Shown here piece by piece: positions 1 to 64,000 of a DNA stretch of 64,000 bases. Positions within the stretch are counted from its first letter, which is position 1, and every line of letters begins with the position of its first letter. The position numbers and the translations under genes were made by a program. Below the pieces are notes generated by a model. That model was not told where the DNA came from, searched no databases, and worked only from the letters and a program-made list of their open reading frames with translations. Origin of the DNA: Antedon mediterranea (taxonomy: Eukaryota > Echinodermata > Crinoidea > Comatulida > Antedonidae); the NCBI RefSeq assembly GCF_964355755.1, contig NC_092670.1, positions 20,273,201-20,337,200 of the forward strand. Reading direction: 5' to 3'.

Positions 1-930
1 GACTGCACCTTTAGGTGCTGTACCTTGTGAGACTGCACCTTTAGGTGCTGTACCTTGTGAGACTGCACCTTTAGGTGCTGTACCTTGTGAGACTACACCT
101 TTAGGTACTGTACCTTGTGAGACCACACTTTTAGGTACTGTACCTTGTGAGACTACACTTTTAGGTACTGTACCTTGTGAGACCACAGTTTTAGGTACTG
201 TACCTTGTGAGACTACACTTTTAGGTACTGTACCTTGTGAGACCACACCTTTAGGTACTGTACCTTGTGAGACTACACTTTTAGGTACTGTACCTTGTGA
301 GACCACACTTTTAGGTACTATACCTTGTGAGACTACACCTTTAGGTACTGTACCTTGTGAGACCACACTTTTAGGTACTGTACCTTGTGAGACTACACTT
401 TTAGGTACTGTACCTTGTGAGACCACACCTTTAGGTACTGTACCTTGTGAGAAAGCACCTTTTGGTACTGTACCTTGTGAGACTACACTTTTAGGTACTG
501 TACCTTGTGAGACCACACTTTTAGGTACTGTACCTTGTGAGACCACACTTTTAGGTACTGTACCTTGTGAGACCACACTTTTAGGTACTGTACCTTGTGA
601 GACCACACTTTTAGGTACTATACCTTGTGAGACCACACCTTTAGGTACTGTACCTTGTGAGACTACACCTTTAGGTACTGTACCTTGTGAGACCACACCT
701 TTAGGTACTGTACCTTGTGAGACTACACTTTTAGGTACTGTACCTTGTGAGATTGCACCTTTAGGTACTGTACTGTGTGAGACTGCACCTTTAGGTACTG
801 TACTTTGTGAGAACGCACCTTTAGGTACTTTACTTCGTGAGACCGCACCTTTAGGTGCTGTACCTTGTAAGAAAGCACCTTTAGGTACTGTACCTTGTGA
901 GAAAGCACCTTTAGGTACTGCACCTTGTTG
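1..930. repeat. 30-bp minisatellite, about 31 copies
   Basis: Near-perfect tandem array of a 30-bp unit beginning GACTGCACCTTTAGGTGCTG; it starts before the window edge. Many neighbouring units alternate GACTACACTT and GACCACACTT, which suggests a 60-bp higher-order period. Because 30 is a multiple of three, one plus frame and some minus frames stay open as a ten-residue repeat, but there is no start and no family resemblance, so I treat it as intronic. It lies directly upstream of the first visible INTS1 exon. The last units (after about 840) are more divergent. Confidence 0.95.
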
Positions 931-1002
931 CACAACACCTTGTCTGCACAGCTTAGAGTAGTAGTTGCCAGTTTTCTAATTCCACAATTTTGTGTCTTGT
1001 AG

Positions 1003-4000
1003 AAAAAAACTAAATCAAGTAATGAGCAATTGGTAGATGTGCTTGAACTGATAGCACCTGATCAACCTGCTTTGATCAATGTTGTTAAACATGCCAAGAA
1101 AACCATAACAAAATCAGTCTTAAATGGTAAGCAACTTATGAATTATTATGTCTGTTTAGATCAATGAATCACATGGTCTTGAACCTACTTTTTTAGTAAA
1201 TATAGGACGATAGGATGTTAAGTTTCATCATATTTTAAAACATTCATTTTTAGGAAGCCCCTAAATTCCCACCTACTCTTCCCATTTCCAGTTTATATTA
1301 TTCCCGATGGATTGCATTTGAATTTATGATTCATCAATCCCTAATGCAGTACCCATTGTTTTTCCCCAGAAACTGAGAATGTAGGCTTTGACAAGGTTCA
1401 GTTGGACAAACTTCTAGAGCAGTACTTTGGTCGTGAGCCAGAGCGATTCCAGCAACAGAACGTCAGATCAAAACAAATTGTTGATATACTCTTGGAGGAC
1501 ACAAAATTGAAAGCATCCACTCAAGCATCTTCTAGGTATAAAGCTCTGTCTATACTATCAAACTTCATTTGACAAAAAAATGTGATGTTTTCTTGATGGA
1601 CTTGATGTCACTACCATATCTGGGCATATCAATCACATTTTTTGTTTGATAGTGTAGACAGAGCTTAACTGTGTAGATTGTAGTCTGCTCACTTTTCCAA
1701 ATTAAAATTATTTCACTCTACTGCAACTTTGGCCAGCACAACATTGCAGAATGAATTTTATTCTACTTTCGAGGGAGCTTACTATATTTGTTTATTTTCT
1801 TAGTGTGCTGCTAGAATCAACTGCAGGGCTTTTGGTAGACTGGTTTGAACTCTTAAAACCTGAGATTGTTGATGCTGCCCCAGAATTTCAGAAACTCCTG
1901 CTATTCTCCAAGAAGTTAGTTGATGGAACTGGTGAGCAGAAGCAACACCCTGGCAGTCCTTACCTCCTAGCTGTACTCACTCACCAAGCTAGCTGGGAAA
2001 ATTTAAATCATTGTATTTCGTGGCTTCTAACATTGGAAGATGACAAATTAAAAACGTACGTATTTTAGATGGCAAGAGTTGAAACTTTTATAGTGTTTAA
2101 ATGAAGTATAAAAATGAAAAAAAGAGAGAGGTTTCTGGGCATCTTTGGTAAAGCTTTTAAGCTCTGTCTACACTATCAAACTGATTCGACAAAAAAAGTG
2201 TGATGAGCCCAAATATGGTAGTGATATGGGAATATCACATTTTTTGTCAAACTAGTTTGATAGTCTAGATGGGCTTAATATGTGCTGTCTTGGTTTGATG
2301 TCAAAGTGTGTACCTTGTGCCTTTGATTAAACTTAAATACTTTTTTTTATTTATGTCAATAGAATACATGCTTCTGCTGCCCTTGATTTTATCTGGGCCT
2401 GTCTTCATATTCCTAAGCTCTGGCAGGGAAGAACATTAACAGCACAAAAGGTAAGTTGTGGTCCAGAAGAGTTTGGTTTGTTTAATAACTTTAGGAAAAA
2501 TGAAAAAATGTATTAATGTATTAATTATTAGCATGTGGTGTTTAATGACAAATACATTTTGAAAATGGGGACAATACATTACTATTTTAAATTATAGAGC
2601 CTCTCAGAGGAAAGTGCGTTGTGCCTAAAACCAAAGGAGGTTTGTTTAATTGCTCGTTACATAATCACTGAAGCTGAGGGGCTTTTAACTGCTGTGAAGC
2701 CTGACTATAAACAACATTCCAATAACGAGCAATCAGAGATAATACAAGCTAGGTTACCTTTGCTGTTAAATTGCTGTTATGATAACAAAACAGCCATGGA
2801 CGAAGTAGTGGCTTATTTGATAAGCAAGGTCCAGCTTAACAAGTGAGTTTGTTTTTTTTTTAGTTTTTTATTCGTTAAAAAGCATTTATATGACAACTGC
2901 ACTTTAGAAGTATACTGTCTAGAATTGGATTCACACCAGATTGAACCAGATTTTGAAAAGTATTTATTCATTTCCTTTATTTTGGACAGTACATCCATAT
3001 ACAAATCATAAAAAACAAGAACAAAATGAGAAAACAAAATTTTACCAGGAAATTAACAATAACAATTTTCACAAAACCAACCTAAAATCCTAAAATATGA
3101 ATTTGCACCAATACTGATGTAGGTTAGATTGTGGAAGTACATTAACTTTAGTTTTAATCAAACAATTACAGCTGTCATGAATTCTGTTCTTAAAACTATG
3201 TATGAGTTCCTCCTCCAATATTCATAGAAAGAGGGAACGTTATTCGTTATTATAACTAGGTATTGTTTTGTTGATTTCCTAATAGTAACCAATGCAGACT
3301 ATACCAGACACTGCTCTTGGAGCTGTACATCCAAGCACCAGCAGACTGCGATGTAATCTCCATGACTTCTCTGGGTGATGTTCTCACCAGTAAGAACCAC
3401 TCTAAGGTGGATGCAGTGACACATAGGTTGCTGCTGTCATTGGTTGATATCAATCATCAGGAGAAATGGAAGGCGAAGGTGTCAAAAGCTAACTCAGCTT
3501 GTAGAAAATTGGCTGCTGTTCATCCAATACTCATGCTAAGGTAACTATAATGTGCATTTTTAGGATTTTTTATTTGTTCCGTTTTATTTGCCTGTCCTTG
3601 GTGAACATTGTCTTTATCCCTTCGATAGAGCATTAAACAGGTCCTGTGTAAATTTATGTGAATGTCTACATTAAAACGAGTATTGGTCATCTATGCAGAC
3701 TGCGGTGAGCCTAAATAATCAGTTTTCGATGCATTTAACTATACCTTTACATTGTGCTTTCCTTCTCAACATTATGCTTTAAACCATGAAACTGGAAATA
3801 CAGTAGAATCCTACTAAGGGAACATCTTTGAGGCCCATCAAAGTGTTCCCATAATATAGGTGTTCCCTTTAGGGGTGTCCTAAAGAAGGCATTTTACTGT
3901 GTACATATTTATGTATGAAAAACAATTGGAACTCCATTGATGATGCAAATAAACATACACTTTTTGCTTGTTTTACAGACAACTCGGAATGATGTCTGTT

Positions 4001-6847
4001 TTGTGTCAAGGTCGTATAAACGTGAGCTATCATGAGTTTAGAAATCGCGGACTAACAACTTTCTTCATGAACATCTTAGGCCTGATGGAGTTACTGCAAC
4101 CCCAGCTCTTCAAACAAGATAGGAAAGCCTTTCATTCAATTATTGATGCCTATTTTGGAGTAATTAAAGTAAGGGAATTAACTCTATTGTCAGATTCAAT
4201 ACTGGCCTAGTACTTCAATACTATTCCCTATTGTATGTTAGTTTATAAGCATGTTTTAGTTTATCCATGCTGTAAAGCTCTGTCTACACTATCAAAAAAA
4301 AAGTCCAATTATGGTAGTGGTATGCCCAAATATGGTAATGATATGACATCATCATGTCCATATATGGGCACATCACATTTTTTTATCACATAAAGTTTGA
4401 TAGTGTTGATAGAGCTTAATTGTAAAATTACGGAAAGATAAAATTGTATGTCGTTTAACCAGGTAAAATACTTTCATATGTATGTATATTTATTCATAGC
4501 GTTATGGAGTTCACAAGAAGCCGTTTGAAAACATGTACAGTCGTTTGGTAGTGTTGTTGTACGAGTACAATGCTCACTTTCCGACAGCTGCTCAAACTAT
4601 CCTGGAGAAGTATTCCAATATCCTAAAGTAAGTTGCACAAATCCAACATTTTCGCAGAGAAAAAGTTGTGCTACCATTTCCACTACAAGAGGATATTTAC
4701 ATTTCCATTGCATGTCTGCTGAGGTTTTTCGAGTTGCATGAGTGCATGAACTCATTTCCTGAGCTCTGATTGATTGCAAATTTAGAAACTGTTGAACTAC
4801 TAATTTTGCTGAAGCGGAAAACTCAATAAATTAATTATCTTATAAATGAATTTATTGGAACATTGGAAACATTAGATATTTATAGTCTTTGGAAATGTGC
4901 CTAAATAAAGTAATATCAATATATCTATCTATTAATTTTACTATTTTTTCTCATTAATTTGAATAGTGAATTATCATTTGTGCTTCCTGACCTCCATCAA
5001 TTAAAGTGCATCTTAGCCGGTATAACGCTGACGCATACCTCCAAGGATCACGCTGAAAATAATGAGAATAGCTTTAGAGCTGAGACAGCTGAGGAGGTGT
5101 TTGGTTTAGCGAGCAGAGAGAGCACTGCTTCTCCTACACTGCTCGTCTCTAAAGATCAAATCTGGGGGCCATCTTTGATAGCCATGTTTACAGATAGGTT
5201 AGGCAAGCATCAAGATTCTGAAGGTAACTCATTATACTATAATGTTTTTAACAGCTTTCTGCTATAAAGGGTTTTAAACCAGACAGTAAACAGTTAGTTT
5301 GGCACAGCTGCTCCAACAGCCTTAGCCATCTGTATCAAGAAGAAGAGAAACCCAACAATAAAATGAATTTCCTGATGGATTGAACAGTAAGAAATTGCTA
5401 CTTCATCCTTCCATGCGTATCAACATGGAGACATACATGATATAATCTGTCTCTTCATCTTTTTTGTTGTTGTGTTTCTACGGTTATGCAACCGAGGATG
5501 GATAACTACAGCACCAAAAAAACAAACCCTAATGGAATATATATATATATAGGCTGAAGTATTTAAAAAGGCATTCATTCATTTTTTAGATGTAACAGAC
5601 ACTTTGCATGATCTTGATGAACAGTGTAGCAAAACACCGCAAGTTTTGGACAACTTTTCTGTAAGTATTTTTAATTTAACAATACTTATTGAATGTGTGT
5701 TTTTGTATTCTTATGTTGTTTGGACTTTGTTTTCAAAGTAAAAAGCAATTAATTATACACAACTTCTGACCCTTGTAAGAATAAATCACAGGTCATACAG
5801 CTTTGGCCAACCAGTGGATGATTGTGTATTGATGCAGAATTTGATGCAATAGTTATCGTCCAAACATAGATTGCCAGTAGCATAGTATATTTGAATATTT
5901 TTTAATGCCTTTTCTTTTATTACAGCCTGATTTGATGAGGCTAATGTCTGCTTCTTCTGTAGAATGTCGGATTATGGCATTCTCTCTTATCATTAAACTT
6001 CTTCGACAAAATCCAAGGTGAGTGGTTTATGTTCTATATATAAATTTACGTAAGGGCATCTCTATAATTGTCTTAAATTTGTTAAAATTAATTATCTTTT
6101 TAGCACATCAATCAAGTTTTTGCCAGCTTTCTTACAGTGTTTAGACAGTTCAGATACTGAGGTTATTGAGACAGCAATTAAGCATTTACCAGAGTTTTGT
6201 CTTCTCTGTCAAGGTCAGATATTGGATTTTTATTAAAGGGTTTTGCTTTGTTTCAAACACCCATACTACATTACACATGTACTGCGCCTATGAGCAATCA
6301 TTGTATATATGGCGCATTATAAATGCTTTTATTACTATTATGTATTCAAAAAGTCTTAAAACAATATCAATTTTATGAATTTAATCCAATTAAATCGCTA
6401 TAATGTAATGTTCGATTTATAAAGCGCTTTTACAATCAAAATATTCTCCCAAAGCGCCGTGAGAAACAACAGAAAGAAATTAAAAAGAAAAATGATGAGT
6501 TTTTAAGAGTGTTCTCAGGTCTTGTGCTTGGCACTCTATTGTGGAATAGACTGTCACCAACCTATTGTTGTGACCTCTCTATCATTCCAAATACATTTTC
6601 AGTTGGAATATACAGTTAACTCTCCCAATACCAGACAGCTGTGGGCTTGTGGATTTTCTGGAAGTCTGGTATTTGGAATGTGCCAAAGTCATATGTATAT
6701 TATTATTTCTTCTTTGTCAAAACAGAATCTGCTTGTATACTTCTTGAGAAAGCTTTTCGAGTTGGAATTGACAAGAAGCTAGATGCTACGACCATTATTA
6801 GTGACACCATGCAACTGCTCAACATGGATATGTTGACGCCATCTTGA
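1003..6847 (+). CDS. INTS1: Integrator complex subunit 1, C-terminal 699 residues (5' part outside window)
   Basis: INTS1 is the large scaffold subunit of Integrator, the nuclear complex that cleaves snRNA 3' ends and attenuates RNA polymerase II transcription. Thirteen exons: 1003-1126, 1370-1535, 1804-2055, 2363-2450, 2598-2842, 3286-3540, 3979-4168, 4500-4627, 4967-5223, 5590-5660, 5926-6017, 6104-6213, 6726-6847. All junctions are GT-AG, phases join, and the total is 2100 nt with a TGA at 6845. Recognition rests on family-typical stretches: HPGSPYLLAVLTHQ, ALDFIWACLHIPKLWQG, IIQARLPLLLNCC, ACRKLAAVHPILMLR, GLMELLQPQLF and IKHLPEFCLLCQ. The helical, HEAT-like composition fits the known alpha-solenoid. 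The human protein is about 2190 aa, so roughly two thirds is upstream of the window. Intron after 1535 begins with a transposon only 6 nt into the donor. Confidence 0.95.
1542..1665. mobile_element. TWA-MITE copy 1 (PIF/Harbinger-like)
   Basis: Inverted terminal repeat AGCTCTGTCTA...TAGACAGAGCT with TAA on both sides (1539-1541 and 1666-1668). The left TAA is part of the INTS1 donor at 1536. Confidence 0.8.
2160..2275. mobile_element. TWA-MITE copy 2
   Basis: Same terminal repeats and internal CAAATATGGTAGTGATATG core; flanks TTA and TAA do not match exactly. Lies in an INTS1 intron. Confidence 0.75.
3800..3905. mobile_element. Degenerate pogo/Tigger- or mariner-like MITE remnant
   Basis: Starts TACAGTAGAATCC and ends with an imperfect complement (TTTTACTGTGTA), with TA at each end. 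The interior has GGGAACA/TGTTCCC palindromic pieces. A related piece lies at about 32580-32665 (GGGAACA... ending GATTCTACTGTG) and perhaps 55275-55370. The class assignment rests only on the CAGTAGAA-type terminus. Confidence 0.35.
4276..4416. mobile_element. TWA-MITE copy 3
   Basis: AGCTCTGTCTACACTATCAA at the left, TTTGATAGTGTTGATAGAGCT at the right, both flanked by TAA (4273-4275, 4417-4419). In an INTS1 intron. Confidence 0.8.
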
Positions 6848-8276
6848 AGGATGTCACAGCTGTGTGTAATGTAATATTTTAGGAGCGTTGGGGTATAAAT
6901 TGTAAAGCAACCACACCGAATACATAAGTGGTATGGTGAGAGATCAACCACACCATATATATGTAGGTGGTATAAAGTGTTGTGAAGGAATGTGGTTTTG
7001 CAGCAAATACAAACTGGAAAGGCTGTGCTCAGTATCTAAGCTGAGTAAATATAACCGTCCATATCAATGTTTTAGCATCAAGTTTCTTCAAGATACAGTC
7101 ACAATTGATGCATTCTATTAGAATATAAGACTTGCAAACAGGATCAACAAATGCAAAACATGGATCCAATCTTTGTATAAAGGATCCTGTAAAATATGTA
7201 TGTATGTACAGTATGTTAACTCTTAAATAATGATGGCAGCGAATGAAACTACTGTAGTCCGTGCTGGATGTTGCAGGCCCACTGTATATTGCCCACTGTA
7301 TATTGCCCTCTTCTTGGGCCCAGCTTTGAATGCAAGATGTCCATTGCATTCATAGCTAGTCTTTTTTGTATAAGACTTTAATCCCTTTTGAAGGGCATTG
7401 TCAATAAAAACAATAAAACAAATACTTTTTTGAACAGATTTTTTTTTCATTTGTAAAAGTTAAAACTTGTCAAAAAAAAAGATGTTTTTGTAGAATCCTA
7501 CCATACTTTTGAAATTCATGTGCAAAAAAGTCAAATCAAAAGTCAAATTTTCCATTTTCATTTTGTTTACTCTACTATTTCTCTAATAAAAATTTATACA
7601 ATATTTTTACATAATTGAACTAGATAATCAAGGTTTTTCAACCAAACAAATAACTACATAGCCATACAGTGCAAACTTCCTTAAAGTTTTTTTTTATTTA
7701 TGACTACATATTTTATACCATGAAATTATGTACATACAACTAAATCTATACAAAATATTAATTTACATACCCTTTTAGTACTATTATCATCCTCACACAC
7801 CTTGAGTTAAATATTTTAATACAATAAAACTAACTTTAAGAATATTGCTTTTCAAGCTGTATTGAAAGTCTAGCCTTTCCACTCCCAGCTTGCCTTTGAA
7901 ATTAGCCTACATTCTTTCTGTACATATTTATTATTTATTTACTAAAAAGAAGCAGAATGAATCTAAAACGATTGAAAAAGATTGATAGCGACATTGTATA
8001 TCAAGTTTACTTAATTCAAAAAAATGTATATTTATTCATAGCTAATTAAACAGAAGTACAAATCTTAGTTTGATTTACAATACTGTTAAAGATCTTTCTT
8101 TTCTGTTTTTGATTACACTTTATTTGACATTTGTGACACTTGTTCACATCAATGGTGTATTTTAACAAGTTCGTAGGTAAGTTTGTAGGCTAGCCCAGTC
8201 TTTAATTAAAGCTATTCAATGCTTCTAAAAAAAAACAATGGTCTATACGTATACATACACTAAACATAGTTTTCAT
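6848..8276. other. INTS1 3' UTR, tail-to-tail intergenic gap, IQCE 3' UTR
   Basis: No exon with coding character is visible. INTS1 (plus) and IQCE (minus) converge here. Overlapping AATAAA signals at 7403 and 7412 would end INTS1 after a UTR of roughly 570 nt. Complementary TTTATT signals for IQCE occur at 8119 and 8031. The open frames at 7029-7450 overlap in conflicting directions and look random. Confidence 0.6.
7403..7417 (+). promoter_or_regulatory. Candidate polyadenylation signals of INTS1
   Basis: Two AATAAA hexamers nine nucleotides apart, followed by T-rich sequence near 7430-7450. They are the first strong pair after the INTS1 stop. Confidence 0.5.
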
Positions 8277-11200
8277 TTATCGGCCAAATTGGTAGGACCG
8301 TCTTTTAGGGGTTGCAACAACCACTTCATCACTGTCTTCATCGCTGTCGTCTAAAACGCTTTTTTTACTTGATGATGATTTGACTGCAAAGAAAAATGTT
8401 TTTCGATTTTTTTAGATATTGACTTTATTCAGTGGCATAACAGCTATGAGCGCTCACTGGCTAAACCAAGGGGCTCCTGAGCAGTGCCCAGAGGAAAAAA
8501 CAGCAGCAGCATTAAGGTCGAAAAAGGCTAAATAGGCCTCCAGCGTTGGAGGGCCACTTAGGGTCCTTAAACCAGGGGCCTAAGACCTCTGTGTTACACT
8601 ATTGGATATATTATTATGCATTGCCTATATATTGTAAGAGAGATTGTGTAAATTCTTACCACTTGCAGGACGAGGAGATGCATTACGACTTGTGTTGCGA
8701 CTGTTGTTTCGACTCGGTTTACTGGTAACCAATGCGTCACTACTGTCATCAGAATCATCCAAATAATTACGAGCGATTTGTTTCTTAGCTTTAAAAAAAA
8801 TTAAAATTAATACTGTAATACTGTACTTGGAAACACTTTTGGTTAATTTTCAAACCATTTACAAATATACTTATTTGTATTTTTTTTTTTTTTGGTTCTG
8901 ATATATCACTGTCCAGCATACTTTTCTATTAAAACTCACATTTTTCCTGTTTTTTACTGGCATTGCTTTTGTTGCTTTTATTACTTCTAGCAGATCGTTT
9001 GGATGAAACAGACTCTGCATCTGATACTTCAGAATTCCTATACAAACATAAGCTTTAGTTTTAGCACTTGTATTTGTATGAATCAGGAGTGAAATTATTA
9101 CAAGTTCACTCCTACCTGGTATCATGGATTGAATTGTGTAGTGGCGTAACAGCTATGAGCACTTAATAGCTAAACCCAGGGGCCCTGGATCTTATGGGGG
9201 CTTGAGCAGTGTCCAGAGGAAAAAACAGGCATTAAAATATGTCGAAAAAAGGCTAAAAACACCCGAGGCCTCCAGCGTTGGAGGGTCACTTCAGGTTCCT
9301 AAGCCATGAGCCTCCAGGCCTCTGCGTTACGCCACTGATTGTATACACACATATAAGAACCTGTATCCGTCATATAATGTATTGTTTTGATGTATTATGT
9401 TAAATTGGATGCACCACTTCTGTGTGTGCCACCGATGCAAAGGTGTCATTTCCTAATAAATAATTATTATTATTACATAAACACATCTCTTAATAAACAA
9501 ATCTGTTATTCCAGTCTATTCTATATATGGTATGCATGTTCTAAATTTAGAGAATCATGTTCATATGATGAGTATGATATACTTTTTCAATTAATAATGA
9601 TTATTTATGCATTGTGTGCTATGTAGTAAGTACATAAGACACTTATTAATTAATAGAAGTGTTTATGTTTATGATTTTTGTATGTTACCTGGAAATTGAA
9701 TAAAATAAAATAGAAGTAGTGTCATTTTTAGTTCTTTTAAAAGTAGATCGAATGACACAATATAAGTTATATGATGTCACACCTTGCACTGTAACTATTC
9801 ATTTGTTTCTTTCTGCCCCAGTGTCCCCTTGCAGCTGACTGTATTGTCATGGCAACATCTTCCATACCACTATCCTCTTCTTCCTCATCACTGTAATCTT
9901 TGTCGTACTTGTTCACCGGGCTTGGTGTGTATCGATTCAACTGTTGTAGGTGTTTCTTGCGGCTTTCGTGTCCTCTATATGCCGACTGAATTGCTACAGT
10001 TGCCTGTCACAAATACAAGAAATGTTTTAGTGATTTTGTATGTACTATTAATAAGTTAGTGCATTCCCTTAAATTATTTATTGTCTATATTAGACGTAGT
10101 ACAACAGGTCAAACTTTTTCTAATGTCAATTAAAAAACAGATGTAATACAACTTACAGCATTCAATTCCTCCTCTTCTTCTTTCTGTAAAAATTAACATT
10201 TAAAATATTATATTGATATTAATATCTTTATAGATTCATGCGCTAAAAAATGTAATCTATGAAAGTCTGGTGGTCCAAGATTGAATCTTGGAGCAAACTT
10301 TTTTTTAGATTTAGTTTTTCATCTCTATGAATCTCTATTTACCATATCACTGCTGGAGGATGTATAGTTTCTTCCCTTCAGATAACATTAATTATATACT
10401 AAAAGCCATGCATACATTTTTAACAAGCAAGTTAAAAAAAAAAAAAATAAGAGCACTTAAAAAACTAGATTTAATTCGTCACTCTGACGAATTATAGGTT
10501 ATATGCATTGATTTTAATAAAGATAATTGATTTTTAAAAGATATTTTGATTCATTGATTTTCTCAGATTCTTTAATTATTTATAATATATGATAGGACCT
10601 TGCTAACGCGAATACAATAGCCGGTATCACAATCCGATCAAAGATCCCTCTGCGTATAATGTCATAAACCACATTTGCTGTTACATAATAATAAAGACAT
10701 AAGTTATTTTTTATCTAGATTTCATTATAAATCATGTGTATAATATATACACTAAGAAATAAATTTGAACAAACAATACGGATAATAAAAAAAAAATCTT
10801 ATTTCGTTTCCCAAGGTGAGACTCGATCTCGGTACCTTGAGTGCCATAGACACGAGCACACACCACCGAGCCATGCACAACTGTCTAAAAATTGTAGAAA
10901 AATTCCTCCGTGTATTTACTATGCAGTAACCACTTTGGTGCAGATAGATTATTACATACCGCAATGAATTATAATTTTTTACTATGATGACATCTCTAAA
11001 AATGTACAAAAATGATGCACTGTCAAACTATATACTTTTAACTTTAATATATGAACTTTTGGAGGAAGAAAGTTAATGTTAAGTTTGTTATTTTGGCCTA
11101 AGAAAATGTCATAATTTGTTTGATTGTCGAAATGAATTTTTTTTAATTTAATATGCAATTAATTATGGCTTAATCAATTTTTGTTCCCTTAGTTTAATAA

Positions 11201-14200
11201 TAAATCATACATAAGATACATACACTTCAAGAAAATGAAATAAAAAATATGTGTTCCCGAGCATTCTGACGATCTATATTAATTTTAAAATTTAGCATAT
11301 TTTCACCATTTTGTTAACTTACACGTGCGTAGCCTGTCACTTTTGACGTGCTCGTATAAGGCAATTACGCGTTGAAAAGTGAATAAAATATGATGATATT
11401 ATTAAAGAAAGGTTGTACAACCGAAATCGGACAAAAAGAGTGCGCATTAACGTATAACGCGCAGTGCGCGTGCAAAAATCTGCGCACTCATGGCAATTTT
11501 TTAAACGCTTAAAATTGCCTGAAACGTACTCTAATTTCATCGAAAATAAATTTTAAAAATTTTGAACATTTTAAGCGCGCGTACGCAAGCGTTATATGCG
11601 CTACGCACGTAATTGTATTGCCATATGATGAAATATGACCTGAAATTTATGAGTACCAAATTTTGTTTAATTGTGATTCATGCTTGTGAAGATATGATTA
11701 CAAACGTGATTTCGTAAAATCGCGCGTAGACCGCGTAATTTTTGATTACGCATCGTGAAAATATAACCACATCGATTCCTGGCCATAAGGAATATACTCT
11801 GAAAAATTGACTTAAATAGATGAAACTGATATCAAGATAATTCACGGACAAAATAGTGCTAAGGAAAGAATAAATAAATAAATAAAGATTTTGACAGAAT
11901 CAAGAGGTTATATGCATGATAATGCATATAACCTAATTACAGTTTTCAATTATAATAGAATTGTTAAAAGGTAGCAAATGACAGTACATCATTAATGAAT
12001 GCATAGGATAACAAGATATATAGTTTTCATGTTTTTTTTCACTTTGTTTTGGCACATTTATCTAGGCTTTATAAAGAATGTTGCTAATAGAAAACCATTT
12101 AATAGGACAACATTGAAATAAATAAAAAGCAAAAAAAAGTAGCATAAATGATAACAGCTTGAAAACTAAACAGAGAAACTGAAATGATATTCACTATACC
12201 TCATCACTATCATCATCATCGCTCTAAGATGAACCATGGAAAATGATAAACAAAATATAATGAATGATAAATAATATTATTACTTTGTATCATAGGTGAG
12301 TTGTTTTGTGTCTACTAAGGTATTAGTGACCAAAGGGGTTTTAACGATCATCAATGTACCGTATATCCTTGGGTATAATCCCACCCCAATAGAACACGAA
12401 ATTGGGCCGACTTTGCGAGGTGGGACCATACCTGGGGAATACCTGATTCAGGTAAAAAAAATGATTTGTAACCATTTCTTGTAAAAACTCATCTGAACTG
12501 GATAGAAAAAGGTCTACATCCAGACCAATATTGGGACTATACCCGGAGATATGCCTGTTTGTGAAATCATACATAAAGTACGGGGTAGGATTAGACCAGA
12601 AGTGGGATTATACCTGAGGATATGGTATTAGCAACCACCAAGGTATATATTGTTTGTATTTAAAAAAAATATTATTGCCCTATTGATGCTATATAGTATA
12701 TATTAATTTGTCTTTTTAACAAAGAATTGTACTAACAAGTTTCTTATGAGCCCGCCAATTTCTCTGAATACTCTTTGCGCTGTTGTTCTTTCTCAATTCC
12801 TGCGCCTTTCTCTTCTGTTCTTCAAGCCTAATCTCTTCCTTTTTCTGTGCTCTTTTCAGGGACGCTGTGCTTCCGCTCCGGCTGCGTGGTGTTGTGCGTT
12901 GGATTGAGTCTGAGCTGGACTGGCGTGTTAATTTACTCCTAGCAGCAGCTTCTTCAGATTCCTTAAGTATTTGTGCAGTTATCTTCTTTAATTTGCCATT
13001 CAAATCTTTAATCTCTTGTCTGCAATAAATATAACAAATCTCAATAACACCAAATATGTAATATTCTAGTAGTGTAATGTGCCCAAATATGGTAGTGATA
13101 TGGTCAAATATGGTAGTGATATGGTCAAATATGGTAGTGATATGACATCATTATGTCCATATATGGGCACATCAAATGTTTTGTTTTGTTTGATGGTGTA
13201 GACAGAGCATAACATGTGTTATCTAAGATAATCTATCTAAGTATTGCTTTATTCAAATGTTTTTAAAGTTGTAGTGAAATAATCTAGTTCTTTTATTGAT
13301 GGTAGCGAGTAACAATAATATTATAAAGAGTATAACAAAGGCAAGGTCTCCTGATTGTTTTGTTTTCAAATGCAGTAACATTTGTTTACAATATTAATAT
13401 AATAATATGTAAAGCACATTTGAACATGTTTATTCATGAAAAGGGCACTATACAAATGTGGTATTATTATTATTATTAATATTATAATTATGATAATCAC
13501 AACTTCAAAACCTTACTCTTGTTCGTCTATTGTTTTCCGTAATTTTGATTTCTCTTCTTTCAGTCGTTTATTGTCTTTTTCATGCTTTTCAATGGTTTCC
13601 ATCAACTGTCTCTTATTAGCTTCTGCTACAGAGTTCTTTATCTCTCTGCCTTTTGCCTCTTCCACCTCCTTGATAAGAATTTAAATTGTCCCTTTAGTGT
13701 ATATAGGCCTAGGTTTTTTTTCTTTATACAATAACATATAACATAATCTTTTTTACTGTTTGGGCTTTCTTGGTTTTTGTTCACACATGTGTGTTAGCAC
13801 ACAACCTATTAAGCCTTGTCTACACTATCAAACTTTATGTGACAAAACAAATGTAATGTGCCCATATATGTACATGATGATATCATATCACTACCCTATT
13901 TAGAAACATTATCCCTTTTTTTGGTCAAAGTTGGATAGTGTAGCCATAGCTTTACATAACCACTTTCCAGGATCTAGATAAGTGTGAACAAGACCCTAGT
14001 TTTTTTCTGAAGAACTAAATATTATGTGTTACCTTTTCAAGTTTGTTGATGGTAGCTAGTAGATTCTGCCTATCCATGTCCTTGTAGTCTGTCATTTAAA
14101 AATGCATTTAAAAATTATATTTTTATATGGTAATTCTTTCATACAATCGTATTTAGGCAATTATAAGGTAATAGTACTATATATTTATTAGAAAGTATTA

Positions 14201-16890
14201 ATCAAAGTATTCAGATCAGAGAATTAAACTAATTGGTTGGGAGTGACTTTGTCTTTAACACAATGGTACCTTCTACTCACCTCCCTTTCCCCCTTTACCC
14301 CCTGACCTTGGGCTCGATTTGTCCATAGCTCGTTCCAAATCCAACTTCAATAGTTTATTTTCACTTTGCATTCGTTGGTTAGCTTCTGTCAGCCGTAAAA
14401 CTGTCCCATTCAATGCTTTTAATTTTGCATTGTTGTTACCACTTTGTTTCATTGACCTGTAGGTTAAAAATAAAAGTAGAGCTGTCCATGTAAGTAGAGG
14501 TGTCCATTTAAGTGGGAAAGGCTTATTCCAATAAATACAATATAAATCAAACAGAATGTTTTAAACTAACCTTGATAGTTTTTCATTTTCACTTTGCTCA
14601 ATTCGTAACCTTTGAACCTGAAATAGTAATATGTAAATATTAGTAGTAATATATAGTAACAGTCACATGTTATATAAATAGTATTAAGCTCTTTTTACAC
14701 TATCAAACTAGTTTGACAAAAAAAGTGTGATGTGCCCAAATATGGTAGAATATGACATCATCTTGTCCATCACATTTTTTTTTTCACATAAAGTTTGATA
14801 GTGTAGACAGAGCTTTACCTCTTGATAGAAAGTTTCCATTGCAATTTTCATTTCTTCAATATTAGTACATTTCATGTCTTCGTGCAATTTCCTAAAAAAT
14901 AAACAAAACCCGAAAGTATTTCATGATCTTTAAAATTAATTATAAAAACTGAACTTTCTAAAAAAATTATAAACCATTCCAAATACTACAATATTAACCT
15001 ATTACAGTAGTTCTCAGTGTAAAGTATGTATACTGCAGTAACTTAAAAAGTTTGAACAGTTACCATTAAAAAATTAAAAACCTACTTAAGTGCGTTTTCT
15101 TTTTCCTTAACAGCCATTTCAAGCTTAACGTTCCTTTGTTTCAATGTTACTATTTTCTAAAAGAAGAAAGATTTAGATGTTTAGATTTTAATAATAATAC
15201 TTTAAACATTTTGAAGGTTTAAAAAATTATTTTACTTACAGCATTGGGATCAATAATTTTACCACTTGAGGTCATTTTCATATCCCCAGTCTGTAAAAAA
15301 ATCAGAACACCTAATAAATGTGTAATATTTAGACATGAAAATGAAAATAGTGACATACCTCACTAGTCTTCATAAATAGTGACATACCCTACTGGTCATC
15401 TTTAACAGTGACCAACCCTACTGGTCATCATTAATAGTGACATACCCTACTGGCCATCATTAATTCATCAATATATTTCTCCTTCATTTTATTGTCATCT
15501 TCAAGTCGTCGATGGCGTGCCTTTATCAGCTCACTCTCTTGCTTAAGTACAGTGACCGTCTTTCTTAACTCCAGTATGTCATCATACATGTCCTCTTGAG
15601 GTTTGTAAACTGGAACTCCTTTCGTACTCCTTGTAAATGTATCTAGAAGGAAGTAAGTTCATTGACTGTGTTACTACTTAAAAATTGAAATATCTAACTC
15701 TGAAGCTGATGTATTACTTAGTAATATTAATATACTGCAGTTACTGCAGAAGAATATACAATTACAGTCTTACCATCCATAGCTGATTGTGATCTTCGTG
15801 ACTTTGCTGGTAGGCCCAGAACAGCTTCTCGAAGGTAGTCGCTACAATTACCACCAGGTACAGTTTTCTTACCAGTCAAGCCTAGGTAATTACTGCTTTT
15901 CACACTTGCTGTCAACCCTTAAAATATAAAGTATGTATGTTAAAAATCAATCTCCCAAAAGAAATAATGCTAAAGCTTTGTCTATATGGACATGCCACTT
16001 TTTGTGTCAAACTACTTCGATAGTGTAGACAGAGCTTAAGTTGTAGAATTTAGAAATGTGTATGATGTTTTTTTTTACTTACCTTGCCCTCTGTGCATTC
16101 CTTCAATCCATAATTCTTCTGATGTTTTTTTCGGGCCAGTAGCTCTCATTGGTTGTCCATACGGCGAGGCTTTTTAAAAGAACAAGTTTAATATTATATT
16201 TTATTTTGTATTGAGTTTTATTTAGAGTTGGTGAATGGAAAATAGTAGTTTATTATTTTATTAATCAATGCTCACAACATTTACATAAAATTAATACTTA
16301 CGTGGTTTCTTGACACGAACATTTTTTGAAACTTTCTTTTTCTTTTTTTTTGGGTTTCCTTTAGGTGAGTGTAATTTTAATTCATCTTCTGAAACATTGG
16401 ATGCAAAGCTGTCATCTGAATACTCTGCAAACTGTAACAAAAATATACAATTTTTATATAATAAACGCTAAATATTTTCAGGGTATATAGAAATATTGGC
16501 GAACGCCACATCATAATTAATGAGGAAAAGGGTTGGCGAGCCTTATTCATATATCTTTATAGATTGGGTTGAAGTGAACTATAACATTTCTATTGCTGCG
16601 ATACAAGGAGCCTAAAGTGGGCCTATAACTATATTACTACTACTAGGCCGCCAGCCTGGCCTGGTCCTTCTTTATAAACTCTAGCTAGGCTAAAGCACTC
16701 TCCCCCACCGACCGTACCCACTCATTGGACTGTTAGTGTCAATAATTGTAAAAAAGATGTAGGCCTAGGCCCAACTCTAGGGTCTAGCTTGCTATAGCAT
16801 ATTGACTAGGCTTATATATCGTAAATACATTATTATTTATTCAATATTAATGCCCTAGATATGTTATACCTCCTTAGCTGAAGTGGGCAT
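8277..16890 (-). CDS. IQCE: IQ motif-containing protein E, complete (697 aa)
   Basis: IQCE sits at the base of primary cilia, where in mammals it tethers the EVC-EVC2 complex with EFCAB7 for Hedgehog signalling. Nineteen exons in transcript order: 16890-16870, 16431-16302, 16169-16083, 15917-15774, 15642-15446, 15290-15240, 15156-15086, 14891-14819, 14617-14571, 14456-14281, 14088-14033, 13668-13517, 13019-12737, 12223-12200, 10183-10157, 10003-9783, 9037-8940, 8788-8660, 8383-8277. Total 2094 nt, all phases compatible. Start chosen at MPTSAKE, the only ATG in phase with exon 2. Layout: basic low-complexity N-terminus (about 1-75), long coiled coil (about 130-480), IQ motifs at 482-496 (SIQRNWRAHKKL), 514-534 (AIQSAYRGHESRKK) and 563-582 (TIQSAARGHWGRKK), then a Ser/acidic tail. 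The IQ spacing and coiled-coil segments match IQCE. Exons 14 and 15 are in-phase microexons. The donor of exon 8 abuts a MITE; that of exon 5 is repeated four times. Confidence 0.92.
8431..8600. mobile_element. hAT-like MITE, copy A
   Basis: Begins AGTGGCATAACAGC and ends GTGTTACACT, and shares its interior (CAGAGGAAAAAACA, GGCCTCCAGCGTTGGAGGG) with the copy at 9140. Termini of the AGTGGCGTAAC type suggest hAT. It lies between the last two IQCE exons. Confidence 0.55.
9140..9336. mobile_element. hAT-like MITE, copy B
   Basis: Ends AGTGGCGTAAC and GTTACGCCACT are exact inverted complements. Flanks AATTGTGT and GATTGTAT agree at 6 of 8 positions, as expected of a decayed 8-bp target duplication. 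In an IQCE intron. Confidence 0.6.
10811..10878 (-). repeat. tRNA-like sequence, probably from a SINE
   Basis: On the minus strand there is an A-box-like TGGCTCGGTGG followed about 30 nt later by a B-box-like AGATCGAGTCTC, then CACCTTGGGAAAC. The acceptor stem does not pair well, so this looks like a tRNA-derived SINE head and not a working tRNA. Confidence 0.35.
11320..11770. repeat. CpG-rich block of alternating GCGCGTACGC-type words
   Basis: An island of CpG words (GCGCGTACGC, AACGCGCAGTGCGCGTGC, CGCGCGTAGACCGCG) inside otherwise AT-rich intron DNA. Similar wording recurs at 21770-21815 and 22660-22700 inside the 1645-bp transposon, so it is more likely repeat-derived than a promoter island. 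Confidence 0.4.
13076..13208. mobile_element. TWA-MITE copy 4, left end degraded
   Basis: Contains three tandem CAAATATGGTAGTGATATG units and ends GGTGTAGACAGAGCA. The left terminal repeat is missing. In an IQCE intron. Confidence 0.65.
13812..13951. mobile_element. TWA-MITE copy 5
   Basis: AGCCTTGTCTACACTATCAA at the left and TAGCCATAGCT at the right, flanked by TTA on both sides (13809-13811, 13952-13954). Confidence 0.75.
14697..14814. mobile_element. TWA-MITE copy 6, abutting the donor of IQCE exon 8
   Basis: Flanked by TTA on both sides (14694-14696, 14815-14817). Read on the minus strand, the TAA at 14817-14815 supplies positions +2 to +4 of the donor GTAA, and the transposon starts at +5. 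Confidence 0.8.
15348..15460 (-). repeat. 29-bp tandem repeat of the IQCE exon 5 splice donor, about four copies
   Basis: The unit AGTGACATACCCTACTGG plus CATCATTAAT recurs at 15351, 15380, 15409 and 15438, exactly 29 bp apart. On the minus strand each copy carries an exon-like CCAGTAG followed by a donor: GTATGT at 15445, GTTGGT at 15416, GTATGT at 15387 and 15358. Only the first (15445) keeps the reading frame; reading on past it meets TAA after four codons. Confidence 0.8.
15974..16036. mobile_element. TWA-MITE copy 7, 63-bp minimal form
   Basis: Almost only two terminal repeats back to back, with TAA duplicated on both sides (15971-15973, 16037-16039). The internal tandem core is absent. 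Confidence 0.7.
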
Positions 16891-18016
16891 CGTGAAATAT
16901 ACGACCATTCACTAAAATTAATTTCGATCAAAAAAATGTTTATTGTTTACAGAGTCGATAGTGACCAAATTGGTGGCAGTATTTGTTAGTATACTGCCCT
17001 CTATTTTTCTTAAGTTTGCGAACTAAGTATTCAATACAAAAATATACAGTACTGTAACTTGGGTAAAATAAAATACAAGAACATCATCATTATTTATTAT
17101 GATAAGAAATAAAAGCTAAATACTTCTTCCTCTATTAAAAAAAAATATTGAAACGTTGGTTTAAAAAAAACAACATTGAATTAGATTGTCTCGTTTTAAA
17201 AAGAATACATTTGTAGCTCACTGTAGGCCTATCTGTTTTTTGTGTCTTGTATAATGTAAATCATAGGTAGTGTTTGTATCAAAATAAAAGAGAGCATTTC
17301 CTTTTTTAAAGTACAGAATAATTTATTTCAAAATATACACACAATATTAAAAAGTTTATAACAAACATTTTTGCAATCTCTTTTAAAAAGAAAATTGTTT
17401 GGAATATTTGGGGTATTTTCATACTCACTAGGGTTGCTGGACGGAATTAAATATTACTATTATAAAACAAATAGAAAAAAATTATTTAGTAAAGTAGAGG
17501 GACCAAGACTTGAGGTAACAGTAGTCTTAGATAAAATAATAATATTAAATACTGTACTTTATTTTAACGTAAATAAATAATACTTTATTTTAGTGGAGCT
17601 GTAACTTCAACGTCTTGCCTTCCAATTCCAAAGTTCAATCCTGACCTAGTGCCAGGGTCGTAACTCACAACTTTTTTAACTCCACTCCAAAAGCCTCAAA
17701 TGAAACTTAGTTTATAAGCACGATAGATTTATGAAATAATTTATGCATCGTGTAATTGACGAGTTACTCGTTGTTGGATGTGTATAAAAAAAAAGCTTGT
17801 GTCACCTCAAAGGTGTTCTACAAGGCTGTGGTTAACTTAATAAAAATAACAAGAGAGAGAGAAAAACAGAAAACATCTAAAGAGACACATTCATTAATTT
17901 AAAATATTTTGGGTGTTGTTCTTCATCAATCATAATCATTTGTCATATACAGGTTAAAAGTTTATACAGATATATGAAGGAATTTTGATAAATCTATTTT
18001 GCAATATGCTATTGGT
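16891..18016. other. IQCE upstream region and IFT27 3' region
   Basis: About 1.1 kb between the IQCE start codon and the IFT27 stop; both genes run leftward. The IQCE promoter must lie in the right-hand neighbourhood of 16890. I see no TATA box and no clear RFX X-box. A TTTATT at 17584 (AATAAA on the minus strand) is the best placed IFT27 polyadenylation signal, about 430 nt past its stop. The open frame at 17371-17580 is low-complexity and not convincing. Confidence 0.45.
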
Positions 18017-20077
18017 TCACTCTGCTAAGGACTTCATTATCTCCAGTTTGCTCTGGTATAAATGGTAGAACTCGTTTGCAATGTAGTAGAATGGAGCTTC
18101 TACGTTTTTTTGCTCTTTCTGTAAGAAAAAAAATCAATCAATCGTTAAAATGCTTCGAACAATGAAGAGCTTTTCAATGTAATGGAAAATAGTTTATCAA
18201 GAAAGTAAAATGCTGGTATACTCTTATAAGCTATTATGTGACAAAAAAAATATGATGTGTCCATATATGGACATGATGATGTCATATCCCTACCATATTT
18301 GGATATATCACTACCATATTTGGGCATATCACACTTTCTTTTTTCAAACTAGTTTGATAGTGTAGACAGAGCTTACGACAAATTAATCTGCTAACTTACT
18401 GCAGAACATTCAAAATATTGGATGTCTTTCTTGGCAGCATATTCCTCTGCAGTGTTGGAACCAACATTTCGTCGTCCTTCTAAATCTATCTTGTTTCCGA
18501 CTAAAACAGCTGTAAGAATAAGAGTCATTGAAACATAAACACTCATAATAGGGAATCTAGTTATGTCATGTTAATTCATCAGGGAAAATTGTGATGTCAT
18601 TCCACATTCAATTCTAGGTTCAGACGGCAATCAATAACATTCATAATGGTATATTTATTCAAATCCTCTTCACAGAAAAACTGAAGTGTGACAATTTTTT
18701 ACATTTTTAAAAGGTACTTAAAATATTTGAAATGTTTAAAAAAGAGAGCATAAAATAACATTAAAAAATTGAGGAACACACAATACATCATATAAAAACA
18801 ATAAAATAAACATATGTTCTATCTTGATGTGTGTAGATTTAATTGTCGATAGAGGGATATCAACCAGCCCAATAATTACATGTTTTGAAAAAAAACAAGC
18901 TCATATGCTTCGTTGATTAATTTGGTATTCTTATTTAAGATTTTAAGTTTATTATAATAGTCAAATGATACCTTATTATAATGTTTATTATTTAGGCATT
19001 TGTTCATAGTATTTGTATCCCTTTTTGTTTTTGAATGTTAACCTGTTATTGGCAAATTCTTTTTGCGGTTGGTTTTGGTTTCGAAATAAATTTATAAAAA
19101 ATAAAATGTTAACCAACCTGGAATATCTTGATTGGCTGCAGCTTTCACTCTTTCCAGCCATTTATTGCAACTTTTGAAAGATTCTGCATTGGTGACATCA
19201 AAGACAGCAATGGCTACAGATGGTTGATCCCACTGTACAAGATGCAAAGAAATTATTGTTTAATGTACTATACTGGTTGTGGAGGCCTCTTGAACACAAT
19301 TATAACTGATGCTTACTTTAACTTTAATCACCCCCTCCCCCACCCAAGGGTGATCAATCTACTGTACTTACAAACTCTTGAACATAATCAGAAAATGTCT
19401 CTTTTCCAGCTGAATCATAGAGAAACAGTTCCTGTATTAAACATTTAAAAAAGACAATTTATTAACATTACACCTTTCATATGTTATAATGTACTGGTTA
19501 TTTAATGCCAAATAAAAATAAAAATGCACTAGGTTAATGATGGATCATTTAAGTAAAATGAATGTCCTTACCACAGAGTCATTTGTGTCTGGAATGTTCA
19601 CTGTCTTTACACAAAGTTCAACACCAATTGTCTAAAAGAAGATAGCATGCGTGATTACATAGAAACTGAATTATTATATTATAACAAACATAAATACAGA
19701 AACAAAAACATACTGTGTAAGTGTAAAAAACAAATATGATATTAATAATCATCATCTTATTCTTGGTTTACCATTGAATATGCTTTTGGAAAGTGGCTGC
19801 CATCACTGTGGAATATTTGAGTCAATGCACTTTTTCCAACAGTTGAATTTCCTAAATAAAAAAAAGTTTTAAAACATGTTAATGCACATTCAGTTTAGGC
19901 TAGGCCCTAAACTTATAGAATATCCGGTAAATCTAAGTCAAACCAACCAACTGTGGCCGCAACGATCATCGCAGCCACAGACTAACCAGCTAGGGCCTAG
20001 GAAAAATAAATAATATCTTTATATAGTGAATTATTATACCAACCTACAACGACACATTTAGCTCTTAAGACTACCAT
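18017..20077 (-). CDS. IFT27: Intraflagellar transport protein 27 (Rab-like GTPase), complete, 186 aa
   Basis: IFT27 is a small GTPase of the IFT-B complex; with IFT25 it helps remove the BBSome and Hedgehog components from cilia. Seven exons in transcript order: 20077-20044, 19851-19772, 19631-19572, 19431-19372, 19232-19118, 18509-18400, 18118-18017. Total 561 nt, phases join, TGA stop. The length of 186 aa equals that of human IFT27. Motifs: P-loop GNSTVGKS (12-19), DSAGKE (64-69) where Rab proteins have the catalytic Gln, NKID (122-125), and CSAK (151-154). The tail APFYYIANEFYHLYQSKLE is typical of IFT27, and there is no C-terminal prenylation cysteine, as expected for this family. It lies head-to-tail behind IQCE, which transcribes in the same direction. 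Confidence 0.95.
18229..18373. mobile_element. TWA-MITE copy 8, left end shortened
   Basis: Left terminal repeat partly deleted (AAGCTATTATGTGAC), right end intact (TTTGATAGTGTAGACAGAGCT). Lies in the last IFT27 intron, ending 27 nt before exon 6. Confidence 0.65.
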
Positions 20078-20780
20078 TGCAACAAACAAACTCTTCCGTT
20101 CGTTTTTATATAGCCAAAGAGGTGCTTAAATTTCAAAATTAAAACTAAATGTTGTGTTGACAGTTTCTGAATCGAATGGTATGTTTATTATCTCGCGTCT
20201 TCTGCTTGGCGATTTACAAATTGAGGGCGTGCTTTGTCTAATGATTGACAGAGGTGAACTGTACGTACAGCAACTTTGATATTTTAAAATACGTAGTTTT
20301 AGTTTTACACTGTATTATATAACTATCATTTATCAAGGTTATAAAACATTTGAAATCATTGGTTTATTTATCGAGTTTTATCTAATTAAATATGAATATT
20401 AACTTATATTAATTATTATTTATATGGATAATTTATATTAATTAAAAGCTGCAAATTTTGAAGTAAGAATTGAATTAATAAATTCGTAATGACAAACAAA
20501 TGCAGTCTTTGTTTGAGGTTTAGAATAATTACATACTACCTCATACATAATCATTAATTTGTTATGTTATTTGGTATATTATAGAAAAACAGGGACTATA
20601 TGCCGCATGTAGGCCCTACGTCAGGCAATATAAAGTAATCAGGCAACTGGCCTCAAGTAGCAAAAAAACAATGAGTACAGGTGGCCACGAATTAATATTC
20701 ATCATCAACGATTGATCCAATCAGATTGCTGAAGTCCGGCATTGTTTTAATTGTGCTGCAATTTCATTAAATTCCATTCA
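20078..20780. other. IFT27 upstream region, likely bidirectional promoter area
   Basis: About 700 bp between the IFT27 start codon (minus) and the first candidate exon of the plus-strand transcript. AT-rich, with short CpG-containing stretches at 20190-20230 and 20790-20810. I see no gene, no clear TATA box and no confident X-box. Confidence 0.35.
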
Positions 20781-21263
20781 AAGTAGGCCTACGCGTCTGC
20801 GTCATTTCTGTTGTTGTGTGCCTGTCATGCGACTGAATTATGGGTTTACAGTTGGACGTAAGTAGAACATTAGGTATTCTTACACTAATGATACTATTAT
20901 ACATTTAATGTAAAGATAAATGTGTCATTCGGACACGAATTGAATATGTTTTATATTACGCCACCGTACGTAAATCCGCAACTGTAAGAAATAATGTCCA
21001 CATCTCGTCTCTTCTGAGACATTTTATTCTGTGCGTGTGCCGTTATGTTGATCAAATGTAGTGGAGAGATCAACTAACTTGTCCACGTGACAATACTGGT
21101 GCTAACTAATATTTAATAAACTGTCTTCTGTGGGCCTACACCCCTCAACTTATGATTTTTGTCTATTAATATTAATTTTTTTTCAGGTTAATCAAAGCTA
21201 TTTTTATTCTTTCAGATATTGAAGATAATATTTTTACTTTTATCTTGCAGATTTTTAATTATA

Positions 21264-22908
21264 TGTGACCCGATCTGGCAAAACCCTCTCTTTGTCGGCA
21301 ATTCAAAATTCACGTAATCAGTCAAAATACGTCCAAATCGACTACCCTGGCAGATTACATGTTTTTGCATTTTCGAAATATTTCTCTATCTAAGAATACG
21401 TCTACCTGATTTAAACTCCCGAAATTTAACTAAAATTATGAAAAAAGAGAGTTTTAAAAACATGTATTTTCCTCAAGCCTAACAATTTATTCACGATCTA
21501 CGCTAAAATTTTGCGTAAATTCAGTTGAAAGTTGCCGAGTTTTACGACATTTTGATCGCCAGTTCGCTGCACAATGTTGAAAGGTCACACATCAAAATAA
21601 AGCTCATCCATTTGACATTCCAAATATGGAAGTTTTAGGGCGGAGTTTAAAGAAGGAACCAATGAAAACTTTGATTTACTATGACATCATTTCAGAAAAT
21701 TCGGTTCTTCGAAGTTTCTGGAACAGCGAACTGCGTGTGTTGCTATGGCGCATCATCGCAATAACAAACGTTATTGGTCAACGCGCTAGATGTTATACGC
21801 TCTACGCGCGGAAATAAAAAGTTGTTTACATTTTTGTGAGGTTATTTTTATTTTACACACAGCATGTCGTAAATTTGAATAAAAACGATTTTAATATTCA
21901 AAGTAAAGTGTTCTGCAATAGCTGTAGTGTGTATTTGTTTATTCCATAGTAAAATAGACAAGTCAAAAACAATTCACGTCATAAATTCAATTGTATTTTC
22001 TATATTTTTTTGGGCTAGTAGGCCCTTAGGCCTAATTTTATTATGGTTGTAGGCCTACTACTACTGGGCCTAGCTTTATATTATTGTCAATAGTTTTATT
22101 TATACATTTTATATATCCAATCGGCTCTTAATTATTTATTTAATTTATTGTCCATTCCTTTCATATTAAATGTTTTTTTAAATCATTGGATTCAAGCCCA
22201 AACATCACAGCGAATCTTCCACGTTATAAAAAAAACAAATGTTATCGTCAATACAGTGTAATGTTAGCTTGCAATTAGCTGTGACTCTGCAAGGCGCCTA
22301 ACTTGTCTAGACTAACGCTAGCCCCCGTGTCGATGCACCGCTGCCATACACGGCCTGATGAACACCCATCATCAGTAGGTCTTAATACAGTACAGGCGAT
22401 GACGGCGAAAATCTGAATAGGCGCACCTAGGCCTAGGCCTGCTTGGTTTTTTGCCGTTGATATCGTAAACACTTCCGAAACCAGTTAACATTAGCTTGGT
22501 AGTTATAATGCTGCTTTTCAATAGTGCAAAATAGTTAATTCGAGTGACTAAATAGGTTAAAACGGCGTCTGAAATCAGTCAAATTGACCATAGTGTCCAC
22601 GCTGCTGCTATATCGCACACACTTCCTGGAATGACGTCATTGTACCTTAGACCAAAATAGCGCGTTGCTACGGAGTGAATTTTCAGCGCGTATCAAAAAG
22701 AATTTCATTGCAAACTTCAAACGCGATTTTCTCGTAAACTAATTGAATGATTTGTAAGTTTTTAAAATATAATAACTTTTTAAATATTTACTCAATTTTT
22801 ATGAAATAAACACCATTGCAAAGCTTATGATTCAAATAATCCAAATATATAAAAAAATACAAAATGAATATTTCCGACAAAAGTAGGGTTTTGCCAGATC
22901 GGGTCACA
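21264..22908. mobile_element. 1645-bp inverted-repeat DNA transposon, non-autonomous
   Basis: Left end TGTGACCCGATCTGGCAAAA is matched exactly by the complement of the right end, and similarity continues with mismatches to about 40 bp (both sides reach TTTGTCGG). TATA flanks both ends, a possible 4-bp target duplication. The best open frame (21626-21817, 63 codons) shows no transposase feature. I cannot assign a superfamily. Confidence 0.75.
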
Positions 22909-24061
22909 TATATCTTATTTTTCTTTGCCATGTTTTTATTATTTTATATATTTATAAATATTTTGTAATGAATTTATGAATCTATACAATTTACTAAATA
23001 TTATAATATATATTATTTTAAGGGTACTAATATTAATTTCTTATTCTTTCAGAAATCTACTGGAATGATCATAACGTTATTTTTAAAAAGCACGTAGGGC
23101 CTACTTGATACTAGAAAGAATTGAGAAAAGAGTGGACACACTCCCGAAAAGTCAGCCGCATTACGCATGCAAAGCCATATGAATTTAATGTTAATCAACC
23201 AGCCTTACCGTACTCTTCCCTGAAATATATGGACGAACCAATTATAACGTTTTATCTCAAAGTTTGATAAAACTATAGTTAAACTTTTCTTTCAGAACTA
23301 TGAAACTCAAACGACGTGTCATGGTTCAATGGTGGAGACAATATTTTTAAATGAGAGTCCCAGAGCCTGAATATGTATTTAAAAAAAGCGGTGAACTTAA
23401 CCATGCCATATCTTTCGCATTGCATTTTTGAGTTCCAATAAAAGCGGGCAACGGTAGACGTACTATATTGTTATCTTATATTGGATCTGCGTAAAAACAG
23501 CAACTTGGTAATTATTTGAAATGGCTTCCGTTCCCTCTGAAATTCACTGATAACAAATCTATTATTTGATAACCATTATCTTTTTTCTACACTAATTGTC
23601 AGATTTACTTTCAACTAATTTAACAATTTAATATTATTTTTTTGTGTAGGCCTACCGATTAGCTTTTTTTCTATGCAATTCTAATTTGTTTACTGTTACC
23701 TAATTTAATAATTATTTAGTAACCATTAACATTACTATTTCATCTTTTCTACTAAATCAATTGTTGTTTCAGTTCAGAAAAGTGACGCGCGTTCATTGTA
23801 GGAGGCCTACATAATATTTCATTGACATTGAAGCTAAATGTGGCAAAAGCACATAAAGGTACGTACATCCAGGATCAAGAACTGGTAACGTAATATATTA
23901 ACACGTTTTCTTTTTTAAATTTTTGCAGATCCGTGATGTCAAATAGAGGTCACACAATCGAATTCCGCCCTGAGATGTACGTCGGTACGTATCCACTTTT
24001 TAATACATTAACTACTGTAGAAACTACCAGAACTATATTATAGTTCTTTATATTTGAATAG

Positions 24062-24622
24062 ATTTGCGACTGATTTAACAACGCAGTCGTCGTAGAGGTA
24101 ACGGTACACCAAGGTATGTATAAAAACAGGGACAAAAAAAAGTATATTAACTATTAACAATTTGTGAACCGATGTCAGAGCAAACAATCGTAATCAGATA
24201 ATATGCGACGGTATGTTATATTTTGAATAAAATAAAAATACACTAAAGTGTTGCGAAACTCGTTTTTTAAATTATTATTAGATTGGCGACTTATTGATCA
24301 ACCGCCTTCGTAAGGTAACAACGGTCAATCAAGGTAGGACTTTGTAAAAGGTATTATTTTGTAAAAGTGTAGCGTATATAAGCCTACAGAAAAAAAGAAA
24401 AGAATAGGCCTATAGATATTAACAATTTTCAACTTTTACAGATTTGCTGATGAACCTGGATCGATATTCAACGTAAGGTAACAACAGTAAAATAATGTAA
24501 AGGTATGTATACACGCACTATTAAAACAATTTACTATTTGTATTTTGTCTTTATTTTTTCAGATTGGTGAACTTATGTCAACTGAAGTAATAACACCGTC
24601 ATAAATTAATCGGCAAAGTACA
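24062..24622 (+). repeat. Series of four related 52-61 nt exon-like units
   Basis: Units at 24062, 24282, 24442 and 24563 all begin ATTTGC or ATTGG after an AG acceptor, and the first three also share a (G)TAACRRYRGT-like block followed by AAG and a donor GTATGT or GTAGGA. The 23929 unit may be a more divergent relative. The spacing between them is about 60-170 bp. They look like duplicated exons, not a simple satellite. Confidence 0.5.
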
Positions 24623-25448
24623 GTGAGTATAGCGCGTTCAGATCCGCGCTTTTACGATTTTACAAACTCTTTAATTTAAAATACAGGTGATCCTTAGGGT
24701 ATCAAGGTAAGTGCTGGTATTTATCTTTATAAATCTTCCATATCCCTCTTTGCATATCTCCTAAATCGGTCGCTCAAAATTAACCAGTAAATGCAATATC
24801 CTGGACCAATTCAAGTATTAAGTCCATAACATATTAAACAAAACGGTTTTTATTTATCTTTAGAGAGGATATCAACGTGTGTCAAAGCTACCACAATCTA
24901 CCACGATGGCCGGTGATGTTTTTTTACTACATGACCACTACTGATGAGCCAAACCTAGGGGAGGAGGACGACAACGGCAATACATACAAGCTCTAATTTA
25001 GAACATTAAGGAATCTGGAGTTGTTGGACGAGGAGACTGGTATATGAACATGTATTATTTTGGGTTAATTTAGAAGGCCATCCTGCTTGTGTAAGTTAAA
25101 ACGTTTGCTTGAATTTGTTTCAGTTCGTGCATGGTCAGCATCACAAGACAATTCGGAAGTGGACAACCAACCCAGAAGTGGACAACCCAGAAATGGAACG
25201 GTATTTGAGCAACGTAGAAGTGGACACAACGCAGAGAGCGTTCAGTGATGCAATTATGATAAATACTTTCATTATCATTTTCTGGTGGAATTGTCATCAT
25301 ATTCATTAATATATACCTTTCATTAATAACTTTCTCCTTCAATTTAATTTTGGTTATATTTTTGTGTAATGTTGGCTTTCATGTAATTGTATCTAACTCT
25401 CTTATTTACCGTCCTACTTTCCTGTTAGGCTTCCCCTTTCTTTGTAGT

Positions 25449-25590
25449 GGGTAGGCCAGGTATTGTAAGTATAGACAGTATGTAAGTAGGCCAGGTAGGT
25501 AATATATAGGGCCAGGTATGCAAGTATAGACAGTATGTAAGTATAGGCCAGGTATAAATATATGTGGATAGGTATGTAGGGTAGGATCGA
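25449..25590. repeat. Degenerate tandem repeat rich in GTAAGT
   Basis: GGCCAGGTAT plus AAGTATAGACAGTATGTAAG recurs 56 bp apart (about 25453 and 25509), followed by shorter AGGCCAGGTATA fragments. Each unit contains donor-like AGTATGTAAGTA words on the plus strand. Confidence 0.7.
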
Positions 25591-25599
25591 GATCCGTTA

Positions 25600-26334
25600 G
25601 AAAAGGGGAGATATGATACCATTGCATGTGTTATTTACTCATTGCACTAAATATAATAATATGTTCACACCTAATATAAACATAATTATAATACTACGGT
25701 ATTTTGCCATAATTGCATCACTAAAATGTGCGACTAAACATTTTTTGTATAAATACCTGTCATAAATATACATGTCATGATATAAACATGATGTGCACAA
25801 TATTGTTTTGAATTCAAATGTTTCTGGATGTGATAAATGAAATTAACAATATATGAAAAATAATGTTGTCCGTGCCCTAATTTTTGTCAATGTTTCAATA
25901 GTCTTAGTGCAACTTAAAAAAATAATAAAGTGGGTAGGACGGGGAGGTGGCGTAATGTATCCAAGCAACAATTAGTTTAATAGCGCCCTCTTAAACTAAG
26001 TTCCATCACTAAGTTGAGCAACTTTAATTCTCACCTACAGTGTATTGCATTTACAGCATATTGGAATTTATTTAAGTTTTTATAGGCCTAAGTGGAATAA
26101 TGGAAAAAGAAGCAAAAAAAAGGCTTAAATTTAAGGGATGTAAATCTAATAATGCAAAATGATACGCCCACTTTTGTAAAAATGAAATGCGCCCCCACAT
26201 TTTGATCTTGGTAGGGAAAAAAGTGATGGCGGTGGTGATCGAAGACTGGTATAAGATTTAAGTTTACACTTGTCGGAAAGCTAGCCTGATGTAAACATCC
26301 ATTAAGGCCCAAATGTGGGCAACTTACTTTCAAG
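25600..26334. other. Upstream region of fringe 1
   Basis: About 730 bp without coding signal before the fringe 1 start codon. AT-rich with a GGGTAGGACGGGGAGGTGGCG stretch near 25930 that could be promoter-proximal. No TATA box at a convincing distance. The minus open frame at 26088-26486 overlaps fringe exon 1 and is a shadow. Confidence 0.35.
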
Positions 26335-29300
26335 ATGCGAATGAGTGTAAAGAAGGCTGTACAATTGAGCGTAATTATAACGGCTCTATATATAACTACT
26401 GTACATTTCTTTTCTAAGCAGACGATCTTATCTTCGGATGCTAGGCCCGGTTTAGATCGTGGTGAACGCAGTTGGGACAAGACCAAAGAGACTCCGGGCC
26501 GTTCAACCGGGCGTAAAGATCGAGTTATTCAAAGTATTATGCAACTAGAGCGGAATAAGTCGATAGGCTATGGCAACCAGGAACGTGTAGGACTAAATAT
26601 CGAACGTAATTTCATATCGGATTCAGCGTTTATTGATAATAAGAAAGATAGGATAGACTTTCAGAGAAATAAAGAATTAAGCCTTCAACAACCAAAAGAT
26701 GAAGTGAAAACTGAGGTTAGAAACACGGTTTTACCTGTAAACTTGACATTGTTTGAGAGCAATACTAACTTTAGAAATACTCAATTGTCCGATATATTTA
26801 TTGGTATGAAAACAACAGAGAGGTATCATCGTGAACGTCTTGACATTCTTCTGCAAACATGGGTCAAGCAAGCAAAAGAAGAGGTAAGTTACGTACTAAT
26901 TTTTAAAAGTTTTTATGAGAAGAAACTAAAGAAATTAAAAAGTCTGGTGTATTCACCTCGTTATATCACCATTTTTATGATTCCTCTACACCCTTACCTA
27001 CATTTTTAATTGGTAAAATGATAAATAAAAGGAAGGTCTTAAAAATCAATTCCTACAATATCATTCTTTTCATAAAATAATATAAATATTGTTGAATGGA
27101 ATATGGTCAATAAATTGAATAATGAGCGGCAACACGTTTAAGTATGTTTATCTTCAAGTATCCATGCTGTTCTATTTTCCGTATATTAATTACCAACAAA
27201 AGCACGACCTGCTTAACGCCGGGACCACAACAATGACTCAATGAGACGGCACCGTGACAAGTGACTTGCTGAATCAAAACAATTTCCGGTTCTTAGGTTT
27301 ATTTTTGTCGGATTTTGATATTGTGTCAACCATAAAGAAGTCTATTTTTTGTTTTTCTTTCTGCACTTTAAAAAAAAAATAATGCATTTTTAATATGAAG
27401 TGATTTTCCGCAAGTTAGGAGCAAATTCAGAAATGTATGTGTAAATCTCATCTTTGGTTTCAATTCTTGTTTAAATCTTGTTTAAATTTTCAATAACTCA
27501 ATATTTTCATTTGTTTACAACTTTCAGTAGGGCAGTACATATAATAATTGCAGACTTATTTAATTATTACAGTAACACAGTATACAGTAAAGCTGTTGTT
27601 TCATTTTTTTTTAAATAAGACTAACAATAACTTAATATTTTCATTTTTTTTAAACTTTCACAGTAAGCCAGTACATACAGTAATTGCATACTTATTAAAT
27701 TGTTGTATAGTATAAAGCTCTTAATTTTATTTATAAAGTGTAACTCTTTATTTCTGGGGAAGCATGCCAATTCACTACTGTAATTAATTTGTTATTCTGC
27801 AATATTGACTGCATTGTTTCATGTTTATTTTGAATACAGTAATTAATAATTATAATGCATCAGAAAAAATGAAACTATACTGTACATAGTAACAGTGTCC
27901 ATAATCAACTGTTTACATACCAGTTTGTTTATGTAACTCCGTGTACAATTATATATTCCAAACAAACAATAAATTGTTATTTATTCTGAACATCTGTTAT
28001 AATAGTTACAAGGTTTAATAACCTCCATGGTTTAATCATTGAGGAAGAATAAGGACCATTTCTAGTATTTTTCAAATTTCAGTAGTTTCAAATCAAACTC
28101 AACAAAATGTTGGCTGTAGTGTCAAAACATAATAATAGGATTGCCCCTTGTTCATTTGTCCCAATGATGGATGATTCTACTGTGTACATAAAGCTCTATC
28201 TACAGTACACTGTACAAAAATGGACATGATGTCATATCACTACTCTATTTAAGAATATCATTACCATATTTGGGCATATCAAACTAGTTTGATAGTGTAG
28301 ACAGAGCTTAACTTTATGTACAATATTTACATTTTGAATGTAACAAACATATACTGTATATAAATGCACTACAGACAGGGTTCTAGGATGAAACATCCCA
28401 CTTTAGACCAAATTCATATTCATTTTTTTGGGTATTTATCAAGTTTTTAAAGGTGTTTAACAATCCGTATTTTATTGATATTGACAATGTTGATATAATA
28501 TATATAATAAATTACTAAATAAACGTAATTTTATATTCAATTTATTACTTCGAAAACCTTGTTTATTTTGTGCATTCGCCAAGCGGCCCACAGAGGCCGT
28601 ATCTTGTCTACGTCGTTCACGTGACTAAAAAATTTTCATTTTCGACAATGTTTTAAAAATGTTTGCTTTATTGCATCTTTATCCCTAGTAGTACTACCCC
28701 ATAGTCTCTCTGAAAATAAATTTTGGGGAAAAAAGCTTATTTTATGCTTATAAAATGCATATCAAAGCCGATAAAATTAAGTGTGCCGGATTGTCTCAGG
28801 GCCGAATAGTCCCAGGCCAAATCGTCTCAGGGCCGAATCGTCCTGTTACCTACAGACTGTGCTAATTTCAGGCCCTGTTCAGACCCATGGCGTTAGACCG
28901 TTTTAGCGTACGACGCTAAAAGAATGTGTGTCTGAACAGTTGGGGATTAGCGTACAACGCGTCGTACAACGGTTGTAGCGTTGTAGTGGAAAACGGTTGA
29001 TAGTACCGTTTTAGCGTACGACGCTACTGTAAGTCAACGTTGTATCCAATCAGAACGTTTCCTGTTATGACGCGAAACAAGATTTGACCTAGGCTGACAT
29101 CTTGTATCGTCAATGTGTGAGATGGATTTCAATAATAAAAAGGGCAGAATAAATAAGGCCTAACTACACTACAAATACAACTGTTACAAAGGCTACAAAC
29201 TACTATCAACTGATTACCATTATATTTTCAAACAAATGACTAAATACATGCATCTTGTATTTAAACATAGGGACTACGATCCCATCCGCTTTTAGGCCTA

Positions 29301-32300
29301 GCTAGGCCTAGAGAGCCATTCACGCATTTCATTCAAGCTAAAAACTAGCGTGGGACATCAAGTCACTCATTCATACAAGGCAGACTAGACTGGACAAGTT
29401 TAATGCTGAAAACCCCCTAACTCCTAAAAAATTCAGTAAACAAACAAGAGAGCTGGGTCCCTTTTATTAGCAAGTTAAGGGTTATTAGCAACCGACTGGA
29501 CTGGGTGGGAATATATATTTTTGACTGGACTGGATAGACTAATCACAATCAATTTTTTCTTCATCATTAGGAGGCCTGCTTTATTTTCGTAACACAAGAG
29601 CCTGGGGAAAATGTTTTTTACTACAAAATAAAAACAATAGAAACAGAAATTTGGCTTTACTATATTTTTCTTAAATAAATGCTGAGGTATGTTTTATTTA
29701 CGGCAAATTTTGTCATAATTGTAGGGCTGAGATCTAGGCCTATCAGTGGAAATAATGATGAAAACACGTGGGTAAGAGCACATGAATATGCAACTAGAAA
29801 CAACCTGAATGACGTACTTCCGTTGTAACGATAATCGTACGCTATGGGTCTGAACACCTCGTTTTTTTCTCTGCGGTTTGTAACGTGACCTTGCTAGTAA
29901 CGTTGTACGCTAAAACGGTCTAACGCCATGGGTCTGAACAGGGCCTTAATTTGACTAGTGTACAGCACAGGGACCACATGTACAGTACTGCATGTACTGT
30001 ATTTTGTATAAATGTATGTAACCAATTATTGATTTAATGAAGTCGTAATATTCAATCTACAGTAGTACAAATCATATATTTATTTTCCTTTGTTATACAG
30101 ATACATGTATAAAATGTACTAACTAAACACAATACAGTATCCTCCAATATTAAACATACTGTACCATAGAGCTTAACAGCTATTGTAGGTCTGAGTAATT
30201 TCTCATTTCCTTTGGGTATTAATAAATGTTGAATAAAAACCTGTGATATATCATCTGTTACATGGATGATGTATTATATCTGTACTTTTTTTAGCAATTC
30301 ATAACTGAGTGTAAAACTGGAAATCATTTTCAGAGCTTTTCAGCTTTGGTTTCTAGTCTGGTGGTACACAGTAGGGTACTACATTAAACCAGGCAGTTGT
30401 TATTATCAACTCCCTGATTAAACAAACACTGTTTAAAAGGAACCAGTGGCTAATTGCAGGATTCTGTTTTGAACGCTTTCCCTGCTCTTCATCCCTGTAA
30501 CTACTGTCTCTTTTCTTATATATTGCTTACAGTACACATTGTGTTTTTTTTAAGAATACTAGATTTGGTTTTAAGGAAAAAACAAGCTTTTCATCAACGT
30601 TTTAACACACTGTAGCATCTATGTAAAATCTTTTAATTTTAACGTATCGTAATGATGTACTGTAGAAAATGACAACTGCCATTTAATCTTTGTTTATAAA
30701 ACTTTGACATTGAGCCTTGCTGTGAGATATTCAAGAAGTAAAGTATTAATGCGTTTTGAGCAGGTGCATTACTTGAGGTATTTACCGAACTTCTCTAGAA
30801 TAAGCAGAACAAATCCTCCCTGTAGGAAATGTGTTTTGTTGTACCAGAGTACATGTTTTCTTTAGTGCTGAAGTGTCAGTCTTTCCGGTCCCTATAGACA
30901 TGTCAGCAATCTTTAAGCTGTGACAAATTTAAGAATTGCAAAATTTAGGGTTCAGTTTTGTGACATGTCATTATTATACAGTAGAGGCCCTGTTTTCTCT
31001 GGCAATAAATGTTAACTATGTTTTTATGTCCAGAAAAAAAAAATGTTCTTCCAGCACAAACAATACATGTTTATATCAGCCTCTTGTTTGGATTGAACAG
31101 TTCATCAATAATATACCTATGTATTATTTTCAGTTCTTCTACTGTAATAATACAGCACCTCCTTGGAGTCTATTGCTAATAATAATGTTCAGCGCTTAGA
31201 GGTTTCACAACATTAGGCGCTACTGTATATAAATCCAAGATATTATTATTATTAAAACGCAAATATTGTTCTTCACTTAATGTGTCTATAAAGCACTTTG
31301 ATTGTTGGAAAGGCGCTATAAAAATGCTACAGTGGGTTTAAAAATAAATATATATACCAAGAAAAACCCACCCTAGGAAGCCTGTTTCTTATGCCGCCTC
31401 TAGTTCATTAGCGTCTTCCTAAGCAGATCAACAAGAGATTCATGGCAATTGCTTCCGTAGGCACGTGCACGCCAGATTAGGAACACTAAAAAGGAAGTGG
31501 ACCCCAATAATGAAGACAAGGACATGCACAGTGTGGGAGTACAGATAACACATCTCAAACATGTAAACAATTTTATACTAGCTTACTACACTAATCAATT
31601 AACAAAAAACCTATACAAATGTTAAAGGGTGATATTGGCATTGACAGAGGTGCAATCGCTTTCTAGGAGCAGGTGCACCTACAGTATAACCAATGTTCTA
31701 TCAAAATTAGATTCTGATTATTAAAGTTATATAAGGACTGCTTTTGTCTAGAATGAAAAAAAAATTGTATATTCACTTTTAAAAGTTAACTTAGAGGCCA
31801 ATTTATCAAATAATTATTTTAGTTTTTAAACCATATTACCGGAGTCTGCATACAGAGAATAGGGGGAGCTAGAATATTATATTACAGTAATCACTGTCAA
31901 AGATATCAAAAAGTAGATCATAATTTTTTCATTTTAGTTGTCAAAATAAGCCCTAGCACAATCATGTATAATGTCTTTTTACTAAAGAAAATTTGTTTTT
32001 AAATTTTCTGTATATTTTTCAAATTATGTATGCTTTTCTTTTTCTGTATATATTTTATAACTTGTCTTTACTTTTTAAACCTTGTAACTGGACCATTTTG
32101 AAAAGCAGTACTACGTTACTGAAAATGCAATCCAGTTAAAAGAAAGAATACTGTAAATTAAAATAAACAGTTATAAAGAAGTGAATGAATGAAGAAGTAT
32201 AAATACTGTAGATATATTATACAGTTAAAACACAGTGATATGAATGCAATGATATTTCTGATACCCAAGTGTATTATAAAAAACAATGATGCTTTCTGTA

Positions 32301-35300
32301 CTGTTTTGATTGTTTAATTGATCAACTTGTAGTTAATTGAGTATCCACATGTTTTCCTTATGGATTCACACATTGATTTTTCCCGCTGGAGGTGTAGAGC
32401 TCTTTCATGTCCCTTTCATGTTTGTACTTTACATATACAAAATGCCAATTTTCAAGGTTAATTTACGGTAGCTATTAATAAATTTGTAATGGCATTCTAA
32501 TTTCTATAGCACTTATTTTATTTCAATAAACATTTATTTTCTTAACATTTTACAAGATACAGTATGTCAGTAACTATAAACCCCTTCTTTGGAACATCCC
32601 TATTATTAAGGGAACAATTTGTTTGGTCCTGAAGGTTTTCCCTTAATATGAGATTCTACTGTGTAATAATTTATGGACAAAATTTAGATACTGTATATAC
32701 AGTACTGTAGTAACTTTTATTTTTCAATACAATGTAATTTGGTATGACACGGACGTTGCAATGTACTATGGCAAGCAGTTCTATTTCCTGCACATATGTA
32801 CCAAATAAATGATGATTATTCATCCAGTCTGTTTGTGCGTGAGAAGGCTTTGAAATCTGCTTCACACACAGTTAAATTGAATGTAAATTTAACGGAAGAT
32901 CTCTGTTAAAGTTCTTAAAGAAAAAAAAGTTCTGTGATAATTCGTGAGAAAGTAAAGCGTTTTAAAGGGAAACAGTCCTAATGTAATTGGGAAATTTTAA
33001 AGGATTTTTTTTTCTTCCAAAAGTGGTCAATGAAATTCACATTGTCAAATTCCAAAACATTGGGAGACCTGTATTAGAATACTGTATACAGTTACTGTAG
33101 TAAACAGCACAAAATGAGTTTCACAGACATTTTTTATTATGTTGATAGTTATGTATAATTAGAGATTTCAAGATCAATCATCAGTTACACTTTACCTTGG
33201 TTATACTGTACATACTTTACTGTATACAGTACATACAGTATTGATAAATTGTATTTCTTTGTCAAAAAATCGAGAAAAAAAAGCTAAAATTATCATACAA
33301 AAACGAACCCGGTTTTAAGGAAGCCCAAAAGCAGCCAACAATAATAAACTATCCCTGACGCAAAACTACAATTAAAATAATAAACCAACTACAAAATGAA
33401 GCAACGTAAAGAAAAACAATATAATATCCAGAGGTACAGTACTTTAATTAATCAAATCAATTAACTGTATAAATTAATATTAGAAGGGCACTGTCTATTT
33501 TGTTTACCTGGATAAACCAACAATAGCCTTTCTTCTCGAAGAGCAAAAACTCAAAGTAGATATTTTTAATAAAAGAGCACTATTTACTGTATTTTGAAAG
33601 ATTTGATATTTTTTATTTTAAATGAGCACACCTCAGTGTCTTCATTCTGCAAGGCAAATTCTACTAGAGAAAAAAAGATATGGTATCAAAATTTTCTTAA
33701 ATTAAATTTATTTCCAAAATTTAATATAATATTTAATAAAATATTTTGAGTAAAGATGAACAATAATCCAATTTGCAGCTGTAATGCAGGTGTTTCTTGC
33801 ATCTTTGTCCACCTGAGGTCACCAGTTGACCGCCGAGACAGGACACAACTGATTTCCAATCAAGATAAGATTATCAAGAAGGTTATTAATAGTCTGCATG
33901 TTTGCTTCCCAATTTTTTTTTTATAATAAATGCAAGGCAAAAGTTTAATGTTAACTTTACTATTCTGTAAATTTTACCATTAAAAATCATGACATGACAA
34001 ACAAATTTACTCGTTGTAAACAGTACACAACTGTATGTCAACGTCTGCTGTAATTATCGTGTTAAAAACTCAATCAATATTAATTTTTATGTTTGTATAA
34101 TGTTTTATGCCCCTTCAGAACACATAAAAAGCTGTTTTATACAATCTGTTTCTTTTTTGGTAGGGTGTTTACATTAAGTGGCGCCTAGAATATTTTCAAT
34201 TACATCAATTTATCAAAAGCTTTCTCGCTCATATTTCACTGCAACACAAAATATAATTCATTCATCCCCATGTCTACTAATAAAAACAGTTTGTGTACTT
34301 TTTAACAGGTACCATGTATTGTTAACCATACAGAACTGCAACAAAGAAATGAAATTGGCCAGACCTCCGCCACTTTCATTAACCATTAAAAAGTGTATGT
34401 GATTATACTGTTTCTTTGTTAAAACATACTTAATAACAGATATTTATAACCAGAGTGGTAATCATGCCAAAGTTGTATTGAAAGTTATATTGTTGAGAGC
34501 ATTGACAATTCGTTCAACTTGATAGTTCTTTACAAATCCGATGGCATTTCAGTTTAAATTTTTTGGTTTTCTCAGCTGATTATACTTGCGCTTTAGGACG
34601 GCCCTGAGCCGAACATTTATAAACATACAAGGGGCCTTGCAATGGACCCGATCCCTAAAGTACTGTAAAAGGGCGCGTTTATACAACACGCTATTACACG
34701 CATATTCAACACGCCTACGAGAAGAGATTCTGTGTAATGAGATTTTAATTGCAAAAAAGGCTACTTGGCTGAATCCTAAAATTTTGTGGATTCCCGGTTG
34801 CTGTTGGCGTGTTGGAAGTGTCCTCAGGGTATTGTTTTGACCTCTCGTTAAATAAAAGTATGTGCTGTGAAAATGTTGACCAAATCTAGTAAATAATTGT
34901 GATTTTTTTGCATATTTTAACCTATTTAGCACTTAACATTAACGCTAATCAAATGTTGGCATAATTAGGCAAAATGTAGCATAGTTTTATCGTAATTCTA
35001 AAACATTTTTTTTCTAATTTCAAAAGCAGATTTAAAAAATCAATAATTGAATAAACTAAATTTTAAACGAAATCATCCTTTATTAAAATCCTTAATATAA
35101 ACTCATATTAATTCATAATGCATGCAAGTATATATAAAACTTAGGATTATGAACTACGGTATAACACGGTATTACGATTTCATGTATAACTGCAAGGTTT
35201 TTGTGGGGTTGACCTCGGGCCGTGCAACACGCTAAAAATTAAAGACGTGTCCAAATTTAGGGTGTTGTATAAACACAGCCTAAGTGTAGGCCTACAGTCA

Positions 35301-38300
35301 GTATACAGTACAGGGTCTACACAGTATGTTAATGATTGAGTACAGTATGTTGTACAGTTACCTTACCGTTTTAATGTAATTTTATGTGTACAGTACCCAA
35401 AATCAGAATATTAATGTTACTTCAAGTTGATTCCTTCCTTAAATAAATCATGCTGCTATAGTTAATTATAATTGAAAAAGTGCAGGCCTAAACAAAACAT
35501 TGACTGCAACCGAAAGTACAGTAGGTTGTTAGTTTTAATACGGTTCACTTTCTCTAACCTAATTTCACATTATAATTAACCTTTTGACTTCTGAATGATT
35601 TTCTTGAAATTGTTATCCTTAAAAAAAAATAACAATACCTCAACATTGTACGATAGTAAGGTAATAAGCAAGGATTAGTTTGAGTACAGTCTCTACCTTG
35701 TGTAGTAATTCAGGTACAAGTTGTAAATTTGGGATTAGTGGCTTGTGGGGTATGAAGCTTAAATTGGCTTTGGAAAGAGTAACACTTCCTGTTTGCGTAC
35801 ACCACCTAGATAATGAGGCTCAAAACACTTGACTCATTGAGTACAGTTGATGATTATTATTCTGTAGATTAATCATGATTTATGATAAAACTTTGATCTT
35901 CGAAAATGTCCAGCTGAGATTAAACTTTTTAATTCTAATAAGCTAACATCAAGGGGCATCCTGGCTCTTGTTAAACTCGGAATTTAGCTTTAAAACCTTA
36001 AACAATTAAACCATTTTTTCCAGCACATTAAACCATCCTAGTTTTGAATTCCATAAGGGCTTTACTATTATTATTATAGTAAGCTATATGATAATACAGT
36101 AGTTTAAAAGTTTAGTTGCTTTTTACACACCTCAGAATGAACGCAATTCTGATTGAAAATTGTTTAATTCTTTCATGGTTTTTTTTGGGGTTTTTTTTTG
36201 AGAAAAAAGTGGACAAATTCCCAAAATTTGAGTGAAACTTTTTTAATGTTCTCTTATGTATCCTAACTTAACTAACTTTCTATTGGTCTAACTAGGTCAG
36301 GTTTTTTCTGTAACTGTAGCTTTTTTAAGAATTCCATAAGGGCTTTACTATTATTATTATAGTAAGCTATATGATAATACAGTAGTTTAAAAGTTTAGTT
36401 GCTTTTTACACACCTCAGAATGAACGCAATTTTGATTGAAAATTGTTTAATTCTTTCATGGTTTTTTTTGGGGTTTTTTTTGAGAAAAAAGTGGACAAAT
36501 TCCCAAAATTTGAGTGAAACTTTTTTAATTTTATCTTATGTATCCTAACTTAACTAACTTTCTATTGGTCTAACTAGGTCAGGTTTTTTCTGTAACTGTA
36601 GCTTTTTTAAGCCTTTTAATTAGTCCTTTTAGATGTGAAGTACTTTTAGGTAAAAGCAATATATAAATCCGTATTATTATAAACTACCCTTCACATATCA
36701 GGTTTCTATATTTTCACTCAAGTGAAGCTAACAATATTTTTACATCAAATGTGTGTTATACAAAGGTAAATACGAAAGGTGAGAGGTGTCATTAACTGAC
36801 TTTTATAAGAATACCATTACCATGTTTGAAAAACCACTTGAAATCAGATTATCCCTCTAGGCTATGCATTTTTTTCCTCAGTTGTACCATGGAGTATTAC
36901 TCCATGGTTGTACAAACTATATTTTGTTATAAAAGCACTAAGTTTTGTACCTAGATACAGGGGGTATACAATGTCAGTAAATATAGGAAAATTTCCTGAT
37001 TTACTGCATAGTAGAGATATTTTGAATTTCAATTTTACATACGGTAGTTATTTAATTAGTACAAGTACACAGTATAAAAGATACCTACGGTATATAGACA
37101 AAAATTAAGGATACCATTTAGTATGAAAGGCTCAGGCCTACTGTAAGCCCAAAAAATACCCGAGAGCAAATCCAAAATAGTTGCATTTGGAATCTCTCAT
37201 CTCCATGTCTTAACAAAAAAAAACAATATTACTACTATTATTAATATTAAATTATAATAAACTGGGTTTGTGAATTTTGTATGAAAGGGTTAATCCTCAG
37301 AGAACACTTTAGTGTATTATAATTCGTACTGTATATAATTTGCGATAATTGTAGTATATTGGTACAGTCACTTAACCCCAAAAAAGATAACAATGACAAT
37401 GTTGAAATGTAAAAGTACGTAGAACCTTGTTTTTCATGCCTTATTTTTCGCAATTGAACTTTTCGTTTAGATTTACCTTACCATAAAAATTTCAATACGA
37501 ACAACCCAGGAACAAATTACATATACTATTGGAGTAAGCAAGAGTTACTTTAATTGATTCGCACTTGCTCTGTAAAACTAACCATTGTCATTTGCTATAA
37601 ACCCAACAAACTTTGCCTAATATGGAGGTTTATTTTTTACCCCGATGCTAAGCTCTGTCTAGATTACCATGTGACAAAAAAGATGTGATGTGCCCATATA
37701 TGGATATACCTTATTTGTGCATATCTCACTACTATATTTGTGCATATCACTACCATATTTGGGCACATCAAACATTTTTTTGTCAAACTAGTTTGATTGA
37801 TAGTGTAGACAGAGCTTTATTCACAATTAAATGGTGTTGAAATGTGCTGCTCTGTAAATCAATAAACTGTATGTGTTCACTTCCTATGATAATAAATTAT
37901 ATGTTTCCCTAAATTATTAATTTATAATGTTGTGAAAAGAAAGGTTTTGTTAAGCCTAATTATTGCAACCTGTGTTGCACTAAAGGTTGACATTAATTAT
38001 AAATATGTAATTATGCAAAGAGTATGGTATGCGAAAATCTTGTTGCTTCATCTTTTGTTAATTTGCATTGCTAGCCTTTCCAAGGAAGCCCAGCACTGCT
38101 TGTCCAACCCCTGTTGCCCTCTACCAACTGACAAGACACACCTGCCTAGGCCTGGGGTAAAGGATTACCATTTAATTTCACTTTTATTAGAAAGAATGCA
38201 GAAAACCTCTAAAATAAACTTAAAGAAAATATTACCGCTCAGTTTTTAGAAAAATGTGGTGTTAATAATAGACAATTAGTCAGTCAGTGGCTTCTTTTAT

Positions 38301-41300
38301 ATTTCCTGCTGTAGACAAAAAAAAGATTCAAATCGATAATTGCAAGTGAAATTTCATTCAAAATAAAAACAGATTCGGTAGATCAGTCCCTCATTTTATT
38401 TCAAGCTTAGCAAACTCTGTATATGTCAACAAGATCTAAAGGGAATCCCGGAAGGTATGGTACAGTTGTATCAAAGAGAAAAAGGTTGATGACACCCAAT
38501 ATACAACCAATTCTAAAAAGAGATTAGATCAGATTAGTAGATTATTTTAAGATTAAGATATTTAATTTATTGTTATTCATTGTATTTAGATACTGTATGG
38601 GTTCCATTAAAGTACCAAATCATGTATAACAAAATGGAAATTTAGAAGGAAATATATAAATATTACTTTTAGTTCATGTCACCCAATTAGATTATTTTCT
38701 TATCTTCTGAATCAGAGTTGAGCTTAACAGATTAGCATGTATTCTATATTTGAATATGAATTTATGTACAGGCACCGTACAAATCGATACAATGGATTGT
38801 TAGTGAGCTTTTAAAGTATTAAAATTAAAGCCGACGTGTTTACGCCTTTATAACGAAAAGGTAGCTAATTTAAAAGGGGTAAATGTTTTATTGTGTTGGC
38901 AAGACAATACTGTACGACCTACTGTAGCCTACTATAAAATAAAACGCTAGACTTGCCAAAGAAATTGAAAATTCATTAATGTTGCTTAAATTGCTTTTCT
39001 ATTTGTATAAAGAAAGTAAGACATTTTATCTGAACTTTCAGTGTTTTTCCATATAAACTTTCCTTATTTCAATTTTTCAATCATAGTATTTGAGTATTTC
39101 TCTGTGAATTACAGCAGTGTTATTTTAAGATAATAGCCAGCAGGAGTTCTTTGCCCTAAGCTTCACCCCTATTGATTGGCTTTTCACAGTCCTAGGAACC
39201 TCTGGATTTGACATTAACCACCGGTCCTGGTTGACTACCAATACAATAGTTTTTAGTCAATGCTCCTACAAATATGTTTTTTTACATATAATTCATAATT
39301 CAAAGCTTTGGTATCTATGTTGTATATATCTACGAGAGTTATGATATGCATGCCCCTAGCACCACATTTGAAGTTTAAACCCTCCCAGCTTGTTTTCTCT
39401 TGGATTTTACTGTATATCGGAAAACAAAATAATTACCAGTTAGATAGTATGTATACGGCTACGATGATGTATATCTTATGAAATTTTATATAATTTTTTT
39501 TCTTTCAGACTTTCATTTTTACTGACGAAGAAGATGATGAATATGAATTAAAAGCATGTAAGATTTTCACAATTTTTTATTTTTTTAAATTTTTTAATCA
39601 ATAATGAAATAATTAATACCAGACGCATAGTGAATTATAAACAAACATTAGTTATGAATTATACTGGAGAATAGTAGAATTGTTTATCCTATATTTATTC
39701 ATATTATAATAGGGAGGTTTCGCAACCTTACGAATACGATAACAAAAACGGATACGTCATACATTTGTGAAACTTTTGAGCTGATCCCCATTTCATATTC
39801 GTAAAGCGTATTCGTGTTGACGAATATCACCCGTCATATTCCTAACTACAAAACGAGTATAGTTTTTGATCTATTTGCACATTTTGCATTTGAATCAGGA
39901 ATGATTCATAATTATAATATAATTATAGATTTATTGAAAGTAATTTACTAAAGTAATTTACTAAAATGCAAAGTCAATTTTGATAAATAGCAGTTTTTAA
40001 AGTCCTCACACTCGCTTTGATGTTACGCTAGGCCTAGGCAGGCAAGCACCAAGCAACACGTACCTGCGCTTCGCTCAAATTTACCGCAGTCATATTTTAG
40101 ACGCACCCTCAATATTTCGTTGCCATGCGAAACAGATTTTTTTATGGCTTACGAAAACGAATACGTGTGTGTGACGTATCCGTTTTCGTTATCGTATTCG
40201 TAAGGTTGCGAAACCTCCCTAATATAACATTTCCTCCTCTGAAAATGACAATTGTTATATTGCACAGAGATGTAGAAGAAATTATCAAAGTTTATAAACA
40301 GATCTGTCTATGCACTACAAAGATGATATAATACTTATATTTAATTTGATTGTAACTATGAACAATCATAAAACATTCAATAGATTGGCCGCTATCAGGG
40401 TCAAAATAACTGTAACAGTTAGCCGTATCTGTAATTATAAATACCCATTATTATAATATTGACAAATGACAATCAGGTTTCCACTTTCATTTTCGTATAC
40501 ATTTCATATTTCAGTACTTCAATGTCTGGTTTTTGGCTAATCTCAATTTCATGTTTATCTTTTCCTCTTTTGTTCTTATGACTTATTTATCAGAATTAAG
40601 ATAGAGTTAAATTGCAGTTTATCAGTGTTGGTACATTGCGGTTAGCTGTATTCTGCGGCTGTAGCGCGTCCTAACAACAGAGTTATATCGCTGTTCTTAA
40701 TGACACAGAGTTTTAACATACAAAAACATATAAAACGTGATTAATTCTTGTGCAAATAAAAGTACCTTTTGACTATCAAACTAATGAATCTGATAATGAT
40801 GTAAAATAATCGGCTACTACTGTATAATACATAATGTAGGCGGATCTAAGGAGAGGGCCCAAGTGGCCTATGCTCACTAAATTTAGAAACTTAACAATGC
40901 AAAAGATAGGACATAATTTATTAGGTTCAGTTTAGTGTTTCATACCACAGGTCTATATTAATAGTGTATTATTACTACATTTATTGTAATGTAGAATAAT
41001 GGAACATGCCTGTTAAGCCAATTATGTTATAGGATACAGATTTCAATTAGCTCAACCAAGTAACACAACCCATTTCTCAAGAGATTTTAATCGTTTTGCA
41101 ACTCTGCATGAAACTTAGAACATCAACATGAGATCATTAAAATAAATAATTCACCGGATGACTGCTTGTTATTAGATGTTATTCTCTGTGCTGGTGGTAC
41201 ACACTGGGTATAAACTAATAACTAAGCATCGTTCACCATTTTCAATTACCAAATTACAGTCTGAAACCACACAAAATTTAAGAATATTAAAAATGAAAAA

Positions 41301-44300
41301 ACTGTTTTTTACATAGATTGAGGTTGAAATACAACAAACGAAATACATCTTTTACCCTTAAGTTCTGTCTACACTATCAAACTAGTTAGACAAAAAAGTT
41401 TGATGTTCCCAAATATGGTAGTGATATGCCCAAATATGGTAGTGATATAACATCATGTCCATATATGGGCACATCTCCTTTTTGGCACATTAAGTTTGAT
41501 AGTGTAGACAGAGCTTTAGAAACACTTTTCTTGTTCTACCTTATAAAACATTCAAATCATTTGTTTTCTTAAATTTGTCTATATTGACAAATTGTCTTTA
41601 TTCTTCTTATAATACTTTGTACTTATTATATTGTATAGGAGACCTTTCAGTTTTAATAATCATTGTAATGTAATATTCAAATCTGTTATTGGGTTGTTTG
41701 ATGTTTGCTTTCTGGCCGCTGGGTGTATATACAGTATTGTACGCTCTTTCTAAACGTGTTGCCTGTAGGTGACAAACAAAAACAAGTTATATTTACTTTC
41801 TCTGTTTGTTTCTTGATAACAATCAGGTTTTATGATTGAGTGCTGTTTTGTAATGTCCCTATTACGCTAATGTAAACTAAACGTGATATCATTCCCATAT
41901 TTCACACGGTTCAAATGTGTACACCCTGTTTTTGTAAAGCTCTGTCTACACTATCAAACTTTATGTGATGTGCCCATATACAGTATGGACACGTTGATGT
42001 AATTCCACTACCATATTTGGGCACATCGCTACCATATCTGGGTACAAAAGCTACCATATTTGGGTACAACACACTTTTTTTGTCAAACTAGTTTGATAGT
42101 GACTAGTGTTAGTTTGACAGAGCTTTATACCATTAAGTTTGAAATCATCAAAGTATAAGTATGGAAAGAGCATTTATGAATAATGTACTTTTATTTAGAT
42201 TTTTCACGTTTATAAAACTTTGTTTTTGAAATGTCTTGAGTTAAAAAAAACTTAAAAAAGGTTTCTAAAAGTCAATTCATTCAAAGCAATTTGGAATCTT
42301 CTGTAAACCTTTAATAATTAATACCCTTTCCACCAGTAAAATCACTACCATCAGAGCATGGAGGTATATACCTCCATGATCAGAGGGTGTACCCTGAAGC
42401 CTATAGTGACTTTTGTTTATTTGTTATTCACAGCTTTTAAAGAAATATTATAAGACTGTTTTGTTTGTATTTAATATCCTGTACATATTAAGTAATATGA
42501 TTTTCTTCTTTTTAGATGGTCATCTCATTGTCAGCAACTGTTCAGCAAGGCATTCACGGTAATTATACTGTAGCTGGGTGTAAGGGGAAGTAAATACAAA
42601 ATTCCCAAACCACATTTTGGAAATCCCAGTGGGTTGGGCGCTTACACAATGGTTATATTCATCATCATTACTGATTATGTTATCACAGTTTGATTTACAC
42701 AGGGAAGTTTACTGTACATAAAGTACAAAATACAATATAAAATGTTAATATACATTGACGTACATAAATCAGATTGCTAAACAGGCTTTTACTTTACAGA
42801 ATTGATAATGTTTTATTTTCACAATTTTGGCAAAATCATTGAAACTTATATTTAGCCAATGTTTGTATTATGGTATAAAATAAAGGCAAAAATCTGTGTT
42901 TACAATTATATTATTAATGGACAGCTGTGGAAAGTATAACTTAAATGCCTTCTAAATAGTGATGAAATCCTTGCTGTAATGTTTTTCGTGTGGGAATATG
43001 TTTTGGGAATTAAGCGGCAATGATATGCCTCACATTCCACACTTCATCAACATTGTTTGGTAATGGCATTAGTATTGATAAATAAACGAGGTGGATGGAG
43101 TTCAGGCGCCTAATTACCATAAACTGTCAATTAGATTTTGGGAGCCTTGTGTCCACTCTCCTTGTATCATACCAAATATGGAATGCAGAGGTAGGATATT
43201 CAAATCAAAGTCAAATCAATTGTTGATTTGTTCCACTTTTCTACTGTAATGTTAAATATTGCCCAACCTGCTGGTTCCGGTTCCAGCTACACCACAAACA
43301 AGTCTTAACCCATTCCCTGTATTGTTCCTCGAAAGTATGAAAAATGTAGATTAATAAAATCAGACTTTAAATGGGCCATTTTGTAGTTTTAATCAACTTA
43401 CAAAATAAAAAAAATAAAAGAAAAATATAATGTTTTCACTTATAAAATGACAAATCAAACGGTTAAATTCAACCCATTGACTGGCAGCCAATTTGACTAT
43501 TTTTGCTTTAAATTAGTTTTTCAGGTAAAAAATTTTTGTGAATAACTATGGGACATTAAAATGGCATATTCAACAAAAACAAATTTAAAAATTATATATC
43601 TTTAATACTATCTATGCTACACTTTTATTTGTTTTTTATTTATTTAATTTCATGGAAATTATGTTTTTCAGGCAAGCTCTTTGCTGTAAGATGGCAGCTA
43701 TGTATGATATGTATTTAGAATCTAATAAAAGGTAAGAATTAATTAATTAAAACAGCCACTAGATTTATAAACTATTAAAACATAAGGTTAAATAAAGGTC
43801 TGTTATATAGTTACCTTTAAAATAGTTTGTTATAGTTTCTTAAATGTCATCACATATTTTGAAATTGTTACCAGAAGTTTTCATAAACCAATAATTAATA
43901 TTTTTCTTAAATCAAAAACTTTTTTTAAGAGAGGAAGTTGATAATGATAGAATTATTCTAGTTTGACATTTAGACCCCAGCTTTCCATGCCTAATGAATT
44001 CAGCTCTTTGTTTAGGCCCAACAACTGCTCCTTTGAGGCTGTTAAAATAACATGATTTATGGGCCCAGTTGCTTTAAAAACTGGCTTGTCCTGACAAGTC
44101 TTTCATATATGTCCAGCCTAATGTTATTTCGTCGCATGACAAGCCTAATCTGTGACCCACCGATGATAGATTACTCTCCAGTGATGTTGATTTTAAATGA
44201 ACTTGGTAGGCTGAGTTCAAATTCAACAAACTCTCGTTATCCGAATGAGGAATTGTTATGTTTTTGGCATAATTAAATTAGGAAGTCTTATCATCAAGGC

Positions 44301-47300
44301 CTTTGAATATATTTTGTAATCCCATTTTATGTTATTCCAGTCTAATATAACAATATTAAAATGCAATTTATTTTATGTTTGCAATAAATTATGCCATTAA
44401 ATATTTTATGTTATCATATTAAGATAATTAATTTAGAAATATCAAGAAATTGAGTGTAATATTATCTTTACAGAAAAGGTTCCCCTAAAACGTTTTAGTT
44501 TAAAAACTGTTAAAAAATGTCATGGTTCTTGTTCAAAATGTGTTTGCAAGTTCACGTGAACTGGTAACATGAATTATTCAAATATGAACACACAAAAGAT
44601 ATAATATTCTGGTGGCTGACAAGTTCAACCACAATTTGCTAGCTTAATCACAAGAGTTACGAGTATTTAAACTGTTTTTGTCTTTTGGTAATAAGATGGA
44701 ATTCTCATGTCTATTCAAATATACCAAATGCATGCACGATTTAAGATCAGTCCTTAGTGGCCGTCTAAAACTTTAAAGTTCGGCTTTTTCGTTTAATCCC
44801 TAATAAATATACCAAATTGTTGTCATATCTACGGTGATGGACAATAAGTTGAGCATGTGCTTTGGGATCTGTACTTAAAGGGCAACTCTACAATTGGAAT
44901 TTCTAATTCTTTAATAATTACTGACATTATTATATATTTTTCTTTTTTTGGAATACTAAATTAGTTGAGCTCCGTAGTATAACTTTTTTAAAGGGCAAGT
45001 ATAAGTTGAAATGTCTCTATAAATATAATCCTCGCAATCTCATTTAAAGAATATAAATTTAGTTTAAAATGCTTCAACTAGAAACACATTTGAAGTATTT
45101 TTCTGAAGATATTTTCATTTATATATTTTTTGAGGTGGTTTTTTTTGGTCATTGTTATTAAAACTGCTACATTTTCTCTATATATTTATCATTTTAGGTG
45201 GTATTACATTTTTTTTTAAACTATTTTAGTAACAAAAACGAAAAAAGACAATTATGCATGGTAATAAGATTTGTTTTACATTTTATTTGAATAAATATTT
45301 TTTTTTAATTTCAAATCAAAGGTGGTTTTGCCATGTAGATGACGACAATTACTTGAATGTAGTCCAACTAGTAAAACTGTTAAATAAATATAAACATACA
45401 GATGATATATACCTTGGAAGAACAAGTCTGAACCATCCAATAGAAGCGACTGATAGAAATACCCCAGATATGGTAAGTAACGTGTCCACATTTGCTGCAG
45501 TTACTGCAGTAAGCATACTTTATTCTGGTTTGCTTTGAGAAGTTTTAAGCAAACACTTGTAAAATTTAGAACGGTTGATAAAGTAGTGTAGATAAAAAAA
45601 AGGTGTGATATTGGTAGTGATATGGTTAAATATGGTAGCGATATGACATCATCATATCCATGGGCACATCCCATTTGTTGTCGCATAAAGTTTGATAGTG
45701 TAGACAGAGCTTAAAATTATTCCACTGATGACATTCAACAAAACTTGATACAATAATAAAAAATAAAAGATCTATTTTATTTTTTAATTTCAGAAAAAAG
45801 TAAAGTTTTGGTTCGCAACTGGAGGTGCAGGATTTTGTTTAAGTAAAGCCTTAGCTCTAAAAATGAAAACATATGCAGGGTAAGTATCCTACATTAGTAC
45901 ATGGCCCGGGATTTTAACACATGTCATGAGGTAACAATGAGGATGAAGTCAGAGCTGTCTCATGGTGATCATGGGCGGATTGCTATAAAACAGTCTTAAC
46001 TGATGGTATTAACTCCCCGATTAAAGCCGGCTTTATTAGATAGGGGGGCCTTACTAAAGACCACTGTTAGACCATTGCTATAAAACAGTCTTAGCTAAGA
46101 CCGCATATAGTAACACATTGAGGGTGTACACTTTATGCGTAGTTTACCAAATAACCTAATGGTTGTCATGCTTGTTCAAACGCAATCATAAGTCTATAGA
46201 ATAAAATCACCGTTATTATTGATTTAACACTTAAAAGTAGTTTAATTGGTTGTCTTTTACGATAAATAATACGTAAACGCAACAAAAATAGAGGTTTAAG
46301 ACTGTTTTAAGACTCCTTCGAGTAGGCTTTGATTTTAAAGGCCGTTTTCAGGTTAGACCGCGGTATAGCAATGTTCTATAATAAAGACTAAATGCTTATA
46401 GCAATCCGCCCCTTTTCCCAAATTGAAAGAGTACAGTGTAATGCATTTGATGTGCAGAATTTGTCTTTATGTCGATATGCCCTCCTTAACCCCAAATTAA
46501 TATATGCTTTTACACATACAGTAGTACAGTAGGTCTTGTAGCCTATAGCCAGAGGATTCAAAGAATCTTCCCTTTTTGGCAAAGTGCCTTTTAAACTAGA
46601 GACTATGCAGCAGAAAAAATTATAGAAAATGGGCATAACTAGCCTAGATGGAGACGGATAAAATCTTCCCTGTAAAAAGCCTCACTACAGCTTGGTCTGA
46701 TGTTAATAATATGACATTCCTTTGATTTATTATAGAGGGGGAACGTTTAAAAGTGTGTGCAATAGAATACGCCTACCAGACGATGTCACTGTTGGCTTTA
46801 TATCAGGTTTGTATACTCAATTATTTTCAAATTCAGTAAAACATTTGTTATGAATATTATAATATGGAAACAAGGAATTTAGGCCCTGTTCAGACCCATG
46901 GCGTTAGACCGTTTTAGCGTACGACGCTAAAAGAATGTGTGTCTGAACAGTTGGGGATTAGCGTACAACGCGTCGTACAACGGTTGTAGCGTTGTAGTGG
47001 AAAACGGTTGATAGTACCGTTTTAGCGTACGACGCTACTGTAAGTCAACGTTGTATCCAATCAGAACGTTTCCTGTTATGACGCGATACAAGGTTTGACC
47101 TAGTCTGACATCTTGTATCGTCAATGTGTGTGAGATGGATTTCAATAACACAAAAAGGCCAGAATAAATAAGGCCTAACTACACTACAAATACAACTGTT
47201 ACAAAGGCTACAAACTACTATCAACTGATTACCATTATATTTTCTAACAAATGACATAAATACATGCACCTTGTATTTAAACATAGGGACTACGATCCCA

Positions 47301-50300
47301 TCCGCTTTTAGGCCTAGCTAGGCCTAGAGCCATTCACGCATTTCATTCAAGCTAAAAACTAGCGTGGGACATCAAGTCACTCATTCATACAAGGCAGACT
47401 AGACTGGACAAGTTTAATGCTGAAAACCCCCTAACTCCTACAAAATTCAGTAAACAAACAAGGGGAGCTGTGTCCCTTTTATTAGCAAGTTAAGGGTTAT
47501 TTTCAACCGACTGGAACAAAGAATATATATCTTTGACTGGACTGGATTGACTAATCACAATCAATTTTTTCTTCATCATAAGGAGGCCTGCTTTATTTTC
47601 GTAACACAAGAGCCTGGGGAAAATGTTTTTTAATAAATAATACAAAATAAAAACAATAGAAACAGAAATTTGGCTTTACTATATTTTTCTTAAATAATGC
47701 TGAGGTATGTTTTATTTACGGCAAATTTTGTCATAATTGTAGGGCTGAGATCTAGGCCTATATACAGTGGAAATAATGATGAAAACACGTGGGTAAGAGC
47801 ACATGAATATGCAACTAGAAACAACCTGAATGACGTACTTCCGTTGTAACGATAATCGTACGCTATGGGTCTGAACACCTCGTTTTTTTCTCTGCGGTTT
47901 GTAACGTGACCTTGCTAGTAACGTTGTACGCTAAAACGGTCTAACGCCATGGGTCTGAACAGGGCCTAACGGTCTAACGCCATGGGTCTGAACAGGGCCT
48001 AACGGTCTAACGCCATGGGTCTGAACAGGGCCTAACGGTCTAACGCCATGGGTCTGAACAGGGCCTAACGGTCTAACGCCATGGGTCTGAACAGGGCCTA
48101 ACGGTCTAACGCCATGGGTCTGAACAGGGCCTAACGGTCTAACGCCATGGGTCTGAACAGGGCCTAACGGTCTAACGCCATGGGTCTGAACAGGGCCTAA
48201 CGGTCTAACGCCATGGGTCTGAACAGGGCCTTAAACGGTCTAACGCCATGGGTCTGAACATGGCCTTAAACGGTCTAACGCCATGGGTCTGAACAGGGCC
48301 TAACGGTCTAACGCCATGGGTCTGAACAGGGCCTAACGGTCTAACGCCATGGGTCTGAACAGGGCCTAACGGTCTAACGCCATGGGTCTGAACAGGGCCT
48401 TAAATTAAGAAAACTAACAAAACCAAAACATTTTAAATGTTTATAAATAAACTTTCTTTATTTGTACATACACATGCTCTGCTATCATCTTTCCATCGCC
48501 CACTCCTTACTACATTTACCAGATTCACAGATCTTATAGCTAAAACGGTCTAACGCCATGGGTCTGAACAGGGCCTAACGGTCTAACGCCATGGGTCTGA
48601 ACAGGGCCTAACGGTCTAACGCCATGGGTCTGAACAGGGCCTAACGGTCTAACGCCATGGGTCTGAACAGGGCCTAACGGTCTAACGCCATGGGTCTGAA
48701 CAGGGCCTAACGGTCTAACGCCATGGGTCTGAACAGGGCCTAACGGTCTAACGCCATGGGTCTGAACAGGGCCTAACGGTCTAACGCCATGGGTCTGAAC
48801 AGGGCCTAACGGTCTAACGCCATGGGTCTGAACAGGGCCTTAAACGGTCTAACGCCATGGGTCTGAACATGGCCTTAAACGGTCTAACGCCATGGGTCTG
48901 AACAGGGCCTAACGGTCTAACGCCATGGGTCTGAACAGGGCCTTAAATTAAGAAAACTAACAAAACCAAAACATTTTAAATGTTTATAAATAAACTTTCT
49001 TTATTTGTACATACACATGCTCTGCTATCATCTTTCCATCGCCCACTCCTTACTACATTTACCAGATTCACAGATCTTATAGCTTATAATAATATAAAAT
49101 GTTCATCACATTATACAGATAATTTAGTCATTAAACTAATTTTATAATATAAGTAGTACTTGAGATCTAAAGCATATTTTAGGTCATCTGCAAGACTTTT
49201 TTTTTTATTGGGTGTTAATATTAAAATTATTACAATTGGCAAATATAGTGTTGTACCAATTTTCTCTAAAGCTCTGTCTACACATCAAACTAGTTTGACA
49301 AAAAAGTGTGATGTGCCCAAATATGGTAGTGATATGCCCAAAAAAGGTAGTGATATGACATCTTCATGTTGATATATGGGCATATCACATTTTTTTGTCG
49401 CATAAAGTTTGATAGTGTAGACAAGGCTTAATACAAAAATATTCAGATATAAAGGGGCAATTGAATTAAATATTTTTTACATAAATGGGCTTCTTTGTCT
49501 GGAATATTAGAAGTAGGTTGGTCTTCTCAGTTGGGGTAACTTTTTTTGTGCTCGCATATTTTCATGTCATTACCGTTTATAGATTTTACTTTAAACTTCC
49601 ATTTGTTTTTTGTGTTAGGATATGTTTTAAATACAAAGTGACAAGAATATAAGAACGTTTATTTGATTAGTTTAACTAGGTGTTAATAAATAGGAATTAA
49701 GTGTAGTGTAAGTAAGTACATTGCTCATCATAATATGATCATGAAATAACAATGACGTTGTACTTAACAATTTAAATTTAGATATTTGAAAAGTAAATAT
49801 TGTATAAAGAGGACCGTAATTTTTTGTTGTTGCTTTTAACAAATGGGTATGAATATGATAATAAATTGAAAGAAATTTGAGATAATGATAATAATAATAA
49901 TAGCTCATTCTTCTATAGCGCATATAAGCAAGCTCTCATTTTTTGGGATCAAACACGTATGAAAACATACTCCCATAATTCAGCTAGTAATCAGCGCAAA
50001 TTACTGTAATCTTGGCAGCAGAAACAGAATCAAGGTTTATTTATTCTATTAAACTCACATCTAATAATAATAATAATAATAATAATAACTTTATTGTTTC
50101 TCTTTTATAACAGAGGCACAATTCTCAAGAGATGTGCAACAACAAAAAAAATAAATATGGACTTATCTTACTACACAATCAAATACAAACATTATCAATT
50201 ATTACATTAAAAAGTATATACACATTAGGTTATAAAAATACATTCAATACATTTGAGCGAAAAGTAAAAGATTGTGATATGGACGGATATTATAAATTTC

Positions 50301-53300
50301 GTTGCGTTCTTTCCATGCAGTTGTTAAAAATAATTTACAATATTTGTCAAAGATGTTACTTGCTAATACATAGTTAATATTGTTTATACATTGGATTTGA
50401 TATTCTTCATGAATTTCTAGGTCGTCAAAAAAAAGGTGATATTTAAGTTCAGGTGAGCTTGACATGAATAAGTCCCATATTTTATGCAAATCATTGTTGC
50501 ATAGATCTTCTTTAGTAATTTACTCTCTGTACATTAGTGTCCAGGATGAGAAAGTTAACCTATATACAGCTCAAAAACTGTTTTGAGGAAAATCCTGGTA
50601 CTATGCCAGCGCTACTGGCGCTTGAACTTACTCAACCTAGTGATTGAAATACAAGCACTGGTTAACCGCCAAACCACACTGTCAAATGACAAATTTTAAA
50701 AAATGAAACTACTGTTGTCATATGTTTTCATCACCTAAGTCATGACGATGATGTTTAAAATATTCCTGATGGTACTACCATAATCACCGATCCTGGATTG
50801 TATTCTAAGCATATCTCCTAGTTCCCAGGGGAATGTCCCAGGCATTCCGCATTCACTATCTATACTCTTCCAAGTATGATTTGTTTCCTGGCTTGAGAGA
50901 AGCATTGCAGATATTGGCCAAGGGCATTCATACATACAATCTAAATACAATTACAGTTGTGGTAGTAATTCTACTGCAGGTAATGCAGTAATTCTACTGC
51001 ATTTATTGCAGTAATTCTATTGCAGTTAATGCAGTAATTCTACTGCAATAGATGCAGTAAATTCTATTGCAGCGAATGTACTGCAGTGAATGCAATATAA
51101 TTCTACTGCAGTGAATGCAGTAATTGTACTGCAGGTAATGCAGTAATTCTATTGCAGGTAACAATGCCGTAATTCTACTGCAATTAATACAATAATTTTA
51201 CTGCAGTTATGCAGTAATTCTGCTGTACTGAATGAATATGAATACAAAACATTTTGTGTATATTTTTTAATTTGAAAAAAAATGTATTTTTGTTGTATTA
51301 TTTAAATAAATTATATTATAATAGTAATTTTGTTATTTTTTCAGAGGTGCTACTTGATACTCAATTAACACAAGTTATGTTATTTAACTCTCACCTACAA
51401 TCATTATGGAATATTCCACGTGATCAGCTCACAAAACAGGTAACTTAAACTATGTACAAAATGTTTTATTTTCATAAACAAACATTCCAGGTTTCTAGAG
51501 GATAATCGGCCAGTGAATCTTTTGTGAAGAGGCGTTGTTCACAGCAAAATCCTACACCCTTGGTAAAGAATCCCAACCAAACTTTGCAATCAATCAATAC
51601 CGCCCTCTTGTGTCCACTCTGTTTCTGACCTATTCACTGCTTTTCATTGGCTAATCTCTAATAGCATAATCTAGTTTCTTACATTGATAGAATCTTATTT
51701 TAGCTCAAAATCAAATATTTTTCCATTGGGTATTTGTTGAAGACTATTGTCAGAAGAAAGCTATTGTTCAAGTCTGTTTATCCAACCTCTGATCTCTACC
51801 GGCCAATCTTATCGTGTGATCTTCCTCCAGGGCACTTTATTCACTCATTGTAATTTTCTCGGTTGTTGTACCACGAATCAATTATATAAATGAACTCTAC
51901 TTTAATCCTATTCAGAACATTTAGTGATATTTGTTCTGTTCTTTTTTTTCATTCAGCTTGTTTGCTGTCCCCAAAGTGACAAATTTTAATGGTTAATGAG
52001 AAGAATTTCTTTGTCCAGTTGAACTTTTAATTGTAACAGTGACTTTAATTTTGTACAACCAAAGTATAGATTGGTTTTGTGTCTATCTAGTTCTGTTTCT
52101 CTATCAATGTAACATCTTTCTCTCTTTTACTAATTACCACTCAGTGGCCACCAGGATTTTGAAATAAAGGGGAGAGGAGTGGACTTAAAATTAAAAAAAA
52201 TTAAAATTAAATGTTGAACTTAATTTTCCAAATTTGGTTCTACATTTTAAACTATAGCATTGAACTGAGATCTGGAAATCTCATTTCATTATCTACAGAT
52301 GCAACACATGCATAAATACTATTTTATCTAATTTTGTTTATATAAAAAAATGTCAAATCATTCGGTACAGAAGGTCCTATCTAACCGTATAACATTTGAA
52401 AGGAATCTAGCTATAAAAAGATTAACTATTTGGTGTACCTTGGATTTTACCAAGAGATTTCTTAGAGTGGCAGCTATTCTTTGAAAAAAAATGGTGGAAG
52501 AAATTACTGGTTGATGCACCACCTCGCCTGATAGGTCACAGGATCGCAGCAGATCTGTTATTTAGGATTTACTTTAATAATAAAATGTTACAACTTATTT
52601 TTTGCAGGTTACGTTAAGTTATGGTGACCGCGTGAAACATAAAAACATTATCAAGATTTTAGATGGTCATTTTAGTAATGAAGAAGACCCCACCAGGTAA
52701 GCTAGAAATCCGGCTACTACATAATGGTCTTTAACAAAATGGTCGCCATTGTTTGGAAATTGGTAACCTTTTCTTCTCATAAAAAGTTGCTTTAAAGTAA
52801 AAATGCGAACAATTTTATTTTATTTTTCAAATGTCATATTGTTCAGAAAGTTTCTTTGTATTTTGCATTTCTGTGAAATCCAAATTTTGAATTCCAAACT
52901 TGTTTTATTGTCTGATGTGTGAGAGTTTGACAGATAGGCCTAACAGCAACCGTTGTGTTTGTTTATTTTGAGTCATATTTAATTTCCTCATTCTGTGGAT
53001 AGTTACAGTATAAAAGAAAATACAATGTGTACCAAGCAGTGATTGGCTTCATTGAAAGTACTGTATTCCTTAGAATAGTAGTGTTTCCTTAATCAATAGA
53101 ATACATAGCACTCTGATTATATCGTATGTTTGATTTGTTTTTTCCAAAGTTAAAGGTTTATTGTCGCCATGAACAATTTTTTTTTACATTTTTGTTGTAT
53201 ATGCCATTTTAATGTCACAGAATACTTATTCACTTTGACTTGCTTGAAAAAACTTTGACTTAAAGGAAAATTTGTCTGTCAGACAATTGTTTTTTTGGTA

Positions 53301-53567
53301 AAATGTTACCCTTTTTGTTTTGTCTTTTTATAAGTGAAATTATTTTTTCTACAGCAATGAATAACTTGATTAAAATTTCAAAATGGCATATTCAAGGGCT
53401 GATTTACTAATATTAATTTATGTTGGTAGAAAGTTTACAAACTGTAGTCTTCTTGTGGTATACTATGATATTTCTAACTACTTTTACATTTTTGTTACTA
53501 CAGGCTTCTCTCACTTCATTGTATGATATTCCCAGATGAAGATATTTGCAAACGAAAGCGACTATAA
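26335..53567 (+). CDS. fringe: Fringe-type beta-1,3-N-acetylglucosaminyltransferase 1, complete, 418 aa
   Basis: Fringe enzymes work in the Golgi, adding GlcNAc to O-fucose on Notch EGF repeats and so tuning ligand choice. Ten exons: 26335-26883, 39509-39557, 42516-42558, 43672-43731, 45322-45472, 45794-45879, 46736-46806, 51345-51439, 52608-52696, 53504-53567; total 1257 nt, phases join. Residues 1-7 are cytoplasmic, 8-26 a signal anchor, about 27-150 a stem, then the catalytic domain beginning [20 protein letters not shown]. The metal-binding DDD is at 240-242 within [21 protein letters not shown] and [12 protein letters not shown] follow. Paired cysteines of the family ([25 protein letters not shown]) are kept, as is the NCS sequon. 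The stem is longer than in vertebrate fringes. The first intron is 12.6 kb. Human LFNG, MFNG and RFNG are likely co-orthologues. Confidence 0.94.
28192..28308. mobile_element. TWA-MITE copy 9
   Basis: AGCTCTATCTACAGTACACT at the left, AGTGTAGACAGAGCT at the right, TAA duplicated at both ends (28189-28191, 28309-28311). Confidence 0.75.
28788..28852. repeat. Short GGCCGAATCGTC tandem repeat
   Basis: Three imperfect units of the type GTCTCAGGGCCGAAT, GTCCCAGGCCAAAT, GTCTCAGGGCCGAAT, ending at CGTCCTG. Lies just left of the Harbinger-like element at 28871. Confidence 0.6.
28871..29945. mobile_element. 1075-bp PIF/Harbinger-like non-autonomous element, copy 1
   Basis: Left end GGCCCTGTTCAGACCCATGG and right end are inverted complements over about 40 bp, reaching CGTTAGACCGTTTTAGCGTA. 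Almost identical to the copy at 46882. Flanks are TCA (left) and TTA (right), a near-match to the TTA expected of Harbinger. No transposase; the minus open frame 29660-29857 recurs in copy 2 only because the DNA is duplicated. Confidence 0.8.
34671..35280. mobile_element. 610-bp inverted-repeat element
   Basis: Left end GGGCGCGTTTATACAACACG is matched by the complement of the right end (GGTGTTGTATAAACACAGCC), 17 of 20 positions. Flanks AAA and TAA. It is probably a Harbinger-like MITE, with no coding capacity seen. Confidence 0.5.
36046..36610. repeat. Direct tandem duplication, 283-bp unit, two copies
   Basis: The segment beginning GAATTCCATAAGGGCTTTAC at 36046 is repeated from 36329 almost without change (C to T in AACGCAATTCTG, one T fewer in a T-run, GTTCTC to TTATC). 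The near identity indicates a recent duplication within intron 1. Confidence 0.92.
37651..37816. mobile_element. TWA-MITE copy 10
   Basis: AGCTCTGTCTA at the left, GATAGTGTAGACAGAGCT at the right. The core carries several CATATCACTACCATATTTG repeats. Flanks CTA and TTA. Confidence 0.75.
39712..40219. mobile_element. 508-bp long-inverted-repeat element
   Basis: GGGAGGTTTCGCAACCTTAC at the left continues to about 48 bp (GAATACGATAAC..AAAACGGATACGTCA) and is mirrored at the right with few differences. Both sides are flanked by TAATA, a possible 5-bp target duplication (or TA). Lies 154 bp after fringe 1 exon 2. Confidence 0.8.
41361..41515. mobile_element. TWA-MITE copy 11
   Basis: AGTTCTGTCTACACTATCAA at the left, GATAGTGTAGACAGAGCT at the right, TTA duplicated on both sides (41358-41360, 41516-41518). 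Confidence 0.8.
41938..42124. mobile_element. TWA-MITE copy 12, extended core
   Basis: Longest copy seen; the core holds four CTACCATATTTGGG-type units. The right arm carries a small local duplication (TTTGATAGTGACTAGTGTTAG). Flanks TAA and TTA. Confidence 0.75.
45580..45711. mobile_element. TWA-MITE copy 13, left end degraded
   Basis: Right end intact (TTTGATAGTGTAGACAGAGCT); the left shows only AAGTAGTGTAGATAAAAAAA. Lies in the short intron between fringe 1 exons 5 and 6. Confidence 0.65.
45973..46411. mobile_element. 439-bp inverted-repeat element
   Basis: GGGCGGATTGCTATAA at the left is exactly complemented by TTATAGCAATCCGCCC at the right. An inner repeat of TTGCTATAAAACAGTCTTA occurs twice near the left (45980 and 46075). 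No coding frame. In fringe 1 intron 6. Confidence 0.65.
46882..47966. mobile_element. 1085-bp PIF/Harbinger-like element, copy 2
   Basis: Near-identical to 28871-29945 from GGCCCTGTTCAGACCC to CTGAACAGGGCC. Left flank is TTA (46879-46881); the matching TTA is found only after the 33-bp array, at 48400. The array therefore grew from the element's own right terminal repeat. Fringe 1 intron 7. Confidence 0.85.
47967..48399. repeat. 33-bp tandem array of the element's right terminus, block 1
   Basis: About 13 head-to-tail copies of TAACGGTCTAACGCCATGGG plus TCTGAACAGGGCC. Two units carry an extra TA (CCTTAAACGG) and one reads CATGGCC for CAGGGCC; these variants serve as markers. Confidence 0.95.
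48400..49085. repeat. 543-bp segmental duplication containing 33-bp array block 2
   Basis: The sequence TTAAATTAAGAAAACTAACA to CAGATCTTATAGC (48400-48540) is followed by a second 33-bp array (48541-48942, about 12 units) and then the same flank again (48943-49085). Block 2 has the same variant units (TTAAACGG twice, CATGGCC once) in the same order as block 1, so array plus flank were copied together. Confidence 0.93.
49270..49428. mobile_element. TWA-MITE copy 14
   Basis: AGCTCTGTCTACACATCAAA at the left, GATAGTGTAGACAAGGCT at the right, TAA duplicated at both ends (49267-49269, 49429-49431). Confidence 0.8.
50062..50088. repeat. (TAA)n microsatellite
   Basis: Nine uninterrupted TAA units; a second, shorter AAT run lies at 49885-49903. 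Both are next to short SINE-like fragments. Confidence 0.9.
50964..51226. repeat. Palindromic TGCAGTAATTCTACTGCA tandem array
   Basis: About eleven imperfect 22-25 bp units. Each holds TGCAGTA, a 3-4 nt gap and TACTGCA, and the joins (TACTGCAGGTAATGCAGTA) are again palindromic. It ends about 120 bp before fringe 1 exon 8. Confidence 0.85.
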
Positions 53568-54560
53568 ATGCTTATTAAAGAATATCTATCTATGCAGTTA
53601 CAGTTAGTTTATGGAGGTGTTTGCAGACAAAACTGTAAAGCTTGGAAAGGATTTGATTCCTCCATTGATATGGATTGCAATCTGCTACTCTACACCATAT
53701 TGTCTTAACTAAAATTGTGTCTCAAAGGTTTAGTTTTCTGGACTCGACACATAGCTCATGCCAATATTTTAATACTATGCATGTACTGTAGCTGCGTGGC
53801 GTGTCATGAAAACGAAAATTCGCTATGCTGTACACGCAACCTGAACTGGAGTTGTATTGGAGAAGATGTAAAAGAATTTACAATGGAGTTGTTTCCAGCC
53901 ACCGATACTTGTTGAATGAAAGAATCCCACATACGAGTCTGGTTTCCAATTTATTCCATAAGATAAAAATAATTTGTTTGTTAAATAAAGCAAAAATATG
54001 CTGCTTGAAAATGCTCAGAGAAATCTTCCAGATATGAAATTAGTTTCACATGTACCAGGAAAACTATACCGTATATGCCCAAGTATAATCCCACCCAATA
54101 GTTTATAAACAACACTTTGGTACAACAATTGTTAATGCAATGTACAAGTCCCACCTAAATTTCACCAAATTCTGTACCCAGCGGCCCACTGGGACTTTCT
54201 TTGTCAAATACGGTAGTGTCCTTCATGTACTTAGTCTTCCATTAAATGATAGTCAAACTCTCACAAAATATGACAAATCTAGTGAAAGAAAAAATGTGAG
54301 AGTACAGTCTTTTTTTTGTAATGGTTTTCTCCATCCAGTAGCCTATACATTTTTAAGGATCTTGAAGTCCTCTTAATGACTGGCAACTGTCACCATTGTT
54401 AAGCTACTTCACATGAATTGAGTTGCTCTTATCATGATACCAGAGTATCTATACAAGTTCCATGTAAATTCCCTATTTGTGATAATACCAGGTGCATTGC
54501 TAATGACACAGGTGCTGCCAGGTGTCTTAATTAAACTAATTAAGATAATAAAAGTTGTAA
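53568..54560 (+). other. Fringe 1 3' UTR
   Basis: No coding exon. AATAAA occurs at 53984 and 54547, giving alternative UTRs of roughly 430 or 1000 nt. The open frames 53715-54376 are short and lack any family resemblance. Confidence 0.5.
54547..54552 (+). promoter_or_regulatory. Candidate distal polyadenylation signal of fringe 1
   Basis: AATAAA followed by T/G-rich sequence (GTTGTTTTGAGG) about 20 nt later. A proximal alternative is at 53984-53989. Confidence 0.45.
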
Positions 54561-56480
54561 AGAAATGTTGTTTTGAGGACCTTTTTCTTTACCCACCTTG
54601 AGATAGAAAACAACTCACTATAGGGAGACACAGAGATTTCATCATTATTTTTTTATTAACAAATATAGTGTAATGAACTTTGTTTACAATAGCCTTTAAT
54701 CAAAACTGTAATAGGAAATATAACCTGTTTGTGTTACAAAATTCGAACAGCATAACAAAATACTGTATTAGTCATCTGAAATTAAATATGTAGAATCTAC
54801 AGCAATTGTTCATTTACAAATGCCATAATTGAAGAAACCTAAATTGCCTATCTATAGTTTAACTACCCCAAAGGCTATGATTGCAACTATTTAGTGTTTA
54901 CCTGTTCAAAGTGACTCTAGTGAACCTGTTGTGAATTTGAACACTTCACAAGAACACTTCACATACAATTGATCTCCACACTTTTAGTTAAGCCTCAATA
55001 GCCAGAAGCACTCATTTATTGTTAAATAATTTGGTCAATGCCACGATTAAACCACTTAAGATTTGGACATTTATTGGGACACAAGCTACAACCTTGGATG
55101 TCTTTCTTTCCATATTTTCATTAGAAAATTCACATCGGTGACAAATGTAATTGTAGCAATAAGACCGGTCAGTGTTCAGTGACCTTCAAGCAATTGATGA
55201 AAGATTAAAAAATAAATGTTTTTCATCAAAGTTTAAAAGTCACTTTTGGTAAATTCAATTGTCATACCAAAAAACTACAGTAAAAACCTTTGTAATAAAC
55301 AGGCGTAATATGTTTTAACACTATGGCCAACCCCTATTTCAGGGGACACTACCCTTATTAAGATGACATTTGTTTTGTTTTGGTTTTATGTAAAATAATT
55401 AGTTAGAGTAGCTCCAATTGCATTAAAGTTTAATATGCATACTGTACATGTGGGATGATTAGTATCCCATAAACAGAAATATAATTTATATATATATATA
55501 TCAATAACTATTTCAAAATACTATGCAAATTTGTTAATAATTTAACATGGAAAAGACCACCACCTATGAACTATGGTGCAGTTATAATTGACCTTTATAA
55601 ACTTATGGTGCATTTTAAATCATTTTTTAATTTTCTCTTTTTATTCAGTGTATCAAAACCATTTGCAATAATTGACACATCACATTATTATGCAAATTAT
55701 TTCAATTAATACAATGCAACTACAGTAGATTATATTTTATATGTGGCATTGTGTAGTTTGGGCAAGCAAGGTACCATATGGGCTAGTACCTAGTATACAA
55801 ATAATAATTATTGTTTTAATAATAATAATATACCTTTTGTTATAATAGGCAAGATTATATCTCTTCATTATGTCTGTTTATAAAAAAGAATAAAATACTT
55901 TAAATAGGTGCATTGTTTGCAATGTACATCGTTATGTGTAGCTATTATTATATGTTGTATATTTGATCTTGTTTGAAAGGTTTAAACAAAAAACCTTTTT
56001 ACTATGTCATACTGTATTATTGTAAGTGAATATAAATAAAGGTTTTTCATAAATAATGTATAATTATGTAAATTAAAATTAATTGAACTATAACAAATAT
56101 GTGGTGTATTTATTATTAAAAGTGTGTTTGTTGTTACAGATAAGGTATTAGTCATGTTGTTTGACAATGGGATATAAATATACCTTTAATTTTATTTATA
56201 TAGATAGTAATACAAATAGAATTCCCTTTCAACCATCAAGCATAAGCCACACCTCCTCAAAACTTTATTAGGCTATTAAAGGTCGTTTGAAAGTATAACT
56301 AACAATAGATTACTGAAATACCACTACAAAGTGACTGGTGCCATTGGCTATTTTTGATCAGCCAATCAGAGGCTGTTTTACTTTGAGAATGGTTATAGAC
56401 TATATGAGTCAACTGACAGCTGTAGGCTTAGTTCCAGGCGAGTAAGCGTGTTGGAAACATGTAATGTAAAAGTGAGAAGG
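54561..56480. other. Intergenic region between the two fringe genes
   Basis: About 1.9 kb, AT-rich. It holds a (TA)n run at 55486-55501, a possible Tigger-like fragment near 55275-55370 and AATAAT runs near 55820. No exon seen. The last 200 bp (CCAATCAGAGG at 56364, and TATATGAGTC at 56401) may be the fringe 2 promoter: an inverted CCAAT-like context sits about 120 bp before the start codon. Confidence 0.4.
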
Positions 56481-59400
56481 ATGAGAATCACCTTGAAGAA
56501 AGTCCTTGCTTATGTCTTTTCTGTCTGTATCATAGATTCTATAATCGTGTGCGTATATGTTTCTTTACGTCATGACAAGCAAGAGTTTCTTCAAAAGGTG
56601 CATCAAGATTTCAACAAGGATAAAATTTATTTTGTCAATGAACCGCATTTTGAACGGTTAATAAAGGAGTATAGAAGTCAAGAGGAATATCCAACTCGCA
56701 TTTTATTTGAGAGAGATAAAGAATTTATAAGTAATAACGATGACATAATCCAACAAAATGTAGTATCGGTGGAAGACAATTCGCAAAAGAAAATAAATTA
56801 TAGTAAAACATTTACCACGGTGGTTGAAAAATCAGCCAACAGTCAACATGGTAGATCAGAGGCCAGTGGTGGTACCAATCGGCCAAAATTTATCCCTCCG
56901 GGTAAGACGATAGAAATAGGAAAAGTTGTATATCAAAATTCTCCACCCGCTATTAAGCCAAAGTTTATACAACAAGGTAAAGTATTTTGTTTTTATTTAT
57001 TATATCTGTAACTGTATTGTTTCTAACATTTAACTTGTTCCATATACTGAAGTTATTTACATGAGATGAAGTGAAATAACGCTGTTAACTACATGTAGGT
57101 CCTTTTTTTTAAAGGTGCCAAGAAACTTTCAAATGCTCTTCCACAAACGCAACAAAATAAACCAATTTATATAAAGTATGTACAGCTACCAAATAACAAG
57201 GTACAGCCAGTTCATCTGATTCAACAGGAAACCCCTCAAACAAAAGTGTCAAATTCTGGTGATCATGTTAATTTAGATGATATCTATCTGGCTGTAAAAA
57301 CAACGCAGAAATTTCATCGGAGTCGACTCCAGGTGCTATTGGACACCTGGGTGTCTGTTGCTCCTCAACAGGTAAGCTTCATCTTTTAAATTAAATGGAA
57401 CAATTATTTTCAATCACAACGTTTACTGGAACCATACTAGAAAGGTAGCCCAATGTACATATTTCCGGTCGCTAATACAAGCAATTCTTCTGTTACGCCT
57501 ATTACTTGCTTCGGGCAAATTATGTACTTTTTAAACTTGCCGAATAAATATTGTTGTTATTACATTCAGGCTAGATTCTAACAAGTCTCTTTATAACCTC
57601 AAAGAACTGTTGAACACTATTTGGTCTCAAAAGATCAATTTTCATTTTGCATGAACTCAAAAGTGAAGAGTGCCTTTAAAGATACACCAATGCTTATAGT
57701 CTTATATAATACTCCCATGAGGTGAACTTATACCCCAAGGGTGTACATATGCGACATCAGTTACCAACTATTGTACTCTATTCTTAGTCAGAAAATGACA
57801 GAAAAAAGTTCATATACTGTCCTAGATATTAAATTTAAAAAACTTTTATTTAGAGAATTTACAAAGATCAGATAACATTCTGTAACTAACTTTAGTTGTA
57901 TATTTATTTAATACTATTTACAAGTTTATTATCTATTGTGAAAGGGAACAATATTAGAATTTAATTTACTAACTTTACCTCTTCCGCACTTTTCAAAGAG
58001 TGCTGTTCTATTGTGTTGTAAATTTAATTAGGTTAGAAAACTATTTAAAGATAACAATACACAACTACCCTAACCTACATGTGTAAAAAGTCATCATAGG
58101 GAGAGACTGTAGTAAAATGCCACCATGGGACTGAATTAAGCTTTTATGTCCCTTTCTGATACGAGCATTGAACCTTGAATTCTCCTCTTGTCTTCTCTCA
58201 TGTTCCTTTGGTCAAGCCATCATAGAGATAGTTCACTATGCTCATGGTGAAATAATTTAACTAACTTGTTTCTCCATCCTATGCTCAAGAATAATACTGT
58301 ATATATGGACCAGTTTATGATTCTGTTTCCTGGTCTGTTCACACTGAATTATTTACCAGGTAAGTTGGCTTCCTGAACCAATTAAATAGCGATCAGGAAT
58401 CAATTTATCAGGTAAATAACTATGTCTGAACACGGCTTATATGTCAAATTTCTTGCTGAGTCAAATTAAAGTAATCCAATCTATCTGATGTTACGGATTA
58501 TTAAAGCTTAACAATTCTAATTGATGTTTATTTTCGGTTTTTTTCAAAGCCTCCCATTTCACATTTCTTTCTGTGTAATATTACTACACAATTAGTTAAA
58601 TGATGCGCAATAAATTTCTTTTGCAGATAAGAAAAAAAAATTCCACACATTGTGACAACAGTCATATTATTTGTTGATATAGATTATATCTGTATTCAAA
58701 ATTTTTCACTTTATATTTATGTTGGATCAATTTCCTCATATGAGTCTTAAAAATCGCTTGTTCTTTGTTGTATCAAATTTATGATAACCATCTATTTGAT
58801 TCAGTAACAATACAAAGTATCTAGTCATTGTTCCACAGAAAGTATAAATATATACTTCAAAGTTTTACCATCTACTGTTTGTTACTCTCCATATTATGTG
58901 GAAAGTTGTGTAAATTCACAGCCAAGCACCTGGAAATTCAAGTTTTTATGAATAGATTCTTGCACCTTTTATACTTGTTCCTTTTCATTTGCACATCACA
59001 AGTTCATTTCAGTAACAGAAACAGTTAGGCGTTTCAAATATGATATATTTTTCAGTTTATGTTTGATCAATTTCCTCATAAGTCTTAAAAATCGCTTTTT
59101 CTTTGTTGTATCAAATTTAGATTACCAATTGACTTAATGAATTTTCAACAATAATAATACGTTTTCTTGATAACCATCTATTTTATTCAGTAACAATACA
59201 AAGTATATAGTCATTAGAAAGTATAAATATATACTTCAAAGTGTTACCATCTACTGTTTGTTACTCTCCATATTATGTGGAAGTTATGTAAATTCACAGC
59301 CAAGCACCTGGAAATTCAGGTGTTTCTCAATTGACTCACTTGCACCTTTTAAGCCCTGTCTACACTATTATATCAAACAAGTTTGACAAAAAAAAGTGTG

Positions 59401-62400
59401 ATTAGACAATTTGGTTTTTCTTTATATCAGGACCTCACAAGTTTATTACAGAATCAGTTAGGCGTTTCATAATGTGAAATATATTCCCATTGTAAACTGC
59501 ATCAATAGGACCTATTGTTAAAAATTATACAATTTTGAAATAATTTTTAAAATGATATATTGTAACAGATGTCGCTAAACTGGCTCCTTGTCTCTGGGAG
59601 TGTACTCTTTTTTGAAAGGTTGAAAAACTGTCAATTGTCTGGTTTTCAAATACATACTAGTTATCTCCCAACCCCACCCTCAAATATTAGTCATATTATT
59701 AAACATAGTAATAAATTTTATTCATAATATTTTATGATGAGAACTGATGCAGCTGCCTCAATACACACATCTTTATGATTCATTGATATATTCTGTTTTG
59801 CAATCAATAATGGGGAGTCCCCATAACAGCAGTTTCTATAACACATGACTAATAATTGGTTGTCATAAACAGTAGGTCGTTTCTTTGTAATGTCTATTAC
59901 CATGTGCTTTTGTACAAAGCCTATTGTTATCAACCTATTGTTTTAAAGCCACCTCCAGGTTTAAAATTTCTATTGTTTCATTCAAACTATGATCATTGAA
60001 GAAAATGCCACTTTTTTCCAATAAACAGAGAAGCACAATGAGTGTGAAATATTACACATTGAAGCCTTTGACTCTTTTATCATAAGATAATTTCAAAACA
60101 TGTTTTTGTTGAATCATGGAGCTATAAATTGATCAATGGTTGAGCCATTTTAAAGTGGATTTAAAAAAAAAATTTTTTCCTGATAAAACCATAATATAAA
60201 TGAAAGGCCCATTTCCTGAAAATCAACATTTTTCTTTAACTTTTTAATTATAAATTAATTGTCATTATTTTAAAGCAAAATCAATATTTCAAGTTTTTTT
60301 CCATTTAGCAATTAACATAGTAAAGATCTATGCACCGCTGAAAGGATGATGTTCCATTTTTCAAAATTGTCCTTTCTGTTTCCAAAAAATCTTATCATTA
60401 ATATGATTGCAATTTTTTATTATTAGACTAACCATAGTAGATTTATTTCCTTTAACATTTCAGAGTTGGCGTTACTGTAGGTTAGAGTTTCGTCACTTTC
60501 TGTTCAAAACTGTTCTCATGGCAAAGTAGTTTACACAGATCTTTCATGCATGACATACATGTGTTGGATAATTTGTTTTGATTAGGTTGTCATATTGATT
60601 TGGTGAACACAATGAATTCTGAACAATGAAATGCGAGAATCATTTGTTTGCTCACTTTTCATTAATGGCCCAAAATGAAGACAATAGTTGAATTCAATTA
60701 ACAAAAAGAGAAATTCCAAAGTGTTTTTTTTTTAATAAATGTGTATAAAAAAAATGAAATATATTGTTTTAATGAGATCATGGAGGAATAAAAAATCTCC
60801 ATAATTACCTAAAGGAAAGAACTAGTCATATAACAACACGTAATAAATAAAAGTAATACTTTTTATGTATTTGTAAAATATAAATTTATAAAAAATAGTA
60901 ATATTAAATAAAATAAAAATATTTCTCATTTCAGGTTTACTTCTTTACTGATGCAGATGATGAAGAATTTCAAAAGAAAACCAGTAAGATTTCAAATTAT
61001 TTTCTAGCAATTAATTTCAGTTAATTTTTTCCCTTTTCACATGCTTTCACAGTGCTTCCAGACGTCTGTTCTTTTGCTCTTTGTAAATTTAAAACCATCG
61101 AAAATTCTCTTTTTTATTAGAAGTACTTAATATTTAATGGAAATATAAAGCATGTGATTGATGAATGAGGTACATTTTTTAATATTCTGTACCAAATCGC
61201 TTACTGTACCTAACTACGGTTACACTGGGTCATCAGGTCTCAAATTATAAAAACAGAGAAGACTTGTCATGAGGTAATGAATTCCAGTGGTCGTTATCCA
61301 AAGCCTTTGAAGATTGTACCTTCTTAACCAGTTATCTTTTATTATTAAATAGATCAGAGAGATCAGAGAATGGTTTTGAAGTAATGGTTTTGCAAAGAAT
61401 AGCTTTTGTTGTCAGGTCTATTAACTAGGATAATACCCTGGTTTTATTAAAGTATTTTAATATACCACCAATCTCATTTTCTTCAAAAACAGTTTTAGCG
61501 AACAATAATCAGTCTGTTTAAATTTGAGAAATCATTTGTCTGAATTTTCTTTGTAAATAACATAAACACTGTAGCAATTTTATGGCAGACAGTAAAGGAA
61601 GTTAGTCGGTACTATAACACAGGTACAATTGTAGGCCTATGTAATTGGGCTGTTTGAAATAAGGTACATAAAAGAGCCTGTTCAATTTTGTTTTCAGTAT
61701 GGAAACTTTTCAAGGTTTCATTTTATGTGTTGGTGTTTTTTACAGTATATGTTAATTTTTTTAATTTTATTTATTTTTTTGCAAAAGTGCTTCAATTTTG
61801 TAAAACTACATAATGACATATTTAAAGTTTGGTTTTATCTATTTTATTTTGTTTAGGGGCAACAACATCTAATTTGCTTTTCAAACAATTTCAACATAGT
61901 AGGGAATAGAAGTAAAAATTGGCAATGATTTATTTACAATTTCTGTATTTTTAGATGGTCATATGATAAATACTAAATGTCCCTCTCGACATGCAAGGTA
62001 AGTTTTTATTTTTCCTTTCACTCTGCATACTGACAGAAAAAGATTAGAAAAATATAATATGGAAAAATCAATTCCTAAAACATGGAGATATGGTTTGTTA
62101 GATTGAAGGAGAAACCAGAATTCTCGTAGGCACTTTATAACAACTTCATAAATCCTGAAAATCGTATGACACAACTGGGCTTCTTTTAGTCTAAGTCCAA
62201 AGACCCAGAACAAAAATGTTATGGTTTATAGGGGTAATCGTTTATGGCATGTTTTACAATACAGTATTGCTTTTTTTATAGGTCGGCTCTTTGTTGTAAG
62301 ATGTCATCTATGTTTGATAACTTCTTAAAATCAAACAAAAGGTAAATCGAATATATAAATTAAAGGGATTGAGTCACACACTATTTGTACTCTGGCGGTA

Positions 62401-63601
62401 ACTGGTGTCATCCATAAAACACTGACAGTAATGCATAGAAAAGATATGATAAAATGAAAATCAATTTAATTAAAGAATCTTCCAATTGCTATGTATATTT
62501 TATTAAGTCGTATCATTAATAATAGATTATAGAGTAGGTTATACATGACAAATATTATTTTTGTATTATGTTTAGTTGGTTCTGTCACGTTGATGATGAC
62601 AATTATTTAAACCTTCGTGAACTAAGGAAATTGTTAGATTTATACCAGCCTTATCATCAAGATTTGTACTTCGGCCGGTCAAGTACAACATTACCAATCG
62701 AGGCCTACAGTACGCAGACACCTGTGGTAAGTAAAAATCTCTGAGTCAAGTACTTAGATCACCTATTCAATACTTGTAGAGAGTTATACCAAGGCCAGTG
62801 AAGTATTACAAGCCTATTCAAGAAGTACAGCTTCAATAAAGCACTGAAGATTATAAATAGAAGGTCTTATTCAGGAGAGCCAGTTGGGCCTAACATGAAT
62901 ATCTTGGCCTAACACTAACATATTCACTTACTTAAACCATGGATTAAAGAATAAACAAAGTCTTCTTATATGATTTTGGGCGAGGATTGTATTAAAATAT
63001 CTGACATGATCTTTAATTATTAGATAAAATTATGATACAAAAGGATCTAAAAGCTGCATTAACTGCTTTGTTGTAATATATGTAACATTTTCTTACTTTT
63101 TTAGCAAAAATATCAGTTTTGGTTTGGTACGGGAGGTGCTGGTGTTTGTATAAGTCGAAAGCTGGCCAATAAAATGGAGCCTCATATAGGGTAAGTGAGT
63201 AATTGAATATATTCATATTCATTGTGATAGCGGTTTTTACTGCAAGTAATTAAAAGTTCATTTATTGGCCAAATATATAAACAGCTTTACAGTCCATAAT
63301 ATTCCTTAAGTTCACCATTATGTGATTTAGAAGTCGGACACTGTTTTTCAATAGTGACCTTACACCTTTCGAAGTGACCGACATGCTATTTAATCATTGT
63401 TTGACCAGAAAGTTGAGAACTCTCTTAAGTTTAAAAGTGCGCTTAAAAGTGTGTTTACGATGTAAATAAAGCTCTCCATGTTGTTGTTTATTTTGGATTA
63501 CTGTTAATCCTTGGTTTTGTTGTGTTACAGGGGACGTAGAATGGTGTATACGTGTGACAGCATCCGAATGCCTGATGATGTCACTGTTGGTTACATAAAT
63601 G
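56481..63601 (+). CDS. Fringe-type glycosyltransferase 2, tandem paralogue; 404 residues seen, 3' end outside window
   Basis: Same family and presumed Golgi role as fringe 1. Eight exons: 56481-56976, 57115-57371, 60935-60983, 61955-61997, 62282-62341, 62576-62726, 63105-63190, 63531-63601, ending in phase 1 at a GTGAGG donor. Exons 3-8 have exactly the lengths (49, 43, 60, 151, 86, 71 nt) and phases of fringe 1 exons 2-7. ATG 56481 was chosen because MRITLKK aligns with MRMSVKK of fringe 1. Anchor at about 8-29 contains an unusual Asp19. The stem is long, Gln/Ser-rich and split by an extra intron. The catalytic part starts [22 protein letters not shown] at 308-310, [11 protein letters not shown] and [10 protein letters not shown] are intact. 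The NCS sequon of fringe 1 is replaced by TKC. The last three exons should lie beyond 64000. Confidence 0.93.
58332..58437. mobile_element. Small MITE-like inverted repeat
   Basis: GTTCACACTGAATTATTTACC at the left is complemented with mismatches by GGTAAATAACTATGTCTGAAC at the right. Interior is short; class unknown. Confidence 0.4.
58690..59345. repeat. Direct duplication of about 300 bp
   Basis: GATCAATTTCCTCATA..AGTCTTAAAAATCGCTT through CAAGCACCTGGAAATTCA is present twice (about 58724-58940 and 59065-59320), the second copy carrying a 60-bp insertion with ACAATAATAATACG. Copies have diverged by small indels. Confidence 0.85.
59352..59410. mobile_element. TWA-MITE copy 15, truncated
   Basis: Only the left arm remains: AGCCCTGTCTACACTATTA, then GTTTGACAAAAAAAAGTGTG. 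Confidence 0.6.
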
Positions 63602-64000
63602 GTGAGGAGCAGAATTTATATTGTAATGATTTTGGGGGAGAAAGGATAGAGGGCGGCAGATGACCAGGGAGTTGAAAAGGAAGGGATCTAATTTTAGCAT
63701 CTTTATATTCATTTTAGCCCAAAAGTAATATCTATACAAAAGCAATTATTCTTAATCAGTTCACATTCTTAATTTATTGCTTTAAATAAAGTAAACAATA
63801 TCTAAATAAAGAACTAAGTATACCTTTCGTCTAAGTGCTATCACATGTCACAAATTCTAAATTTCGCTAGTATGGTATTGTGTCAATGTTGTCTTATGGC
63901 AAACATTAACATAATACACTACAGTAAAGGGACATTTTTAAGTGATAAGGATTTGAGTTTGAGAGGGATTTTATTATGAGGGAATTAAAGTAAGTGGGGA
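63602..64000 (+). other. Start of fringe 2 intron 8
   Basis: Intron sequence after the donor at 63602. No further exon is visible before the window ends; the next expected exon would resemble fringe 1 exon 8 ([17 protein letters not shown]). Confidence 0.7.

Follow-up and report, generated by a model that had tools for sequence, protein, structure and literature searches.

The stretch of DNA analyzed here, called the window, comprises 64,000 nucleotides of the Antedon mediterranea genome (C1:20,273,201–20,337,200). The genome is 354 Mb in 18 contigs, and contig C1 accounts for 41.4 Mb, or 11.7%, of it. Going from left to right, INTS1 enters the window with its 3′ part on the plus strand, followed by an IQCE-like gene and IFT27 on the minus strand and a pair of fringe genes on the plus strand:

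1024..6835, plus strand: INTS1, C-terminal part; phmmer match to Integrator complex subunit 1 (7cun), aligned from ~1805, with earlier pieces placed by position
8727..15918, minus strand: IQCE-like gene with IQ motifs and a coiled coil; Pfam IQ, name from human motifs
18394..19849, minus strand: IFT27 (RABL4) small GTPase in four exon pieces; best PDB match IFT27
26335..52649, plus strand: fringe gene 1; Pfam Fringe, genome search and exon motifs
56481..64000, plus strand, running just past the window end: fringe gene 2, the tandem copy; Pfam Fringe, genome search and exon motifs

A first-pass annotation had placed the INTS1, IQCE, IFT27 and fringe families together in this window, and all four were recognized, IQCE partly by its likeness to the human protein. 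It had also packed the four-family set into 60 kb. The co-location stands, but fringe is a tandem pair, and the recognized exons of the INTS1–IQCE–IFT27–fringe cluster cover ~86 kb and exceed both window edges.

The INTS1 pieces, joined in genomic order, are collinear with Integrator complex subunit 1 (7cun; phmmer E 1.5e-68), matching residues 118–175, 1607–1685, 1745–1938 and 2118–2187. The first matched piece lies at ~C1:20,251,740 (L008:8540) and the last ends at window position 6835, so that the gene starts 21 kb or more upstream of the window. Because the first matched piece aligns to residue 118, the gene start is expected somewhat further upstream. In the genome search, the INTS1 Pfam domain matched only at C1:20,256,213–20,257,086, upstream of the window. 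Two pieces were put in INTS1 by position only: 1024–1101, which was outside the phmmer query, and 1345–1569, which was in the query, unaligned, and without a Pfam match. A period-30 tandem array of 30.8 copies (window 6–928) lies inside the INTS1 span and contains long low-complexity open frames.

Within the IQCE-like gene, exon 9770–10006 encodes IQ motifs (Pfam E 2.9e-8), and exon 15434–15658 matched the short coiled-coil family DUF2205, barely above cut-off. Exons 14276–14560 and 12719–13147 matched no Pfam family above cut-off, and a comparison of the gene with the PDB returned a single weak match, CFAP91 at 0.007, and no useful relative. The name rests on the human protein, to which alone the N-terminal and coiled-coil segments were matched; the gene is on that basis a candidate IQCE, and it is the least secure gene call in the window. 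The neighboring GTPase is better defined. Its pieces have Intraflagellar transport protein 27 as best PDB match (E 2.3e-17), compared to 5e-11 for the best ordinary Rab, Rab6, which places the predicted protein nearer IFT27 than other Rab-like GTPases.

The fringe genes were recognized from several exons each. Fringe 1 has Fringe-domain exons with Pfam E values of 3e-11 and 1e-21, and ~15.6 kb separates its first two recognized domain exons; fringe 2 has one such exon at 62538–62741 (E 1.6e-13), while its region 56358–57008 gave no Pfam Fringe match. Pieces carrying the DDDNY, GGAG and PDD motifs were detected in both genes, TLSY was among the fringe 1 pieces, and the NCS and FNSH pieces were detected in fringe 1 only in the exon-motif search of the two genes. 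A further fringe 2 piece lies just outside the window end, at local position 64,269 (in L011). Stop codons occur in two of the six fringe stretches matched in the genome search, where the match extends past the open frame. With a Fringe domain, the DDD motif and a predicted membrane anchor (an N-terminal hydrophobic segment judged by eye) in each, both are putative Fringe glycosyltransferases. Over five core pieces the two share 75 of 129 aligned residues (~58%), and the pair is therefore not a recent copy. The predicted origin of the pair is an old local duplication of this Notch-modifying enzyme. The fringe 1 span also contains a period-33 tandem array of 30 copies (window 47935–48943), again with long low-complexity open frames.

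IQCE and IFT27, both cilium genes, adjoin on the minus strand with ~2.5 kb between recognized exons. Common regulation could be what keeps this pair next to the fringe genes, in which case selection would act on their order, and the long inter-exon gaps of fringe 1 could house enhancers. In human, however, IFT27 and IQCE are apart, so that joint regulation is not essential there, and we regard this explanation as improbable.

Human fringe genes are three in number, LFNG on 7p22, MFNG on 22q13 and RFNG on 17q25. We asked whether gene families from human 7p22, 22q13 and 17q25 are over-represented on C1, which makes up 11.7% of the genome. The families were chosen by their human positions and in batches, each before its location here was seen, the later batches after earlier results. 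Ten outside families were searched, with window genes not counted. Eight gave an unambiguous location, one (TMEM184) was ambiguous, and one, POLR2F (Rpb6), had no match in the genome search and is perhaps intron-split, an absence that carries no weight either way:

EIF3L: C1, 18.59 Mb; one weak extra fragment on C11
Fascin: C1, 18.90 Mb
Cytohesin: C1, 20.725–20.729 Mb; one of six Sec7 loci, PDB Cytohesin-3 at E 2e-71
GET4: C1, 21.00 Mb
MAD1: C1, 22.42 Mb
Tweety: C1, 0.5 Mb (20 Mb from the window); weak exon matches, one of three above cut-off
AMZ: C7; single weak match (30 bits)
PSMG3: C6; single weak match (30 bits)
TMEM184 relatives: C1, C5, C7 and C10; ambiguous among several loci

Six of the eight unambiguous families are thus on C1 (binomial p = 5.7e-5, with the share of C1 in genome length, not in genes, as the chance model). 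Scoring TMEM184 as a miss gives six of nine (p = 1.5e-4). Five of the eight fall within a 3.8-Mb stretch around the window, 18.59–22.42 Mb, which makes up 1.1% of the genome and was chosen post hoc. Cytohesin, fascin and tweety were each found at a single locus in the genome, in keeping with a non-vertebrate. Among families duplicated in the human blocks, fringe, cytohesin, fascin and tweety are all on C1, AMZ (C7) being the exception; among human single-copy genes, INTS1, IFT27, EIF3L, GET4, MAD1 and the candidate IQCE are on C1, the exception being PSMG3 (C6).

The same searches supplied nine comparison loci, which were not planned beforehand, and one of them is on C1:

Other Sec7 loci, five: C11, C9, C6, C6 and C5; four told from cytohesin by eye, the C5 locus nearest BIG-type exchange factors (PDB)
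Other fringe-family locus: C6:20.2 Mb; chondroitin synthase relative (PDB)
Other fringe-family locus: C1:32152678–32153127, 12 Mb from the fringe pair; core-1 galactosyltransferase relative (PDB, E 3.5e-50)
Other fringe-family loci, two: C10 and C8; from the fringe-family genome search

The contrast between six of eight outside families and one of nine other loci bears directly on whether a translocation could have united genes of different ancestral chromosomes by coincidence. AMZ and PSMG3, being off C1, fit such an event and count against a shared ancestral neighborhood, though both are weak matches; given the concentration of the other families on C1, we consider coincidence very unlikely. 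The same contrast agrees with the proposal of the first-pass annotation that the cluster reflects pre-duplication linkage with differential retention. Ancestral linkage at chromosome scale is well supported, and the linkage appears to be inherited rather than assembled in this lineage.

Sequence flanking the cluster was surveyed over 100 kb before the window and after fringe 2. Upstream of the piece at which the INTS1 match begins, BUD31 comes at a distance of ~6 kb and a Rac-like gene (best PDB match RAC1) at 57 kb. Human relatives of Rac and BUD31 lie in the same set of regions; noticed in the survey, the two genes were left out of the six of eight. At the Rac-like gene (~C1:20.192–20.195 Mb), three partial copies of the 3′ exon peptide suggest local duplication. 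The upstream 100 kb also has kringle and SRCR exons, and 3′ of fringe 2 there is a phospholipase B-like gene. Directly after fringe 2 (L011:5348–6379) comes a frame barely above the V-ATPase_H_N cut-off, which by reading looks armadillo-like, and then one with a TIR domain (E 1.4e-13). No RNA families were found in the window at the gathering threshold. A repeat built on a 21-base tandem unit is dispersed through the window and its surroundings, and its 16-base core was matched 58 times (at most one mismatch) in 16 of the 28 sequences examined, with matches on C1, C5, C6 and C11. It probably represents a mobile element whose interior carries the tandem units:

Window positions 2213, 4330, 13087, 13884, 18283, 37743, 41413, 45630 and 49321, as well as flanking loci: dispersed repeat with a 21-base unit

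Whether the order INTS1–IQCE–IFT27–fringe within 86 kb is itself ancestral is a separate claim from chromosome linkage, on which the C1 test bears. We consider an ancestral order plausible. Alternatively, the linkage may be old and its tight order may have arisen later, through local rearrangement along this lineage, which is compatible with a linkage-only explanation. Other family members are dispersed, at 18.6–22.4 Mb and at 0.5 Mb, and the vicinity also contains unrelated genes and transposon-like frames. Human LFNG and IQCE, however, are still close neighbors, which favors an old closeness of fringe and IQCE at least. According to PMC7269912, ancestral linkage groups have mostly lost their internal gene order, so tight adjacency should not be presumed ancestral. 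Weighing these points, we give local rearrangement slightly less than an even chance; the tightness within 86 kb may owe something both to ancestry and to local shuffling.

For linkage on the scale of the chromosome, the C1 neighborhood is very probably the ancestral, unduplicated counterpart of human 7p22, 22q12-13, 17q25 and further blocks. The first-pass annotation had named two human regions, 7p22 and 22q. Both fit, but two are too few, as the third fringe block, with RFNG on 17q25, was omitted. The paralogon described in PMC3560075 is wider still. The early vertebrate whole-genome duplications would have turned the ancestral region into 7p22, 22q12-13, 17q25 and further blocks, with the fringe, cytohesin, fascin and tweety families retaining at least two vertebrate copies. 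Going by human positions, the 7p22 copy alone would have kept INTS1, IQCE, GET4 and MAD1L1, and the 22q copy alone IFT27 and EIF3L. Loss of the alternate copies after duplication would then explain the human split.

This reading makes INTS1, IQCE, IFT27, EIF3L, GET4 and MAD1L1 candidate single-copy markers tying 7p22, 22q12-13 and 17q25 to one chromosome, of use in checking pre-vertebrate karyotype reconstructions and in tracing which duplicate lost which gene. A literature search pairing IQCE, IFT27 or INTS1 with fringe returned nothing on synteny, as judged by title. In general terms the claim has precedents: the fringe/cytohesin/fascin paralogon was published in 2012 and the duplicate status of the human regions is already known, so that the gain is one of resolution, not of kind.

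In the 2012 study, which dealt with somatostatin receptors, the paralogon occupies blocks of human chromosomes 7, 16, 17, 19 and 22 and has 30 neighboring families, FNG, CYTH and FSCN among them; the trees of 23 of these families supported expansion during the two rounds of genome duplication in early vertebrates (2R; PMC3560075). This SSTR2/3/5 paralogon shares the fringe, cytohesin and fascin families with the C1 neighborhood. It was, however, built from multi-member vertebrate families, and section 8 of PMC3560075 includes neither INTS1, IQCE and IFT27 nor invertebrate gene order. The chordate linkage groups reported in 2020 from amphioxus, scallop and vertebrates (PMC7269912) likewise show linkage conserved at chromosome scale between invertebrates and vertebrates, and have duplicated descendants. 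That account stresses a largely scrambled gene order, whereas the C1 neighborhood has several members within 86 kb.
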